DNA from: Streptomyces rapamycinicus NRRL 5491
Lineage (GTDB): Bacteria; Actinomycetota; Actinomycetes; Streptomycetales; Streptomycetaceae
DNA: 64,000 bases
NCBI RefSeq assembly: GCF_024298965.1
Contig: NZ_CP085193.1
Coordinates: 12,152,001 to 12,216,000, forward strand
Direction of reading: 5' to 3'
Within the stretch, counting starts at the first letter, position 1; each line of letters opens with the position of its first letter. Below are positions 1 to 64,000 of the stretch, piece after piece. Made by a program: the position numbers and the translations under genes. The notes beneath the pieces were generated by a model that did not search any database, was not told the origin of the DNA, and was given only the letters and a program-made list of their open reading frames with translations.

Positions 1-386
1 GAACGGCGAACTTCGCCAGCTCGTGGATCAATGCCGGACTCGTTCCGGGCATGGGGGGCGCTCACCTGCTGGCCCGGGCTGTCGGCAGTACGCGGGCGAG
101 CGAGATGGTCCTCACCGGGCGGGTGGTCCCGCCGGACGAGGCGTGCGCATGGGGCCTCGTCAACGAGGTCCTCGCGCCCGAACGGCTGGAAGAACGGGTC
201 ACCGAAGTCACCGGTGAACTGGCGAAGTTGTCCCTCGCCGCACTCAGCAGCAGCAAGGCATCCCTGCGCCGGGCCCTGAGTTCGGAGTTCGATCACGAAC
301 TTGCCGTGTTGGGTGCCGTGCAGGGGGGACTGCTCACCGGCCAGGAGTTCCGCGACGCGACCGCGCGCTTCAGAACGAAGGCTTGA
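1..386 (+). CDS. Enoyl-CoA hydratase/isomerase, C-terminal part
   Basis: The reading frame is open from the left edge and ends at a TGA at 384-386, leaving about 127 residues. The segment GLVPGMGGAHLLAR is the crotonase motif that follows the second oxyanion-hole strand, with the usual family order of helix, SEMVLTGRVVPPDEA and LVNEV after it. The family hydrates or isomerises 2-enoyl-CoA esters in the cytosol. The N-terminal half, including the first oxyanion-hole residues, lies outside the window. It sits upstream of a CoA-catabolic island and probably belongs to it, but a strong hairpin separates it from the transporter operon. Confidence 0.88.
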   Translation, partial: TANFASSWINAGLVPGMGGAHLLARAVGSTRASEMVLTGRVVPPDEACAWGLVNEVLAPERLEERVTEVTGELAKLSLAALSSSKASLRRALSSEFDHELAVLGAVQGGLLTGQEFRDATARFRTKA

Positions 387-397
387 GGATCTCTCTC

Positions 398-446
398 GCC
401 CACGGCGCCCCGTCCCGTCCCGGGTTCGGGGTGCCGTGGCGTGGGC
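398..446 (+). terminator. Hairpin terminator after the enoyl-CoA hydratase gene
   Basis: GCCCAC pairs with GTGGGC and GGCGCCCC with GGGGTGCC (one G-T wobble), with a short bulge on the 3' side. There is no U-tract, which is usual in high-GC actinomycetes. It lies 12 bases after the stop codon. Confidence 0.5.
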
Positions 447-598
447 GGCTCCCGCGGTCACGAAGCGAAGGATGAGCCAAAGGCACATCTGGATGACTGG
501 GTCATCAATGCTTCATCTCATCGTTATCTGCGAAAAACGCTGTTCAAGCCCTTGTCGCACCTCCGCTCTCCCTCCATACTCTCCTCATCAACAAAGTG

Positions 599-607
599 AA
601 CTAAGTT
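599..607 (+). promoter_or_regulatory. Operator-like site A, AACTAAGTT, before the binding-protein gene
   Basis: The odd palindrome AACT-A-AGTT lies inside a larger inverted repeat (CTCATCAAC at 584-592, GTTGATGAG at 605-613). It abuts the start codon at 619, so a bound protein would block the promoter or ribosome site. It is one of eight related sites in the island centred on ACTnAGT. Confidence 0.5.
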
Positions 608-618
608 GATGAGGTGCT

Positions 619-1857
619 ATGTCAGGCAAGAGAATCGCCCGCAGCTCGTTCCGAGTGGCCGCCAGCGCCTGTACGGTCCTGGCTCTCACGCTCGTCTCGG
701 CCTGTGCCGGCAGTGACGCCGCTACGACCGGGGAGGCGGAGAAGGCCGAACTGCCCGTGAAGAAGGCGCAGGGCAAGCCGATCGTCATCGGCATGATCAA
801 CAATGACACCAACGCGGCGGGCAACTTCGCCAACGTCGGTCAGGCAACCCGCGCGGCGGTGAAGTACATCAACAACAACCTGGGCGGGGCCGGCGGGCGG
901 CCAATCCGCCTCGAGTACTGCGCGTCAAACGGGACGTCCGCGGCGTCGGCGAACTGCGCGGCGCAACTGCTGGAGGCGAAGCCCGCAACGGTGATCGGCG
1001 GCCTCGATCTCGGCTCGGACGGCTCCCTTCCCGTCCTTGCCAAGGCCGGTGTGCCCTACCTGAGCCCGACGCCGACCAGCTCCGCCGAACTCACGTCCCC
1101 CACGTCGTTCTCGTTCGTCGCGGGATCGGCGGCGTCACAGGGCGCCGCGGCCACCTACGCGGCGAAGGAGCTGAAGACCAAGAAGGCCGCCGTCCTGTTC
1201 AACGAGAACCCCCAGGCGCGACTGACCGCCGAGAGGTTCGTCCGGAACGTGCTCAAGGCACACGGTGTGAGCCGCGTGACCATGGCGCCCTTCAGTGCGA
1301 ACGAGACCGATATGGCCGGTCCGCTCAGCCAGGCCCTCAAGGGCGGGACCGACACGGTGTTCGGGATCATGCCGGAAGCCGGATGCGTCAACGTCCTGAA
1401 GGCCAAGCAGTCGTTGGCCAGCACGGCGAACTACTTCTTCAGCGGCAACTGTGCCGCGCCGAGTGTCCTCAAGGCCGGGGGAAGCGCGGCCGAAGGGACG
1501 TACTTCCCCGTGTCCGTGCAGCCCGCGAACGCGGACACCCCCGACACCGCGGCGTTCCGGGCCGCCATGGCGCGGTACGCCCCCTCTGTCGATGTCGGGG
1601 TCTACCCGGAATCCGCCTTCGGTACGGCCGTGACCCTGTCCCGGGTGCTGGCCAAGATCGACAAGCCGGACGATCCGTCAGCCGTGATGCGCGCGCTCCG
1701 CGGGCTGAAGGGCCGGCCGACGTTCGTCGGCCCCGAGGTCACCTGTGACGGCAAACAGGTCAAGGGCCTGCCGTCCGTCTGCAGCGACAAGGTCCGCATA
1801 GTGAAGACCGAGAACGGTCAGCTGAAGGACGCCGCCGGGCGCTGGTACCCCGAGTGA
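619..1857 (+). CDS. Branched-chain-type ABC transporter substrate-binding lipoprotein
   Basis: This 412-residue protein has a lipoprotein signal peptide: arginine-rich N-terminus, hydrophobic stretch and lipobox LVSAC with the lipid-carrying Cys at about residue 29. The mature part starts IVIGMINNDTNAAGNF and has the periplasmic-binding type I fold typical of LivK/HAAT proteins. In a Gram-positive cell it would be anchored outside the membrane and hand its ligand to the permease encoded 46 bases downstream. The frame is intact. GAGGTG at 611-616 is the ribosome site for the ATG. Related proteins bind amino acids, but also aromatic or carboxylic acids in catabolic clusters; this context favours a carboxylate. 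Confidence 0.88.
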   Translation: MSGKRIARSSFRVAASACTVLALTLVSACAGSDAATTGEAEKAELPVKKAQGKPIVIGMINNDTNAAGNFANVGQATRAAVKYINNNLGGAGGRPIRLEYCASNGTSAASANCAAQLLEAKPATVIGGLDLGSDGSLPVLAKAGVPYLSPTPTSSAELTSPTSFSFVAGSAASQGAAATYAAKELKTKKAAVLFNENPQARLTAERFVRNVLKAHGVSRVTMAPFSANETDMAGPLSQALKGGTDTVFGIMPEAGCVNVLKAKQSLASTANYFFSGNCAAPSVLKAGGSAAEGTYFPVSVQPANADTPDTAAFRAAMARYAPSVDVGVYPESAFGTAVTLSRVLAKIDKPDDPSAVMRALRGLKGRPTFVGPEVTCDGKQVKGLPSVCSDKVRIVKTENGQLKDAAGRWYPE

Positions 1858-1903
1858 TCACCTCCATGCTCCCGGTGGCTCACCGGCGGACCGAAGGAAC
1901 GAC

Positions 1904-3869
1904 ATGATCGAGCTCCTGCAATTCGCCCTCCTGGGCCTGGGCGCGGGAACCATCTACGCCGCGCTGGGCACGGGAGTGGTGCTCACCTACCAGGCCGCGG
2001 GTGTCATCAACATCTCCCTGGGCGCGATGGGGATGTACATCGGCTACACCTACGCCTTCCTGCACAACGAGAACCTGCTCGTCCTCCCGATCGGCACGTT
2101 CTCCATGCCCGTCCTGCCGATCTGGGCCGCCGTACTGCTCTGCCTCGCAGTCGCGATGCTCCTGGGCCTGGTCGCCTACGCACTGGTCTTCCGTCCGCTG
2201 CGGGCGGCGTCGGGCCTGCTGAAACTCGTGGCCGCCGTCGGCATCGCCATGGTCCTGCAGTCCCTGGCGGTCCTGCGATTTCCGAGCACGAGCGCCAGTG
2301 TGCCGCCGATCCTGGCGAACGACCCCGTGCACATCGGCGGTCTGACGGTGCCCTGGGACAGGTTTCTGCTCGCGGGCGCCGTCATCGCCGCCGCTGTCCT
2401 GCTGTGGGCCGTGACGCGGTTCACCCGCACCGGACTGGCGATGCGGGCGGTCGCCGAGGACGAACGGGCGGCCATGCTCCTCGGGCACTCTCCCGGCCGG
2501 CTCTCCGCACTGGCCTGGTTGGGGTCATCGGCGCTGGCCGGGCTGCTGGGCATCCTCGCCAGCCCCATCACGGGGCTCGACCCGGTGACCAACAGTCTGT
2601 TCGTCGTGCCGGCGCTCGCCGTGGCGATCGTCGGACGACTGCGCTCCTTCGGCGTGACGGTCGCCGCCGGCATCGCCCTGGGCATGATCCAGAGCGTCGT
2701 ACTGAAGCTTCAGGGTGACTACTCCTGGCTGCCGCAGACCGGACTGCGCGACGTACTGCCCTTCCTGGTGATCGTTGTGACGCTCGCCGTCGGCGGCGGG
2801 CGGCTGCCCTCCCGGGGTACGGAAGAGGACCCGCGGCTGCCGGCGGTGCCGCGCGGCGGCACGAAACCGATCACCGTCGCCGCGACGCTCCTGGCCGGCG
2901 TGGCGCTGATCCTCACTCTGGACGGGCCGTACCGCACGGCACTGACCACGTCCGTCGTCGCCGTCCTGGTCTGCTTGGGCATCGTCGTCGTCACCGGCAT
3001 GCTCGGACAGATCTCGCTGGCCCAGATGACCTTCGCCGGTGCCGCCGGATTCGTGCTCAGCAATCTCACCACGCACACCCATCTCCCGTTCCCGCTCCCA
3101 CCGCTCATCGCGGTGGCGCTCGCCGTGCTCCTGGGCGTGGGCGTCGCCGTGCCCGCGCTGCGCATACGGGGAGTGACCCTCGGTGTCGTCACTCTGGGCC
3201 TTGCCGTGGCCGTGTCGGAGTTCGTCTTCAAGAACCCGACTGGACGGGCGGGTTCGGCGGCAGCCGGGTACCGGAACTGCGCCTGTTCGGCGTCGGGCTC
3301 GGTGGCGGCGGAGACGTCGGGTTCGCCCTGTTCGCCCTGTTCACCGTCACGGCCTGCGCGGTCGGCGTGGTCTGGTTGCGCCGGACCCGCCTCGGCGGCC
3401 AGATGCTGACGATCCGCGCCAACGAGCGAGCGGCCGCGGCGGCGGGCATCAACATCGCCGGGGTCAAGCTGACGGGCTTCGGCATCGCCGCCGGGCTCGC
3501 GGGAACAGCCGGTGTACTCCTCGGGTACCAGCAGAAGAGTCTGGCCTTCCAGAACTTCGACGTGTTCGTGTCGCTCACCTACGTCGCGGTGGTGTACCTC
3601 GCGGGCATCAGCCGGGTCTCCGGTGCCGTGATCGCCGGTCTCATGGTCCCGGCGGGCTGGTGTACTACGCGCTCGACCGCCGGCTGGAACTCGGCAAGTA
3701 CAACGCGATCGTCAGCGCGATCGGACTGCTCGTCGCCCTGGTGACCACCCCGGTGGTGTGGCGGGGGAGCTCGACCGGCAGATGCGGTGGCTCGCCGGCA
3801 GGCGGCGCCGCCCGGCCGTGCCGGAACCGTCCGGCGAGAAGGCCGCCGTACTGGGAGAGGAGACCGAGC

Positions 3870-3892
<23 letters not shown>
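1904..3892 (+). CDS. Fused LivH-LivM branched-chain-type permease (three frameshifts)
   Basis: Both permease domains of a HAAT importer lie in one gene. The LivH-like half (residues 1 to about 290) is followed by the LivM-like half beginning near LDGPYRTAL, with GMLGQISLAQMTFAGAAGF as the LivM signature. Many hydrophobic segments are visible. The frame is lost three times: near 3240, near 3650 and near 3765. Each loss equals one missing base, and after the third the frame reads ELDRQMRWLAGRR to a TGA at 3890-3892, overlapping the livG start. Bacterial LivH and LivM are usually separate proteins; fusion is known in some actinomycetes. The breaks are probably sequencing errors. Confidence 0.8.
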
Positions 3893-4612
<720 letters not shown>

Positions 4613-4616
<4 letters not shown>

Positions 4617-5401
4617 CCGGCGCGGACAGCGCAACCGACACGGCAGGTGCCGCCGCCGAGCCCGCGCCCGCCGTCCTGCGAGTGCGGGGCCTGCACGCCG
4701 GCCACGGCGCGGGCATCGTCGTCCGCGATGTCGACCTGCACGTCGCACCGGGGGAGGTGGTGGCCCTCTTCGGGCCGAATGGCGCGGGCAAGACCACCAC
4801 ACTGCTGACCCTGTCCGGCTGTCTGCCGGCCCACGCCGGGCAGATCGAGTTGCTCGGCGCCCCGGTCACCGCGCGCACCGGGGCCCGTGCTCTGGCCCGG
4901 CGCGGTCTGCGCCTGGTCCCGGAGGACCGGGGGCTGTTCCGGCAGCTGACCGTCAGGGAGAACCTCGTGCTCTGCCTGGAACAGCGGCGCGGCGGCCGGG
5001 CCCTGATCGAGGAGGCACTGACCGTGCTGCCTCAGCTGCGTCCGCTGCTGTCCCGTCGCGCCGGCTTGTTGTCCGGGGGTGAACAGCAGCAACTCGCTCT
5101 TGTGCGTGCTCTGTTGGGGCGCCCTCGACTGCTCTTCGTGGACGAGATGTCGCTCGGCCTCGCCCCGAGAATCGCCGGAGAGCTGCTGCGGACGCTCCGT
5201 ACCCTGGCTGTGGAGCGCGGACTCGGCGTGCTGCTGGTCGAGCAGCATGTGCCCGCCGCCCTGGAGGTGGTGGACCGGGTGTACGCGCTGGCACGCGGCC
5301 GTCTGGTGCACAGCGGGCCCGCGGACGAACTGCGCCGCGACCCGGGCCTGCTCCGGGCCGCCTACCTCGGCGGTACGGACCAGCGTGATCGCACCGCTTG
5401 A
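4613..5401 (+). CDS. livF: ABC transporter ATP-binding protein, LivF type
   Basis: This is the second ATPase (262 residues) of the importer. It has a 20-residue acidic/alanine-rich N-terminus, Walker A GPNGAGKTTT, a canonical LLSGGEQQQLAL signature and Walker B LLFVDEMSLGL, with the LivF-style VPEDRGLFRQLTV segment. The ATG at 4613 overlaps the livG stop. It ends the transporter operon; a 13-bp perfect hairpin lies downstream. Confidence 0.9.
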
Positions 5402-5524
5402 GACATCTGATGGTCTCAGGCCCGGACATGCCCCCGGCGGTACGTCGTCGCGGTTGGGCATGGATGCGTTCGTCCCAGCGTCTGCGGGTTGTCGCGATGC
5501 GGACGAGCCACCGGCCAGACACTT

Positions 5525-5563
5525 GTACGCCCCGGGAATCCGACGAGAGCTCCCGGGGCGTAC
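5525..5563. terminator. Bidirectional terminator between livF and the DUF35 gene
   Basis: A perfect 13-bp stem, GTACGCCCCGGGA paired with TCCCGGGGCGTAC, with a 13-base loop. It lies between two convergent genes, so it probably stops transcription from both sides. Confidence 0.7.
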
Positions 5564-5627
5564 GGGTATCCACTGGCACTCATGTGGCTCGGGGGAAGAC
5601 TGAGTGCCTTCAGGGACGGGGCTGACT

Positions 5628-6065
5628 TCAGGGACGGGGGTGATGAGGACGGAAGACCGGAAGCAGCCAGCCGTCCGAGATGGGGGAGAAATCCACGACG
5701 AGTTCCATGCCGATCCGGATCTCGTCCGGATCGGCATCGATCACATTGCTGACGAGGCGGGCACCCGGCGCGTCCGGCAGATCGACGACGGCCGCCACCA
5801 CCACGGCACCGTCCACCCCGGGGATGTTGCGGACGACGGAGAAGCTGAAGACGCTTCCTCGGCCGGACAGCCGGACCCATTCGACGTTCTGTGACTGGCA
5901 CTCGGGGCAGAACGGGGTCGGCGGCAGCCGGAAGTGGCCGCAGTCGGCACAGCGCGGTGCGGTCAGCCGCCGTTCCCGGGCCGCTTGCCAGAACGGCTCG
6001 GTGACGTGATCGGTGGCGATCCGCACCCGCTCGGCGGGCAGCGCCCGGGACAGGGCGGCGCTCAT
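5628..6065 (-). CDS. Zn-ribbon/OB-fold protein, DUF35 family
   Basis: This 145-residue protein has a rubredoxin-like zinc ribbon (CADCG and CPEC, separated by HFRLPPTPF) followed by an OB-fold with GRGSVFSFSVVRNI. DUF35 proteins form complexes with thiolase-like or dehydratase partners in CoA metabolism; ChsH2 of steroid side-chain degradation carries such a domain and activates the aldolase Ltp2. Its ATG overlaps the stop of the thiolase-like gene (ATGA at 6062-6065), strong support for a 1:1 complex with that product. The frame is intact. Confidence 0.87.
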   Translation of the reverse strand: MSAALSRALPAERVRIATDHVTEPFWQAARERRLTAPRCADCGHFRLPPTPFCPECQSQNVEWVRLSGRGSVFSFSVVRNIPGVDGAVVVAAVVDLPDAPGARLVSNVIDADPDEIRIGMELVVDFSPISDGWLLPVFRPHHPRP

Positions 6066-7258
6066 GCGTCACGCCCCAGGATCAGACCGCTGACCGGGAT
6101 GGTCGCCGGGCCGCCGCTGACCAGGGCCAGCTCCGCTCCCGGCACTTGGTTGACGGCGGTGCCGCGCAGCTGCTCCACCGCTTCCCGTACGTGGGTCATG
6201 CCGATCACGTAGCCCTCCGAGAGATGTCCGCCGTGCGTGTTGACGGGGATCGAGCCCCCCTTGTAGCGGATGGCCCCGCTCTCCACGAAGGCACCGCCCT
6301 CTCCCTTGCCGCAGAAGCCGTAGTCCTCCAGCTGCATCACGACCATGGGTGAGAAGTGGTCGTACAACAGGGCCACGTCGATGTCGTCCGGACCGACGCC
6401 GGCCTTGGCGTAGAGGCGCTGGGCCACCGCCGCGTGGCCGGAGGAGGCGAACGTCTCCTCCGGCATGCCCATCCAGCTGAAGCCCCGGCCCCACTCCCGC
6501 TGGCCACCGTGCGCGGCCGCGACGACCGGCACGGGCTTCTGGCGGAGGCCACGGGCGCGTTCGAGACTGGTGGTGAGGACGGCGACCGCACCGTCCGTCT
6601 CCATGCAGAAGTCGTACAGGCACAGCGGCTCGGCGATCATCCGTGCGTTGAAGTAGTCGTCGAGAGTGAGCGGCGTGCGCCGTAGCGCGGTGGGGCGCGT
6701 GATCGCGTTCTCCCGGGTGGAGATGGCGACCTCGGCGAAGGCCTCGCGGCGGGTGCCGTAGGAGTGCATATGACGGCGGGCCAGTACCGACATCAGGTGT
6801 CCTGGGCCGGTCAGGCCCGCGGGCTGGATGAACGACTTCTCGGGCGTGGGCTCGGCCTTGCCGAAGACACCGCCCAGCCGGTACTCGGGGAGCTGCTGCA
6901 ATGCCATGACGCTGACCACGCAGGTCGCGTCGCCCGCGACGATGGCGGCGCGGGCCAGGCCGATGGAGCCGGCCGAGCCGCCCCCGCCGGCGGTCAGCGA
7001 GGCGGTGAAGGTCACTTCGGGGATGCCGAGGGTCTCCATGAGGGAGGCGGTCTCCATGGACCGGCCATAGCCACCGCCCGCCATGGAGTAATAGGCGAAG
7101 CCGTCGATGTCCTTGACCGACAGCCCGGCGTCCTCGCAGGCCGCCAGGATCGCCTTGCCCGCCAGCTCGGTGATGGTCTGCGGGTGTGATTCACCGCGGG
7201 GGTAGTACGGGGTTGCGCCGACCCCGACGATCGCGGTGTCGGGGGTTTGCGGAGCCAT
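6062..7258 (-). CDS. Thiolase-like lipid-transfer protein (Ltp2-type), probable retro-aldolase or thiolase subunit
   Basis: This intact thiolase-fold protein (398 residues) starts at MAPQTPDTAIVGVG, preceded by an AAAGAGAGAC ribosome site; a longer in-frame start exists at 7297. The nucleophilic Cys of condensing or degradative thiolases is replaced by a glycine-rich stretch (TAGGGGSAGSI). The C-terminal motifs DHFSPMVVMQLEDYGFC and NTHGGHLSEGYVIG resemble Ltp2/SCP2-type enzymes. Ltp2 cleaves the aldol adduct of a steroid side chain with a DUF35 partner. A partner gene overlaps here, so a retro-aldol or non-classical C-C cleavage is more likely than normal thiolysis. The exact reaction is inferred. 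Confidence 0.85.
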   Translation of the reverse strand: MAPQTPDTAIVGVGATPYYPRGESHPQTITELAGKAILAACEDAGLSVKDIDGFAYYSMAGGGYGRSMETASLMETLGIPEVTFTASLTAGGGGSAGSIGLARAAIVAGDATCVVSVMALQQLPEYRLGGVFGKAEPTPEKSFIQPAGLTGPGHLMSVLARRHMHSYGTRREAFAEVAISTRENAITRPTALRRTPLTLDDYFNARMIAEPLCLYDFCMETDGAVAVLTTSLERARGLRQKPVPVVAAAHGGQREWGRGFSWMGMPEETFASSGHAAVAQRLYAKAGVGPDDIDVALLYDHFSPMVVMQLEDYGFCGKGEGGAFVESGAIRYKGGSIPVNTHGGHLSEGYVIGMTHVREAVEQLRGTAVNQVPGAELALVSGGPATIPVSGLILGRDA

Positions 7259-7302
7259 GGGCGTCTCTCTTTCGCGGTCTCCGTCGGATGCAATCAACCT
7301 AG

Positions 7303-7315
7303 GATTCTTAGTTCA
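7303..7315 (-). promoter_or_regulatory. Operator-like site B (weak), before the thiolase-like gene
   Basis: TTCTTAGTT lies 45 bases upstream of the 7258 start, next to AACCTAGG. It matches the ACTnAGT core with one mismatch and is the weakest of the eight sites. Confidence 0.3.
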
Positions 7316-7521
7316 CCATGTTGGGTCAGAATAGTTCCGTCCGTGGCCTGTCAGCAAGGGAGCGCGTGACGAGCCGCTCTGCGCCGTTCCCGGCCGCGGG
7401 CGACCCTGGACGGGCCGACGCGGGGCCGGGCGAGATAGCTATCCTCGTAAGTGACGTAACCCAGGTCTCTCCGTGTCTACGGCGGACTCGGATCGCAGTG
7501 AAACAGTGAAGGCGGAAACCT

Positions 7522-8337
7522 ATGGCGGGGTCGGACGAACGGCGTCCTGATGGTGTGAACTGGAACAACGGGGGGGCGGTGGCGGCGGTCAACGGCGTGC
7601 GCGCGCCGAAGACCGGTGAGCTCGTCGCTCGGCGTCTGCGCCGCATGATCGTCGACGGTGAGCTCAAGAGCGGTGACTTCCTGCCGCATGAGCCGGAACT
7701 GCTGGCGCACTTCAATGTCTCCCGTCCGACTCTGCGGGAAGCCGTCAGGGTCCTCGAGTCCGAAGGGCTCGTGGAACTCAGGCGAGGCTCGCGCACCGGT
7801 GCCAGGGTGACAGTGCCTGGTCCCGAGGCCGTCGCCCGGCCGGCGGCCCTCCTGCTTCAACTGGAGGGTGCCACGCTGGCCGACGTCTACGTGGCGCGCA
7901 GTGCCATCGAGCCGCCGGCCGCGCGGCTGCTCGCGCTCGACGGCGACGAGGAGAAGTACGCGGCCCTGGAGCAGGTGCTGGAGGAGGAGCGGGCCAACCT
8001 GGACGACGTGGACCGATTCGCACTGGGTGCCGCCCAGTTCCATCTGCGTCTCGTGCAGCTCTCCGGCAACAAGACCCTGGCCGTCATGGTGGGGATGGTC
8101 TACGAGATCATCCTGCGCCAGTCGCAGATCGTGGTCCGCGCTCGCCGTGAGAACACGCCCAGCCTGAGCCGTCAGCACAACAAACGGGCCGTGCGGGCGT
8201 ACGAGAAGCTGGTGAAGCTGGTGCGCTCGGGTGACGGTGACGCGGCGGAGGCGTTCTGGCGCAAGCACCTCGCGGTGGCCGACGAACTGGTCCTCGCGGG
8301 CAGTGAGGCGACAAGGGTCATCGACATCCTCGACTGA
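7522..8337 (+). CDS. GntR-family transcriptional regulator with FCD domain
   Basis: This intact 271-residue regulator has a winged helix at residues 30-95 (SRPTLREAVRVLESEGLVELRRG is the GntR recognition-helix and wing region) and an all-helical FCD ligand domain with metal/acid-binding-type residues (ARSAIEPPAARL, FHLRLVQLSGN). FadR/FCD regulators usually sense organic acids or acyl-CoAs and repress nearby catabolic genes. It is the only GntR protein in the island and sits in its middle, so it is one candidate for binding the repeated ACTnAGT sites. A perfect terminator hairpin follows. Confidence 0.87.
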   Translation: MAGSDERRPDGVNWNNGGAVAAVNGVRAPKTGELVARRLRRMIVDGELKSGDFLPHEPELLAHFNVSRPTLREAVRVLESEGLVELRRGSRTGARVTVPGPEAVARPAALLLQLEGATLADVYVARSAIEPPAARLLALDGDEEKYAALEQVLEEERANLDDVDRFALGAAQFHLRLVQLSGNKTLAVMVGMVYEIILRQSQIVVRARRENTPSLSRQHNKRAVRAYEKLVKLVRSGDGDAAEAFWRKHLAVADELVLAGSEATRVIDILD

Positions 8338-8363
8338 CCGCCATGGCCATCGTCTCCCCGGCT

Positions 8364-8398
8364 CCCGGGGTGGTCAGGTCGCGGCTGACCACCCCGGG
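8364..8398. terminator. Bidirectional terminator after the GntR gene
   Basis: A perfect 14-bp stem: CCCGGGGTGGTCAG paired with CTGACCACCCCGGG, with a 7-base loop. It lies between convergent genes, the GntR gene and the small 8407-8613 gene. Confidence 0.75.
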
Positions 8399-8406
8399 GA
8401 CGTCGC

Positions 8407-8613
8407 TCAGCCCGTGGGCGACCCTGTGTGCGCCCGGGCCAGACGCAGGCCCTCGTCCCTGTCCGTGGCGATGACCTCCCATCGCTCGCAGGAGCAGGCG
8501 CACACGTAGCCGCCCTTGTCGCGGGGGATGACGGACTGGGCGACACAGGCGCCGGCGCTGGCCACATCGTGCAGGAACTCGGTGGGCGAGTCGTACATCA
8601 CGTTGTCGGACAT
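8407..8613 (-). CDS. Small cysteine-containing protein of unknown function
   Basis: I do not recognise this 68-residue protein. It has a central GGYVCACSCERWEV segment with three closely spaced cysteines, an upstream Cys in SAGACVAQS and an acidic C-terminal helix. Its ATG lies 3 bases after the stop of the amidohydrolase gene, so the two are almost certainly co-transcribed. A small metal- or cofactor-binding accessory subunit for the amidohydrolase or a partner oxygenase is possible. The frame is intact and its codon use matches its neighbours. Confidence 0.6.
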   Translation of the reverse strand: MSDNVMYDSPTEFLHDVASAGACVAQSVIPRDKGGYVCACSCERWEVIATDRDEGLRLARAHTGSPTG

Positions 8614-8616
8614 GGC

Positions 8617-9750
8617 TCACGCTCCCGCGACGGCCGCGGGCAGCGGGGGCACGTGGGGGAACAGCTCGGCGAAGACACCGGTGGTGATCCGTTCCCTGAC
8701 CTTCAGGTCGACGCCGTCGAACAGGCCGTGCAGCGTCTCCTGGGTGTGTCCGAAGGTGCCCTCCATGTGCGGGTAGTCGCTGCCCCACATGACGTTGTCG
8801 TAGCCCATGGACGTCGCGGCGGCGACGGCGGTCTGGTCGTGCTGGAAGGAGGCGTACACCTGGGAGTAGATGATCTCCCGCGGGGATCGCTTGAGCTTGG
8901 GGCGGACCATGGCCGCGTGCTGGCGGTAACCCTCCTCGATGCGGTCGGCGATGAACGGTACCCAGGTGGCGCCACCTTCCGCGACCAGCACCTTCAGGTC
9001 GGGGTGACGGTCGAGGGCCCCGGAGGCGACCATCTTGACCACCGCGCGCTGACCGCCGAACGTCGTCTCGGTGTAGTTCAGTACCGCCCCGCCGGGGCCC
9101 CGGTACACGACGCCGGCCATCGCGCCCGTGGAGAGGTCGACCGGGTCGGTACCGATGTGGAAGGCCAGCACCATGTTCGCCGCCTCCGCGGCGGCCCAGA
9201 GGGGCTCCCACGCGGCGTCGTTGTAGTCCTTCTGCAGCGGATGCGGCCTGACCGGCAGGAACACTGCCCGGAATCCCATTTCCGCGGTCCGCTCCAGCTC
9301 CCGGACGGCGTCCCCGATGTCCAGCGTGGACACCTGGGCGGTGGCCACCAGCCGCTCGGATCGCTGGTCGATGGTCTCCCAGGACCAGTCGTTGCTCACC
9401 CGCAGAGCCTCCCGCAGCGCTTCGGGGGTGCGGAACGACGAACTCCACAGACCCAGCGACGGGAAGACCAGCTCACCCCAGATGCCCTCGTTGTCGAGGT
9501 CCTTCATCCGCAAAGTGACGTCACGGGCACCGGGTGCCCGGTTCGCCGCCTCGCGGAACTCCTGAGTCGCCGACGGCGGAGTGGCGCGGCGGAAGGACAT
9601 GCCGTCGATGTGGACGGTCTCCCACATGCCGTCGGGGTCCTTGACGCTCCGCGGCATCAGGTCGGCCAGGTGTGTGGGGACGTTGGTGCGCCACAGGTCC
9701 TCCGGCTCCATGAAGTGCGAGTCACCCGAGTTCGCCCAGATCTTCTCCAT
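8617..9750 (-). CDS. Amidohydrolase family 2 (ACMSD-like) protein
   Basis: This intact 377-residue protein starts at MEKIWANSGDSHFMEP with a GGAGAG ribosome site. Metal-ligand motifs are GDSHFMEP near the N-terminus (where the family has D-x-H or H-x-H), LAFHIGTDP in the middle and VMWGSDYPHMEG with the catalytic Asp near residue 325. The family includes decarboxylases and ring-opening C-C or C-N hydrolases acting on carboxylic acids. In a CoA island it may hydrolyse or decarboxylate a cyclic intermediate. Two copies of a GAAAAY-NNN-RTTTTC palindrome lie upstream and are shared with the divergent LLM gene. Confidence 0.85.
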   Translation of the reverse strand: MEKIWANSGDSHFMEPEDLWRTNVPTHLADLMPRSVKDPDGMWETVHIDGMSFRRATPPSATQEFREAANRAPGARDVTLRMKDLDNEGIWGELVFPSLGLWSSSFRTPEALREALRVSNDWSWETIDQRSERLVATAQVSTLDIGDAVRELERTAEMGFRAVFLPVRPHPLQKDYNDAAWEPLWAAAEAANMVLAFHIGTDPVDLSTGAMAGVVYRGPGGAVLNYTETTFGGQRAVVKMVASGALDRHPDLKVLVAEGGATWVPFIADRIEEGYRQHAAMVRPKLKRSPREIIYSQVYASFQHDQTAVAAATSMGYDNVMWGSDYPHMEGTFGHTQETLHGLFDGVDLKVRERITTGVFAELFPHVPPLPAAVAGA

Positions 9751-9789
9751 GGCTCTCTCCTTGAGTGTGTGGTGATCAGTTCGATCCTG

Positions 9790-9806
9790 TGAAAATGCTG
9801 TTTTCA
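9790..9806. promoter_or_regulatory. F420-set operator copy 1
   Basis: TGAAAAT-GCT-GTTTTCA, 6 of 7 arm positions paired. It lies 40 bases upstream of the amidohydrolase start, and the same palindrome recurs at 9926, 37785 and 37884. Confidence 0.6.
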
Positions 9807-9925
9807 ACGGTGCATGTCGACTCGCCACCTGTCAACGGCCTGCGGAGTGTCTTTGAAGTGGCACCCCAGGGCGAGGTCGGGTAGTACGCAAGCCTTTCGG
9901 CGGCCGGGTCGAAGGGTGGGGCTTG

Positions 9926-9942
9926 CGAAAATGACATTTTCG
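9926..9942. promoter_or_regulatory. F420-set operator copy 2
   Basis: CGAAAAT-GAC-ATTTTCG is a perfect 7-bp inverted repeat with a 3-bp centre, 120 bases from copy 1. Both lie in the 269-bp divergent intergenic region between the amidohydrolase and LLM genes. Confidence 0.65.
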
Positions 9943-9976
9943 ATCGACTTGAGGTCCAGCTGCGTGCTGACATAAA

Positions 9977-9987
9977 TAACTTCGTTA
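9977..9987 (+). promoter_or_regulatory. Operator-like site H before the first LLM gene
   Basis: TAAC-TTC-GTTA lies 33 bases before the GTG start. The surrounding 22 bases (9970-9991) match the site at 28311-28332 at 15 positions, including the flanks ACATA and AGCT. Confidence 0.45.
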
Positions 9988-10019
9988 GCTACGATGGATT
10001 GATCGAGTAAGGGAGCGCC

Positions 10020-10957
10020 GTGAGGTTCACTGTCGAACATCCGATCGGAAAGCCTGGCTGCGCGCCGGAGCTGTACGGGCCCGAGGGGCTGCGCGCGTTC
10101 GCCCGCGCGGCGGAGGAGGCGGGCTTTGACGCGATCGCGTTCACGGAGCACCCCGCGCCGTCGGGGAAGTGGCTCACCTCGGGGGGACACGCGACCCTCG
10201 ATCCGCTCGACGCCCTCGCCTATTGCGCCGCGGTCACGGATCGGCTGCGCCTGATGACCTATCTGATGGTGCTGCCGTATCACAGCCCGCTGATGGCGGC
10301 CAAGCGGATCGCCACCGTGGACCGGCTTTCCGGCGGTCGGCTGACGATCTGTGCCGGCGGGGGCTATCTGCGGTCGGAGTTCAACGCGCTCGGCGTGGAC
10401 TTCGAGCGGCGCGGTGAACTGTTCGACCAGGCACTCGAGGTGCTGCGGGACCTGTGGGCCGACGAGTCCTACACCGGCGAAGGGCTTCGGTACACCGCGC
10501 ATGGCACGGTGAGCACCCCCGGCCCTGTGCAGGTGCCTCATCCACCGTGTGGATCGGCGGCAACGGACGGAACGCACGGCGGCGGGCCGCCCGTGCGGCC
10601 CAGGGCTGGTCTCCTCTGCTCAACAGCGCCGGCATGGCGGCCACCACCCGGACCACGGCCCTGTCGACACCGGCCGACCTCGCGGCGGCTGTCGCGGAGT
10701 TGCGCCACTTCGCCGCCGAGGCCGGACGCGACCCGTCGTCCCTCGAGGTGCAGGTGCAGACGCCGCACAGTGACGTCCGCTCCGGAGCGGACGCTTACCT
10801 GCCCCGGCGCGATCACCTCGAGGAGCTCGCCGACGCCGGAGCCGGCTGGTTCGTCGTGCGTGTGCCTGGAAGCAGCCTGGACGAAGCCCTCGGGGCCTTG
10901 GAGCACTACGGACGTGAGGTGATCGCAAAGTGGCGGTCGGAGAGGAGCGGGCGATGA
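10020..10957 (+). CDS. LLM-class flavin/F420-dependent oxidoreductase (one frameshift)
   Basis: About 312 residues when joined. It starts MRFTVEHPIGKPGC from a GTG and has the LLM TIM-barrel features DAIAFTEHPAP, LRLMTYLMVLPYHSP, ATVDRLSGGRLTICAGGGYL and EFNALGVDF. Such enzymes use reduced F420 or FMNH2. The frame shifts near 10540, equal to one lost base, then continues WIGGNGRNARRRAARAAQGW to the stop. That stop overlaps the SDR start as ATGA, so the two are coupled. The genes for this protein and for an F420:NADP oxidoreductase at 37 kb share a palindromic upstream site, favouring F420 as cofactor. Confidence 0.82.
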
Positions 10958-11822
10958 CCTTCGAGTTGGGCCTCGACGGCAAGGCCGCGGTGGTGACCGG
11001 GGCGGGTGCGGGCATCGGTCAGGCCATCGCGGTCGCGCTGGCCGGGGCCGGTGTGCGGGTCGGGCTGGTCGACATCGACTTCCAGCGAGCCGAGGCAACG
11101 AGGGCGCTGGCCGAGAAGGCCGGGGTACGGCGATCTCCCTGGTGGCGGATGTGATGGACACCGCCGCGCTGACCGAAGCCGTCGCGGCCGCGCACCAGAC
11201 GTTCGGTCGACTGGACATCCTGGTCAACAACGCCGGTGGTGTGCGGGCCAGGCGTTTCCTGGACCAGAGCGAACGCAGCTGGCGCCGTCACATCGACATC
11301 AACCTGGTCGGCATGCTGGCGGCCACCTCGGCCGCCGCGCCGATGATCGCTTCCTCCGGAGGCGGTTCGATACTCAATATCACCAGCATCGAGGGTGAGC
11401 GTGCCGCTCCCATGTACGCGGTGTACGCCGCCTGCAAGGCCGGGATGATCAGCTTCACCCGGACCATGGCGGTCGAACTGGCCGAGCACCGGATCCGGGT
11501 GAACGCCCTGGCGCCCGACCACACCGCAACGGCCGGCAACCGGGGGATCCTGACAGGCCCGGTGGACCCGGGTGCCCTGCCGCCTCGCCCACCGGACCGC
11601 GAGGCAGCCGTCAGGCGCTACGTCCCGTTGGGCCGCGAGGGCGCCGCCGAGGAGTGCGCCGACGCGGCGGTGTACCTCTGTTCCGATCGCGCGGGCTATG
11701 TCACCGGTGTCACTCTCCACGTGGACGGTGGTACCGCCGCGGCAGGAGGCTGGGTGCGCTCGGGCGGCGGCTGGACCCTGTACCCCGACGCGGCACCTCT
11801 GACGGGGTGGGACGCAGGATGA
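10954..11822 (+). CDS. Short-chain dehydrogenase/reductase (one frameshift)
   Basis: A classical SDR of about 289 residues: TGAGAGIG cofactor loop near residue 17, LVNNAGG, ILNITSIEG with the catalytic Ser, and YAVYAACKAG with the catalytic Tyr and Lys. The tail VTGVTLHVDGGTAAAGG is typical, followed by an unusual 25-residue aromatic extension. One base appears lost near 11125 (AEKAG to ISLVADVMD). It is coupled to the preceding LLM gene by an ATGA overlap. It is likely to oxidise a hydroxy intermediate; substrate unknown. Confidence 0.82.
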
Positions 11823-11890
11823 CGGCCGGGTCGCCCTGGTGACCGGCACCGGCACCGGCTTCACGCGAACGCTCGGGCGGACACGGCGGA
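11819..11890 (+). pseudogene. N-terminal remnant of another SDR
   Basis: Just before the stop of the SDR gene a new ATG begins a frame which, after one base correction, reads GRVALVTGTGTGFTRTLG, the first strand and glycine loop of a second SDR. It runs out after about 25 residues into the convergent amidohydrolase gene. The rest is missing, so this is a truncated copy or rearrangement scar. Confidence 0.45.
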
Positions 11891-11946
11891 CCAGAGGACG
11901 CAGACGGCCGTAACTCGCGACGGCCCCGGTCGCCCCTGCTGTGCGG

Positions 11947-13353
11947 TCAGCGTCGGAAGACGGGCTTCCCCGCTCGCAGAACCAGCACCACCTGGTCGGC
12001 GGACGGCCTGGCCAAGGCCGCTTCGACGGGTTCGCCGAGCAGGCACAGGTCGGCCGGGCAGCCCGGTGCCACGCGCCGAGGAGGGCCGCCGGGGGAGTGC
12101 GGCGGGGACAGGAACCCGGCCAGAACCACCCCGGGGGCGACACGTTCGTGAGAGCCGAGCACTCTCCCCGATGGGGTCCGGCGGGACGCCGCGGCGGCCA
12201 TGGTGCGCCAAGGGTCCGGATCGCCGAAAGGGGCGTCGCTCGACGGCGCGGTCGGCACGCCGTGCGCCAGCAAGGTGGCGTAGGGATAGAGGTGTTCGGC
12301 ATCCCGGGGATCCACCGACGCCAGATAGGTGTCGCCCCGTGTGGCGATGAAGGAGGGCTGGGTCACGACCGTCAGCCTCTTGGCGGCCAATTGCTCGCAT
12401 ATTTCGGGCGGCACCACGGCCGCGTGCTCCACGCGATCGCCCTCGCGGGTTCCCACGATCTCCAGCGCGGCCAAGGTGAGCAGCAGGGATTCCCTCGTCA
12501 CGCAGTGGACCGCCACGGGACGCGCGGCCCGGTGCGGCCGGTCGATCAGGCCCGCCAACTCCTCGAGACCGGGAAGGTCGTGGTCGCGCAGCAAAATCTT
12601 GTACGGCCCACTGGACAGGCCGGGAGCGAGTGGTGCCCCGGTCGCGGCGCCCAGCAGCTGCACCGCCTGACACAGGCGGCCCCATGCACCGCGGTGGCGA
12701 TCAGGCCCAGACCTGCCGCGTCCAGGTCCGGCGTGGCATCCGTGACGCCGGTGATCCCGTACGAGGCCAACCGCTCGCCCACGGACGCCAGATCGGGCGG
12801 CTCGGCACCGATCGCCGCCCGCAGCCGGACGTCGTAGCGCCAGAGGCGGCCGGTCGGCTGTCCGGCCGCGTCCCGTTCGACGTCCAAGGAGTCGTCCAGC
12901 GCCGGAGCGACGGCCGCCAGCCCCGCGCTGTTGAGGATCCACAGTGCCCCGCCCCGGTGCTGGAGGCGCACCGGGCGGTCGGCGACCATGCCGTCCAGGG
13001 CGGTACGGTCCAGCAGGCCGGCCACCGACTCGCTGTACCGGTGCCGCGCACCCAGCCGCCCGGCGGAACCGCGTCTGCCGCCCCGCGCAGGACGGCACGC
13101 AGTCCGGCGGCGTCGTGCACGGCCGGTGGACCGCAGACGACGGACCGCTCCGCGGCGCCCATGGCGAGCAGGTGCGCATGATGGTCGTGGACCCTGGCAG
13201 CAACGCGCCCCCGCGCGCGTCCACGAGATCCTCGTCCCGCGCCGGGCGCAGCCGCTCCGCCACCTCGGCGACCCGTCCGTCACGTATCCGGACGTCGGTG
13301 AGGTGCCCGCCGGTGCGGCATCGCGCGATGAGCAGGTTCACGGACGGCACCAC
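11947..13353 (-). CDS. Amidohydrolase family 3 (YtcJ-like), frameshifted
   Basis: Joined over at least three frame changes, this is a metal-dependent amidohydrolase of about 470 residues. Its N-terminal beta-sandwich has LLIARCRTGGHLTDVRIRDG and ARGGALLPG, followed by the remains of the HDHHAH metal motif. Then come GVTDATPDLD, AVHCVTRESLLLTL and EHAAVVPPE, and the family's late motifs PSSDAPFGDPDPW and PADLCLLGEP. YtcJ-type enzymes hydrolyse N-acyl or carbamate bonds. The GTG start near 13353 lies within the end of the CoA-transferase gene upstream, so the two are probably coupled. The C-terminal 230 residues are in one clean frame. Confidence 0.7.
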   Translation of the reverse strand: MVPSVNLLIARCRTGGHLTDVRIRDGRVAEVAERLRPARDEDLVDARGGALLPGSTTIMRTCSPWAPRSGPSSAVHRPCTTPPDCVPSCAGRQTRFRRAAGCAAPVQRVGGRPAGPYRPGRHGRRPPGAPPAPGRGTVDPQQRGAGGRRSGAGRLLGRRTGRGRTADRPPLALRRPAAGGDRCRAARSGVRGRAVGLVRDHRRHGCHAGPGRGRSGPDRHRGAWGRLCQAVQLLGAATGAPLAPGLSSGPYKILLRDHDLPGLEELAGLIDRPHRAARPVAVHCVTRESLLLTLAALEIVGTREGDRVEHAAVVPPEICEQLAAKRLTVVTQPSFIATRGDTYLASVDPRDAEHLYPYATLLAHGVPTAPSSDAPFGDPDPWRTMAAAASRRTPSGRVLGSHERVAPGVVLAGFLSPPHSPGGPPRRVAPGCPADLCLLGEPVEAALARPSADQVVLVLRAGKPVFRR

Positions 13354-15046
13354 CGGGTGAGCACGCGTGCGGTGTCGGCTCCGGATTCCGGGCCCGCTGC
13401 CCCGGCCGTGGTGCGCGGGCGCGCGGACCGGGAAGACCTCGTGCTCCGCCCCCACCCACCAGCCGCCGTCCGGGCCCGCCGTACGGCGTGCGGTTCGGCG
13501 GGCCCCCGAGCGGCGAAGGCGGCGACATCCCGCATGGAGACGTCGATCAGGCAGCCTTGTTCCCCGGCGAGGGCCGCCGCCGTGGAGACCGCCGCGTGAC
13601 ACCGGTCAATGGTCCGCCAGGGGTCCCCGCAGGGCAGCGGCCCGTGCTCGGTCCGGACGACCAGACCCGCTCCGGCGGCGACGTCGTCCCCGAAGCCCAC
13701 ACGGTTCGCCCATGGTCCCGTCCGCCCGTACGCCGTGATGCTGGTCCACACCGTGCCCGAGGCCACGGCCTCCTCGGCGTCGATGCCGAGGTGCCGCAAC
13801 GCCCTGGGGCGCGAGGCCTCGAGAACGACGTCCGCCGATTCGACGAGCCGCCGCAGGGTGGCGACGCCGGCCGGTGAGGTGAGATCGAGGGAAACGGACG
13901 CATGCCCGGCGTGCAGGCGGTCGTAGAAAGCCGACGGGCCGAACCGGCGCCGTCGAGGCGGTGCGGGCTCTCGACCTTGACGATCTCCGCGCCGGTCAGG
14001 CCGAGCAGCGCGCGCACAGCGGGCCTGCCCACAGGGAGTGAGGTCGACCACGAGCGGGCGCCGCGCCGGTGCTTACGGGGCCGCCGCCGCGATCAGCACC
14101 GGCCTGGGGCCGGATCCGGCGGTCCCGCAGCGGTGCGCGGCCTGTCGTCCGGCATGCTGCCGGGCGTCACCGGTACCGTGGCCGCCGGGATGCCCAGCAG
14201 TTGGGCACGTTCGGCCACATCGACCGCCCTCCGGTCCGCAGACCAGCGTTCGAGCACCTCCCAGACGTCGGTTTCCACGGGGTGCTCGACGAGGGCGGCA
14301 ACGAGGTCGCGATCGGTCTCCCGGACAGTGAGACGCCTACCCAGCCGTCCACGGCGGACAGGATCCTGAAGGCACCGCCCGCCGACCACGGGCCGCGCCG
14401 GGACAGCCCCGCGATGGCCGCGCGCTCGCCCAGCAGCTCGGTCCCGGGCAGCCGGACAGCCTTTCCCGTCCGTGCCCGGCTCAATGCGGCGACCGCGTCG
14501 AGCGCGACGCGCAGTATGGCGGCCGGGGTTCCGGGGCCGCGAGCGGTGCCCCGTCGGGCAGTCCGGTCAGGGCCATCGCTCCCGAGCCGGCCCAGTCACG
14601 GAGCCCTCCTGCCGGGGGCCTTGCCCGCGGTCGTCGAGTAGAGCCGCCGCCGGAGCGCCGAACGCGGCGGCGAGCCACGAGGCCTGGTGGAGGGAGTCTC
14701 CGGGGGAAACGGGGGAAGGGGACTCCTCGCCTGCTGGATGGCCGAGGCGCGGTCGGATGTGGATGCGGGCATTGATGTCAGTCCCCACTGCGACGCTGTC
14801 TGCATCTCGCCGGGCCGCCCACGGCCGAAGACGGCTCGCGGTCCGGCAGGCGGCGGAAGGGCCACGCCGGACCGCCAGTCTACTGGCGTGTGCGGCCCGT
14901 CCGTCGTGCCGTCGAGGCATCCCGGGTCGGCCACCTTGTGCCGACCGTGGGCCATCAGCATGGGCCCGAGGGGCGTACGCAGGAGGAGGCCGCGGTGTCG
15001 CGGGCAGCGCGGTGATCGCCGTGGGGCGACGGGAAGGGTGGGGCAT
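13338..15046 (-). CDS. Large CaiB/BaiF-type CoA-transferase, probably two-domain (heavily frameshifted)
   Basis: Pieces in three frames assemble into a long CaiB-family protein. The N-terminal part has DWAGSGAMALTGLPDG, LLGERAAIAG, GGAFRILSAVDGWVGV and AQLLGIPAATVPV. The C-terminal part has TGAEIVKVESPHRLDG, FYDRLHAGHASVSLDL, GTVWTSITAYGRTGPW and AGLVVRTEHG. The order suggests a C-terminal-type domain fused before an N-terminal-type domain, as in di-domain CoA-transferases of about 500-800 residues. The likely ATG is at 15046. It is divergent from the metallo-hydrolase gene, with an operator-like site between them. The family moves CoA between carboxylic acids. The first 120 residues cannot be read confidently. 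Confidence 0.6.
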
Positions 15047-15081
15047 GAGTGCTCCTTGTTGGCTCACTGGGAGTGCTTCGA

Positions 15082-15104
15082 TGGTTTACTAGGTTGCCTA
15101 TGTT
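15082..15104. promoter_or_regulatory. Operator-like site C between the CoA-transferase and metallo-hydrolase genes
   Basis: The core TTACTAGGTTG lies 13 bases before the ATG at 15117 and 36 bases from the divergent start. Over 23 bases it matches site D (18453-18475, reverse strand) at 19 positions. Confidence 0.55.
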
Positions 15105-15116
15105 GAAAGAGGGGGC

Positions 15117-16171
15117 ATGTCCATGGACGGTGACCGGGTTTCCGGAACAGGGCGGCCGCCGAAGGGCGGCCGACCTCGCCTCACTCGTGTGCGGCCGGGG
15201 CTGTGGAGCCTTCCGATCCCGCTTCCGGGGCCTCTTGGGCATGTCCTGGTCTACGTACTGGAGACAGAAGCGGGCCCCTATCTGGTCGACGCGGGCTGGG
15301 ACACCGAGGAGGGCTGGAGCGCGCTGACCGCAGGGCTGCGGGCGCTCGGCACGCGGTCGAGGACGTCCGCGGCGTTCTGGTGACCCATTCCCACCTCGAT
15401 CACTACGGCCTCGCCCCGCGCATCCGGGAGGCGTCCGGTGCCTGGGTCCTTGCACGCGCTGGACGCCGCCGGTCTCGCGCGGTTCCGCGCCGATCCGGCC
15501 CTGCCGCTGGCAGCGCTGCTGCGCCGGGCCGGGGCGCCGGAGGCGGAGACGAGGAAGGCTCTCGACGACCTCGGAACGCGCTCCGGGCAGGACGCCCGCC
15601 CCCGGACCGTTACCTGGCCGACCGCGAGCGGCCCGACGTTCCCGGCTGGGATCTCACCACGCTGTGGACACCCGGCACACCCCGGGCCACCTCTGTTTCT
15701 GGGAGCCGCGTCACCGCTTGCTGCTGACCGGGGATCACCTGCTGCCGCGACCACCGTGGGATGCACCAGCCGAGGGACGAGACCGACGACCCCTTGGGGG
15801 GACTATCTGGAAACCCTGGAGCCGCTGGTGCGGATGGAGCCGGATCTCGTTCTGCCCGCCCACGAGTACCGCTATCCCGACATCGCGGCCCGCGTCGGCG
15901 AAGTGCGCGACCACCACGCGGCGCGCACGCTCTGGCGGTTTCGGTGCTGCGTGAGGGGCCCGTCACCGCATGGCAGCTGGCCGGGCGTCTGCGGCGCTCC
16001 GGCACCCTGGAGGGCTGCGGGCTTTCCGCTGCGTGCGACGGTCTCCGGGCGCTGGTGATCCTGGCCCACCTGCGCCGCCTCGGGCGCGCGCAGGAGGTGC
16101 CGGGCCCGCCGCCGCACTGGACGGCCACCGCGCGTCTCCAGCGTCGGGGGCCGGGCGTCTTCCCGGGCTGA
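15117..16171 (+). CDS. Metallo-beta-lactamase-fold hydrolase (frameshifted)
   Basis: Reassembled from several frames, about 350 residues. The N-terminus has LWSLPIPLPGPLGHVLVYVLE and PYLVDAGWDTEEGW. The metal motif is VLVTHSHLDHYG (15370-15405), with later ligands in HTPGHLCFW and LLTGDHLLP, and PDLVLPAHEYRY. The C-terminal REGPVTAWQLAGRL looks like the winged helix found in the LACTB2/BLACT subgroup. These are zinc hydrolases acting on thioesters, nucleic acids or lactones; in this island a thioesterase or lactonase role is plausible. At least four single-base losses are needed. The ATG at 15117 follows a GAAAGAGGGGG ribosome site. Confidence 0.72.
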
Positions 16172-16389
16172 GGAGCCGTCGGGCCGCTCTGTCACCCGTC
16201 GGGCCGCCGCATGACCGATCCGCCCGAGCAGTTCCCGCCTCCCGGCACGTCCCAGTCCTCCAGCACCTCGAGGCTGTGCGTGCCGGGCGCTGTCCGCGGT
16301 CCGGCGGCACGGGTCGCCGTGGCGGAGAAGCGGGGGCGCCGGGGCGGGGACGGCTTCTCCCTCGACGGTGACATGGACGTTCCGAGCCG

Positions 16390-17326
16390 TCATATGGGAT
16401 CGCGCAGGGCCTCCGACCAGTTGAGCACCGGCGTCACGCACGCGTCCGCCCCGTCGAAGACCTTCTCCCACTCGGCGCGCGGATGCGAGGCGAAGCGGGT
16501 GGCGAACGCCTCGCGCATCCGCGGCCACGCCGTACGGTCGTGTTGTGAGCCGGCCCATTCGGGCACGCCGAGCAACTCGACGAATCGTGCGTAGAACCGG
16601 GGCTCCAGCGCGCCCACGCTCATCCAGCCGCCGTCGGAGGTGGCGTACACGTCGTAGTAGGGGTGCCGGTGTCGAGCAGGTTGCGGCCGCGCTCGTCGGC
16701 CCACCCGCCGTGGCGGCGCTCGGCCCAGATCATCGCCGCGAGATGTGTGACACCGTCGACGATGGCCGCGTCCACGATCTGGCCCTCGCCGGTGGCGCGG
16801 GCGTGGTGCAGCGCGGCGAGCACTCCCACCACCAGGTAGAGCGCGCCGCCGCCGAAGTCGCCGAGAAGATTGAGCGGCACCTGGGCGGGCCGCCGGCCCG
16901 GCCGATCGCGGCCAGGGCACCGGTGAGGGAGATGTAGTTGATGTCGTGGCCCGCCGTGTCCGCCCGCGGGCCGTGCTGCCCCCAGCCGGTCATACGGCCG
17001 TAGACCAGGCGGGGTTGCGGGCGTGGGCGGCGGCCGGGCCGATGCCCAGACGTTCGGCGACGCCCGGCCGGAACCCTCGATGAGGATGTCCGCGCGCTCC
17101 GCGAGACGCAGCACCGTGTCCGCGCCGCCGGGTGCTTGAGGTCGATGATGATCGACCGGCGGCCCCGCTCCAGGAAGTCGGAGATGGGGGACGGTTCGGG
17201 ACGGTCCACGCGGACGACGTCGGCGCCGAGTTCGGAGAGCAGCAGCGAGGCCATGGGAGCCGGGCCGAGGCCGGCGATTTCGAGTACGCGCACTCCGGCG
17301 AGCGGGCCCTGCGCCGGGCCCGTCAC
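16390..17326 (-). CDS. CaiB/BaiF CoA-transferase, alpha-methylacyl-CoA racemase-like (frameshifted)
   Basis: The reassembled protein begins (GTG, 17326) with GPLAGVRVLEIAGLGPAPMA and LLSELGADVVRVDRP. It continues with the RRSIIIDLK strand, LVYGRMTGWGQHGP and the catalytic AGHDINYISLTGAL typical of alpha-methylacyl-CoA racemase. It ends with YYDVYATSDGGWMSVGALEP and CVTPVLNWSEALRD. The racemase inverts 2-methyl-branched acyl-CoAs so that stereospecific acyl-CoA dehydrogenases can use them. At least three frame corrections are required. The start lies 4 bases after the stop of the LLM gene on the same strand. A racemase supports a methyl-branched substrate. Confidence 0.8.
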
Positions 17327-17330
17327 GCGC

Positions 17331-18371
17331 TCAGCTCCCTCAGGGTGCTGACATCCCGGACGCGCCGCTGGTGTGTCGCGGCCAGCGGCTTGGCGTTGAG
17401 GGTGGTGGCACCGCTCTCGGCGAAGGCCGTGACGCGCTCCTTGACCCAGCCGGGCGGACCGATCAGGGAGACGCCGCGTACCAGTTCCTCGGGGACCGCC
17501 GCGGCCGCGTCCTCCCTGCGGCCGTCGAGGAAAAGGTCCTGGATCGTCGCGGCCGCTTCCTCGAAGCCGTACCGGCGGGTCAGGTCGTTGTAGAAGTTCC
17601 TGCCCTTGCCTCCATGCCGCCGACGTACAGGGCCAGATGCTCGCGCACCTGCTGTTCGGCGGCCGTGCGCTCCTCGGCGTTCTCGGTGATCGCGACATGC
17701 GTGTCGACGATGGTGTCGAGCGGAGCCAGTTCGGGGGCGCGGCGGGCCGCGCCCGAGTCCAGGGACTCGCCGAACGCGGCTCGCGCGCCTCGGGGAAGTA
17801 GAAGATCGGTTCCCAGCCCTCGAACAGTTCGGCGGCCAGGGCGACGTTCTTCGGACCGAGCGCCGCCAGGACCATGGGAACGCGTGCGCGCACCGGGTGG
17901 TTGATCAGCTTGAGCGCCTTGCCCAGGCCCGACCCACCGTGCACCCGGCTCAGGGGCAGCTGGTAGCGCGGTCCGTCGTGCACGACCGGCTCGCGGCTCC
18001 ACACCTTGCGGCAGATCTCCGTCACCTCCCGGGTACGGGCGAGAGGGGCGTCGTACGGCAGGCCGTGGAAGCCCTCGACGACCTGCGGGCCGGAGGCGCC
18101 GATCCCCAGTGTGAATCGGCCGCCCGAGACGTAGTCGAGGCCGGCCGCCGTCATGGCGAGCAGCGACGGTGTGCGGAGTAGATGTTGAGGATGCCCGAGG
18201 CGATGCCGAGGCTGCTCGTCCGCGCGGCCAGGTAGCCGAGCTGGCTCACCGAGTCGAAGCTGTACGCCTCCGGGACGAAGACGATGTCGAGCCCCGCTTT
18301 CTCGTAGTCGACCAGTTCGCCGACTGTCTCGGCGAACCCCCGCTGTAGGCCATCGGCATTCCGATCCGCAT
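17331..18371 (-). CDS. LLM-class F420-dependent oxidoreductase (frameshifted)
   Basis: Starts MRIGMPMAYS at 18371. Family features are LVDYEKAGLDIVFVPEAYSF, SRTPSLLAMTAAGLDYVSGG, RFTLGIGASGPQVVEGFHG, REVTEICRKVW, VPMVLAALGPKNVALAAELF and EGWEPIFYFP. This pattern resembles the LLM subgroup around mycobacterial Rv3520c, which lies in the cholesterol-degradation region. At least three single-base losses interrupt it (near 18345, 18180 and 17780), plus more near the C-terminus. It forms an operon with the racemase-like gene downstream and is divergent from the thiolase gene. Confidence 0.8.
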
Positions 18372-18452
18372 GTCACCGGTCCTTTCACACGTCATCCGGA
18401 CATCTGGCCGCCGGGCCGCGACTGCGGTGTGAAGCAGACCAGCCCTGGAGAC

Positions 18453-18475
18453 ATCATAGGTGACCTAGTAAACTA
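18453..18475. promoter_or_regulatory. Operator-like site D between the LLM and thiolase genes
   Basis: The reverse strand reads TTTACTAGGTCACC and is a 19/23 match to site C. It lies 34 bases before the thiolase ATG and 82 bases from the divergent LLM start. Confidence 0.55.
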
Positions 18476-18508
18476 ACCTACAGTTGTTGTGGTGAAGGAG
18501 GCTGCCAT

Positions 18509-19674
18509 ATGTCCACACGCGATGCCGTCATCGTCGATGCGGTCCGCACTCCGGTCGGCAAGCGGCACGGAACCCTCGCGGACCGTCACGCCGCCGACCT
18601 GTCGGCTCATGTGCTCCGGGCGCTGGTCGAGCGCACCGGGTTCGACCCGGCGCTGGTCGACGACGTCATCTGGGGCTGCGTGCAGCAGGTGGGTCAGCAG
18701 GCCAACAATGTGGCGCGCATGGGCGTGCTCGCGGCCGGCTGGCCGGAGTCGGTTCCGGCCGCCACCGTCGACCGCCAGTGCGGCTCGTCCCAGCAGTCCG
18801 TGCACTTCGCCGCCGCGGGCCTGATCTCCGGGCAGTACGACGTGGCGGTCGCGGGCGGCGTCGAGATGATGAGCGCCGTGCCCATCGGGTCCTCGGTGAA
18901 GGACCCTGGGCTGGGCAGTGCTGGCGGCCCGCTGGTGCAGGAGCGTTACGGTGCGGCCTTCAGCCAGGGTGTCGGCGCCGAAATGATGGTCGACAAGTGG
19001 GGCTTCGGCCGCACGGAGATGGACGAGTTCGCCTCGTCCTCCCACGCCAAGCTCGCGGAGGCGACCGACGGGGGACGTTTCGAGGGCCAGCTCGCACCGG
19101 TCGCCCTCGCCGACGGCACGGTCTTCGCCGCGGACGAGGGCCTCAGGCGGGGGACGACCGCCGAGAAGCTGGCCGGGCTGCGGCCCGCCTTCAAGGAGCA
19201 CGGCACCATCCACGCCGGCAACTCCTCGCAGATCAGCGACGGTGCGGCGGCGCTGCTCATGATGACCTCGGAGCAGGCCGCCCGGCTGGGCCTCACCCCC
19301 ATCGCCCGCGTGCACACGGCCGTGCTCGCCGGTGACGACCCGGTGCTCATGCTGGGCGCCCCGATTCCCGCCACGGCCAAGGCGCTCGCCCGCTCCGGTC
19401 TGACCATCGACGACATCGGCGTCTTCGAGGTCAACGAGGCCTTCGCGCCCGTACCGATGGCGTGGCTCACGGAGACCGGAGCCGACCCCGGGCGCCTCAA
19501 CCCCAATGGCGGTGCCATCGCCATCGGTCACCCGCTGGGCGCCTCGGGGCCCGTCTGATGACCACCCTGGTCCACCACATGCGGGACAACGGCATCCGTT
19601 ACGGCCTGCAGACCATGTGCGAGGGGGGCGGCATGGCCAACGCCACGATTGTCGAGCTGCTGGCCGCGGTCTGA
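18509..19674 (+). CDS. Acetyl-CoA acetyltransferase (thiolase), one frameshift
   Basis: A classical degradative thiolase of about 388 residues with all catalytic motifs: VDRQCGSSQQSV (nucleophilic Cys near residue 90), VNEAFAPVP, AIGHPLGASG (His) and TMCEGGGMANA (second Cys). It cleaves 3-ketoacyl-CoA to acetyl- or propionyl-CoA plus a shortened acyl-CoA. One base is lost at about 19552 after GASGP, then the frame continues to the TGA at 19672-19674. The full active site contrasts with the Ltp2-like protein at 6-7 kb, so the two probably act at different steps. Confidence 0.9.
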
Positions 19675-19747
19675 CGGTGCCGGCGACGGTCCTCCGTGCG
19701 TGAACGGAGGGTGATCTCACCGTGCCATGCCCATGGGGCTGTTCCAT

Positions 19748-19767
19748 ACATAGTTATCTCAGTATGC
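19748..19767 (+). promoter_or_regulatory. Operator-like site E before the first acyl-CoA synthetase gene
   Basis: ACATAGTTATC followed by TCAGTATGC, a 16/20 match to site G at 28311. It ends 25 bases before the ATG at 19792. Confidence 0.45.
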
Positions 19768-19791
19768 TTTCTCTGGAAGTGGAGGTGGCCT

Positions 19792-21288
19792 ATGGGCGCT
19801 CGCAGTCGCCTGGCCGAACTGCTGAGCAAGGCTCCCACGGACTCCCGGGCCGTGGAGTTCGAGGAATCGTGGTGGCATTGGGGCGCTCTGCGTTCGACCG
19901 CCCGGGGTCTCGACGCGTCGCTGACGGAAGCGGGCCTGGGAGAAGGAACCAGGGTCGGGGTCGTTCTGGAGAACCGGCCCGAGCACCTCGCCGTCGTCTG
20001 CTCCGTGCTCGCCACCGGCCGATGCGTCGTCACCCTGAACCCCCTCCAGCCCCCCGAGCGGCTGGCCGCGGACATCGCGCGCAGCGGACTGTCCGTGGTC
20101 GTCGCGTCCCCCGGCACGCTGGACGACGAGAGCGTGCTGGGCGCCGTCACCGGGACCGGGCTGGGACTCCGGCTCGAGCCCGACGGCAGCCTGGAGCCGG
20201 CCGGAGGCAGCCCGCGTCCGGACGCCGAGACCGCCGTGGGCGTCTCCATCGAGATGCTCACCTCCGGTACGACCGGCCCGCCCAAGAGGGTCCGCCTCCT
20301 CGACCGGCAGTTCGACACGGCCCTGGAATCCAGTGGACAGAGCCCGAAGAAGGGAGCGCTGCTGCGCTCCGGGGTGAGCCTCGTGACCACCCCGCTCGTG
20401 CACATCGGTGGTCTGTGGAGCGCACTCTCCGGCCTCTACGCAGGTCGCCGCCTCGTCCTCCTGCGCCGCTTCGCACTGGAGTCCTGGGTGCGCGCGGTCG
20501 AACGGCATCGGCCGCCCGCCGCCGGACTCGTCCCGGCCGCGCTACGTACCGTCCTCGACGCCGCGGTGCCGCCGGAGAGGCTCTCCAGCCTGCGCGTCGT
20601 CACCTGTGGCACCACCTACTGCCCGCCCGAACTCGCGGACGCCTTCTTCCGCGCGTACGGCGCCCGCGTCCTGATGACGTACGGGGCCACGGAGTTCGCC
20701 GGCGCCGTCGCCGCCTGGACCCTTCCGCTGCACAAGAGGTGGTGGGACACCAAGGCGGGCAGCGCCGGACGCCCTCTCCCGGGTGTCGAGATGCGCGTGG
20801 TCGCGGACGACGGGACCGAGGCCGCGCTCGGCGACGTGGGACGCCTGGAGATCCGTACCGCGCAGTCGCCCGACGGGAGCGGCGCCTGGGTGCGCACCAG
20901 TGACCTCGCCCGGCTCGACGTGGACGGATTCGTGTGGATCCACGGCCGGGCGGACGACGCGATCATTCGCGGCGGTTTCAAGGTCCAGCCCGACCAGGTG
21001 CGCCGGGCCCTCGAGCGTCACCCCGCCGTGCACGAAGCGGCTGTCGCCGCTCTGCCGGACGCCCGCCTGGGCCACGTGCCGGTGGCCGCCGTCGAGCCGA
21101 GGCCCGGCTGCACACCGCCCACCGCGCAGGAGCTGACCATGTCCTGCCGTGAGGTGCTCGCCCCGTACGAGATCCCTGCCCATATCCTGGTCGTCGACGC
21201 GCTGCCGCGGACACCGTCGTCCAAGGTCAGCCGCGTCGAGCTGCTCGACCTCGTACGGGCCTCGCTGGCCGCCGGCGGAGCGGCATGA
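19792..21288 (+). CDS. AMP-forming acyl-CoA synthetase (ANL superfamily)
   Basis: An intact ligase of 498 residues. The phosphate loop is MLTSGTTGPPKRV, the aromatic/ATP motif is VLMTYGATEFAG, and the hinge and C-domain have WVRTSDLARLD, HGRADDAIIRGGFKVQP and TPSSKVSR with the adenylation Lys. It activates a carboxylic acid to acyl-AMP and then acyl-CoA in the cytosol. The ATG at 19792 follows GGAAGTGGAGGTGG; an in-frame ATG at 19696 gives an implausible extension. It is followed by two further ligase genes in the island, suggesting several acid intermediates or side-chain lengths. Confidence 0.88.
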   Translation: MGARSRLAELLSKAPTDSRAVEFEESWWHWGALRSTARGLDASLTEAGLGEGTRVGVVLENRPEHLAVVCSVLATGRCVVTLNPLQPPERLAADIARSGLSVVVASPGTLDDESVLGAVTGTGLGLRLEPDGSLEPAGGSPRPDAETAVGVSIEMLTSGTTGPPKRVRLLDRQFDTALESSGQSPKKGALLRSGVSLVTTPLVHIGGLWSALSGLYAGRRLVLLRRFALESWVRAVERHRPPAAGLVPAALRTVLDAAVPPERLSSLRVVTCGTTYCPPELADAFFRAYGARVLMTYGATEFAGAVAAWTLPLHKRWWDTKAGSAGRPLPGVEMRVVADDGTEAALGDVGRLEIRTAQSPDGSGAWVRTSDLARLDVDGFVWIHGRADDAIIRGGFKVQPDQVRRALERHPAVHEAAVAALPDARLGHVPVAAVEPRPGCTPPTAQELTMSCREVLAPYEIPAHILVVDALPRTPSSKVSRVELLDLVRASLAAGGAA

Positions 21289-21520
21289 CCGCCGGGGCGG
21301 CCCCTGCCCGGAAGACACCCGGGACCCCGCGGGGGTCCACGTCGGTGACGGCCGCCCCCTGGCCGGTGGCGCAGGGGTTCCGCCGGCCCTTCCAGCCCAT
21401 TTCCCTCATCCCGGCGGGCAAGGCCGGGAAGCGCAGACTGCGCCGGCTTCCGCAGGAGCCGCGGCCGATGCGGCCGGAAACACCTCCGCCGAGAATGAAA
21501 CGCACACCTTGGGAGTCACA

Positions 21521-21828
21521 GTGAAGCCACGAATCGGGCAGACGCTCGCCAGCACCGTTGACGAGACGGCCGTCATCGTCGTCCGTGCCCCCGGCACCGA
21601 CGTGAGCATCACCTGCGGAGGCGCGCCGATGTGCGACGCACGCGAGAGGCCCGACACCGTAGGGGGCCCGACCCGGCTCAGGCCGACGGCACACTGCTGG
21701 GCAAGCGCTACGCGGACGACGAACTCGGCCTGGAGCTGCTGTGCACCAAGGCCGGGCAGGGCACGCTCGCCGTGGACGGGCGCCCGCTGCCGGTCAAGGC
21801 CGCCAAGGCGCTTCCGGCTTCCGACTGA
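21521..21828 (+). CDS. Small conserved-looking protein between two synthetase genes (one frameshift)
   Basis: A protein of about 103 residues from GTG 21521 (ribosome site GGGAG). It begins MKPRIGQTLASTVDETAVIV, continues VRAPGTDVSITCGGAPM and, after one lost base near 21670, AQADGTLLGKRYADDELGLE and GTLAVDGRPLPVKAAKALPASD. I assign no function. The regular beta-strand pattern and defined ends suggest a real single-domain protein. It lies in a run of same-strand genes between two synthetase genes. The 230 bases before it (21289-21520) hold no convincing gene. Confidence 0.6.
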
Positions 21829-21850
21829 CCCGGCGAGAGGTGAGCCTGCA

Positions 21851-23348
21851 GTGAATGTGACGATGCTGCTCGACATGGCGGCCGAGGGCTTCGGGGACCG
21901 TGTGGTCACCGGCCGCCGGGAGGCGGCCTGACCGCCACGGAGCTCCGCGCGGCCTCTCTCGTGGCCGCCGCCGACATCCGTGAGGCGGGTGCCGACGCGG
22001 TCGTCTTCCTCGATGTGAACGGTCCCGCCTTCCCCGTCGCCCTGTGCGCGGCGGCCCGGGCCGGTGTACCACTCGTTCCCGTGAACTACCGCCTCGGCGA
22101 GGAGCAGCTCTCCACGGTCCTCGCCAACCATCCCAAGGCCTTCGGGATCGCGGGCGAGGAGCAACTGGAGACGCTGAAGCGGGCGGGCCTGCGGGCCCGC
22201 ACCTGCCAGGAGTGGCTGCGCGCCACCCGGGAAAGCGCGGTGGCGGACCTCGAAGAGACGTTCACCGACCCGGAGAGCCCGGCCGTCATCATCTACACCA
22301 GCGGCACCACCTCGGTTCCCAAGGGCGTGCTGCTCCGCCACACCAATCTGGTGTCCTACGTCCTGGGCACGGTCGAGTTCGCCTCCGCCGAGCCGGACGA
22401 GGCGGCGCTGATGAGCGTTCCGCCGTACCACATCGCGGCCGTGGCCAACGTCCTCACGAACCTCTACGCCGGACGCAGGACGGTCGTGCTGGAGCGCTTC
22501 ACCCCCGAGGAGTGGCTGCGGCTGATGCGGGACGAAGGCATCACCAATGCCATGGTGGTGCCCACGATGCTTGCGCGGATCGTGGACAGCCGCGCCGACA
22601 AGACGCTGCCGGCGCTGCGCGGACTCGCCTACGGCGGGGCGCCGATGCCCTCGGTGGTGATCGAGCGGGCGCTCGGGACCTGGCCGCATGTCGGCTTCGT
22701 CAACGCGTACGGCCTGACCGAGACCAGTTCGACCATCGCCGTCCTCGGCCCCGAGGACCACAGGACCGCGTTCGCGAGTGATGCCCCGGCTGTCCGCGCA
22801 CGCCTGGCCTCGGTCGGCCGCCCGGTGCCCATGGTCGAGCTGGAGATCCGGGACTACGAGGACAGGCTGCTCCCGCCGGGACAGAAGGGACGGGTCTGTG
22901 TACGGGCGAGCAGGTCTCCGCCGAGTACGTGGGGCAGGGCAGGGCCGTCGATGCCCGGGGTTCTTCGACACCCGTGACCACGGGTACCTGGACGAGGACG
23001 GCTATCTGTTCATCGCGGGCCGTGCCGACGACACCATCATCCGCGGCGCGGAGAACATCGCCCCAGCGGAGATCGAGGACGTGCTGATGCGGCACCCCGC
23101 CGTCCTGGACGTCGCCGTGGTGGGCGTACCCGACGAGGAGTGGGGACAGCGTATCGAGGCCGTGGTCGTGGCGCGGCCGGGCGCAACCGCCGAGCCCGGG
23201 GAACTGTGTCAGTTCGTCCGCGATGCGCTGCGGGGGAGCAAGACCCCGGACCGCATCGAGATCTGGACGAGCTTCCGAGGACGCCCACGGCAAGCTGGTG
23301 CGGCGCAGCGTCGTCACCCGGCTGCGCTCCGGCGTGGCGGGGCTTTGA
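21851..23348 (+). CDS. AMP-forming acyl-CoA synthetase (frameshifted)
   Basis: Starts MNVTMLLDMAAEGFGDRVV from GTG 21851, about 500 residues when joined. Motifs: VIIYTSGTTSVPKGV phosphate loop, FVNAYGLTETSSTI, DTRDHGYLDEDGYLFIAGRADD, IIRGAENIAPAEIEDVL, and a C-terminal GKLVRR with the catalytic Lys. Several single-base losses are needed: near 21930, two near 22905-22975 and two near 23275. The gene order and close spacing to the small 21521 gene imply one operon. It differs clearly from the synthetase at 19792 and probably activates another acid. Confidence 0.82.
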
Positions 23349-23405
23349 ACCGGCAGGGCGCGGCCGCCCCGGACCGGGACGGCCGCGCCCTGCCGACCGG
23401 GTGAT

Positions 23406-24451
23406 TCAGCGGGCTTCGCAGGCGTCGACCAGGCCCCACTCCAACGCGGTGCGCACATCGATCGGTGCGCCGCTGAGGACCAAGTACGCCGTCCGCCACC
23501 GCCCGACGCGCCGCGTCACGCTCACCGTGCCCCCCGCCCCGGGAACCAGCCCCATGCGCAGCTCGGGGAGCTGGAAGCAGGCCTCGGGGGTGGCCTCGAC
23601 CCGGCCCGCGAACGCCGGGACCTCGATGCCGGCGCCGATGCAGGCGCCGTGCACCCGGGCCCGGATACGGCCGGCGGCCCGATGCACGGCATGGCCGGCG
23701 CTCTGCCGGACGCGGATCAGATGGGCGGTCGCCGCGTCGGGGGTCGTACCGAACTCGTCGAGGTCGCCACCACTGCAGAACGACGGGCCTTTGCCGCTCA
23801 GCTCCACTTCGGTGATCGTCGGATCGAGACGAGCGAGGTCGAGGGCCTCGACGAGGCCGTCCCGCACATCCCGGCTGAAGGCATTGTGGCGTTGCGGCCG
23901 GTTGAGGGTGACACGCAGGAGGGAGCCTTCGCGGGAGAGCAGGACCGGTTCGGGATGGCTCGGCACCGGGCGTCGGGGCGAGCGTGCGCGCCAGGCGGCG
24001 AACTCGGGACCGGCCAGCAGTGTCGAGTAGGCCAGCGACTCAGCGGTCAGGCCCTCGGCGACCGGCAGCCGTTCGGTGAGTCTGAGCAGGCCGGCCAGCG
24101 TCACCGCGGCTCGGGGCGCGGCCTCCGCGTACTCGGCGACGCTCGCGGCGGTTGCCCAGGGTCCGCCACGCCGACCCGTTCGGGCCCGCCGGCGCCCTGT
24201 CCCGCCGGTACGAGGGTGAACGCCAGCGCGTGCAGCAGGGGCGAGAGGCGGTCCGGCGGGGGAGCCTCGGCCACTCCGATCAGTACGCGGTGCGGCTCGT
24301 CGGCCGGTACGGGCACCGGATCGTGCGGGCCCCAGCGGTCCAGGTCGACGAAGGCGACCGGTGCGACCGGGTCCCCGCCCGGGGCCAGCTCCAGTCGCGT
24401 GATGCCTTCGTCCGCCAGCTCACGGGGGCCGAGGCGGTCCTCTGCGGGCAT
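23406..24451 (-). CDS. Crotonase-family enoyl-CoA hydratase/isomerase with long N-terminal extension (one frameshift)
   Basis: About 345 residues. The C-terminal 190 form a crotonase domain (RVTLNRPQRHNAFS, GKGPSFCSGGDLDEFG, VHGACIGAGIEVPAF, ELRMGLVPGAGGTVS). The N-terminal 115 or so residues (starting MPAEDRLGPRELADEGITRL) do not look like crotonase and are joined after one lost base near 24150. Most hydratases have about 260 residues, so the extension is notable. The start lies 8 bases after the stop of the acyl-CoA dehydrogenase gene. The acidic residue expected in hydratase active sites is not obvious, so isomerase, hydrolase or another crotonase activity is possible. Confidence 0.75.
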
Positions 24452-24458
24452 CGATGCC

Positions 24459-25586
24459 TCAGGCGACCGGGTGCCGGGCCGCCAGTAGCAGCCGGCACAC
24501 GCGTTCGTAGTGCGGGGCGGCGTTGCCGTACAGGACCTCGTCGGCCTTGACGCGCCGCAGGTACAGGTGCAGATCGTGTTCCCAGGTGAAGCCGATCCCG
24601 CCGTGGATCTGGAGGGCCTCGCCGGCGAGTTCGCTCGCCTTCTCGGAGGCGAAGGCCTTCGCGATGCTCGCGGCACTGCCGGCGTCGGGTGCACCGGCGT
24701 CGGCGGCCATGGCGGCGTAGTACACGGCGGCCCGCATGCCCTGAACGGCCATGCGCATGTCGGCGGCCTTGTGCTTGATCGCCTGGAAGCTGCCGATGGG
24801 CCGTCCGAACTGGACCCGGACCTTGGCGTAGTCCAGCGTGGCGTTCAGCAGCCACTCGGCCGCGCCCAGCGCGTCCGCGGCGGTCAGGACGGCTCCCGCG
24901 TCGCGGAGCGCGCTCACGTCCGAGGGCCCGCCGTCCAGCCGATGGCCGACCGGGACGCGCACCTGGTCCAGGGATACCTCGTACAGGTTGCGGGTCAGGT
25001 CCATGGAGCGCTGGCGGCGCACGATGACACCATTGGCCTGGCGGTCGACGAGGAAGTTGGCCGGCTCGCCGTCGAGCAGCGCTGTGACCATCAGCCAGCG
25101 GGCGCCGCCGGCGTCCTGCACGGTGGACTTGGTGCCGTGCAGCAGGAAACCGTCCTGCCGGGGTGTCGCCCTGGTGAGCAGGTGCCGCGTGCTCCATTGG
25201 CCCCCTGGTTCCGCGAATGCCCAGGTCGCGCGGGCGGCTCCGGCCGCGATGGCGGGCAGGGTCTCGGCCCGCAGTTCGGCGGAGCCGCCGCGGCTCACGG
25301 CGAGTCCGACGAGGGCGCTGGTGAGGAACGGGCCGCGGGCCACGGCCCGTCCCAGTTCCTCGGCCGTAAGGGCCAGCTCCGTCAGTCCCTGGCCCGTGCC
25401 TTCGTACTCCTCGGGAAGCGCGAGGCCCATCCAGCCCAGGTCCGCTGCCAGCCGCCACAGCCTGGGGTCCACGTCCTCGTCGGCGTTGAGCAGGCCCCGT
25501 GCACGGTCGGGTCCGGCGTGGTCCCTGAGGGTGGCCCGAATGACGTCTCGGAGCATCCCCTGCTCTTCGCTGGGTTCGAAATCCAC
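24459..25586 (-). CDS. Acyl-CoA dehydrogenase, beta-type subunit (set 1)
   Basis: Intact, 375 residues from GTG 25586 (VDFEPSEEQGMLRDVIRATL). It carries the C-terminal FAD/partner region LDYAKVRVQFGRPIGSFQAI, KHKAADM and IHGGIGFTWEHDLHLYLRR. The usual SEPxAGSD loop is replaced by FAEPGGQWS. The complementary features occur in the divergent dehydrogenase gene at 25717. That pattern matches heteromeric acyl-CoA dehydrogenases of steroid catabolism, where two unlike chains share FAD sites. It would oxidise an acyl-CoA and pass electrons to the EtfBA encoded at 39-41 kb. Confidence 0.88.
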   Translation of the reverse strand: MDFEPSEEQGMLRDVIRATLRDHAGPDRARGLLNADEDVDPRLWRLAADLGWMGLALPEEYEGTGQGLTELALTAEELGRAVARGPFLTSALVGLAVSRGGSAELRAETLPAIAAGAARATWAFAEPGGQWSTRHLLTRATPRQDGFLLHGTKSTVQDAGGARWLMVTALLDGEPANFLVDRQANGVIVRRQRSMDLTRNLYEVSLDQVRVPVGHRLDGGPSDVSALRDAGAVLTAADALGAAEWLLNATLDYAKVRVQFGRPIGSFQAIKHKAADMRMAVQGMRAAVYYAAMAADAGAPDAGSAASIAKAFASEKASELAGEALQIHGGIGFTWEHDLHLYLRRVKADEVLYGNAAPHYERVCRLLLAARHPVA

Positions 25587-25653
25587 CGTGCTCCCTCTCT
25601 CCGCCGGGGCGCGGCCCGACACGTGGCTCCACCAGATGGGGAAGGTTATGCTA

Positions 25654-25664
25654 TCACTAAGTTA
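25654..25664. promoter_or_regulatory. Operator-like site F between two divergent acyl-CoA dehydrogenase genes
   Basis: TCACTAAGTTA followed by ACCAAGTAG. It lies 68 bases from the minus-strand start and 53 bases from the plus-strand ATG, so one site could control both. Confidence 0.5.
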
Positions 25665-25716
25665 ACCAAGTAGATGAGGTCTGTGAGGGCCTCGGCGCAC
25701 CCGATGGAGGCCACCC

Positions 25717-26897
25717 ATGCGACTCGACACCTCCCCCGAACTCGATGCGTTCAGGAACCGTGTGCGTGCCTTCATCACCGATCATGCGCCTGGAATCAAG
25801 GCGCATACAGGGGTACGCGCTCCGGAGCCCTCACTCGTTCCGGCGATTCGGGCCTGGACGGCCCAGTTGTATGCCGAGGGTTTTCTGGGGATCGACTGGC
25901 CGGAGGGGTACGGAGGCCGTCCGGACGCTCATCCTCTGGAGGCCTTCATCGTGGCCGAGGAGCTCACGCGGGCGCGTACCTGGGAGCCGATCGGTGCCGC
26001 CGCGCTCGCCGCGGCGGCCGTGATCAAGTACGGCACCGAGGAACAGAAGGGCCACTTCCTGCCCCGCATCAGAGGGGCCGTGGACATCTGGTGCCAGCTG
26101 TTCAGCGAGCCGGCGCGGGCAGTGACCTGGCGGCGCTGAGCACCAGGGCCCGACGGGAGGGCGACGAGTTCGTCATCGACGGCCAGAAGGTGTGGACGAC
26201 CAACGGCCAGCACGCGGACGTCGGCTACCTGCTGGCCCGTACCGACCCGGAAGCCCCCAAGCACGAGGGAATCACGGCCTTCGCCCTCGATATGCGCTCG
26301 CCGGGTGTCGACATCCGCCCGCTGCGCGAGATCACCGGCACCACGGACTTCAACGAGGTCTTCCTCGACGGCGTGCGGATCCCCGCCGGCCGTGTCATCG
26401 GCAAGGTCGATGACGGATGGCGCGTCGCCATGTCCAGCCTCGCCACGAGCGCACCGGGGTGGCCGGCACGCTGCCGAACTCTTCCTGTACCTGGACGACG
26501 TCCTCGGTGTCGCGGCGAACGCCTCCGTCGCGGGGGGCTCCGCGCTCGACGACGCCTCCGTGCGGCAGGACGTCGGGCGGCTCGCCACCCGGGTGCACGT
26601 GAACAACCTCATGAACAAGCTTCAGCAGTCACAGATGCTGGCGGGCCGGGAGGATCCCGCGGCGGCCCCCTCGGCAAGATCTTCTTCAGTGAGACCAACC
26701 TGGCGCTGGCCGAGTTCGGCATGGGCTCCAGGGTGCCGACGCGCTGCTGACCGAGGGCGATCCCGGCGCGTGTCCGGCGGCTGGTGGCAGGACGCCTTCC
26801 TGTACGCACGGGCGTACACCATCGCCGGCGGGGCCAACGAGGTGCTGCGCACGGTGGTGGCCGAGCGGCGCTGGGGCTGCCTCGAGAGCCACGGTGA
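25717..26897 (+). CDS. Acyl-CoA dehydrogenase, alpha-type subunit (set 1; frameshifted)
   Basis: Reassembled to about 395 residues, starting MRLDTSPELDAFRNRVRAFI. It carries FLGIDWPEGYGG, IWCQLFSEP followed by GSDLAALSTRA, EFVIDGQKVWTTNGQHA and FNEVFLDGVRIPAGRVIG, and ends YTIAGGANEVLRTVVAERR. At least six single-base losses are needed (near 26115, 26435, 26470, 26670, 26730 and 26872). It has the FAD/substrate loop that the divergent partner lacks, and lacks the partner's FGRPIGxFQ and IHGGIGFTWEHD motifs. The pair therefore looks like one heteromeric enzyme. Confidence 0.82.
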
Positions 26898-27003
26898 CGG
26901 TCGGCGCGGCGACCGGCGCGCACGGCGCCGACGAGGTCGGTCATGCGGGCCGCCGCGCGGCCCGGCGTCAGCGAGTCCATGCGCCAGGAGCGGAGTGAAT
27001 GTC

Positions 27004-28299
27004 ATGTCACGGCAATCGATACCGGCGGATACCCTTGGGGCGCGCCCGGCAGGTCCGTCGCCCGTCGGCCTCCGCGTCGCCGCCGAGGAACACGGGCACG
27101 CCCGGCTCGTCTTCCACGGTGCCGCCTCGGTCGCCGAGGTGACGGTCGCGGAGCTCCACCGGCGCGCGGGCAGTGTCGCCGCGGATTTGCGGCGCTGGGC
27201 ATCGGCCGGGGTGACGTGGTCGCCGTGCACCTGCCGCACCGGGTCGAGGAGGCCGTCGCCCATGCGGCGGTTCTCCTGCGAGGCGCCGTTCTGATGCCGC
27301 TCGATCTCGCCTGGGATGCCCGGGGGGTGGCTCGCGCGCTGCGTCGATCGCGAGCCGTGGCACTGATTACCTCGCCTGGCGTTCCCACGATGTGCTCCGG
27401 CGCGCAGCGCGGCAGACGGCCTGCCGCAGCTACGGCACGTCGTCGCGGTCACCGGAACCTGGCCGATGGCGGGCGTGCCCGCAGACGGTCTCGAGTGGGA
27501 GACGCTGGAACGCTTCCGGCCGCTGCCTCCCGGGACGACCGCCCACCCGGACGACGTGGCGCTGCTCCTGCACACACCGCCGACCCGGGCGACACCGCCG
27601 CGAGCCGTCCTGCACACCCACGCCTCGCTGTCCGCCGAGCTGGCCACGATGCCACCGGCGGGTGATACCCGCCGCCATGTGCACCTCGCCCCGCCGGCTC
27701 GGGTGACCTCGAGGGCACAACGGCCCTGCTGCGCGCGCTGGTGACCGGGCTGCCGACAGTGTTCCTCGAGCGCTGGGACGCGCATGGCGCGGTGGAACTG
27801 GTGCACCGTATCGCGTCACGTCAGCCGCGCTGAGCCGCTTCCATCTCGCCGGGCTGCTGGACGCGGCCGCACGCGGCGGGGACGGCTCGGCCGGGATGAC
27901 CGAATGCCACGTCCTCGGAGCGATCACGCCCGCGGTCGTGGAACAGGCCGAGCGGGCCGGTGTCGCGGCCTATGGCGGCTACGGCCGGGTGGAGCATCCC
28001 ACCATCGCCGTGGGTCCCCACGCGACCCTTCGCGTCTGCGCGGTGCGGCGGGCGGGCGCCTGCTCCCGGGCAGCGAGGTGCGGATTGTGGACTCCACCGG
28101 CCGGGACGTGCCGCCGGGCCAGGAAGGATGCATCCTCAGCAGGGGGCCGGAGCTGTTCCGCGGTTACCTGGAGCAGTTCGGGGATCCGCTGACCGCCGAC
28201 GGATGGTTCGCGACCGGCGACCACGGCGCGCTCGACACCGAAGGCCGACTGTGTCTGTCCAGGGTGACCCAGCCGGAGGAGGCCTCGGAAAGGGCATGA
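27004..28299 (+). CDS. Degenerate ANL-superfamily protein without a C-terminal domain (frameshifted)
   Basis: Reassembled to about 430 residues: ALGIGRGDVVAVHLPHRVEE, AVLLRGAVLMPLDLAWD, then LLHTPPTRATPPRAVLHTH where active ligases have a TSGTTGxPKGV loop, VAAYGGYGRVEHPTIAVG where they have YGxTE, and RGPELFRGYLEQFGDPLTA with WFATGDHGALDTEGRL. It stops there, lacking the roughly 100-residue C-terminal domain with the adenylation Lys. At least six single-base losses interrupt it. The altered loop and missing domain suggest a non-catalytic, decayed or partner-dependent synthetase rather than a normal acyl-CoA ligase. Confidence 0.62.
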
Positions 28300-28310
28300 C
28301 CGAACAATCA

Positions 28311-28332
28311 ACATAGTTTACTAAGTAAGCTG
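28311..28332 (+). promoter_or_regulatory. Operator-like site G before the SDR/crotonase operon
   Basis: Contains the perfect odd palindrome TTACT-A-AGTAA (28318-28328), the cleanest of the set. It lies 53 bases before the ATG at 28385, after the end of the ANL gene. An AGGAGGT ribosome site lies at 28374-28380. Confidence 0.6.
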
Positions 28333-28384
28333 TCGGGGGGGTAAGATAACCAGGCAATAGCTCCCCTGCTTTCAGGAGGTCTCC

Positions 28385-29146
28385 ATGCGTGTTGCGGGAA
28401 TGTCCGCCGTGGTCACCGGTGGTGCGTCCGGCCTCGGTCTGGGAACGGTCAATCGTCTCGCCGAGGCCGGCGCCCACGTGGTCATCGCCGACCTGCCCTC
28501 CTCTCCGGGACAGAAGATCGCCGACGCACTGGGAGACCGGGTGCGGTTCGTCCCCACCGACGTGACCGACGAGGACCAGTTCCGTGCCGCCCTCGCCGCG
28601 GCGGGTGAGGCCGGTCCGCCGCGCATCCTGGTGCACTGTGCCGGTATCAACCACACCCTCCGGTCGTCGACCGGGACGGGCGGCCCGGGAACTCGCCGGG
28701 TTCGGGAAAGTGATCGAAGTCAACCTCGTGGGGTCCTACAACGCCCTGCGCCTGGGCGGCGCGGCCATGGCGGCCACCGAGCCTGTGGACGGTGAACGGG
28801 CGTGATCATCCTGACCGCGTCCGTGGCGGCCTACGAGGGCCAGATCGGCCAGATCGCCTACAGTGCCTCCAAGGGCGGAGTGGTGGCGATGACGATCGTC
28901 GCCGCGCGTGACCTCGCCGGCCGCGGCATCCGTGTGAACACCATCGCCCCCGGCCTGATGAAGACCCCGCTGTTCGACGCCCTGCGCGAGGACGTCCAGA
29001 CCTCCTTGGCGGAGACCGTGCCGAACCCCAAGCGCTTCGGCTCACCCGAGGAATACGGCCATACGGCGCAGTTCCTGATCGAGAACGCGTACGTCAACGG
29101 CGAAACCCTCCGCCTCGACGGTGCCATCCGCATGGCGCCCCGCTGA
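28385..29146 (+). CDS. SDR, type-II 3-hydroxyacyl-CoA dehydrogenase-like (frameshifted)
   Basis: About 256 residues when joined. TGGASGLG cofactor loop near residue 12, VIADLPSS with the acidic NAD-selecting residue, VHCAGIN, then [20 protein letters not shown] followed by SKGG (Ser, Tyr, Lys), and [18 protein letters not shown]. The ASVAAxxGQIGQ..YSASKGG block is typical of HSD17B10-like enzymes that oxidise 3-hydroxyacyl-CoAs, branched or steroidal. Frames are lost twice near 28660-28690 and once near 28800. It starts an operon of eight same-strand genes running to 36099. Confidence 0.83.
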
Positions 29147-29168
29147 CTTCTGAAGGAGACCCCGAGCA

Positions 29169-29932
29169 ATGCCCGACGAGGTACTGGTGGAGCACGCCGA
29201 CGGCGTCACGCTCATCACCATCAACCGGCCCGAGGCCCGCAACGCCGTCAACCGCGCTGTCAGTGAAGGCGTCGCCGCGGCCCTGGACGAGTTCGAGTCC
29301 CGCAGGGACCTGACGGCCGCCGTCATCACCGGTGCGGGCGGCAGCTTCTGTTCCGGCATGGACCTGAAGGCGTTCGTGGCCGGTGAGACGGTGGCCCTGG
29401 AAGGCCGAGGCTTCGCCGGTATCACCAGGAGGCCCCCGCGCAAACCCGTGATCGCCGCGGTCGAGGGATACGCCCTGGCCGGTGGCTGCGAGATCGTCCT
29501 CGCCTGCGACCTGGTCGTGGCCGCCGAGGACGCCAGGTTCGGCATTCCCGAGGTCAAGCGCGGTCTGGTGGCCGGAGCAGGCGGGCTGCTGCGGCTGCCG
29601 AGGCGGATCCCCTATGCCGTCGCCATGGAACTCGCCCTCACCGGTGACTTCCTCCAAGCCGCACAGGCTCACCGCTACGGCCTGGTGAACAGGGTGACCG
29701 AGCCCGGCAGGGCCCTGGAAGGAGCCCGGGAGCTCGCGGCGCGCATCGCCGCCAACGGACCGCTGGCGGTCGCCGCCACCAAGGAGATCATCGTCCGCTC
29801 GGCCGACTGGTCCGCCGACGAGGCGTTCGACAGACAGGCCGTGATCATGACCCCCGTGTTGCAGTCCGCCGACGCGCGCGAGGCGCGATCGCGTTCGCGG
29901 AGAAGCGCCCGCCGGTGTGGCGGGGCGAGTAG
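29169..29932 (+). CDS. Enoyl-CoA hydratase/isomerase (C-terminal frameshift)
   Basis: A full-length crotonase of about 254 residues: ITINRPEARNAVNRAVSEG, GAGGSFCSGMDLKAF (first oxyanion hole), VEGYALAGGCEIVLACDLVV and FGIPEVKRGLVAGAGGLLRL (catalytic region). After one lost base near 29883 the tail reads AIAFAEKRPPVWRGE and stops at 29930-29932. It lies 22 bases after one SDR gene and 29 bases before another, with a GAAGGAGA ribosome site. It probably hydrates the enoyl-CoA made by one of the neighbouring dehydrogenases. Confidence 0.87.
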
Positions 29933-29961
29933 ACAATCCGACTCTGAGACGAGGAGCAGCA

Positions 29962-30732
29962 GTGGAGCTGGCTGGTGGAGTCGCCCTGGTCACGGGCGGT
30001 GCGGGCGGACTCGGCGAGGCTACGGTACGGCGTCTCGCGGCTGCCGGGGCCAAGGTCGTCATCGGCGACCTCGCCGATGAACGCGGCGAGGCGCTCGCCA
30101 AGGAACTCGGTGCTCACGCGGTCTTCGCCCGGACCGATGTGACCGACGAGGACAGCGTTCTGGCGGCGCTCGACGTCGCACGGAGTCTGGGCGAGTTGAG
30201 GATTGCCGTCAGCACGCACGGCGGTCCGGTCGCTCACGCCCGCGTACTGGACCGGGAGGGCGACCCGTACGCCCTCGACCTGTTCAAACGCACCCTGGAC
30301 GTGTACCTCACCGGCACGTTCAACGTGCTGCGTCTGTCGGCTGCGGCGATGGCGAAGAACACGCCGAACGGGTCCGGCACCCGTGGCGTGGTGGTCAACA
30401 CAGCCAGCATCGCCGCCTTCGAGGGCCAGATCGGCCAGTCCGACTACGCCGCGGCCAAGAGCGGGGTCGTCGGCCTCGGCCTCGCCGCCGCTCGCGACCT
30501 GGCGGCGGTCGGCATCCGCGTCATGACCATCGCGCCGGGCACCTTCTTCACGCCCGCCTTCCGCATCCCCGAGGAGCAGGCGCAGGAGACCTGGGGCTCC
30601 AAGGTGCCGTTCCCGAAGCGTATGGGGCGGCCGGAGGAGTACGGGGCCCTGGTCCAGCACATCGCCGAGAACGACTACCTCAACGGCGAAGTGATCCGTA
30701 TCGACGGCGCTCTGCGCTTCGGCCCCAAGTGA
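29962..30732 (+). CDS. SDR, type-II 3-hydroxyacyl-CoA dehydrogenase-like
   Basis: An intact 256-residue paralogue of the 28385 SDR. Start GTG 29962 (MELAGGVALVTGGAGGLGEA) with a GAGGAGCA ribosome site. NAD-binding TGGAGGLG and IGDLADERG, catalytic NTASIAAFEGQIGQSDYAAA followed by KSG, and VGIRVMTIAPGTFFTPAF. The two paralogues flank the crotonase, so each may serve a different beta-oxidation cycle. Its stop overlaps a possible GTG start of the next dehydrogenase gene. Confidence 0.9.
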   Translation: MELAGGVALVTGGAGGLGEATVRRLAAAGAKVVIGDLADERGEALAKELGAHAVFARTDVTDEDSVLAALDVARSLGELRIAVSTHGGPVAHARVLDREGDPYALDLFKRTLDVYLTGTFNVLRLSAAAMAKNTPNGSGTRGVVVNTASIAAFEGQIGQSDYAAAKSGVVGLGLAAARDLAAVGIRVMTIAPGTFFTPAFRIPEEQAQETWGSKVPFPKRMGRPEEYGALVQHIAENDYLNGEVIRIDGALRFGPK

Positions 30733-30746
30733 CGAAGGCGACGACG

Positions 30747-31848
30747 ATGAGTACGGCAGCCGAAGAACTCCGGGCCCACCTCGACGAGATCGCCCCCGGC
30801 CTGCACCGCGCCTGGCCGGACAACCGCTCCTTCGAGGCCCGCCTCGCCTGGCAGCGCGCTCTGCACGAGGGCGGCTGGGCCGCCCCGCACTGGCCCGTCG
30901 AGGACGGCGGCCGCGGCCTCGGCATCCTGGACCGCCTGGAGTGCGACGCAGAACTCGCCCGCGTCGACGCCCCGGCCATCGCCGGAGTCTTCGGCATCAA
31001 GAACGTCGGCCCCACCATCTCCCGCTTCGGCACCCCCGGACAGCGCGCCTCACTTCCCCGGATCCTGTCCACGGAGGAGATCTGGTGCCAGGGCTTCAGC
31101 GAGCCCGACGCGGGCAGCGATCTCGCGTCCTTGCGCACACGGCGGAGCCCGACGGGGAGGGCTTCCGCATCAATGGGCAGAAGGTGTGGACATCGGACGG
31201 CATGCGGGCCACCCACTGCGTACTCCTGGCGCGCACGGACCCCGAGGCCCGGCCGCACCAGGGCATCTCGGTCCTGCTCGTACCGCTGGACACACCCGGC
31301 ATCGAACGTCGTCCCCTGCGCCAGATCACGGGCGACTACGAGTTCGCCGAGCTGTTCTTCACCGACGTGCACGTCCCGGCGGGCGCCCTGCTCGGCCCGC
31401 TCAACGAGGGCTGGCGTGTCACCATGACCACACTCGGCCACGAGCGGGCGGGCGTCGTCGAACTCGCCAACTCCCTGCAGCGGGAGGTGAAGGGAGCGGT
31501 GTCCGGCTTCCCGGACGGAGTGGCCGACCCCGTGCTGCGTCAGGAGCTGGCCCGGCGTTACGTCGAGGCCCGCGCACTCGGCCTGCTCGGCCGGGATGTG
31601 CTGGACGCCCTCAGCGCGGGAGCACAACCCGGCCCCGCCCAGTCCGTCATCAAACTCGGCTGGAGCCTGACCACGCAGCGTCTCAGCGAGACCCTGCTGG
31701 ACGCGGCGGGCCCCTCCGCCATCGCGGGCGGGGACGGCCCCGACGTCTACCGCTATCTGCGGGACGGTCTTCGACCATCGCCGCGGGCACCACCGAGATC
31801 ATGAAGAACATCCTGGCCGAACGCGTCCTCGGCCTGCCGAAGGGATGA
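30747..31848 (+). CDS. Acyl-CoA dehydrogenase, alpha-type subunit (set 2; two frameshifts)
   Basis: About 367 residues. It starts MSTAAEELRAHLDEIAPGL, with a possible extended GTG start at 30729. Then EIWCQGFSEPDAGSDLASL, FRINGQKVWTSDGMRATHC, FAELFFTDVHVPAGALLG, TTLGHERAGVV and STIAAGTTEIMKNILAERVL. One base is lost near 31137 and one near 31770. Its stop overlaps the ATG of the next dehydrogenase gene (31845). It has the SEPDAGSD loop but not the FGRPIGxFQ/IHGGIGFTWEHD region, which is in the overlapping neighbour. Confidence 0.87.
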
Positions 31849-32988
31849 GCGCCGTGAGCGACCGGAACGACGGGCACGAGGAACTCCGCAAGGCCGTCCG
31901 TGCCTTCCTGAACAACGCCTCGCCGAGCAGCGAGGTACGACGGCTGATGGCGACCGCCGAGGGATACGATCCCGACGTCTGGCGCCGCCTCGCGGACGAG
32001 CTGGGTCTGGTCGGCCTGATCGTCCCCGAACGCTTCGGAGGGGCCGGTGCGGGCGCCGCCGAACTCGCGGTCGTCATGGCTGAGATGGGCCGCACGCTGC
32101 TGTGCTCCCCGTACCTCTCCTCGGCGGTGCTCGCGCCGGCCGTGCTCCTGGAGAGCGGTGACGAGGCGGCGTGCGCCGAGCTTCTCCCGGGCATCGCGGA
32201 CGGCTCGACCCTGGGGACCCTCGCGGTGGCCGAGGACAACGCGGATATCCGCGACTTCGACGCCATACGGACGACAGCGCGGGCCGACGGAGACCGATAC
32301 CTGGTCCACGGCACCAAGGAGCGGGTCAGCGACGGATGTACGGCGGGGCTACTGCTGACCGTCGCACGCACGGACAAGGGCCTCTCGCTCTTCGCCGCCG
32401 AGCCGGAAGGGGCGGAGCGCGAGCCGCTGCCCGCGCTCGACCCCACCCGCAAGCTGGCCCGAGTCGACTTCGACGGGACACCCGCCCGGCTGATCGGTGC
32501 CGAGGGCGCGGCCGCAGCCGCTCTCGGCAGAGCGCTCGACCTGGGGACTGTCGCGCTCGCCGCCGAACAGGCGGGTGGTGCGGAGCGGTGCCTGGAGCTG
32601 TCCGTGGAGTACGCGAAGACACGGGAGCAGTTCGGGCGACCGATCGGCGCCTTTCAGGCGATCAAGCATAAGTGCGCCGAACTGCTCCACGAAGTGGAGT
32701 CGGCGAAAGCGGCTGCGCGGGACGCGGCGCGCCTGTGGTCGGATCCGACCACGGGGAACAGGGGCTGGCCGCGTCGGTCGCGGGGGCCTACTGCTCCGAG
32801 GCGTACGTCCACGCCGCCGCCGAAACCATCCAGATCCACGGCGGCATCGGCTTCACCTGGGAACACGACGCCCATCTCTACCTGCGCCGGGCCAGGTCCT
32901 CGGCGCTGCTCCTCGGCAGTACCTCCTGGCACCTCGAAAGGGTTGCCGAGGACATCGGCCTCGTCCCACCGCATGACCCCCGCCGTGA
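31845..32988 (+). CDS. Acyl-CoA dehydrogenase, beta-type subunit (set 2; frameshifted end)
   Basis: About 380 residues from ATG 31845 (MSAVSDRNDGHEELRKAVRA). Mid-protein it has TLAVAEDNADIRDF where alpha chains have SEPDAGSD. The C-terminal part has YAKTREQFGRPIGAFQAIKH and IHGGIGFTWEHDAHLYLRR. One base is lost near 32755; a second loss near 32980 would give the stop at 32986-32988, 23 bases before the next ATG. The open frame otherwise runs on into the next gene by chance, which should not be read as a fusion. The ATGA overlap with its partner gene supports a 1:1 complex. Confidence 0.85.
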
Positions 32989-33011
32989 CCCATCGACCCC
33001 AAGGAGGCCCG

Positions 33012-34195
33012 ATGCCCAGCGCCACGGCTCAGGACACCGGCACGCCCCCCGCGCGCCGAGCGCACTGGAGCGTGCGACTCGCGGAGTTCCTGGACGCCCA
33101 CGCGGGCAGGCCACCCCGCGACAAGACCGAGCGCCTGGCCTGGGCCCGTGCCTTCCACGCCGAGCTGCAGGAGACCGGCCTCGCCGCGCCCGGCTGGCCG
33201 ACCGAGGACGGTGGCATGGGGCTGGACCTGGCCGACCAGATCGCCTACCACCAGCGGATGACGGCCGCCAGGGCTCCCAAGCACCCCTGCGGGCTGTCGT
33301 TCATCGTGGCACCCACGCTCATCAAACACGGCACCCCTGAGCAGAAGAAGCGGTTTCTGCGGCCACTGCTGCGCGCCGACGAGTTCTGGTGCCAGGGCTT
33401 CTCCGAGCCGGACGCAGGCAGCGACCTCACCTCGCTGACCACACGCGCCGAACGCGCCGGCGACGAGTACATCGTCAACGGACAGAAGCTCTGGACCACC
33501 ATGGCCCACCTGGCCGACTGGATGTTCGCCCTGATCCGCACGGGCCCCGCCGGACCCGGCGGAGCCGGGATCTCCTACCTGCTCATCCCCATGAAGAGCC
33601 AGGGCATCACCGTACGTCCCCTGAAGGACATCAGTGGCGGCACACACTTCTCCGAGGTGTACTTCGACGACGTGCGCGTGCCCGTGGAGAACCTGGTGGG
33701 GGAGGAGAACGGAGGCTGGGCCATCGCCCGCACCAGTCTGGGCCACGAGCGCGCCACCGCGTTTCTCTCCGACGAATTCCGCTTCCGGCGAGTCGTCGAC
33801 GAACTGCACCGGCTCGCCAAGACCTCGGGCGCCGCGAACGACCCTCTCGTGCGGCAGGATCTGGCCAGGATCGAGGCATCGGTGCGGGTTCTCGCCTCCA
33901 ACAGCCGACGAGCCCTCGACGCCGTGCTCCAGGGGCGGGACCCCGGCCCCGCGGCCTCGGTCAACCGGCTGGTCCGCGCCGAGTTCGACCAGCGCCTGCA
34001 CGAGGTCGCGCTGCGGGTGCTCGGACCCGACGCCGTGCTGGGCCAGCGTGAGCCGACCGCACCGGAAGGCGGACGGTGGACCTACGGATATCTGATGAGC
34101 CGCTCCTCGACCATCGGGGCCGGCACCGCGGAGATCCAGCGCAACGCCATCGCCGAGAGGGTCCTGGGATTGCCCTCGGGAGGAAGCAAGCATGA
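33012..34195 (+). CDS. Acyl-CoA dehydrogenase, alpha-type subunit (set 3)
   Basis: About 394 residues, almost entirely in one clean frame. It starts at ATG 33012 behind a perfect AAGGAGG (33001-33007). It has EFWCQGFSEPDAGSDLTSL, YIVNGQKLWTTMAHLADWMF, FSEVYFDDVRVPVENLVGEE, TSLGHERAT and STIGAGTAEIQRNAIAERVL. One lost base near 34185 would give the natural TGA at 34193-34195, overlapping the next ATG (34192). GxxEIxRN and the WCQGFSEPDAGSDL loop are normal, so this chain carries a full FAD/substrate loop. Confidence 0.88.
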
Positions 34196-34999
34196 CGACC
34201 CCACCACCGGGCACGAGCGGGCTGCCGGACTTCCGCACGATCCTCGCCGAACTGGGCGAGGACCACGTCCTGACGGTGACGCTCAACCGTCCCGAGAGGC
34301 TGAACGCGTTCAACCAGCAGACCCTGGACGACTTCTCCGCCCTGTGGCGGTACGCGGCCGAGGAGGACGCCGTTCACGTTGTGGTCCTCCAGGCGGAGGG
34401 CGAGCGGGCCTTCTGTACCGGCGTCGACGTGGTGGAGGGCATCGACCGGCACAGCAACCCCTTCAGCGACCTTGATCCGGGCACCAGCCTGTCGCCCAAG
34501 CTGAACCGCTGCTGGAAGCCCCTCGTCTGCGCGGTCCACGGCATGGTGGCCGGCGGGGCCCTCTACTGGCTGAACGAAGCCGACATCATCATCGCCGACG
34601 AGGACGCCATGTTCTTCGACCCGCACACCACATACGGCATGGTCGCGGCCCTGGAGCCGATCGGGCTCGCCCGCCGCATCCCGATCGGGAAGTGCTGCGG
34701 ATGGTGCTGCTCGGCAACGACGAGCGGATGTCGGCCCGCCGGGCGTACGAGATCGGCTTCGTCAGCGAGGTCGTCGAGCGGACTCGGCTGAGGCAGCGGG
34801 CGCACGAACTGGCCGCGCTGATCGCGGCGAAGCCGCCCGTCGCGGTCCAGGGGAGCGTGAAGGCGATCTGGGAATCCTGGACACCGGACGAAGCCAGGCG
34901 CTGGCAGCGGGCCTCGCCTACACCCAGATCGGCAACCCGATCGGCAAGGCCCAGATCGACCGCGAGGCTGCCAGGAACCGGAAGTATGAGGTGCGCTGA
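34192..34999 (+). CDS. Enoyl-CoA hydratase/isomerase (frameshifted)
   Basis: About 270 residues starting MTTPPPGTSGLPDFRTILAE. Crotonase features: VTLNRPERLNAFNQQTL, GERAFCTGVDVVEG, VCAVHGMVAGGALYWLNEAD and FFDPHTTYGMVAALEPIGL. One base is lost near 34690 and another near 34910, after which QIGNPIGKAQIDREAARNRK leads to the TGA at 34997-34999, overlapping the next start (TGATG). The D-P-H-T-T-Y-G segment replaces the more usual FGLPE/FGxPE motif, so its activity may differ from a standard hydratase. Confidence 0.83.
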
Positions 35000-36099
35000 T
35001 GACCGCCGACGCGGAGACCGAGAAGGAACTGCGCGAGACGCTGGGCGGACTGCTGCGCCGGCGCTGCGACATCGAGACGGTGGCCGCCCTGGCCGACGGG
35101 CCCGAGAGCTGGCACCGGGACTTGTGGCGGGAGCTCGTGGCCATGGGTGTGCCCGGACTGACGGTCCCGGAAGAGAACGGGGGAGAAGGCGCCGGCTTCT
35201 CACTCGCGGTCGCCGCGCAGGAGGAGCTGGGGCGCCGACTCGCGCCGGTGCCCATGGTGTCGGTGGTCGCCGCCCAGGCCGCGCTGGTGGCGTCGGGACC
35301 GACGAGGCCGCGCGGTTGCTGGCCCACATCGGGAGCGAGGGCGTGACGGCCACGCTCGCCGTCGGACGCACCACTGACGGCTGGACCCCGGCCGGAGGGG
35401 TGCTCGCCGTGGAGGGTTCCGCGGGATGGACCCTGGACGGAACCGTTCCGGTGGTCGCCGACGCGCCGTGCGCTGCCGTGTTCCTGGTCGCGGCGGAGAC
35501 CGGCGTGGGCCCCGCTCTCTTCGCCGTGGAACCGCGGGACCGCTGCGTGACGACGCCTGTGGATGCCCTGGACCCGACCCGTCCACTGGGTGCCGTCGAA
35601 CTGACGGCCTGTCCGGCCCGGTTGGTGGCCGCCCCCGATGCCTTCGACGACGTACTTCGCTCCGCCGAACGTGCCGCACTGGTCCTGCTGGCCGCGGATG
35701 CCGTGGGGTCGCCGCGGAAGCGATGGACCTCGCTGTGGAGTACGCCGGGACCAGGCAGCAGTTCGGCCGTGCCATCGGTTCCTTCCAGGCCGTCTCGCAC
35801 CGCTGCGCGAACATGCTCGTCGCCGTCGAGTCGGCACGAGCCCTGGTCGCCGCCGCGGCCGGGGCACTCGACGAGCTCGGCCCGGACACCGACACCGCGG
35901 TGTGCCTGGCTGCCGCCGAGGCGCTGGAGACAGCGGTCTTCGTCGTGCAGGGCTGCCTCCAGGTGCACGGGGCATGGGCTTCACCTGGGAGCACCCCGCC
36001 CACCGCTATCTGCGCCGCGCCAAAGCCGCCGAAGCGCTGGTCGCGCTGCCGGATCGGCTGCGGGAGCGGGCCGCGACCGGCATGCTCCCGGCTGTGTAG
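34999..36099 (+). CDS. Acyl-CoA dehydrogenase, beta-type subunit (set 3; frameshifted)
   Basis: About 368 residues. It starts MTADAETEKELRETLGGLLR and has LWRELVAMGVPGLTVPEENG and ATLAVGRTTDGWTPAG at the position of the SEPxAGSD loop. C-terminally it has YAGTRQQFGRAIGSFQAVSH, LQVHG, then MGFTWEHPAHRYLRRAK. Three single-base losses are needed (near 35300, 35712 and 35972). It completes the third alpha/beta set with the 33012 gene, the crotonase gene lying between. It ends the operon; a 12-bp hairpin follows. Confidence 0.86.
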
Positions 36100-36102
36100 G
36101 CC

Positions 36103-36135
36103 ACGGTGTCCCGCCACGCCGTCGCGGGACACCGT
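36103..36135 (+). terminator. Hairpin terminator after the acyl-CoA dehydrogenase operon
   Basis: ACGGTGTCCCGC (36103-36114) pairs perfectly with GCGGGACACCGT (36124-36135) around a 9-base loop, directly after the stop codon. Confidence 0.7.
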
Positions 36136-36324
36136 ACGTATCAGGGGTATCTCAGGGGTATCCGTGCGCTCGGCGAGCACTCACGCCCATCTTGAAGAGC
36201 CCCCGTCGGCGCCCTGGCGCGGAGGTGGCCGGCCCGGCGCCCGCCCGCCGCCGCGGAGGCTGGTCACGGTTACCCTGGTCATCCCGCGTTTTCGTGTGGG
36301 GCAGCCGGAGAGGAGACCGCGCCC

Positions 36325-36947
36325 GTGCCGACGGAGTCTGCTGAGCGTGAGCGGATCATCAAGGCGGCCTACCGCTGCCTGGCCGAGGCGGGAGGCGCAG
36401 GCGCTTCGGTGGGCGAGATCCTGCGCACCGCCGGGTTGGGAACACGAGCGTTCTATCGGCATTTCGACTCCAAGGACGATCTGCTCCTCGCCATGTTCCG
36501 GCGGGACAGCGAGCGGCTGCTGACCGAGCTTCAGAGCGCCGCGGCGAGTGCGGCCACCCCCGTAGAGGCGCTGCAGGGCTGGGTCGAGGCGATGCTGCGC
36601 CTGACGTCAGAGGCGCGCCGGCGCCAGCACGTGCGGATTCTCTCCTCCGAGGGAGCCCAGCGCACCGCGGGCTACGCCGCGGAGCGGCCCGGGTGGCGGC
36701 GGGGCAGGAGGCCGCTCTGGCACAGATCCTGCACCGAGGGCGCCGGGACGGCTCGCTCCCGTGGGCCGAGCCCGAGTCCGACGCCAGGTTCATCCGGGCC
36801 GTCATCGCGCAGGCGTTCGACGAGCAGATGGCGCCGACCGCGTCCATGAGCGCGACCGAGGCCGCCGCCCGTGTGCGCGACTTCGTGCTGAGAGCGCTCG
36901 GAGCGACGACAACGGTTGCGGCGGCAGGCCGACAGGAGCGGCCCTGA
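36325..36947 (+). CDS. TetR-family transcriptional regulator (one frameshift)
   Basis: About 207 residues, GTG start MPTESAERERIIKAAYRCLA. The helix-turn-helix is GASVGEILRTAGLGTRAFYRHF at residues 30-50; the rest is the all-helical ligand domain. One base is lost near 36690. It lies between the dehydrogenase operon and the convergent F420:NADP oxidoreductase gene. It is a candidate for binding the GAAAAY-NNN-RTTTTC palindromes found 0.85 kb away and at 9.8 kb, since symmetric short-spaced palindromes are typical TetR targets. It could instead recognise the ACTnAGT sites. Confidence 0.82.
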
Positions 36948-36951
36948 CGGT

Positions 36952-37688
36952 CTATACGTCGGTGACCCGGAGCCCGGCGTGTGCCTTGTAGCGCCGGTTG
37001 ACCGAGATCAGGTTGGCGACCAGTGACTCGACCTGGTGGGCGCCCCGAAGCCGGCCCGCGTAGATACCGCGCATGCCTGGGATGCGGCCGGCGAGCGCCT
37101 GCACGATCTCCACGTCGGCCCGCTCCTCGCCGAGCACCATCACGTCGGTGTCGATCTCGTCGATGTCCGGGTCCTGGAGCAGGACCGCCGAGAGGTGGTG
37201 GAAGGCGGCGGTGACCCGGGATTCCGGCAGCAGCGCGGCGGCCTGCTGGGCGGCGCTGCCCTCCGCCGGCTCAAGGGCGTAGGCACCCTTCTTGTCGAAG
37301 CCGAGCGGGTTGACGCAGTCGACGACGAGCTTGCCGGTCAGCTCCTCGCGCAGCGCCTCGAGCGCCTTGCCATGACCGTCCCACGGCACGGCGACGATCA
37401 CGATGTCACTGCGCTGCGCACACTCGGCGTTGTCGGCGCCCTCGACGCCGTGCCCGAGTTCCCCGGCGGCGGCCCGGGCGCGCCCGGCCGCCCGCGAGCC
37501 GATGATCACCTTCTGGCCCGCCTTGGCCAGCCGGTAGGCCAGGCCCTTGCCCTGCGGTCCGGTCCCGCCGAGAACGCCGACGATCAGGCCGGAGACGTCG
37601 GGGAGGTCCCGGGGGTCCTTGGCAGGCGCCTTGGCGAGTTCCTCGGGGCGGTGTCGGCGGATCCGGTGGTGTTTGGTTTGGTGCTCAC
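36952..37688 (-). CDS. fno: NADPH-dependent F420 reductase (F420:NADP oxidoreductase), one frameshift
   Basis: About 245 residues from GTG 37688. The NADP-binding motif is VGVLGGTGPQGKGLAYRLAK, followed by VIIGSRAAGRARAAA, SDIVIVAVPWDGH, VVDCVNPLGFDKKGAY and VTAAFHHLSAVLL, all typical of NPDR/Fno. It reduces F420 with NADPH and so feeds F420H2-dependent LLM enzymes. One base is lost near 37650. Two GAAAAY-NNN-RTTTTC palindromes lie in its 371-bp upstream region, shared with the divergent DUF2889 gene. The same palindrome occurs at the first LLM gene. Confidence 0.88.
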
Positions 37689-37784
37689 GAGTGATTGCCT
37701 CTCATACGGCGGTCACGGGACGGGGACGCGGCGACGTGCACAGCTCTTGACGCACTGTTCAGGCCGCGGTCAGACGCATTCTAG

Positions 37785-37801
37785 CGAAAACGATGTTTTC
37801 G
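37785..37801. promoter_or_regulatory. F420-set operator copy 3
   Basis: CGAAAAC-GAT-GTTTTCG, perfect; the pairing extends one more base each side (37784-37802). It lies 97 bases upstream of the fno start. Confidence 0.65.
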
Positions 37802-37883
37802 CATCGGTCGTCGCGCCCTGGGAGCGGCGCTGCCGCTGGAACGAGCGCCGATGGTTGACAGGCGCGCGATTCGATCCAAAGAT

Positions 37884-37900
37884 TGAAAATAATGTTTTCG
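37884..37900. promoter_or_regulatory. F420-set operator copy 4
   Basis: TGAAAAT-AAT-GTTTTCG, with the GAAAA/TTTTC core paired. It lies 99 bases from copy 3, close to the 136-base centre spacing of copies 1 and 2. The 371-bp region 37689-38059 otherwise holds no gene. Confidence 0.6.
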
Positions 37901-38059
37901 GCGCATGTCGCAAGTGTGGCGTCGGCGGGCGGAAGCTCGCATGGACTGCGAGATCGGGCAGCGGCTGTCGGCGTCGACGCGCCCTCCTCCTGTATGCGTG
38001 GGAGCCTGCCTCCACCTGGCCGACCGCACTGCGCCGTGAGCCGCTGACCGAGGAGAATC

Positions 38060-39133
38060 ATGACCAGTCCGCCGCGTGAGCTGCACCCCCGGCACGGCAT
38101 ACACGAGCCGACACGGGGCAGCCCTGCCCGCTCACCAGGATCGATTCGTCGTACCACCACCATCGACATGCTCAGGCCCGCCGGTTCGGACGGTCCGCTC
38201 GTTCTGGCCGGCCGAGGCCGCGATCTCCGCACCGCCGCCGACGGGACGGTGAGCGTGGTGGCGGAGGCTGCCTGTCATGCCGTGGTCGACTTCGCCGGTG
38301 CATGGGCGCTCGAGGAACTGACGACCGAACCCTTTCGCCCAGGGCTCGCCGCCCTGATCGGCACCCGTACCTCCTCGGGGTTCCGGGCCCGGCTGAACGA
38401 GTGCGACCCGTCGCTGACCGCCGAGCACGACTTGCTCCATCTGCTCCTGGACGACTTCCCCGTGGTCACGCTCGTCTCCGGGCAGGCGGTGAACGCGGAC
38501 CGCACCGACCCGGTCGGGTCGGGAGGCCGTTCGGCGTTCCGGGAGAACCAATGCGCCGGCTTCGCTACGGGCGGGACCATCATGGTCGAGCTGCGGCGCG
38601 GCAGGAAACCGCCCGTCGTCACGGGCCCTGAAGCCCTCCCGCTCACCGTCGCGAACGACCCACTCGCCTGGCACGACACCGCCGAACTGCCGCCAGGAGC
38701 CATGCGCCGGGCCCGCCGCACGGACGTGCGCACAGGGCGCGGCGCGACCGTCGACGGACTCTTCCGGGACTCATACGTGCTGCCGGACGGCACCGAGACC
38801 GTCATCCACGAGTACCTGCTGAGCGCGGTCATCGACACGTCCGCCGCCACGGTCGTCTCCTGCGAGGCGGCACCTCGCGTCCTGCCCTGGGTCGAGTGCC
38901 CGGCAGCCGCGGCGAGCGCGGGCGGCCTCGCCGGCCAGCCGCTCTCCGGACTGCGCCGCCACGTCCGGGAGAACTTCGGTGGCACGAGCACCTGCACCCA
39001 CCTCAACGACATGTTGCGAGGGCTGGCCGACGTACCGGCCCTGTTGTCCGCCCTGGTGACCGACGGGGCAGCCAGTCGTGTGACCGACGACACGACCGGT
39101 GGGCGGGACTCAGTGTGCACAATAAGGAACTGA
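38060..39133 (+). CDS. DUF2889 family protein
   Basis: Intact, 357 residues, start ATG 38060 behind GAGGAGAA. It has the family layout: SIRRTTTIDMLRP at the N-terminus, a central domain, then GLFRDSYVLPDGTETVIHEY, LSAVIDT, LPWVECPAAAASAGGLAG and TSTCTHLNDMLRGLADV with conserved His and Cys residues. DUF2889 proteins have no established activity; they recur near fatty-acid, steroid and aromatic CoA clusters. The divergent position opposite fno with shared palindromes suggests F420-linked metabolism, or at least co-regulation. Confidence 0.83.
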   Translation: MTSPPRELHPRHGIHEPTRGSPARSPGSIRRTTTIDMLRPAGSDGPLVLAGRGRDLRTAADGTVSVVAEAACHAVVDFAGAWALEELTTEPFRPGLAALIGTRTSSGFRARLNECDPSLTAEHDLLHLLLDDFPVVTLVSGQAVNADRTDPVGSGGRSAFRENQCAGFATGGTIMVELRRGRKPPVVTGPEALPLTVANDPLAWHDTAELPPGAMRRARRTDVRTGRGATVDGLFRDSYVLPDGTETVIHEYLLSAVIDTSAATVVSCEAAPRVLPWVECPAAAASAGGLAGQPLSGLRRHVRENFGGTSTCTHLNDMLRGLADVPALLSALVTDGAASRVTDDTTGGRDSVCTIRN

Positions 39134-39170
39134 GTCCGGAATTAGCTGACTGAGGTAACTGAGTGTTGGG
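39125..39170 (+). promoter_or_regulatory. Cluster of ACTGAGT/ACTGAGG half-sites before etfB
   Basis: Within 45 bases, AACTGAGTC (overlapping the DUF2889 stop), GACTGAGGT and AACTGAGTG occur on the same strand. They match the ACTnAGT core of the island-wide sites but lack dyad symmetry beyond it, so membership is tentative. Confidence 0.25.
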
Positions 39171-39244
39171 GTGATCGTCGGCTGACCTGGCACTGACACG
39201 GGCTCACTCGTCGGCACACATCAAGCACTGCGAAGGGGCACTTG

Positions 39245-40029
39245 GTGAGCTTGAGAATCGTTGTCACTGTGAAGTATGTCCCCGACGCCACTGGCGACCG
39301 GCGCTTCGCCGATGACCTGACCGTCGACCGGGACGGCGTGGACGGTCTGCTTTCCGAGCTCGACGAGTACGCGATCGAGCAGGCCCTCCAGATCGCCGAG
39401 GAGGCCGGCGACGCCGAGGTCACCGTGCTGACCGTCGGCCCGGAGGACGCCAAGGACGCGCTGCGCAAGGCGCTGTCGATGGGCTCCGACAAGGCGATCC
39501 ACGTGGAGGACGAGGACCTGCACGGCACCGACGCCATCGGCACCTCGCTGGTGCTGGCCAGGGCAATCGAGAAGGCCGGCTACGACCTGGTGATCTCCGG
39601 GATGGCCTCCACCGACGGCACCATGGGGTCGTTCCGGCGCTGCTGGCCGAGCGTCTGGGCGTGCCGCAGGCGACCCTGTTGTCCGAGGTGTCGGTCGGGG
39701 ACGGCATGGTCAAGGGCCGCCGGGACGGCGATGCCGCCTCCGAGCAGCTCCAGGCGCGGCTCCCGGCCGTCGTGTCGGTGACCGACCAGTCGGGTGAGGC
39801 GCGTTACCCCTCGTTCAAGGGCATCATGGCGGCGAAGAAGAAGCCAGTGGAGTCCTGGGACCTGGCCGACCTGGAGATCGACACCGAGGAGGCCGGTCTG
39901 GAGGGTGCCTCCACCACGGTCGAGGCCGTGGCGGAGCGTCCGGCGCGCGCCGCGGGCACGATCGTCAGGGACGAGGGCGAGGGCGGCAAGCAGCTCGCCG
40001 AGTTCCTCGTGAGCCGGAAATTCATCTGA
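39245..40029 (+). CDS. etfB: Electron transfer flavoprotein beta subunit (one frameshift)
   Basis: About 261 residues, start GTG 39245 (MSLRIVVTVKYVPDATGDRR). Family features: LSELDEYAIEQALQIAEEAG, VTVLTVGPEDAKDALRKALS, MGSDKAIHV, GMASTDG, PAVVSVTDQSGEARYPSFKG and MAAKKKP. Adding one G to the GGGG run at 39625-39628 restores GVVPALLAERLGVPQATLLS, which shows the break is a homopolymer-type deletion. With EtfA it carries electrons from acyl-CoA dehydrogenases to the membrane quinone pool. The gene order etfB-etfA is standard. Confidence 0.92.
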
Positions 40030-40089
40030 GGCTCCTGAGCCTCACCGCCCGTCCCCCAGACTGCGCAATCCGCGAGGAGATCCGTTCCC

Positions 40090-41048
40090 ATGGCTGAAGT
40101 TCTCGTCTACGTCGACCACGTGGACGGTGCCGTCCGCAAGCCCACGCTGGAGCTTTTGGCCCTGGCCCGTCGCATCGGCGAGCCGGTCGCCGTCGCGTTG
40201 GGAGCCGGCGCCGCTGACACCGCCACCACGCTCGCCGAGCACGGCACGGTGAGGGTCCTCACGCACGACGCCGCCGAGTACGCCGAGTACCTGGTAGTGC
40301 GAAGGTGGACGCCCTGCAGGCCGCCTACGAGCGGGTGTCCCCAGCCGCCGTCCTGGTCCCGTCCTCCGCGGAGGGCAAGGAGATCGCCGCGCGTCTGGCG
40401 CTGCGCATCGGCTCGGGCATCATCACCGACGCCGTCGACCTGGAGGCCGGCGACGAGGGTCCGGTGGCCACCCAGTCGGTGTTCGCCGCCTCCTTCATCA
40501 CCAAGTCCCGTGTCAGCAAGGGCATCCCGGTCATCACGGTGAAGCCGAACTCGGCCGCACCGGAGGCGGCCCCGGCCGCGGGCGCGGTCGAGGCGCTCGA
40601 GGTGTCCTTCTCGGAGCGGGCGACCGGCACGAAGGTGGTCTCGCGTACGCCGCGTGAGTCGACGGGGCGTCCCGACCTGACCGAGGCCGCGATCGTGGTC
40701 TCCGGCGGCCGTGGTGTGGGCGGTGCGCAGAACTTCGCACTCATCGAGACCCTGGCCGACTCCTTGGGCGCGGCCGTCGGCGCCTCGCGTGCCGCGGTGG
40801 ACGCGGGCTGGTACCCACACACCAATCAGGTCGGCCAGACCGGCAAGTCCGTGTCCCCACAGCTGTACATCGCGAGCGGCATCTCCGGGGCGATCCAGCA
40901 CCGCGCCGGTATGCAGACCTCGAAGACGATCGTGGCGATCAACAAGGACGCCGAGGCCCCGATCTTCGACCTGGTCGACTACGGCGTCGTCGGCGACCTC
41001 TTCGAGGTCGTCCCCCAGCTCATCGAAGAGATCAAGGCCCGCGGTTGA
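40090..41048 (+). CDS. etfA: Electron transfer flavoprotein alpha subunit (one frameshift)
   Basis: About 320 residues, start ATG 40090 ([20 protein letters not shown]). FAD-binding features in the C-terminal domain: [80 protein letters not shown] and [20 protein letters not shown]. One base is lost near 40298. The frame change in both Etf genes would abolish all Etf-dependent dehydrogenation if it were real. A short hairpin (40028-40043) lies in the etfB-etfA gap. Confidence 0.93.
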
Positions 41049-41147
41049 GGCGTCCCCCGGCGTATGGACGCAGGGGCTCATGCCGCGATCGATGACTCGT
41101 CCTCCCGCAGATGCTGCTGTTCGAACTACAGCGCTAGCCGTCAGTTT

Positions 41148-41168
41148 GCACTAACTAGAAGTTAGTGC
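41148..41168. promoter_or_regulatory. Perfect palindrome before the flavodoxin-like gene
   Basis: GCACTAACT-AGA-AGTTAGTGC: 9-bp perfect arms with a 3-bp centre, 69 bases before the GTG at 41237. It differs from both island-wide motifs. It looks like a dimer-binding operator; the regulator is not adjacent. Confidence 0.6.
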
Positions 41169-41236
41169 TTTCCTGTGGTCACTGCCTTCGAGCTGCCCGT
41201 TCGGGCTTGCGAATGCCCCCAGAGGAGTAATTCATC

Positions 41237-41821
41237 GTGACCACCCCCGTAGTGTCCATCGCGTACCACTCCGGCTACGGCCACACCGCTGTGATCGCCG
41301 AGGCCGTCCGCGCGGGCGCCGCCGAGGCGGGCGCCGAGGTACACCTGATCAAGGTGGATGAGATCACCGACGAACAGTGGGAGACGCTGGACCGCTCCGA
41401 CGCGATCGTCTTCGGTTCGCCCACCTATATGGGCACCGCGTCCGGCGCCTTCCACGTGTTCGCCGAGGCGTCCTCCAAGCGCTGGTTCCAGCTCGCCTGG
41501 AAGGACAAGCTGGCGGCCGGCTTCACCAACTCCGCCTCGAAGAGCGGTGACAAGCTGCACACCCTGCAGTTCTTCCAGATCCTCGCCGGTCAGCACGGCA
41601 TGCACTGGGTCAACCTCGGCCTGCACCCCGGCTGGAACAGCAGCACGGGATCCGAGCACGACCTCAACCGCCTCGGCGTCTTCACGGGCGCGGCCGCCCA
41701 GACCAACAGCGACGAGGGTCCGGAAGCCGTGCACAAGGCCGACGTGGCCACGGCCGGACACTTGGGACGCCGGGTGACCGAGACGGCAAGGGTGTTCGCG
41801 CGCGGGAGCGTCGCCGCGTAG
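41237..41821 (+). CDS. Flavodoxin-fold NAD(P)H:quinone oxidoreductase / FMN reductase (WrbA-like)
   Basis: Intact, 194 residues. The FMN phosphate loop is AYHSGYGHTAVIAEAV, followed by DAIVFGSPTYMGTASGAFHV, AAGFTNSASKSGDKLHTLQF and NSDEGPEAVHKADVATAGHL. WrbA-type enzymes reduce quinones by two electrons and protect against redox stress. It starts from a GTG with GAGGAG upstream. A perfect 21-bp palindrome lies in the promoter region, as often seen for MarR- or HxlR-controlled quinone reductases. Confidence 0.87.
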   Translation: MTTPVVSIAYHSGYGHTAVIAEAVRAGAAEAGAEVHLIKVDEITDEQWETLDRSDAIVFGSPTYMGTASGAFHVFAEASSKRWFQLAWKDKLAAGFTNSASKSGDKLHTLQFFQILAGQHGMHWVNLGLHPGWNSSTGSEHDLNRLGVFTGAAAQTNSDEGPEAVHKADVATAGHLGRRVTETARVFARGSVAA

Positions 41822-41911
41822 CCGGGCTGCGGGTCTGAACCGATCCCGGGGCCGTTCTCGTATGCGCTGCCCGCACACTGTCCTGAGTCCGCGTGCCGGC
41901 CCGACGCGCGG

Positions 41912-42371
41912 GTGCCCCCCTGCTGCCAGGCAGCAGGGGGCACGGTGGCTCTGCTGTCCGGGGTCCGGGATATTCCGCTTGCTGAGCTCAACCACAATGT
42001 GGTCGCGCTGGCCCGCGCGGCGACCGTACTGGACATCCCGCTGGTCGTCACCGCCCCACCGCGGCCGACAGCATGTGGGGGCCGACCGCGCCTCGCTCGA
42101 GGTGTGCGCGGCGCTGCCCGCGATCGCTGCGACGGCCGCCGGATACGACGCGTACGTCGCTGTGGATGCTTCGGGCACCTTCAGCCAGGCCAAGCGGGAG
42201 GCCGGGCTGCTGCGCATGCAGCAGGCGCGCGTCATCGTCAGCGACTACGCCACTCTCATGGTGGAGGCTCTGGCCGACAACGCCGCCCCTCAATCCGGCG
42301 CCCTCTACGCCGCCCTCGACATGCCGTTCGCCGTCCTGGCAGGCCAGGTCTCCGCCGCCTACCAGGCCTAG
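41912..42371 (+). pseudogene. Broken isochorismatase-family (YcaC-like) hydrolase
   Basis: The sequence reads LLSGVRDIPLAELNHNVVAL and ARAATVLDIPLVVTA, then, after frame changes, ADSMWGPT followed directly by ASLEVCAALPAIAATAAGYD, VAVDASGTFSQAKREAGLLR and YAALDMPFAVLAGQVSAAYQ. The N-terminal strand with the catalytic Asp (xALLxxDxQ) is missing, and about 45-50 residues normally lying between MWGP and the catalytic-Cys segment are deleted. A near-perfect GC-rich hairpin (41912-41943) replaces the start. Unlike most breaks in this window, this is a genuine gene loss. Confidence 0.65.
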
Positions 42372-42505
42372 GGTTGGCGGGCTTACCGCATCGGTCCAGA
42401 GGAACGGGGCGCGGGGCCACCCGAGAGGTGGCGGCCTCAAGACCTGTTGTCAGACCGCACCACTACGGTGGCGGGCGTTCACACACCCACCACGGAAGGC
42501 TGGCG

Positions 42506-43033
42506 ATGGGCGCGAGCGGCTGGGACTACCTGACTCGGTACCAGGGCAGTGTCGAGGCGACGTTGGTCGCGGTGCAGAAGCAAGTCCTGGCGAGCGGCGA
42601 CTACATCTGGCCCTGGGAAACCCGGGCCGAATACGGCGTCACGGGCGATGAGTTGTTGCCGCGACCGTCGTCGTTGGACGGGCTCGACGCGGCCAAGGGC
42701 ACCGATGAGTTCTGGGACGAGGGCACCCACACGATCCTCGACATCGGCGAGGTGGTCCACACGGCCGACCCACCCGACCCGTACGATCCCGACGACTCCG
42801 GGACGCTACGACCACTCCGGCACGAGCGCATACGGCACCACTTCGGCACCGACCGGCCGACGCCTGCCCAGTTCCAGGAACTGCTCGCCCGCGACAGGGA
42901 CTGGTCGATCCAGCCGAACCTCGACCAGGTGCTGACCGACGAGTGCCAGATGAGGTGGACCGGTTTGTACGTCATCCTCTACACCGACGACGAACCCAGC
43001 CACGTGGGAATCTTCGGATACTCGGGGGACTGA
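42506..43033 (+). CDS. Hypothetical protein
   Basis: Intact, 175 residues, start ATG 42506 with a GGAAGG site. I do not recognise the family. It begins MGASGWDYLTRYQGSVEATL and is acidic and tryptophan-rich (YIWPWETRAEYG, EFWDEGTHTIL), with a central DPPDPYDPDDSGT loop and a C-terminal beta-rich part (MRWTGLYVILYTDDEPSHVG). No signal peptide or membrane segment is visible. It stands alone on the plus strand, convergent with the next gene, and may be part of a Streptomyces-type accessory module. Confidence 0.7.
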   Translation: MGASGWDYLTRYQGSVEATLVAVQKQVLASGDYIWPWETRAEYGVTGDELLPRPSSLDGLDAAKGTDEFWDEGTHTILDIGEVVHTADPPDPYDPDDSGTLRPLRHERIRHHFGTDRPTPAQFQELLARDRDWSIQPNLDQVLTDECQMRWTGLYVILYTDDEPSHVGIFGYSGD

Positions 43034-43173
43034 ACAGAAAGCAGCCGGGACCAAGCGTGAAGTCTCCAAGACACTCAGGAAGATCATGTCAACCTGATGT
43101 GTTCCCATGGAGGTTGGAGACGGCTCGGTGACCTTACGAGTGCCTGCCCCGCCCCGCATCGCGGCTGCGCGAC

Positions 43174-44478
43174 TCAACGCCTCGGCGCGCTCGCCGTCGG
43201 TGCCCAGGACCCGTCGAGCGCCACGCCCGCGGCTTCGGCGACCCGGGCGCGGGACTCCAGCAGCCGGGTGCGCAACGCCGGCAGGTCGACGTCGAGCAGT
43301 CGGCCGTTTCGCTTGACCGGCTTTCCGGCGATGAAGACGCTGTCCACCAGCCCGGGGTGACCGGCGGAGACGACCGTGCCGACGGGATCCGTGACCGGGA
43401 AGACCGTGAGGTCCTCGGCGTCGAGGAGGATGAAGTCGGCGTCCTTGCCGACACTGAGGCTGCCCGTCCGGGCGTCGAGTCCACAGGTGCGGGCGCCGTC
43501 CACCGTGGCGAATTCGACGAAGTCCCGCGCCGTGAGGCCGCCGTTCAGACCGCGCTGGACGGAGAACGCCGTGCGCATGGTGGCGAACATGTCGCCGCCG
43601 GCGGACGGGCAGTCGTCGATGGACAGTGACGGGCGGATACCGGCGGCCAGCATGCGGCCGGTCTCGGGCCAGCCGAAGCCCATCTTCAGCTCGACGTCCG
43701 GGCTGATCGACACCGAGCAGCCCGCGTCGGCCATCATCGCCACCTGGTCGTCGGAGATGCCGTTGCCGTGCACGAAGGTCGTGCGGTCATCCAGCAGTCC
43801 GCGGTCGCGCATGTCCGCGATGGGGCGCTCACCGCTGGGCCAGCCCGTGGCGGCGTGTACGTGGACGCTCACCCGCAGTCCGAGTTCCCGTGCCAGTGCG
43901 ACATCGGCGGCGGTAGTGTCCATCGAGGTCCGCTGCGGACCGCGCAGCCCCAACGCCATGCCCTCGTCCGGCAGTTGGGATCGCACGCGCTTGACCTCGG
44001 TGGCGATCGACTCGTCGGCCACGCCCGCGCCGTAGCAGAACACCGAGTGGCCGGGCGCGTCACGCAGCGCCTGGATCGCGGCGTCGGCGTTCTCCGGACG
44101 GTCGGAGCAGTGGAACCAGTCGAGCATGGTCGTGACGCCCGAGCTCAGTGCCTCGATCCGGCCCAGCAGGTTGCCCAGGTACACGTCCTCCGGCCGGTAG
44201 TGCGGCCGGAGCGTGCCGTGCATGGCTGTGCCGTACTCGCGGAAGGTCCAGTTGGCCCCGATGCCACGGAAGGCGGTCTGCCAGGTGTGCCGGTGGGTGT
44301 CGACGAAACCGGGCATCACGATCTTGCCGCGGGCGTCGACGACCTCCGCCTCGGCTGTGTCCACGTCGGCGGCGACCGCCGCGATCCGACCGTCCTCGAT
44401 GAGCAGGTCGCCCTGCGGGAGATCGCCGACGGCCGGGTCCATGCTGACCACCATGCCGCCGCGTATCAATGTCCTCAT
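43174..44478 (-). CDS. Amidohydrolase, TrzN/chlorohydrolase-like deaminase family
   Basis: Intact, 434 residues. N-terminal MRTLIRGGMVVSMDPAVGDL, metal motif IVMPGFVDTHRHTWQTAFRG, HVHAATGWPSG, FVHGNGISDDQ and SIDDCPSAGGDMFATMRTAF, with C-terminal GKDADFILLD. The family deaminates or dechlorinates cyclic amidines such as guanine derivatives and s-triazines; the substrate is open. It is divergent from a MarR gene, with a 44-bp double palindrome covering the intergenic promoter, so a MarR-controlled inducible hydrolase is likely. Confidence 0.87.
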   Translation of the reverse strand: MRTLIRGGMVVSMDPAVGDLPQGDLLIEDGRIAAVAADVDTAEAEVVDARGKIVMPGFVDTHRHTWQTAFRGIGANWTFREYGTAMHGTLRPHYRPEDVYLGNLLGRIEALSSGVTTMLDWFHCSDRPENADAAIQALRDAPGHSVFCYGAGVADESIATEVKRVRSQLPDEGMALGLRGPQRTSMDTTAADVALARELGLRVSVHVHAATGWPSGERPIADMRDRGLLDDRTTFVHGNGISDDQVAMMADAGCSVSISPDVELKMGFGWPETGRMLAAGIRPSLSIDDCPSAGGDMFATMRTAFSVQRGLNGGLTARDFVEFATVDGARTCGLDARTGSLSVGKDADFILLDAEDLTVFPVTDPVGTVVSAGHPGLVDSVFIAGKPVKRNGRLLDVDLPALRTRLLESRARVAEAAGVALDGSWAPTASAPRR

Positions 44479-44498
44479 CGGGTGAGCTCCTCTCGCGC

Positions 44499-44542
44499 AG
44501 TTGACGCATCAACTCTAGGAATGTGGAGTTGATGCGTCAACT
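44499..44542. promoter_or_regulatory. MarR-type double operator
   Basis: The 17-bp arms AGTTGACGCATCAACTC (44499-44515) and GAGTTGATGCGTCAACT (44526-44542) are exact inverted repeats around 10 bases. Each arm is itself a near-palindrome, GTTGAyGCrTCAAC. The site lies between the divergent amidohydrolase and MarR genes. Confidence 0.75.
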
Positions 44543-44571
44543 GTGTGTCTCCGGCGGGTAGGATTTCCGCC

Positions 44572-45045
44572 ATGACGGAGACCCGCGACCTGGATCCCGA
44601 GGAGTGGGAGCTCTGGGGCGCTTGGACGCGCGCGCAGCGGCTGCTCACCCAGGAGCTCGACCGTGCCCTCCAGCGCGACTTCGGCATCTCCAAGGCCGAG
44701 TTCAGCGTGCTGATGACCTTGTGGCGCGCGGCCGGGCCCGAGCTGCGCGTCGGCGAGCTCTCCGAGTCGCTCGGCTGGGAGAAGAGCCGCGTCTCGCACC
44801 AGCTGACCCGCATGGAGAAGCGCGGTTTCGTGGCACGGACCGAAAGCGGCGCCTACGGCCGCCGTACCGGGATCAAGCTGACCACCGAGGGGCGTAGTGC
44901 CGTGCAGAGCGCCATCACCGGCCACGCCGGCAACATCCGCCGCCACTTCTTCGACACGCTCACTCCGCGGCAGGCCGATGCCATTCGGGCGTGGAGCGAG
45001 CAGATGATCGAGCGCATGGAATCGCACGGCGACGTCTCCGCCTGA
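44572..45045 (+). CDS. MarR-family transcriptional regulator
   Basis: Intact, 157 residues, ATG 44572 with GGGTAGGA upstream. Its winged helix is LRVGELSESLGWEKSRVSHQ, LTRMEKRGFVARTESGAYGR and TGIKLTTEGR. MarR proteins bind as dimers to palindromes of about 14-20 bp and are released by phenolic or other small ligands. The strong double palindrome at 44499-44542 between this gene and the amidohydrolase is its likely target and implies autoregulation. Confidence 0.88.
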   Translation: MTETRDLDPEEWELWGAWTRAQRLLTQELDRALQRDFGISKAEFSVLMTLWRAAGPELRVGELSESLGWEKSRVSHQLTRMEKRGFVARTESGAYGRRTGIKLTTEGRSAVQSAITGHAGNIRRHFFDTLTPRQADAIRAWSEQMIERMESHGDVSA

Positions 45046-45094
45046 CGGCCATCGGAGACCGACTACGCTGTGCCGCCACCCCCGGCACCGGTGA

Positions 45095-45589
45095 TCAGCT
45101 GCGGTCTTCGACGCTGCTGCCGGCGATCGCCAGGAACAGTTCGCGAGCCCGCTCGCAGAACTGCTCGACATCCGCGACGTCCGGCTCGTCGCCGTCCGCC
45201 AGCATCCGGGCCTGGAGCTGCTCGGAGCGCAGCCCGCCATAGCGGGCCCGCACCTCCGCGGTCACCGGCTGAACCGCGATGTGCAGGTGCTTGCGAGCGT
45301 CGAGGCCATGCGACCACACGCAGACGTAGGTCTGCTCAGGCTGGCACAACGTCTCTACGACGCGAGCGGTATCGCGCAGCAAGGGGCCGAGTTCCGCCGC
45401 TGCCGCGTCGTCGAGATCCGCGATGGCCACGACGTGCTCCCGCGGACCGACGATCAAGGTGCCGAGATTCATCGGACCGACGACGTGGTTCACCACCCAA
45501 GCAGTGGTTTCGTGCAGGACACCCCCGGGCAACTCCCGGCGCCCGGCCAGAAGGTCGCACCCAAGACACCCCGTCACATCCACGCGCAC
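45095..45589 (-). CDS. HIT-family hydrolase
   Basis: About 164 residues, start GTG 45589 (MRVDVTGCLGCDLLAGRREL). It has a Cys pair CLGC, the HIT-fold strands WVVNHVVGPMNLGTLIVGPR and the HIT motif KHLHIAVQPV. HIT proteins hydrolyse or transfer nucleotidyl groups. The open frame continues upstream into the next gene by chance; the domain boundary and GTG define this start. A C-terminal helix-rich tail (FCERARELFLAIAG) follows. Confidence 0.72.
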   Translation of the reverse strand: MRVDVTGCLGCDLLAGRRELPGGVLHETTAWVVNHVVGPMNLGTLIVGPREHVVAIADLDDAAAAELGPLLRDTARVVETLCQPEQTYVCVWSHGLDARKHLHIAVQPVTAEVRARYGGLRSEQLQARMLADGDEPDVADVEQFCERARELFLAIAGSSVEDRS

Positions 45590-45809
45590 CAGCCTACACA
45601 GACCCGCGGCGATGAAGCCGACTGCCAACCTGGGTGAACTGTCCGCCAGTTGGCTTGCGTACGCGGTAAGTGCACACTGTGGTCGAGGCTGAGGAACATG
45701 ACCACGGGAACGCCGACATGGGTATGCCCCGGATTCCCGGCCGCTGGCTGTGGCCAGTCGCTCCCCAGGGAGGTCGGCGTGCGGCCACGCTGGATCGTAT
45801 CGTGGTTTC

Positions 45810-46450
45810 TCAGGAGGGGGTTGCTTCGCTGGGCTCGGCCGTGCCAGCGGCCGCGTCCGGGGTGGCAGCCGAGTAGAAGACGGACCTCTGCTGCTTGGTG
45901 CGGTGCGCTTGGCCCTTGGCGACGAGCGACTCGAGGGTGCCGCGCACGACTGTGGCCTTGATCTCGCGGTCCGGGAGGGCTCGGGTGAGGGCGGCGGTGA
46001 TTTCGGCTGCGGAGCGCGGTTCACCGTGCTGGGCGAGGTCATCGCGGATGAGGTCCCGAGCGTGGGCACACCCGCCTCCCGTGCCCGCTTGGTCCGGCTC
46101 CTGCCGGACTCTGCCCCTTTCCTCTTTCCGCTGGTCTTTCCGCTGGTCGTGTCGGCCTTCTTCTTCGGTTTGCGTGCTGACGGCGACGCGGACTTCCGGG
46201 TGGGGGACGAGCCGTTCTCCAACCCGCTGACGCCGGTGTCGTCCGGTGCGTCACCGGTGGCTTCGTTGTCGAGGGTCTGCCGCATGCTGAGCAGGAGCGT
46301 CCGGTTGTTCTCCAACGCCGACAGTTGTCGTTGCAACGTCGCGATGTCGGCGCTGAGGCGTTCGTGTTCGGCTGCGTTGCGTTCGAGGTCGGCGGTGATC
46401 TGTGCCGTGTACTGGGTTTTGAGACTGGTGTTGTCGGCAGAGGTGTCCAT
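45810..46450 (-). CDS. Coiled-coil/basic protein with C-terminal winged-helix-like domain (one frameshift)
   Basis: About 213 residues from ATG 46450. The N-terminal heptad-rich coiled coil contains LERNAAEHERLSADIATLQR and QLSALENNRTLLLSM. A Ser/Lys/Arg-rich linker (RKPKKKADTTSGKTSGKRKG) follows. After one lost base near 46055 a small helical domain reads LIRDDLAQHGEPRSAAEITA and VVRGTLESLVAKGQAHRTKQ. The layout suggests a DNA-binding, nucleoid- or silencing-type regulator; no specific function can be given. Confidence 0.65.
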
Positions 46451-46453
46451 CAC

Positions 46454-46730
46454 AAGCTCCCTCGTCTGGGTGTCTTTTCATGTTGGTGGTGGATGGTACC
46501 TCTGCGCGAGGGCTACGCGGCCACTGACTTCGGCGGGCAGGTGCGTATGTGACGCGTGCGTCGTCCACGCATTCCTCTTGCGACCGGGGCTCCGCCGAGC
46601 GCTGGGGGCACCCATCCGGCTCCCGAAGCCTCGGGTCGCGGCGGCCTGGAGGATGGTGACGAGGATCGGGCCAACGGACAGTGCCGCGCGGGCGCCGAGC
46701 AGGGCGCCTGGCCAGAGCACCTGGACCATG
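46454..46730. other. Gap without a supported gene
   Basis: 277 bases between two minus-strand genes. A minus-strand frame from 46729 is open for 83 codons but shows no domain and has shadow-like composition after the first 40 residues. I see no repeat or clear promoter. Confidence 0.4.
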
Positions 46731-47153
46731 TCACTGTTCCGGGGTCTTGTCGATGACGCGGCTGCGCCCGCGGAACTCGGCGATGACCTCCGCGCCCCGT
46801 AGGACGGTCACGTCGTAGATTCCGCTGCGGCCGAATCGGGTGCGTTCACAGGCGGATGCTGTCAGGACGTCACCTTCCTTGACGGGGGCGGTGAACGCGA
46901 TGTCGGCGCCCGCCGCGACGGTGACGGGGCCATGACTGTTGCAGGCGCAGGCGAATGCCGTGTCGGCGAGCGCGAAGATGTAACCGCCGTGGGCGATGCC
47001 GTGGCCGTTGAGCATGGCCGCGGTCACGGTCATCCGGACAAGGGCCGAGCCGTCCCCCGCCTCCAGGAGTTCCATGCCCATGCCCTGAGAGGCCCGGTCG
47101 GTGGCGAACATCGCACGTGCCGGGTCGGTTTCCGGGGCCGAATCGCTTGTCAC
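46731..47153 (-). CDS. Hotdog-fold thioesterase, PaaI/PaaD-like
   Basis: Intact, 140 residues from GTG 47153. It contains FATDRASQGMGMELLEAGDG, the hotdog signature MLNGHGIAHGGYIFALADTA, FACACNSHGPVTVAAGADIA and the basic C-terminal strand EVIAEFRGRSRV. PaaI-type thioesterases release CoA from hydroxyphenylacetyl- and related ring-acyl-CoAs. The start overlaps the stop of the PLP decarboxylase gene (GTGA), so the two are coupled, suggesting a shared aromatic or amine pathway. Confidence 0.87.
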   Translation of the reverse strand: MTSDSAPETDPARAMFATDRASQGMGMELLEAGDGSALVRMTVTAAMLNGHGIAHGGYIFALADTAFACACNSHGPVTVAAGADIAFTAPVKEGDVLTASACERTRFGRSGIYDVTVLRGAEVIAEFRGRSRVIDKTPEQ

Positions 47154-48604
47154 AGGGCCACCTCCATGGCGTCGCCGACCGGCCCACGGCCCTGGCGGGC
47201 GATGTCGGACAGGCGGTTGAGGATCAGTTCGATGTCGTCGCGGGTGGTGCGGTGGTTGGTGACACAGATCCGTATGCCGTGGCGGCCGTCGAGGCGTGCC
47301 GGGCCGAGGAGCGCGGTGCCTTCCTCGATCAGCGTGGCGAGTACGGCGGTGTGGTCGGCCTCGGTGGCGTCCTTGATCCGGAAGCAGACGGCTGTCAGCG
47401 ATACGGGCGCCATGAGCTCCAGATCCGGAGCTGCCTCGATGAGGTCGGCCATGTACTGGGCGAGGTCGAGCGTGTGGTCTATCGCGGCCCGGAAGGCATC
47501 GACACCGAAGGCCTGCAGAGCGCTCCAAACCTTGAAAGCCTTGAAACTGCGGGACAGTTGGGGTCCGTAGTCCATGTAGTCGACCATCAGGGGATCTTCT
47601 TCCACGGTGAGGTACGAGGAAGGGAAGGCATAGGCCTGCGCCAGCTGGGTGCGGTCGCGTACCAGCAGACAGCCCGCCTCCAGGGGAGCGAACAGCAGCT
47701 TGTGCGGGTCGAGGGCGATGGAGTCCGCTCGGGCGCATGCCTCGAAGACCTCACGTTTGCGTTCGGACAGCACGAACAGCGCGCCGTATGCGCCATCGAG
47801 GTGCAGCCACAGATCCTGGCGCGTGCACACATCCGCTATGTCGGCGATCGGATCGATGGAGCCGCTGGTGACCGTTCCCGGGGTTGCGACGACGCAGAAC
47901 GGCTCCAGCCCGGCCGCCCGATCAGCGCGGATGGTCTCCTCCAGGACATCGACGCGCATGCGGTACCGGTCGTCGGTGGGGACATGGCGGACGTTGTTCA
48001 GGCCGATACCCAATATGGCGGCGGCCTTGTCGACACACCGGTGTGCTTCGGCGGAGGTGTACACCACCAGCTGGGGACCGGCCGTCTGCAGGCCCTGCTC
48101 GCGGAAGCGGGGGCGGCGGGCATGCAGGGCGGTGGTGAGAGCGTTGAGGGTGGCGATCGAACCGCCTCCGGTGAGGATCCCGCCCGCCTGATCACCGTAA
48201 CCGAACAGCCCGCACAGCCAGGTGATGACGGCGCGCTCGACCACGCTCGCGGCCGGTGAGAGCTGCCAGAAGTTGCAGTTCTGGTTGATGGTGGCGGCGA
48301 TCGCCTCGGCGTACGGGGCGATGCCGTTGGGCGGGCCGAGTACGTAGGCGAGGAACCGGGGATGGGCCACTGTGGTCGAGTTCGGGAGGATCTTCTGGTT
48401 GATCTCGCGGAAGAGTCCCTCCACTCCGATTCCCTTGTCGGGGAACGGCGTCGTCAGCAGGCCGGCGAGAACTTCGCGGTCCACATCGGGCACGAGGGGC
48501 CGCTGGGCAATGGACTGTTCGTAGTCGTCGAAGAACGTGGCCAGGAGTCGGCCTGCAGTCTCTCTGTCGTCTTCGTCCAGCCCGAGTATCGGTTTGTTGG
48601 GCAT
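47150..48604 (-). CDS. PLP-dependent group II amino-acid decarboxylase
   Basis: Intact, 484 residues from ATG 48604 (MPNKPILGLDEDD). Group II features are TTVAHPRFLAYVLGPPN, NFWQLSPAASVVERAVITWL, GGILTGGGSIATLNALTTAL, TPGTVTSGSIDPI, LWLHLDGAYGALF and the PLP lysine in SIALDPHKLLFAPLEAG. It resembles aromatic-L-amino-acid, tyrosine and 2,4-diaminobutyrate decarboxylases; the substrate cannot be fixed. It is divergent from an Lrp/AsnC gene, which probably regulates it. Confidence 0.88.
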   Translation of the reverse strand: MPNKPILGLDEDDRETAGRLLATFFDDYEQSIAQRPLVPDVDREVLAGLLTTPFPDKGIGVEGLFREINQKILPNSTTVAHPRFLAYVLGPPNGIAPYAEAIAATINQNCNFWQLSPAASVVERAVITWLCGLFGYGDQAGGILTGGGSIATLNALTTALHARRPRFREQGLQTAGPQLVVYTSAEAHRCVDKAAAILGIGLNNVRHVPTDDRYRMRVDVLEETIRADRAAGLEPFCVVATPGTVTSGSIDPIADIADVCTRQDLWLHLDGAYGALFVLSERKREVFEACARADSIALDPHKLLFAPLEAGCLLVRDRTQLAQAYAFPSSYLTVEEDPLMVDYMDYGPQLSRSFKAFKVWSALQAFGVDAFRAAIDHTLDLAQYMADLIEAAPDLELMAPVSLTAVCFRIKDATEADHTAVLATLIEEGTALLGPARLDGRHGIRICVTNHRTTRDDIELILNRLSDIARQGRGPVGDAMEVAL

Positions 48605-48718
48605 ATCTGAGTCTCCGGGTACGTGGTGGGCGCGTTGATAGGGGCATGCTAGCCACGACCCTGCCGCACGGGATGCCAAAGATGCCCTGAATTGCGGCGG
48701 ACATTAGCATGGGATGCC

Positions 48719-49180
48719 ATGGATAAGACGGATCGAGCAATCCTCGCGCACTTGATGGAGAACGGGCGTCTCGCCAACACCGAGCTGGCCGACCTCGTGG
48801 GCCTGTCCCCTTCCCCGTGCCTGCGCCGGGTGCGGCAACTCGAAAGCAGCGGCGTGATCACCGGCTACCATGCGGCGGCCGATCCAACCGCCATAGGCCG
48901 CGGGTTCCACGTGCTGCTGCATGTCGAGATGGCGGCGCAGGACAAGGGCACCATCGAGGCATTCGAAGCCGCGGTCACCGAGCTCGACGAGGTGGTGCAC
49001 TGCCTGCGGCTGTTCGGCCAGCCCGACTACCTGCTATGGGTCGCCGTACCCGACCTCCAGACCTACGAGCGCTTCTACATGGCCGAACTCACCGGTCTGC
49101 CCGGAGTGGCACGAACCAACTCGCAGTTCACCATGAAGACGATCAAGAGCACCCCGGGGCTGCCCATACCCTCACCGTGA
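48719..49180 (+). CDS. Lrp/AsnC-family transcriptional regulator
   Basis: Intact, 153 residues from ATG 48719. The helix-turn-helix is LANTELADLVGLSPSPCLRR, followed by LESSGVITGYHAAADPTAIG and the RAM ligand domain (VVHCLRLFGQPDYLLWVAVP). Lrp proteins sense amino acids. The divergent decarboxylase gene 114 bases away is the likely target. GGGATGCC occurs twice and GATGCC a third time in the intergenic DNA (48670-48720), which may be binding repeats. Confidence 0.88.
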   Translation: MDKTDRAILAHLMENGRLANTELADLVGLSPSPCLRRVRQLESSGVITGYHAAADPTAIGRGFHVLLHVEMAAQDKGTIEAFEAAVTELDEVVHCLRLFGQPDYLLWVAVPDLQTYERFYMAELTGLPGVARTNSQFTMKTIKSTPGLPIPSP

Positions 49181-49273
49181 ACCTTCGCCAACCGCATCAC
49201 CGTCCTCGACGGAGGCCGCGTGCATGAGGAAGGTATAAGGCCCGCGCCTGGCCCAGGAACTACGGTGTGCGTC

Positions 49274-49924
49274 ATGGCGAGAGGAACCGATCGTGCCGCC
49301 TTGGCCGCAGAGGTGTGCACCGCGCTGAAGAGGTGTTGCCCGGGCTCGAGTGCGGAGCCGACCGGCTCGCTGGCATCAGGCACGGCGGACTCCTTCAGCG
49401 ACATCGATATCGCGTGGGTGGTACCGGACGCGCGGTTCCCGGACTGCCTTGCTCGTGGGGTGGCGGCGCTGGGAGAGGTCCAGCCGGTCGGCAGCGTGCG
49501 CAGCGACCCGGACTTCCACCACTCCGACCGTCGGCGCCTGCTGTTCGTCCGCTTCGCAGGGGTGCCGCTGTTCTGGCGGCTAGATCTGGATGTCCGCACC
49601 GCATCGGTCGCGGGCGACCCGCACTACGACGAGGGGAACCCGGCAGCACGCGCCCGTGAAGACGAGTGGTCACGGCCCGCCAGCGCCCTGGCCAACGCCA
49701 TCGGCGCGGTCAAAGCGGTGGCCCGCAAGCGGGAGGCTGAGGCCCGCGGTCTGCTGGACCGGGGGTTCGCACGGATCGGCGAGGATGACCGGGCCACCGG
49801 CGACTGGGCGAACGACGTGACCCGGCTCGCGCGCGTCGCCGCACTGCGCGATTCCGCCCTGACGGACCTGGCCGCCCAGGTCATCGAGCTCGCGGCCCGG
49901 CACCTCGGCAGCGGCAGCGCCTGA
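49274..49924 (+). CDS. Nucleotidyltransferase-fold protein
   Basis: Intact, 216 residues from ATG 49274. The N-terminal GSLASGTADSFSDIDIAWVV is the GS-x(9)-DxD motif of minimal nucleotidyltransferases, and the third acidic strand is LFWRLDLDVRTAS. The C-terminal helical half (ASALANAIGAVKAVARKREA) is similar to aminoglycoside- or antitoxin-like transferases. It could modify a small molecule or act in a toxin-antitoxin context, but no partner gene is adjacent. Confidence 0.7.
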   Translation: MARGTDRAALAAEVCTALKRCCPGSSAEPTGSLASGTADSFSDIDIAWVVPDARFPDCLARGVAALGEVQPVGSVRSDPDFHHSDRRRLLFVRFAGVPLFWRLDLDVRTASVAGDPHYDEGNPAARAREDEWSRPASALANAIGAVKAVARKREAEARGLLDRGFARIGEDDRATGDWANDVTRLARVAALRDSALTDLAAQVIELAARHLGSGSA

Positions 49925-50019
49925 CGCGACCACCACCGGATTGGGATTCGGCTGGCCGGTGCCGGTTTCCTCGGCCGGCTGGGGCGGCGGCGCCTTCCGG
50001 GCCAGGCGCCGGGCACCAC

Positions 50020-50196
50020 CGCACCCAGTACCGGTCGGTGCTCGAGAAGATCCGCGTCCCCTGGATCGGGGGGCCGGGTCGGCCGTGCAAGAAGCCCGGC
50101 AGCCGCACCGCGGACAAGGCCTACGGCAACAGCCCCTGCCGCGAGTACCTCCGGTGCCGGAGCGTTCGGCACACCGTTTGGAGTGAGACGCGCCAG
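50020..50196 (+). pseudogene. IS5-like transposase fragment
   Basis: The frame reads VLEKIRVPWIGGPGRPCKKP, GSRTADKAYGNSPCREYLRC and RSVRHTVWSETRQR. This is the DDE-transposase segment RxPRxRPxxxxADKAYxxxxxRxYLRRRxIRHTIPE of IS5-family elements in Streptomyces, with several residues changed. Only about 55 residues remain and no terminal inverted repeats are visible, so it is an old relic. Confidence 0.6.
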
Positions 50197-50275
50197 CGCT
50201 GGTGCGCGTGGCGACAGACGATGCGTCAGCTCGGCAGCGCATACTCGGGTGGAGCTCATTCTCCCGGGAGGCGTC

Positions 50276-51250
50276 GTGCCGCAGTCGGAGCCAGCTGACG
50301 CACGGATGCGGGCCTGCGGGGTCGCCGAAGTGTCCGGTCCGGTCCAGTCGCTACGGCTGCCCAGGCCCCAGTCACCCGGGCCAGGCGAGATCTTGCTCGA
50401 CGTGCTGGCCGCCGGGGTCGGCGCCTGGGACCAGCTGCTTGCCTCCAGCAAATGGGACGTGGGCCTGCGCCTTCCGGCGGCCCTCGGGGTGGAGGGCGCA
50501 GGTCGTGTCGTCGCCGTGGGTCCGGATGTCACGGCCCCTGCCGTGGGTGACCTGGTGCTGGCGCACAGTGCTCCGCTGCCCGGGCACAGCGGCTTTTGGG
50601 CCGAGCAGGCGCTGCTGCGAGCCGCGGACGCGGCACCTCTGCCCGAAGGCCTGGACCCGGCGCGGGCGGCGGCCCTCCCCATCAACGGCCTGACCGCCTG
50701 TCAGGCTCTGGACTGGTTGGACCTGTCCAGCGGCATGCACCTGCTGGTGACGAACGGAGCGGGAGTGACCGGAGCCCTCGTCCTGCAACTCGCGGTCGCG
50801 GCCGGAGTCCATGTGACGGCGACGGCGTCCCCCCGTTCCTTTGACCGGCTGCGCGGCCTGGGCGCGACAGACGTCATCGACTACCGCCGCCCCGCCTGGC
50901 CGCGCGAGGTCGGTCGCACCTTCGACGCGGCGCTCGCCGCAGCCGCCGGAACGGCCGCCACCGCCGGGGAACTCGTCCGCCCCGGCGGTCGGCTGTGCTC
51001 CATCACCTCGGACGCCCCGCCCGCGAGCGCTGAACTCACTTCGACCGATCTCTACGTCCGTCCGGACGCAGAGACTCTCGCTGTCCTCGCCGGCCAGCTC
51101 CGCGACGGCGTACTCGACCTGCCCACAGAGGTACTTCCCCTTGATGAGGGCCCCGACGCCTTCGACCGGTCATCAAGGGGCCTCACCAGCGGAACCAAGC
51201 TCGTGCTCCGCGTCACCGGCCCAGCTTCCTCGGACACCATGCCGACGTAG
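50276..51250 (+). CDS. Zinc-independent quinone oxidoreductase-like MDR protein
   Basis: Intact, 324 residues from GTG 50276 (GGGAGG four bases upstream); an internal ATG at 50306 is the alternative. MDR features: PGEILLDVLAAGVGAWDQLL, LGVEGAGRVVAVG, LPINGLTACQALDWLDLSSG, the NADPH loop TNGAGVTGALVLQLAVAAGV and GATDVIDYRRP. It probably reduces quinones or enones. It follows transposase debris, and nothing adjacent points to a specific pathway. Confidence 0.83.
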   Translation: MPQSEPADARMRACGVAEVSGPVQSLRLPRPQSPGPGEILLDVLAAGVGAWDQLLASSKWDVGLRLPAALGVEGAGRVVAVGPDVTAPAVGDLVLAHSAPLPGHSGFWAEQALLRAADAAPLPEGLDPARAAALPINGLTACQALDWLDLSSGMHLLVTNGAGVTGALVLQLAVAAGVHVTATASPRSFDRLRGLGATDVIDYRRPAWPREVGRTFDAALAAAAGTAATAGELVRPGGRLCSITSDAPPASAELTSTDLYVRPDAETLAVLAGQLRDGVLDLPTEVLPLDEGPDAFDRSSRGLTSGTKLVLRVTGPASSDTMPT

Positions 51251-51470
51251 AAGCCCCAGCCCTTTAACTCGTTCGACTTCGTCTTCCACGGCGGTTTTTG
51301 AAGTAAATCGTGCGAGGGCCTCGACTGAGTACCGGCACTTCACCAGATAAGACGTCCTCTTAATGGAAAATACGGAAAAGGCTCCGGGGCCGGCGTGCCA
51401 GTAGGTGGGACCTGGCGTACGCTGAGCAGATGTAGGGAGTTCTGTGGTGCAGATGTGAAAGGACACCCGT

Positions 51471-51938
51471 ATGAGAATGCGTGCCACGATCGGTAAGGGT
51501 CTTCAGAGCGCAGGATTCTCAACGATCCGCTATGGACTGGCACTCAATCTCCTGTCGATTGGGCGGCTGAAGTTCGAAAGTTATGAGGTCGAGAACATTC
51601 GGCCCTTGATCACCGCGAGCCCTGTATTCTCGCGACTCCTCACCGAATTCGGCGAACAAAAACTGGCCAGGGTCATCGGTGTAACAGAGATGGTTGTGGG
51701 ATCACTGATCGCGGCGAGACCGTTCGCGCCGAGAGCCTCGGCACTAGGAAGCCTGGGGGCTGCGGGGATATTCGCCACGACTCTCAGTTTCCTGGCCACA
51801 ACGCCCGAGGCATGGCAGGAGCGGCGCGGAGAACCAAAGCTCTCTCTCGCCGGCCAGTTCCTGGTGAAAGACATCGTGTTGCTGGGGGCTTCCCTGCTCA
51901 CGGCTGCCGAATCTCTGCAGACCGGACAGCGCACGTAG
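51471..51938 (+). CDS. DUF417 (YkgB/RclC-like) membrane protein
   Basis: Intact, 155 residues. Four predicted membrane segments; family motifs RYGLALNLLSIGRLKFESYE, PLITASPVFSRL, VIGVTEMVVGSLIAARPF, SFLATTPEAW and LAGQFLVKDIVLLGASLL. Members include RclC of the hypochlorite/reactive-chlorine response. Its codons and the 220-bp upstream region are less GC-rich than the surroundings, which may mark acquired DNA. Confidence 0.82.
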   Translation: MRMRATIGKGLQSAGFSTIRYGLALNLLSIGRLKFESYEVENIRPLITASPVFSRLLTEFGEQKLARVIGVTEMVVGSLIAARPFAPRASALGSLGAAGIFATTLSFLATTPEAWQERRGEPKLSLAGQFLVKDIVLLGASLLTAAESLQTGQRT

Positions 51939-52030
51939 TCCACCACCACGTGTACCGTGCCATCAACAATAAGTCGGCGCTTTTGCCAAACGGCTCCCGA
52001 TTTTGCTCGACAATTCCCGGGGAGCGGCAG

Positions 52031-53993
52031 ATGGACGCATCGGACGAACTCCTTGAGAGGGCCACCCCGTCGGCTCTCGTGACCCTGGATGGCGTCATCC
52101 GCCGCCTCAACGCCGCGATGGCCACGGCGCTGGGCAGGCCGTGGGAGCAGTGCGTAGGTCGCGCCTTCAGCGAGCTCTTGCCCGACAATCAGCGCCTCGC
52201 GGCCGAAAGCCTGCTGACACACGGGGCCACGGCGAAGAGGCTTGCGATGCGTGTGCTGGAGTTCCCCGGAACAGGCACGGCATCTGTGGTCTGCCTTGTC
52301 GAGGCGCGGCCGGTGAGGGATCCCGCAGGCGGTGCGCAGCTTGTGTGGGTGCATTCGTTGGACGCCAAGCACGACCTGGGCGGTTTGCTGATCCCGTTCC
52401 AGCTTGCGGCCAGGTCCGCCGGCCTCGGCCTGTGCATGTGTTCACCCCATGAGCACCAGGTGGAGTGGATGGGCGGCGCACCTGCTCTGGCCGCGCTTTT
52501 CCCACAAGCGTCCGTATCCCTGTCCATGGTGGTCCGGCAAGTCCACCCTGATGACCGCAAGGGCCTGCGGCGGCTGATGCGCTCGGACGCCGCCCAGTCC
52601 CCTGGATCAGGTCGCGGTTCCTTACCGAGCACGGTGGCTGGCGCGTACTGGCCAGCCAGACTCGCAGGGTCACGTTGGGGTATGCCGGTCCCGAAAGGGT
52701 CTTCGGGGTGATCCGCGACGACACCCAGGTGGAGGCGCGCCGGGAGGAAATGCTGGCCGCCGTGAGCGCTGAGCGGCAGCGCACCGAGGAGATCGCCGCA
52801 TTCTCCTCCGCCCTGTTCACCGCCGCCACCGAGCAGGAACTGCAGCAGGTCGTCCTGACCCGGCTGGCCGCGGCCTTCGGCGGTACCGGCGCCCTCTTCG
52901 CGCTCGTCGACGACGGGCGCCTGCGGGTTTCCTCGGATGCCCAGATCCCCACCTGGCAGGCCGACGCCCTGCACGGCCTGTCGCTGGATGAGGACCGCCC
53001 ACTGCCCAGCGCGATCCGCACCGGCCGGCCGGAGTTCATCCCCAACCGGGAGGAGCTCGCCCGTCGTTGGCCGCACGAAGACAGCCTGCCCTTCCGGCGG
53101 CCCGGCCCCGACCTCGCCATGTCGATCACCCCCCTCAGCCCGGTGGGCGACCGGCCGCTGGGCGCCTGGGCGGTGACGTACGACAGCGAGTGCCTCCCGT
53201 CCCCGGAGCAGCTCGCCTTCATGACCACTCTGGCCGAGCTGGCAGGCCAGGCACTCAGGCGCATCAGGTTGCAACAAGCCCACATCGAACTGTCAACAGC
53301 GCTCCAGCAGAGCATGCTCCCCACACTGCCCGAGCACCTCCCGGGCCTGAAGATCGCCGCCCGCTACAGCCCAGCCGGTACGGGCTCGATATCGGCGGAG
53401 ACTGGTACGACGCGTTCCTCCTGCCCGATGGTGCGGTCGCACTGGAGATCGGCGACGTCCAAGGGCATGACGTGGACGCCGCAGCTTTCATGGGACAGGT
53501 GCGCTCGTCCATGCGCGCGATCACCACCCACGAACCGGGTCCGGGAGCCGTGCTGACACGCACCAACGAGCTGCTCGTCACAATGGACGCACCACGCTTC
53601 GCCAGCTGCACCATGCTGCGCATCGATCCGCGCGACGGACAGGTCATCGGCACCAGCGCGGGCCACGTGCCGCTGCTCTTGGCGCGCGACGACGGCAGCC
53701 ACGACATCCGCACACTCTCCGGCGGGCCGGTACTGGGAGTCGTGCCCGAGACCGACTACCCCGAGAAGACCTTCACGCTGGAAAAGAACACGGCGCTGGT
53801 CCTGGTCACCGACGGCGTCGTCGAAGGGCCGGGGCTGACCCTGGAAGCCGGGCTGGAACGAGCGGGAACGCTGGCCGGCCAGGCCCTCCACGACCGCCTC
53901 GACGTCGAGGCGACGGCAGACCGGATCCTCGACGCCGCGGTCGCGGTGGATCACCTCGACGACGTGGCCGTACTGGTGATCCGACGCGCTTAG
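52031..53993 (+). CDS. PAS/GAF-domain PP2C-type serine phosphatase (two frameshifts)
   Basis: About 653 residues joined. A PAS domain (SALVTLDGVIRRLNAAMATA), a second PAS-like part (RQVHPDDRKGLRRLMR), a GAF domain (LQQVVLTRLAAAFGGTGALF) and a C-terminal SpoIIE-type PP2C domain (DIGGDWYDAFLLPDGAVALE, IGDVQGHDVDAAAFM, GHVPLLLARDDG, LVLVTDGVVE, HLDDVAVLVIRR) with metal-binding Asp residues. Such proteins dephosphorylate anti-sigma antagonists in response to signals and are abundant in Streptomyces. Single-base losses lie near 52610 and 53385. No anti-sigma gene is adjacent. Confidence 0.85.
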
Positions 53994-54148
53994 AGGCCGA
54001 GCAGCTCGGCAGCCGGCACTGACCACCGTTGGTGACCATCACCAGCGCACAGTTTCTGCGCGGGCTCGAAGGTTGTCTCGCCGTAGTCGGCGTCGCACAG
54101 TATGCCGCCGGTTTCCTTCCCGGAGCTGTCGCTGGGGCCCGAGTCCCC
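53990..54148 (-). pseudogene. C-terminal remnant of an unidentified protein
   Basis: The minus strand reads SSGKETGGILCDADYGETTF, EPAQKLCAGDGHQRWSVPAA and ELLGL, then a stop at 53990-53992 that overlaps the phosphatase stop. Two spaced Cys and the tidy end look like a real protein tail, but the frame is closed upstream after about 52 codons with no start. The rest of 53994-54280 shows nothing else. Confidence 0.4.
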
Positions 54149-54280
54149 TCACGCCGGCGCGCGCATCTTGTCGTGACCCACGAGGATGGGTGCTAGGAAA
54201 ACCGAATGCCGGAGACTTGTAAAGCTGGCCGCGATGAGTCGGCATCCCGCAAACGCAGCTCCCTGGAAGGGAGGGACACT

Positions 54281-55641
54281 GTGGCGCGCCTCAGGATTCT
54301 CGTCGTGGGCGCGGGCTTCGCGGGCGTCGCCTGCGTGGGCCGCCTGGAGCGCCGGCTGGCTCCCGGCGCCGCGGACATCGCGCTCGTCACGCCGGTCTCC
54401 TACCAGCTGTATCTGCCGCTGCTGCCGCAGGTCGCGGCGGGCATACTCACTCCGCAGTCGGTGGCGCTGTCGCTGCGCCGCGGAAGGTACCGCACCAGGA
54501 TTATCCCCGGCCTTGCCATCGGAGTGGACGCCCGAGCGAAGGTCTGCGTCGTCCGCCGGATCACCGGGGAACTGACGAACGAGCGCTACGACTACATCGT
54601 GCTCGCGCCCGGCAGCGTGACCCGCACCTTCGACATCCCCGGTCTGAAGGAACACGGCGCGGTATGAAAACGCTCGCCGAGGCCGCGTACCTGAGGGACC
54701 ACGTCATCGCCCAGCTCGACCTGGCCGATGCCGCTGTCGACGAGCAGGAGAAGATCTCCCGACTGCAGTTCGTTGTCGTCGGAGGCGGCTACGCGGGCAC
54801 TGAGACGGCGGCCTGCCTGCAGCGGCTCACCACCCACGCGGTGCGGCGCTACCCACGGCTCGATCCAAGCCTGATCAGGTGGCACCTGATTGACATCGCG
54901 CCGAAACTCATGCCCGAGCTGGGCGACAAGCTCGGCCGCAGCGCCATGGAGGTGCTCCAGCGGCGCGGGGTAGAGATCTCGCTCGGCGTGTCCGTCGCCG
55001 AGGCGAGGCCGGAGCAGGTCACCTTCACCAACGGCCGGGTCGTCCCCTCCCGGACCTTGATCTGGACCGCGGGAGTGGTCGCCAGCCCGCTGGTGGGAAC
55101 GCTGGGGGCCGAGACGGTACATGGACGGCTCGCCGTCACCGCGCAGATGACGCTGCCTGGCTTCGACGGCGTCTTCGCGCTGGGGGACGGCGCCGCCGTA
55201 CCCGACCTGGAGGGCGGCGGCGGCGCGGTCTGCCCGCCCACCGCGCAGCACGCCCACCGGCAGGCCAAGACAGCGGCGGACAACGTCATCGCCGCGCTCC
55301 GCGGCGAGCCGCTTCGGTCCTACCGGCACAGGGACCTCGGTCTGGTGGTCGACCTGGGCGGCAGGGACGCGGTCGCCAAGCCGGTGGGCGTCGAACTGCA
55401 TGGGATGCCCGCGCAGGCGGTGGCCCGGGGCTACCACGTGGGGGCGATGCGAACCAATGTCGCCAAGGCACGGGTGTTGACGAACTGGATACTGAACGCG
55501 GCCGCGGGCGACGACTTCGTACGGATCGGGTTCCTCGCTGAGGAACAGCCGTCGCTGCGGCACTTCGAACAGACCGACGCCTACCTGACACCGCGGCAGG
55601 TGCGGGAGCACACCGCCTCACTCAACGCCCACCAGGGCTGA
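54281..55641 (+). CDS. ndh: Type II NADH dehydrogenase (one frameshift)
   Basis: About 453 residues from GTG 54281 (GGAAGGGAGGGA upstream). The first dinucleotide loop is RILVVGAGFAGVACVGRLE, then YIVLAPGSVTRTFDIPGLKE, KTLAEAAYLRDHV, the second loop FVVVGGGYAGTETAACLQRL, RTLIWTAGVVASPLV and FALGDGAAVPD. NDH-2 oxidises NADH and reduces membrane quinones without proton pumping. One base is lost near 54662 (EHGA to MKTLAEA). It is shorter at the C-terminus than forms with a membrane-anchoring tail. Confidence 0.87.
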
Positions 55642-55685
55642 CGCCGCCGCCCCGGCCTGCCGTCGAAGGCGCCGAGCGCCCACCG

Positions 55686-55802
55686 GTTCCGGCGCCCGTT
55701 ATCGCGAAGGCGCTCGGTTACCACGACAAGACAGCCACTCGCCTGGTCACGGAAGCCGGGGGAACCTGGAGCCGATACGCCCCTGGCGACCACACACGGT
55801 GA
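55686..55802 (+). pseudogene. C-terminal fragment of an orphan (integrase- or phage-type) protein
   Basis: The frame reads IAKALGYHDKTATRLVTEAG, GTWSRYAPGDHTR and stops at 55800-55802. Only about 37 residues are present, with no start. It recalls the tails of Streptomyces mobile-element proteins, but I cannot name the family with certainty. Confidence 0.35.
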
Positions 55803-55881
55803 CACCAGGACCGACCTCAACGAGGAATACGCGACACCTCAACACGCGAGCCACCAGTCCCGAGGCCGACATAGCTGAGCG

Positions 55882-56040
55882 TCGGCGTGCTCGCAGTGGA
55901 CGCGGACGGGTACCGGGCGCTGGTCTCCTACGGCGAGGTCGTCCCGGGCTCCGGCAACCGGGGCGCGATCCTGGCCGTCGAGCAGGACGGGGCACCGCTG
56001 GCCCGACCCCGGCTGGTCGTGATCGGCGAGGTCACCGAGG
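55882..56040 (+). pseudogene. C-terminal fragment of a molybdopterin-dependent oxidoreductase-like protein
   Basis: The frame reads VDADGYRALVSYGEVVPGSG, NRGAILAVEQDGAPLARPRL and VVIGEVTEG. The pattern xxDGYRAxxSxGExxP...LAxxxDGxPLxxPRLVVxGD is that of sulfite-oxidase-fold molybdopterin enzymes. The fragment is cut off where the convergent aldo/keto reductase gene ends, so it was probably truncated by recombination. Confidence 0.45.
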
Positions 56041-57021
56041 GATCTCAGCGGTGTGCGCGGGGGTGTAGCGCTCGCCCACTACCTGGTCGCTCAGCGGGTC
56101 CAGCGCGGCCAGCGCCTCGGCGTCGAGGGTGAGCTCCAGCGCGGCCGCGTTCTGCTCCAGCCGGGCCGGGCTGCGGGTGCCCGGAATGGTCGCCACCGCC
56201 ACCCCGAGCCGCTCGGCCTGGGCGTACACCCAGGCCAGCGCCACCTGGGCCGGGGTGGCACCCAGCTGGTCGGCCACCGCGCGCACGGTCTGCGCGATCT
56301 TCTCGTTGGCCTCGCCCGCCTCGCCGGCGAAGCGGGGGTTGGTGCGCCGGAAGTCCTTCTCGCCCAGCGTGGAGCGGTCCAGGGCGCCGGTCAGGAACCC
56401 CCGCCCCAGCGGCGAGTACGGCACCAACCCGACCCCCAGCTCGGCCATCACCGGGGTGACCGCCTCGACGTCGCGGCTCCACAGCGAGTACTCGCTCTGC
56501 ACCGCGGTGATCGGGTACACCGCGTGCGCCCGGCGCAGCAGCTCGCCGTCGACCTCGGACAGGCCCAGATGGCGGACCTTGCCCGCCTCGACCAGCTCGG
56601 CCATCGCCCCGACGGTCTCCTCGATCTCCACGTCCTGGGGCGGGCGGTGGGCGTAGTACAGATCGATCACCTCGACGCCCAGCCGCAGCAGCGAAGCGTC
56701 GCAGGCGCGCAGCACGTAGTCCCGGGCACCGCGGATGCGGCGTGCCCGGTCACCGGCGCTGCGGTCGATGCCGAACTTGGTGGCCAGCTGCACCTGGTCC
56801 CGGCGGCCGTGGATGGCCCGGCCCACCAGCACCTCGTTGTGCCCGGTGCCGTAGGCGTCGGCGGTGTCCAGGAACGTGATGCCCAGCTCCAGGGCCCGGT
56901 TGATGGTGGCCAGGCCGCCGTCCCAGTCGGCGGCGCCGTAGCTCTCGCTCATCCCCATGCACCCCAGGCCCATCGCGCTGACGGTGAGACCGGGCGAGCC
57001 GAGCGTGGTTCGGGTGATCAT
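56032..57021 (-). CDS. Aldo/keto reductase
   Basis: Intact, 329 residues from ATG 57021 (MITRTTLGSPGLTVSAMGLG). Catalytic tetrad: Asp and Tyr in LDTADAYGTGHNEVLVG, Lys in QLATKFGID, His in YYAHRPPQDV. NADPH-binding C-terminal motif TIPGTRSPARLEQNAAAL. It belongs to the AKR group around YajO/IolS-like oxidoreductases; substrate unknown. It is flanked on both sides by gene debris. Confidence 0.88.
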   Translation of the reverse strand: MITRTTLGSPGLTVSAMGLGCMGMSESYGAADWDGGLATINRALELGITFLDTADAYGTGHNEVLVGRAIHGRRDQVQLATKFGIDRSAGDRARRIRGARDYVLRACDASLLRLGVEVIDLYYAHRPPQDVEIEETVGAMAELVEAGKVRHLGLSEVDGELLRRAHAVYPITAVQSEYSLWSRDVEAVTPVMAELGVGLVPYSPLGRGFLTGALDRSTLGEKDFRRTNPRFAGEAGEANEKIAQTVRAVADQLGATPAQVALAWVYAQAERLGVAVATIPGTRSPARLEQNAAALELTLDAEALAALDPLSDQVVGERYTPAHTAEIPR

Positions 57022-57204
57022 GCGCGGATACTCCTCCTGCCCGGCGGACCGGGCGGTACCTCGAGGGCTGACGAACGCCTCGACACTAGGATTTGGAGCG
57101 CGCTCGAAGTCAAGCCGGAGGACCGGCCCCCGCCGGCGGGTCAGGGTGAGGGTAAAACGGTCCACCGGCAACAGGTGGCCATAGGGCCCGGACACCGCGC
57201 AGAC

Positions 57205-57340
57205 GGATCATCGATGCCCAGGTCGCCGAGATCCCCGCCTACACCGCGTTCACCGGCCGCAAGAAGAGTGAGCAGGTCACCGCCCGGCTGATCGTGCGCC
57301 GGGTCCGCGACCTGGCCAAACCCGCCACCGCTGGCGGGGC
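57205..57340 (+). mobile_element. IS1380-family transposase fragment, plus strand
   Basis: The frame reads DAQVAEIPAYTAFTGRKKSE and QVTARLIVRRVRDLAKPATA, an internal IS1380 transposase segment. Positions 57211-57330 are a 117/120 inverted copy of 57599-57718. It is cut off on both sides. Confidence 0.7.
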
Positions 57341-57718
57341 GGGTTGGTCAGTGGCGTCGGGCTGCCTCGGGGGCGCGTGGACGGTGCCGAACAGTTGTGT
57401 CCAGGCGTGCTGCCAGGGCCGTCGCTGCGGTAGGTGCAGCGTCAGGCGCCGGGCGGAGCGGGCGATCCTGGCAGGGACACGGACGAGGTGGGCGCGCAAG
57501 GTGGCGGTGTTCCCGCTCGGCCTGGAGGGTCTGGGCGGGGTTGTCGGTGAAGAACGGGTGGTAGCGCCAGACGGGGAACAGTTCGCCCTGCTCGCCTGCG
57601 GTGGCGGGTTTGGCCAGGTCGCGGACCCGGCGCACGATCAGCCGGGCGGTAACCTGCTCACTCTTCTTGCGGCCGGTGAATCCGGTGTAGGCGGGGATCT
57701 CGGCGACCTGGGCATCGA
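57211..57718. repeat. 120-bp inverted repeat with a 268-bp loop
   Basis: Arms 57211-57330 and 57599-57718 differ at three positions only (two in GCG/GGA near the Ala/Gly codon, one C/T). The arms are parts of IS1380 transposase genes in opposite orientation. Confidence 0.85.
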
Positions 57719-57860
57719 AGATGAGCTCGCCGGTGTCGGGATCGGGCACGGTGGTGGGGTAGGTGATCTGCTGCCATGCGGCCTCGGGGATGGCCAGGAC
57801 GGCCCGTTTGACGGCATAAGTCCCATCGCCCCAGCTCAGAGGGCATCCGCGTCTTCATGT
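57348..57860 (-). mobile_element. IS1380-family transposase fragment, minus strand
   Basis: The minus strand reads GDGTYAVKRAVLAIPEAAWQ, VPDPDTGELIFDAQVAEIPA, YTGFTGRKKSEQVTARLIVR and ELFPVWRYHPFFTDNPAQTL, then loses similarity. About 150 residues of the middle of an IS1380 transposase remain. The partner fragment lies inverted 268 bases away. No terminal repeats or target duplication are visible. Confidence 0.72.
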
Positions 57861-58224
57861 CCAAGCCCTGCACCGGCTATTGCCCGGTGGATCGAGGCTT
57901 AGACGTCATCGGCGCCCTGATCTGCCTCGCCGGGTTGCCGGCAGGCGGTGGCGGGCCGCAGGCTCCGCCATGCGCGAGCCGGAAGAGGCGTTCGGCGATG
58001 GGCAGGCCGCGATCGAGGAGCTGCGAGCGAAGGCGGAGGACCGTGGATTCGCGTATTCCACGGAGGTCGCAATGCCGAACCGACGGGTGGTGCACTCCTG
58101 GCCGTACGTCGGCGGGTCCCGGGGTTGCCCGGACACGCCGAACCGAGCCATGCCGGAGCGGGCCAGCGCGGGGGATCGGTGCGCTGGGACAGGGGAATGG
58201 CGCAGCCGCTCAGTGGAGATGTGA
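57861..58224. other. Intergenic debris without a supported gene
   Basis: 364 bases after the IS1380 fragment. A plus-strand frame from 57971 (EEAFGDGQAAIEELRAKAED, then RGFAYSTEVAMPNRRVVHSW) reads like part of a protein but has no clear start or known domain. It is probably a further remnant. Confidence 0.35.
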
Positions 58225-59154
58225 TCACACCGTGATCACGACCTTGCCGTGGACGTGGCGCCCGGCCTGCAGGGTCACGGCGTCACGGATCCGCTCGATC
58301 GGGAAGGTCGCGGCGATCGGCACGGTGATCCTGCCCGCGAGGATCGCGTCGGTGATGCGCTTCAGGGCGTCCGGACCCGCGTCGGTGCCGCCGGTCGCGC
58401 GCACGCCGCCGGGAGGGTTGGGCCCCGCGGCGATCGTGGAGATCCGTTCCGGCGGTACGCCGAGCGCGAGCGCGGTCTCGGCCGTTTCGGTGCCGAACAG
58501 GTCGGTCGCGGCGGTCACGCCGTCGGGAGCCAGTGTCCGTACCCGGTCCGCGAGCCCCGGGCCGTATGCCACGGGCTCGGCACCCAGCTGCCGCAGGAAC
58601 TCGAAGGTGCTCTCCGAGGCGGTACCGATCACTCTGGCTCCGGCGTGCTTCGCGAGCTGTACGGCAAACACGCCGACGCCACCGGCGGCGCCGCCTATCA
58701 GGACGGTGTCGCCGGACCGCAGGTCGATCGCAGCCAGTGCGGCGGCGGCGGTCAGGCCGGCCACCGGAAGCGTGCTCGCCACCTCGTCGCTGATGCCCTC
58801 CGGCGTGTGAAAGACAGACTCGGACGCCTCGGCGGACGTCTTGACCACCACGAAATCGGCGGCGGCTCTGCCCAGCGCGCCTCCGTGGACGCGATCGCCC
58901 ACGGCAAAGCCCGTGGCGCCGTCGCCGACCTCGTCCACGACACCGGCGAAGTCGTATCCGAAGCCGGATGGCACGGTGACGCCGAACTGCTCCGCCACTT
59001 CGGGCAGCGAGACAAGCAGCCAGTCCATGGGATTCAGCCCGACGGCCGCCACGCGGACACGCACCTCGCCCGGGCCGGCGTGCGGTTCCGAAACGTCTCG
59101 CAGTTCCAGCACCTCGGGGCCTCCGAACGCCTGGTAGATGACGGCTCGGCTCAT
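58225..59154 (-). CDS. NADPH-dependent quinone oxidoreductase-like MDR protein
   Basis: Intact, 309 residues. Zinc-free MDR features: PGEVRVRVAAVGLNPMDWLL, GYDFAGVVDEVGDGATGFAV, GDRV, LPVAGLTAAAALAAIDLRSG and the cofactor loop LIGGAAGGVGVFAVQLAKHA. It probably detoxifies enones or quinones. It is divergent from a TetR gene, with two related operator-like sites between them, the usual arrangement of a TetR-repressed oxidoreductase. Confidence 0.87.
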   Translation of the reverse strand: MSRAVIYQAFGGPEVLELRDVSEPHAGPGEVRVRVAAVGLNPMDWLLVSLPEVAEQFGVTVPSGFGYDFAGVVDEVGDGATGFAVGDRVHGGALGRAAADFVVVKTSAEASESVFHTPEGISDEVASTLPVAGLTAAAALAAIDLRSGDTVLIGGAAGGVGVFAVQLAKHAGARVIGTASESTFEFLRQLGAEPVAYGPGLADRVRTLAPDGVTAATDLFGTETAETALALGVPPERISTIAAGPNPPGGVRATGGTDAGPDALKRITDAILAGRITVPIAATFPIERIRDAVTLQAGRHVHGKVVITV

Positions 59155-59184
59155 GGATGGACCTCCAGTCGAGTAAACAACTCA

Positions 59185-59233
59185 TGATGGGACTTGGTCC
59201 CATCACTATACACGGGTGACGGGACCAAGTGCC
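59185..59233. promoter_or_regulatory. TetR operator pair
   Basis: TGATGGGAC-TTG-GTCCCATCA (59185-59205) is a perfect 9-bp palindrome. GGGACCAAGTGCC (59221-59233) is the same core on the other strand with one mismatch. Both lie in the 92-bp gap between the divergent genes. Confidence 0.7.
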
Positions 59234-59246
59234 GTACACTGTTGTC

Positions 59247-59816
59247 ATGGCCCGATGGCAACCCAACGCACCAGAGCGACTCGCTGTCGCCGCCCTCGAA
59301 CTGTTCGAGGAGCGGGGCTACGAGAACACGACGGTGATCGAGATCGCGGAGCGCGCGGGGCTGACGAAGAGCACTTTCTTCCGACACTTCCAGGACAAGC
59401 GGGAAGTGCTCTTCGGCGGGGACACGATGGCCGGACTGCTCGCCGAGGGGATCGCCGCGGCTCCGGCAACCGCCAAGCCGTTCGAGGCGGTGGCTCATGC
59501 CCTGGACGCGGTCGGGAGGGAGGCTTTCCACCCCGCTCGGCGCGAAATGAGTGCCCGCAGGCGGGAAGTGATCGCCGCCAACCCGGAACTGCGGGAACGT
59601 GAGGCGCTGAAGGGCCTCGGTCTCACCGCATCGATGACCGACGCGCTCAAGCGGCGCGGCGTTCCCGAACTGACCTCGTGCGTGGCCGCGGAACTGGGCG
59701 CGCTCGCGTTGAAAATCGCCTACGAGCGCTGGAGCGGCACGACTGACGGCGACGACTTCGGTGACGTCGCGCGGCGAGCCCTCCGTGATGTGCAGGCAGC
59801 CGGCGCCGTGCACTGA
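59247..59816 (+). CDS. TetR-family transcriptional regulator
   Basis: Intact, 189 residues from ATG 59247; a GTG at 59229 is an alternative. Its helix-turn-helix is TTVIEIAERAGLTKSTFFRH followed by FQDKREVLF. The C-terminal helical ligand domain is normal in length. Its target is probably the pair of GGGACyAAGTCCC-like sites between it and the oxidoreductase gene. One site lies just before the start, implying autorepression. Confidence 0.88.
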   Translation: MARWQPNAPERLAVAALELFEERGYENTTVIEIAERAGLTKSTFFRHFQDKREVLFGGDTMAGLLAEGIAAAPATAKPFEAVAHALDAVGREAFHPARREMSARRREVIAANPELREREALKGLGLTASMTDALKRRGVPELTSCVAAELGALALKIAYERWSGTTDGDDFGDVARRALRDVQAAGAVH

Positions 59817-60048
59817 CCCTTTCCCATATTGAGTGGGCGGCGTTCTTTCCGTCGGCGGTTCTGCTTGCTGCTACGGCGGGGGCTGATCAGTTGTTGATCC
59901 TGCGTAACGGCTTGCGTCACGGTCCGCGTCCGGCGATGCCAGCTGGCCGGCGGTGGGCAATCGATAGTGGGTCGGCCTGTCCCGCTTGTCGCGGTAGCAG
60001 CCGCTGGTTGTGACCGGGAGGAGGGGGCCTCCTCCGGCGACAGATGAA

Positions 60049-60453
60049 TCAGGCTTCTGTGATGGTTCGGCCTGGCATCGGCTCCGCGAGCGCGGCCCGC
60101 CAGGCCGGGGCGCCGAAGGGTTCGGCGAAGTACTGCGTCTCGTGCACCACGTGCTGGTCGGCGAATTCCATGATGCTCACCGAGTACGAAGGCGCACCGT
60201 CGTAGGTGATGACGCATTCGCTCACCCACAGATTGGCATGGCCGGTGATCCGCCGGACGGTGAAGTGCCGGTCGGCCGGGTGCTCGCCACGTTGCGCCGA
60301 AATCGTCGCTCGGCCCCGGAACCGCTCACCTGACTGCGGGTAGTCCAGAATCGCGTCCGTGGCGTAGATGACGTGTTCGGCTTCGGCGTTCCCGCGTTCC
60401 GAGGCCCGCCAATGCTCCTCGATCGCGGCTCTGGTCCGGGAGTCAGCATCCAC
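60049..60453 (-). CDS. SnoaL-like (NTF2-fold) protein
   Basis: Intact, 134 residues from GTG 60453 (GGAAGGG upstream). NTF2-like features: RAAIEEHWRASERGNAEAEH, YATDAILDYPQSGERFRGRA, VSECVITYDGAPSYSVSIME and DQHVVHETQYFAEPFGAPAW. SnoaL-like proteins include polyketide cyclases, ketosteroid isomerase-like enzymes and many without known activity. It stands alone between the TetR gene and the DJ-1 gene. Confidence 0.8.
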   Translation of the reverse strand: MDADSRTRAAIEEHWRASERGNAEAEHVIYATDAILDYPQSGERFRGRATISAQRGEHPADRHFTVRRITGHANLWVSECVITYDGAPSYSVSIMEFADQHVVHETQYFAEPFGAPAWRAALAEPMPGRTITEA

Positions 60454-60660
60454 GGCACCGCCCTTCCACAGCGGTGGCAGCCTGGGCACTCCGGACCACA
60501 GGCGGCCCGGCACCAGGCGGCCGTGGGCCGCCAAGTCCTTCCCTTTGGCCGGACCGGCGGACCGGCGGATCGGGGGATCGGCGGATCGGCCTCTCGGACT
60601 CCGTCCGAGGCTGTTCAGGAACTGTCCGTGCGGGTGAGGCGGGTGAGGCCATTGCGCGAT

Positions 60661-61349
60661 TCACAGGACCTTGAGCAGGCGTTCGGCCAGGGGGATGCCG
60701 ATGCGGGGTTCTGTCCGGTGTACAGGTTGCGGTCGACCACCGTGTAGGGCTTCCACTTCTCGCCCTTGGTGAAGTCGACGCCGAGTTCGATGAGTTCGGT
60801 CTCCAGTGTCCAGCGGGCCCTCTTGGCAAGGCCGACTTCCTCCTCTTCCTCGTTGGTGAAGCCGGTGACCCGGTAGCCGGCGAAGGGCGATTTCCCGTGG
60901 ATCCTGGTCGCCAGCATCGCCGCCGGGGCGTGGCAGACGATGGCGAGGGGTTTGCCGGAGGGCAGGGCCGCCGTCAGCAGGCGGCCGGCGTCGGCGTCGA
61001 CGCTCAGGTCTTCCATCGGTCCGTGGCCGCCGGGGAAGTAGACGGCGTCGTAGTCGTCCAGTCTGGCATCCGCGAGGTGGATCGGGCGCCGCATCACCTC
61101 CGCGGAGCGGATGATCGCCTCCAGGTCGAGTGCGATCTGCGCGCTGCCCGCCATATCGGGTCGCAGGCTCATCATGTCCACCGTCGGAACGGCTCCGCCG
61201 GGGGTGGCGACGGTGATCTCGTGGCCCGCTTCGGTGAGGGCCTTGTAGGGGGCGGCGAACTCTTCGGCCCAGTAGCCGGTCGCGTACCTGGTGCCGTCCT
61301 TGAGCGTCCAGTACGGCGTACCGGTCATCACGAAAAGTACCTTGGCCAT
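60661..61349 (-). CDS. DJ-1/PfpI-family class I glutamine-amidotransferase-like protein (one frameshift)
   Basis: About 229 residues from ATG 61349. Family features: VLFVMTGTPYWTLKDGTRYA, DDYDAVYFPGGHGPMEDLSV, the nucleophile elbow PLAIVCHAPAAML with the catalytic Cys, and YRVTGFTNEEEEEVGLAKRA. This subgroup contains Hsp31-like glyoxalase/chaperone proteins. One base is lost near 60705; the corrected tail ends GIPLAERLLKVL. Confidence 0.85.
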
Positions 61350-61401
61350 CGCGCAACCGCCTTCCTGTTGAGGTTCGGTGCGGTTAGCGCACATATCTCC
61401 C

Positions 61402-61654
61402 TTAAGGCATGGTACGAGCAGGTGGCGGCCCGCCGCACCCGTGGTGGCCGTGCTGTGCGGTGTCGGTGGACACCCGGGTCGTTGTCTCTTTCTCGGCCGG
61501 GTGGCCGGAGTCGGTCAGTGGGGTCTCGAGGTTGGCGATCGTGACGCACATCCGGTGAGCAGCGGAGGGCCGAGCCGCGCGGCCGCCCCGGCCCCATGAC
61601 ATCGCCCTCGGGCTTCCTGGCCAGAACGGTGTCGCCTACGAGAACGATCTTCAT
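61402..61654 (-). pseudogene. N-terminal fragment of a CapA-like metallophosphatase
   Basis: From ATG 61654 (GAAGGAGA upstream) the minus strand reads MKIVLVGDTVLARKPEGDVM and, after one frame change, CVTIANLETPLTDSGHPAEK. GDxxLxR...NLExPL is the N-terminal metal-binding pattern of CapA/PgsA-like proteins. The frame ends after about 84 residues where 300 are expected. The rest of 61350-61792 shows only a short CAGAT/ATCTG inverted repeat near 61723. Confidence 0.45.
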
Positions 61655-61792
61655 TGCGTCTCCTTCGCTTGTGTTCGGACGGGCGGCACCGTTGCGCCGC
61701 GGTGGTTGACAGAACCCTCTCACCAGATTCAGGATCTGTCCCATCCTTATGAACAGTCGTTCCGACTACGTGAACGAACGGGAGCGTACTTC

Positions 61793-62671
61793 ATGAACTT
61801 GGGCCGGACGCTGTTGTTCTCGCCTGGCGACCACGCACGGCGGGTGGAACGTGCCCTGGCATCGCCGGCGGCCACCGTCGTCCTCGATCTGGAGGACGGC
61901 GTCGCCGAGGGCACGGCCAAGGAGGCCGCCCGTGCCACGATCGCCCGCGCGCTGTCGAGCACGCGCCGTACCGGGCTGTTCGTGCGGGTCAACGGGACGG
62001 GCAGTCCTGAGCAGGCCGCCGACCTCGCCGCGCTCGCTCCGTCCCTCGGCCACGTCACCGGGATCGTCGTCCCCAAGGTCGAGTCCCGTGAAGAGGTGAC
62101 CCGGCTCGGGAAGCGGTTGCACGAGATCGAGCGTGACCTGGGGATCAAGCCCGGCTCGCTCCTTGTCGTGCCGGTGGTCGAGACCTGCGCGGGCCTGCTC
62201 GCCGCGCCCGGTATCGCGGCCGCGCCACGGGTCGCCGCGCTGATTCTCGGCGTCCTCGACCTGGCCGCCGAGCTCGGTGTGTCGCCAGTGGCCGGCAGCG
62301 GCGGCCTGGACCACGTCCGGGTGCACCTCGCGGTGGCCGCCCGGGCGGCCGGGCTCCCGGCGCCGGCCGACGGCCCGCACCCCGATCTTGACGACGACGA
62401 GGGACTCAGACGGAGCAGCCTGGCCTCCCGGGCGCTCGGATTCGGTGGCCGCGTCGTGCTGCATCCCCGTCAGCTCGACGCGGTGGAGCGGGACTACGCA
62501 CCGACTGCGGACGAGGTCCTGCGGGCGCGCCGTGTCGTCGAGGCGGCCGCGGCGGGGGCGGGCAGCCTCCGTCTGCCGGACGGGACCTTCGTCGACGCGC
62601 CGGTCATTGCCCGGGCACGTGCGGTGCTCGCCGAGGCCGGGGAGGTGACGCGTGAGCACGCTCCCGCTTGA
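61793..62671 (+). CDS. HpcH/HpaI aldolase / citrate-lyase beta (CitE)-like protein
   Basis: Intact, 292 residues from ATG 61793. CitE features: LLFSPGDHARRVERALASPA, TVVLDLEDGVAEGTAKEAAR (metal Asp/Glu), GIVVPKVESREEV, VPVVETCAGLLAAPGI (second metal Glu) and GFGGRVVLHPRQLDAVER. CitE-like enzymes cleave or form malyl-, methylmalyl- or citramalyl-type CoA thioesters. The gene overlaps the CaiB gene by 20 bases; with the MaoC gene after it, the trio looks like a short hydration/CoA-transfer/lyase path. Confidence 0.88.
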   Translation: MNLGRTLLFSPGDHARRVERALASPAATVVLDLEDGVAEGTAKEAARATIARALSSTRRTGLFVRVNGTGSPEQAADLAALAPSLGHVTGIVVPKVESREEVTRLGKRLHEIERDLGIKPGSLLVVPVVETCAGLLAAPGIAAAPRVAALILGVLDLAAELGVSPVAGSGGLDHVRVHLAVAARAAGLPAPADGPHPDLDDDEGLRRSSLASRALGFGGRVVLHPRQLDAVERDYAPTADEVLRARRVVEAAAAGAGSLRLPDGTFVDAPVIARARAVLAEAGEVTREHAPA

Positions 62672-63812
62672 GGACATCACGGTGGTCGGCCTGGAGCAGG
62701 CCGTGGCCGCGCCGTTGGCCACCCGCCGGCTCGCCGACCTGGGCGCCCGGATCATCAAGGTCGAACATCCAGTTGGTGGGGATTTCGCGCGTGCGTACGA
62801 CGATGTCGTGGGCGGGCAGTCCAGCGTCTTCGTCTGGCTCAACCGGGGCAAGGAGTCCGTCCAGCTCGATCTGAAGAACGACGCCGACCGGGCGGCCTTG
62901 GAGGAAGTCCTGGCAGCCGCGGACGTCTTCGTCGCGAACCTGTCGCCGCGCGCCCTCGTCGACCTGGGCCTGGACTCCGAGACGCTATGCGCCCGACATC
63001 CAGGGCTGATCGTCTGCACGATCTCGGGATATGCGCCGGACGGCCCGCAGCCCGGCAAGAAGGCCTATGACGCGCTGATTCAGGCCGAGGTCGGCCTGAT
63101 GGCGCTGACGGGATGGCCGGACTCGCCGGCCAAGACCGGGATTTCGGTAGCCGACATCGCCGCCGGCTCGTTCGCCTACAGCGGCGTGCTGGCCGCGCTT
63201 CGGCACCGCGACCGGACTGGCGAGGCGCTCCCGGTGCACGTGCCACTGTTCGGTGCGCTGACGGAGTGGATGGCCTACCCGCTTTACTACACCGCGCACA
63301 GCGGGCGGGCCCCGGCGCCGATGGGGACGGCACACCCCACCATCGCCCCGTACGGCGCGGTGCCGACCGCGGAGGGCCGACACGTGATGATCGCGGTACA
63401 GAACGAGAACGAGTGGCGTCGGCTCTGCACCGAGGTGCTGGACGTCCCGGAGCTGCTCGACGACCCTCGGCTGTCCAGCAACGCGCTGCGGGTGGCGCAC
63501 CGCGCGACCCTCGATGAGCTGCTCGAGCGGGCGTTCCGGGCGCTGCCGGAGGCCGTGCTGGTCGAGCGGCTGGAGGCGGCGCGGATCGCGTGGGCCCGGC
63601 TCAACCACGTCGCCGATCTGGAGCACCACCCTGAGCTGGCCGTTCCTGCTCGCTGGCTCGACACGCGCACTCCAGCCGGACCCATCCGCACGCTGACACC
63701 GGTCGCGGCCCCCGGCGGCCGGGTCGCCCGCGACGGCGCGGTCCCGGCGCTGGGCCAGCACACCGCGTCGGTGCTCGCCGAGCTGGCAGCCCGACGGAAG
63801 GAGTCGGCATGA
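62652..63812 (+). CDS. CaiB/BaiF family CoA-transferase
   Basis: Intact, 386 residues from GTG 62652. Features: [57 protein letters not shown], the catalytic Asp in [15 protein letters not shown], and [15 protein letters not shown]. Family III CoA-transferases move CoA between carboxylates. With CitE and MaoC neighbours it recalls mesaconyl- or itaconyl-CoA type transferases. Its stop overlaps the next ATG (ATGA). Confidence 0.89.
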
Positions 63813-64000
63813 CCACACACGACGGCTGGCAGGGTCGGTTCTTCGAGGACTTCGTGCCCGGCGACGTCTACCGGCACCCTTGGGCCGCACCATCACCACC
63901 ACCGACAACATCTGGTTCACCCTGCTGACCCAGAACACCGCGCCGCTGCACTTCGACCATGAGTACGCCCGGCGCACCGAGTTCGGCAAGCCACTGGTCA
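63809..64000 (+). CDS. MaoC-family hydratase, N-terminal part (one frameshift, runs off the window)
   Basis: From ATG 63809 it reads [20 protein letters not shown] then YRHP. After one lost C near 63880 it continues [20 protein letters not shown] and [18 protein letters not shown] to the edge. The hotdog start and [19 protein letters not shown] motif match MaoC-type hydratases such as mesaconyl-C4-CoA hydratase-like proteins. The rest lies outside. Confidence 0.78.

Follow-up and report, generated by a model that had tools for sequence, protein, structure and literature searches.

A rare palindrome beside PtmU3-type oxygenase and DUF2889 genes in Streptomyces rapamycinicus and its proposed TetR-family reader

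Genes and palindromic sites of the locus

The window, i.e. the whole stretch of 64,000 nucleotides from S. rapamycinicus NRRL 5491 that was analyzed, carries four copies of one palindrome. Genes were called with a codon-usage script, and start codons are therefore approximate. On the minus strand lie the gene of a PtmU3-type dinuclear oxygenase of the amidohydrolase superfamily (377 aa, 8617..9750), so classed by homology to PtmU3 and by its metal ligands, that of a neighbouring 68-aa protein (8407..8613), recognized by its sequence conservation, and a pair encoding a ChsH2-type DUF35 protein and a lipid-transfer-type thiolase (5628..7258). The plus strand encodes an LLM oxidoreductase of the F420-dependent Rv2161c-type family (10020..10957; its frame is split near 10535, and the S. 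fuscichromogenes orthologue is intact) and a short-chain dehydrogenase split in the assembly (10930..11822), which follows the LLM gene in S. fuscichromogenes too. Further on are a TetR-family regulator gene (36325..36944, plus strand), fno/npdG (36952..37644, minus strand, start codon approximate), and the gene of a 357-aa DUF2889 protein (38060..39133, plus strand). The fno product was identified as NADPH-dependent F420 reductase by TIGR01915 (256 bits vs. a cut-off of 149.8).

The 8617..9750 product had been taken in an earlier note on this DNA for an ACMSD-like hydrolase, a label that did not survive comparison with solved structures. PtmU3 was nearest (E 5.9e-119, residues 1-374, the whole length), and the ACMSDs (6e-11) ranked behind it, DitZ (5e-25), and others. 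The dinuclear metal ligands D, H, H, E, D, H, E, including the extra acidic residue, were conserved in all 12 aligned proteins; the ligand list is the one in the part of PMC7782822 available to us. Judged by its sequence, the product is a PtmU3-type dinuclear oxygenase. PtmU3 itself acts in platensimycin biosynthesis and, with AibH2 and SfbO, is among the amidohydrolase-related dinuclear oxygenases. It shares its metal-ligand residues with the window oxygenase, but the latter has catabolic genes around it, together with those of DUF2889 and the 68-aa protein. Relatives of AibH2 are described with a Rieske protein in the available part of PMC10811679.

The palindrome GAAAAYNNNRTTTTC occurred four times in the window (15-mer positions 9791-9805, 9927-9941, 37786-37800, and 37885-37899), and the rest of the 12.47 Mb genome has no further copy. 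Its reversed control had no exact match in the same 12,466,108 bp. Allowing one mismatch added four places genome-wide (two for the reversed control), and with up to two mismatches the window count stayed at these four sites. The 17-bp copies are operator 1 (TGAAAATGCTGTTTTCA, 9790..9806), directly after the proposed -10 box of the oxygenase gene; operator 2 (CGAAAATGACATTTTCG, 9926..9942), on the LLM side; operator 3 (CGAAAACGATGTTTTCG, 37785..37801), on the fno side; and operator 4 (TGAAAATAATGTTTTCG, 37884..37900), directly after the proposed -10 box of the DUF2889 gene. Operators 1, 2, and 4 are unchanged in S. iranensis, and operator 3 matches the operator before a double CoA-transferase gene in S. 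fuscichromogenes. The window scan confirmed what the earlier note had said of these sites: their positions, the centre spacings of 136 and 99, the two copies in each of two divergent intergenic regions, and the perfect 7-bp arms at 9926-9942 and 37785-37801, the other two sites being imperfect. The genome-wide count it had proposed also spoke for its reading, with four places, all in this window.

Promoter geometry and conservation of the sites

In the oxygenase promoter (minus strand) the proposed -35 box TTGACA (9830..9835) lies 29 nt before operator 1 and is shared with S. iranensis and S. fuscichromogenes; the proposed -10 box CACCGT (9807..9812) follows 17 nt after the -35 box and is identical in both species. 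In the DUF2889 promoter (plus strand) a proposed -35 box TTGACA (37855..37860) lies 29 nt before operator 4, and a proposed -10 box AAAGAT (37878..37883) abuts it. Across related loci a TTGAC box was found 28-32 nt before the operator in all 20 tallied promoters (8/8 oxygenase, 12/12 DUF2889), with the operator abutting the -10 box; at the same distance on the operator's opposite side, none of the 20 had one. The S. iranensis DUF2889 promoter, outside the tally, is without TTGACA. Geometry differed at the fno, CoA-transferase, and LLM promoters (n = 9), where TTGAC lay at 38-39 nt in three and was absent in six. A palindromic operator overlapping the promoter of a regulator-near gene was seen in 20/20 oxygenase and DUF2889 promoters and in none of these nine pairs. 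In the TetR-related loci described below, the TetR gene was adjacent or within a few kb. Since the operator abuts the -10 box behind TTGAC, we propose steric repression.

For conservation, 80 loci with relatives of the 36325 TetR were retrieved, and all 80 were counted and checked by tblastn. Orthologues were called close at ≥58% identity for DUF2889 and ≥81% for the oxygenase. TGAAAA-N5-TTTTCA with at most one mismatch was present in all 15 loci with a close DUF2889 or oxygenase ("amidohydrolase") orthologue, and in 2 of the 65 without one. In all, the 80 loci gave 11 perfect and 8 one-mismatch matches (reversed control, 0 and 0). A survey of DUF2889 loci not conditioned on TetR found the site in 6/6 loci at ≥61% identity and in 0/24 at 42-56%. 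The palindrome occurred with TetR relatives in Frankia, Actinomadura, Amycolatopsis, Pseudonocardia, Mycolicibacterium, a Streptosporangiaceae MAG, and other Streptomyces, and all four exact genome sites of S. fuscichromogenes lay at this gene set.

The sites have bounds as well. A whole-genome search of 16 genomes left seven without any exact site; in six of these the locus of the TetR relative falls outside the site group, and in the seventh, Frankia tisae, the TetR is placed within the Frankia site clade. On the TetR tree the site label requires six changes. Among 30 oxygenase-family loci found irrespective of TetR, whole-locus scans detected the site in the window and in one Frankia locus only. 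In a genus-wide DUF2889 search (392 genomes) the next relatives after S. iranensis (47, 40, and 32%) had no exact genome site. Read across these loci, the sites are the signature of a conserved TetR regulon, and the conservation that the earlier note had asked about is borne out at TetR-related and DUF2889 loci of relatives. We found no literature joining TetR, F420, regulon, operator, and amidohydrolase, and nothing on this circuit; PMC9301340, in the part available, concerns a different mycobacterial TetR.

Scans of 199 genomes of the genus found the palindrome in 16. The window genome has four places, and the other 15 have 16 places together, at most two per genome. Of the 15 of these 16 that were inspected, only L010 belongs to the same gene set; around the other 14, no gene of the regulon was seen up to a distance of about 1.5 kb, and two of them adjoin a 32% GntR match. 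S. iranensis has an exact site away from the gene set, in the gap between two tRNA genes.

Exact matches at such unrelated places, the tRNA gap and the 14 inspected places, would fit a chance grouping of the four sites, or a repeat element, with no regulatory role. We regard this explanation as extremely improbable: 100 dinucleotide shuffles produced no occurrence, all four sites are confined to 28 kb (the probability that four random genome sites all fall inside the 28.1 kb span is 4.6e-8), the flanks of the four sites differ, and place and -35 geometry are conserved across genera. Rarity, conservation, position, promoter geometry, and the gene families of the system are established here at the level of sequence.

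The regulator proposed to read the sites

The earlier note had suggested one regulator, perhaps the TetR at 36325, and this protein is the best candidate reader, given that the palindrome accompanies its relatives in several actinobacterial genera. The intact S. iranensis orthologue carries TetR_N (PF00440; 47.5 bits vs. a cut-off of 24), and no NCBIfam family reached its cut-off. In the window, the TetR's own promoter has no such site at up to two mismatches. We consider it likely that all four copies of the palindrome serve as operators for a single TetR-family repressor, encoded at 36325.

A different regulator, either the FadR-type GntR at 7522 or one encoded elsewhere, might read the sites, with the TetR a mere neighbour. 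A GntR gene lies near the oxygenase gene in the window and in S. fuscichromogenes, and the TetR frame is split in the window. However, the palindrome is missing from two Frankia loci (L099, L100) that retain oxygenase, thiolase, and DUF35 genes together with a GntR relative at 33%; L098, L114, L117, L118, and others carry the palindrome beside a neighbouring TetR gene, without an intervening GntR gene; and the GntR/thiolase intergenic region contains no such site. The persistence of the GntR relative in the site-free Frankia loci makes GntR, which the earlier note had also put forward, an unlikely reader, and we hold a reader other than the TetR to be improbable altogether.

The circuit could also be decaying in this strain, with the TetR a pseudogene, the CoA-transferase gene gone, and the sites relics without a reader. 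The TetR is spread over two frames (36325-36744 and 36651-36944, with overlapping matches), and a 247-bp stretch of the window corresponds to the double CoA-transferase gene in collinear S. fuscichromogenes DNA. However, comparison with S. iranensis covered 14 genes and found 7 of them split in the window, a pattern that points to indels in the assembly more than to decay of the TetR alone, and the S. iranensis TetR is intact with its three operators unchanged. We consider decay of the circuit improbable too. For the close spacing of the fno and DUF2889 sites, the best explanation is that a CoA-transferase gene once separated the two operators and was lost.

As a reader of the sites, the 36325 TetR would resemble KstR, KstR2, and Mce3R, TetR repressors of actinobacterial lipid and steroid catabolism, which share its TetR_N domain and likewise have palindromic operators at CoA-linked catabolic genes. 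Among solved TetRs, KstR2 and Mce3R show weak sequence similarity to it. Its best solved matches reach only E 1e-8, and the KstR and KstR2 operators appear to differ from TGAAAA-N5-TTTTCA.

Proposed mechanism and the F420 genes

A TetR dimer would bind TGAAAA-[Y/A]-G-N-C-[R/T]-TTTTCA and, at operators directly after the -10 boxes of the oxygenase and DUF2889 promoters, would block transcription start. Release would come from a ligand, probably an acid or a CoA ester of the pathway, whose identity would point to the pathway substrate. The likely setting is a pathway that degrades a CoA-linked cyclic acid, in which the oxygenase is predicted to hydroxylate the CoA ester, and the nearby Ltp2/ChsH2-like pair may then cleave the hydroxylated ester by retro-aldol reaction. 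The available literature on the Ltp2/ChsH2 (Sal/Shy) steroid side-chain retro-aldolases describes a ChsH2-type zinc-ribbon/OB protein with a lipid-transfer-type thiolase, as also encoded at 5628-7258, a possible retro-aldolase pair. Unlike Ltp2/ChsH2, no MaoC domain was found in the window DUF35 protein, and no operator precedes the pair in the window.

For DUF2889, the literature available to us gave no function. A NifU/SufU-like scaffold was rejected: profile comparison with ten SufU/NifU sequences by hhalign returned a probability of 0.4, showing no similarity to NifU_N. The regulon gives DUF2889 a genomic and regulatory partner in the PtmU3-type oxygenase, and the 17-bp matrix with its fixed promoter geometry could be used to find pathway genes in other actinobacteria.

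The earlier note had envisaged an F420 mini-regulon. This is partly borne out: in S. rapamycinicus and S. fuscichromogenes fno and the LLM gene have sites, but fno is not a regulon member in relatives generally. As far as the compared loci go, the conserved core targets are the oxygenase, its 68-aa neighbour, and DUF2889, to which this Streptomyces group would add fno and the F420-dependent LLM. It is a speculative and rather improbable extension that a PtmU3-type oxygenase acting on CoA esters has DUF2889 and the 68-aa Cys/His protein as its dedicated partners, in electron transfer, metal loading, or product handling, and that F420H2 supplies its reducing power in this group via the co-regulated fno and LLM. 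One TetR switch would then govern a dinuclear oxygenase system fed by F420. Sites next to fno are confined to S. rapamycinicus and S. fuscichromogenes, this fno being missing from S. iranensis, and the LLM orthologue has sites in all three species. LLMs of another sub-family have one site in each case in A. madurae and Amycolatopsis GM8.

The palindrome and TetR-related loci

The four palindromes described in the earlier note were borne out: GAAAAYNNNRTTTTC is present at 9790-9806 and 9926-9942, between the oxygenase (8617-9750, minus strand) and LLM (10020-10957, plus strand) genes, and at 37785-37801 and 37884-37900, between fno (36952-37644, minus strand) and DUF2889 (38060-39133, plus strand). 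We refer to these as operators 1 to 4. Shuffles of the window yielded zero occurrences, and at up to two mismatches the window still held just four sites. The genome-wide scan proposed in that note found GAAAAYNNNRTTTTC four times in 12,466,108 bp, all in the window, and the reversed control was absent. Permitting one mismatch added 4 places vs. 2 for the control. In a genus sample of 199 genomes, matches occurred in 16, and more than two places solely in the genome under study.

The proposed reader is the TetR protein encoded at 36325. On a Frankia contig (L098) a relative of this protein (57% over 112 residues) is followed by a 75% oxygenase homologue. TGTGAAAAACACGTTTTCACA lies between the two genes; nowhere else in that Frankia genome is there a match within one mismatch. 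An alignment of the Frankia TetR and the intact Streptomyces iranensis TetR was used as locus query, and the best 80 of 225 relatives, from named genomes, were kept. These 80 loci contained 11 perfect and 8 one-mismatch matches to TGAAAANNNNNTTTTCA, and the reversed pattern gave 0 and 0. Of the 80 loci, 15 had close DUF2889 (≥58% identity) or oxygenase (≥81%) relatives of the proteins in reference locus L118, and all 15 carried a site matching exactly or with one mismatch, a count that includes S. iranensis, itself part of the query, and three loci of a single genome (L125-L127). These sites were intergenic, upstream of DUF2889, oxygenase, double CoA-transferase or fno genes. The remaining 65 loci had such a match in two (L174 and L187).

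Sixteen genomes were searched whole, namely those of 14 loci, our own and S. iranensis. Exact GAAAA-N5-TTTTC places numbered 28 (control 4) and were distributed over nine genomes, the other seven having none; 18 of the 28 were assigned to the gene set, two of which precede LLM genes of a different sub-family. The sites of A. madurae and Amycolatopsis GM8 are distant from the TetR gene, yet lie upstream of DUF2889, oxygenase or LLM genes. The site label required 6 changes on a tree built from 39 of 81 TetRs, compared with 12.1 when shuffled (0/500 shuffles were as low). The label is clustered on the TetR tree, yet with more than one gain or loss. The operators form a genuine, conserved set that most likely answers to one TetR repressor. 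Literature searches, mostly outside subscription journals, returned nothing on this TetR regulon.

Two surveys were run independently of TetR. The first searched for DUF2889 class-wide in 394 genomes, of which 43 had a match at 1e-40, and 30 loci were compared. At ≥61% identity, 6/6 loci (the window and five from the genus of Frankia QA3, one of them already part of the analysis) had a site ≤400 bp upstream of the match; at 42-56% identity, 0/24 loci had one with at most one mismatch. The second did the same for the oxygenase: 22 of 345 genomes had a match at 1e-80, and of 30 loci compared, two had a site when one mismatch was allowed. Since these were solely the window and L069, the site marks a sub-group and not the entire oxygenase family.

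Close relatives and split reading frames

Operators 1, 2 and 4 are unaltered in S. iranensis DSM 41954, and the DNA separating operators 1 and 2 is heavily changed. This strain has no counterpart of window positions ~36988-37863, which comprise fno and operator 3. S. fuscichromogenes has the gene row TetR, fno, site, double CoA-transferase-III gene, site, DUF2889, and at a second place it carries LLM, then a site pair spaced 101 bp, followed by the oxygenase and the 68-aa gene. Its four exact sites genome-wide all fall within the regulon gene set. Window positions 36228-37810 and 38058-39066 are collinear with S. fuscichromogenes DNA; between these stretches 247 bp of the window correspond to 2,677 bp. 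The 99-bp site pair between fno and DUF2889 is most simply explained if the window lineage lost a CoA-transferase gene that had stood between two operators. Gain of the gene in the other lineage is less likely, since Frankia, Actinomadura and others also have double CoA-transferase genes close to TetR. A second double CoA-transferase adjoins the S. fuscichromogenes oxygenase, and in Amycolatopsis GM8 and A. madurae more distant oxygenase homologues (58-59%) also adjoin such genes (L208, L209, L211 and L212 across these three genomes). The TetR/CoA-transferase/DUF2889/oxygenase set occurs in three copies, on different contigs, in one Actinomadura physcomitrii genome (L125-L127).

Seventeen genes of window 30729-41042 were queried against S. 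iranensis, and 7 of the 14 matched were frame-split, including TetR, ETF and several dehydrogenases. We prefer to read these splits as probable assembly indels rather than as genuine decay.

Promoter geometry and gene content

TTGAC was sought in the 45 nt preceding the operator in 29 site-gene pairs. It was found 28-32 nt before the operator in 8/8 oxygenase and 12/12 DUF2889 promoters tallied, with none at that distance on the opposite side; the S. iranensis DUF2889 promoter, outside the tally, has no TTGACA. With a 17-nt spacer and a 6-nt -10 box, the operator begins where the -10 box ends or right beside it. Pairs with fno, CoA-transferase or LLM (n = 9) deviate, with TTGAC at 38-39 in three and absent in six. 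The consensus of 27 pooled sites, TGAAAA-[Y/A]-G-N-C-[R/T]-TTTTCA, broadens the Y/R rule of the earlier note to [Y/A] and [R/T]. Pooled sites were picked for palindrome fit, so the selection itself conserves the arms; this does not apply to the -35 position or to the inner G and C.

The gene called an ACMSD-like hydrolase in the earlier note is better described as a PtmU3-type oxygenase: PtmU3 is nearest (E = 6e-119), followed by DitZ (5e-25), with ACMSDs far behind (6e-11). PtmU3 is described as a diterpenoid-biosynthesis hydroxylase taking CoA-linked substrates, in a paper that also enumerates the AibH2 metal ligands and names an additional acidic ligand of PtmU3 (PMC7782822). All ligands given there have counterparts in the window oxygenase and in 12/12 aligned proteins. 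The proposed F420 regulon stood in part. The fno product belongs to the npdG family (proteins above cut-off: four including fno in its own genome, two in S. fuscichromogenes, one in S. iranensis), and both the LLM pieces of the window and the intact orthologue from S. fuscichromogenes belong to a family whose name marks it as F420-dependent. The core of the conserved set is the PtmU3-type oxygenase plus DUF2889, not F420 supply.

The DUF2889 model was confident, with two similar halves; it gave no informative fold match, and no convincing relative was found among solved structures. The 68-aa protein (8407-8613) has invariant Cys and His residues; its gene comes after that of the oxygenase, or in Frankia after that of DUF2889. 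None of its 86 homologues carries a function name, and the Frankia copy matched no Pfam or NCBIfam family. The adjoining thiolase and DUF35 genes of the window, which no operator precedes, resemble a steroid side-chain retro-aldolase pair.

Other motifs

At 9977-9988, past operator 2 and ahead of the LLM start, CTAACGAAGTTA is part of a segment that S. iranensis and S. fuscichromogenes also conserve, and it is possibly a site for a different regulator. The palindrome GATAGCTATC, in the GntR/thiolase intergenic region (7259-7555), is common to S. fuscichromogenes and is a candidate GntR site. The palindrome TGAATATAGATTCTTCA, upstream of another gene, is common to L125-L127. A diverged palindrome, TGAGATnGGCrTTTTCA, was observed with three mycobacterial TetR relatives (L154:1929, L159:8924 and L174:8924), 76-77 bp upstream of the matched TetR start and beside a divergent gene, alpha/beta-hydrolase-like in L174. 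L076 and L078, from another genus, encode oxygenase homologues of 69-71% and instead carry a palindrome with TTAGAA and TTCTAA arms, next to a TTGACA box immediately upstream of the oxygenase match, which would represent another regulator at the same gene type.
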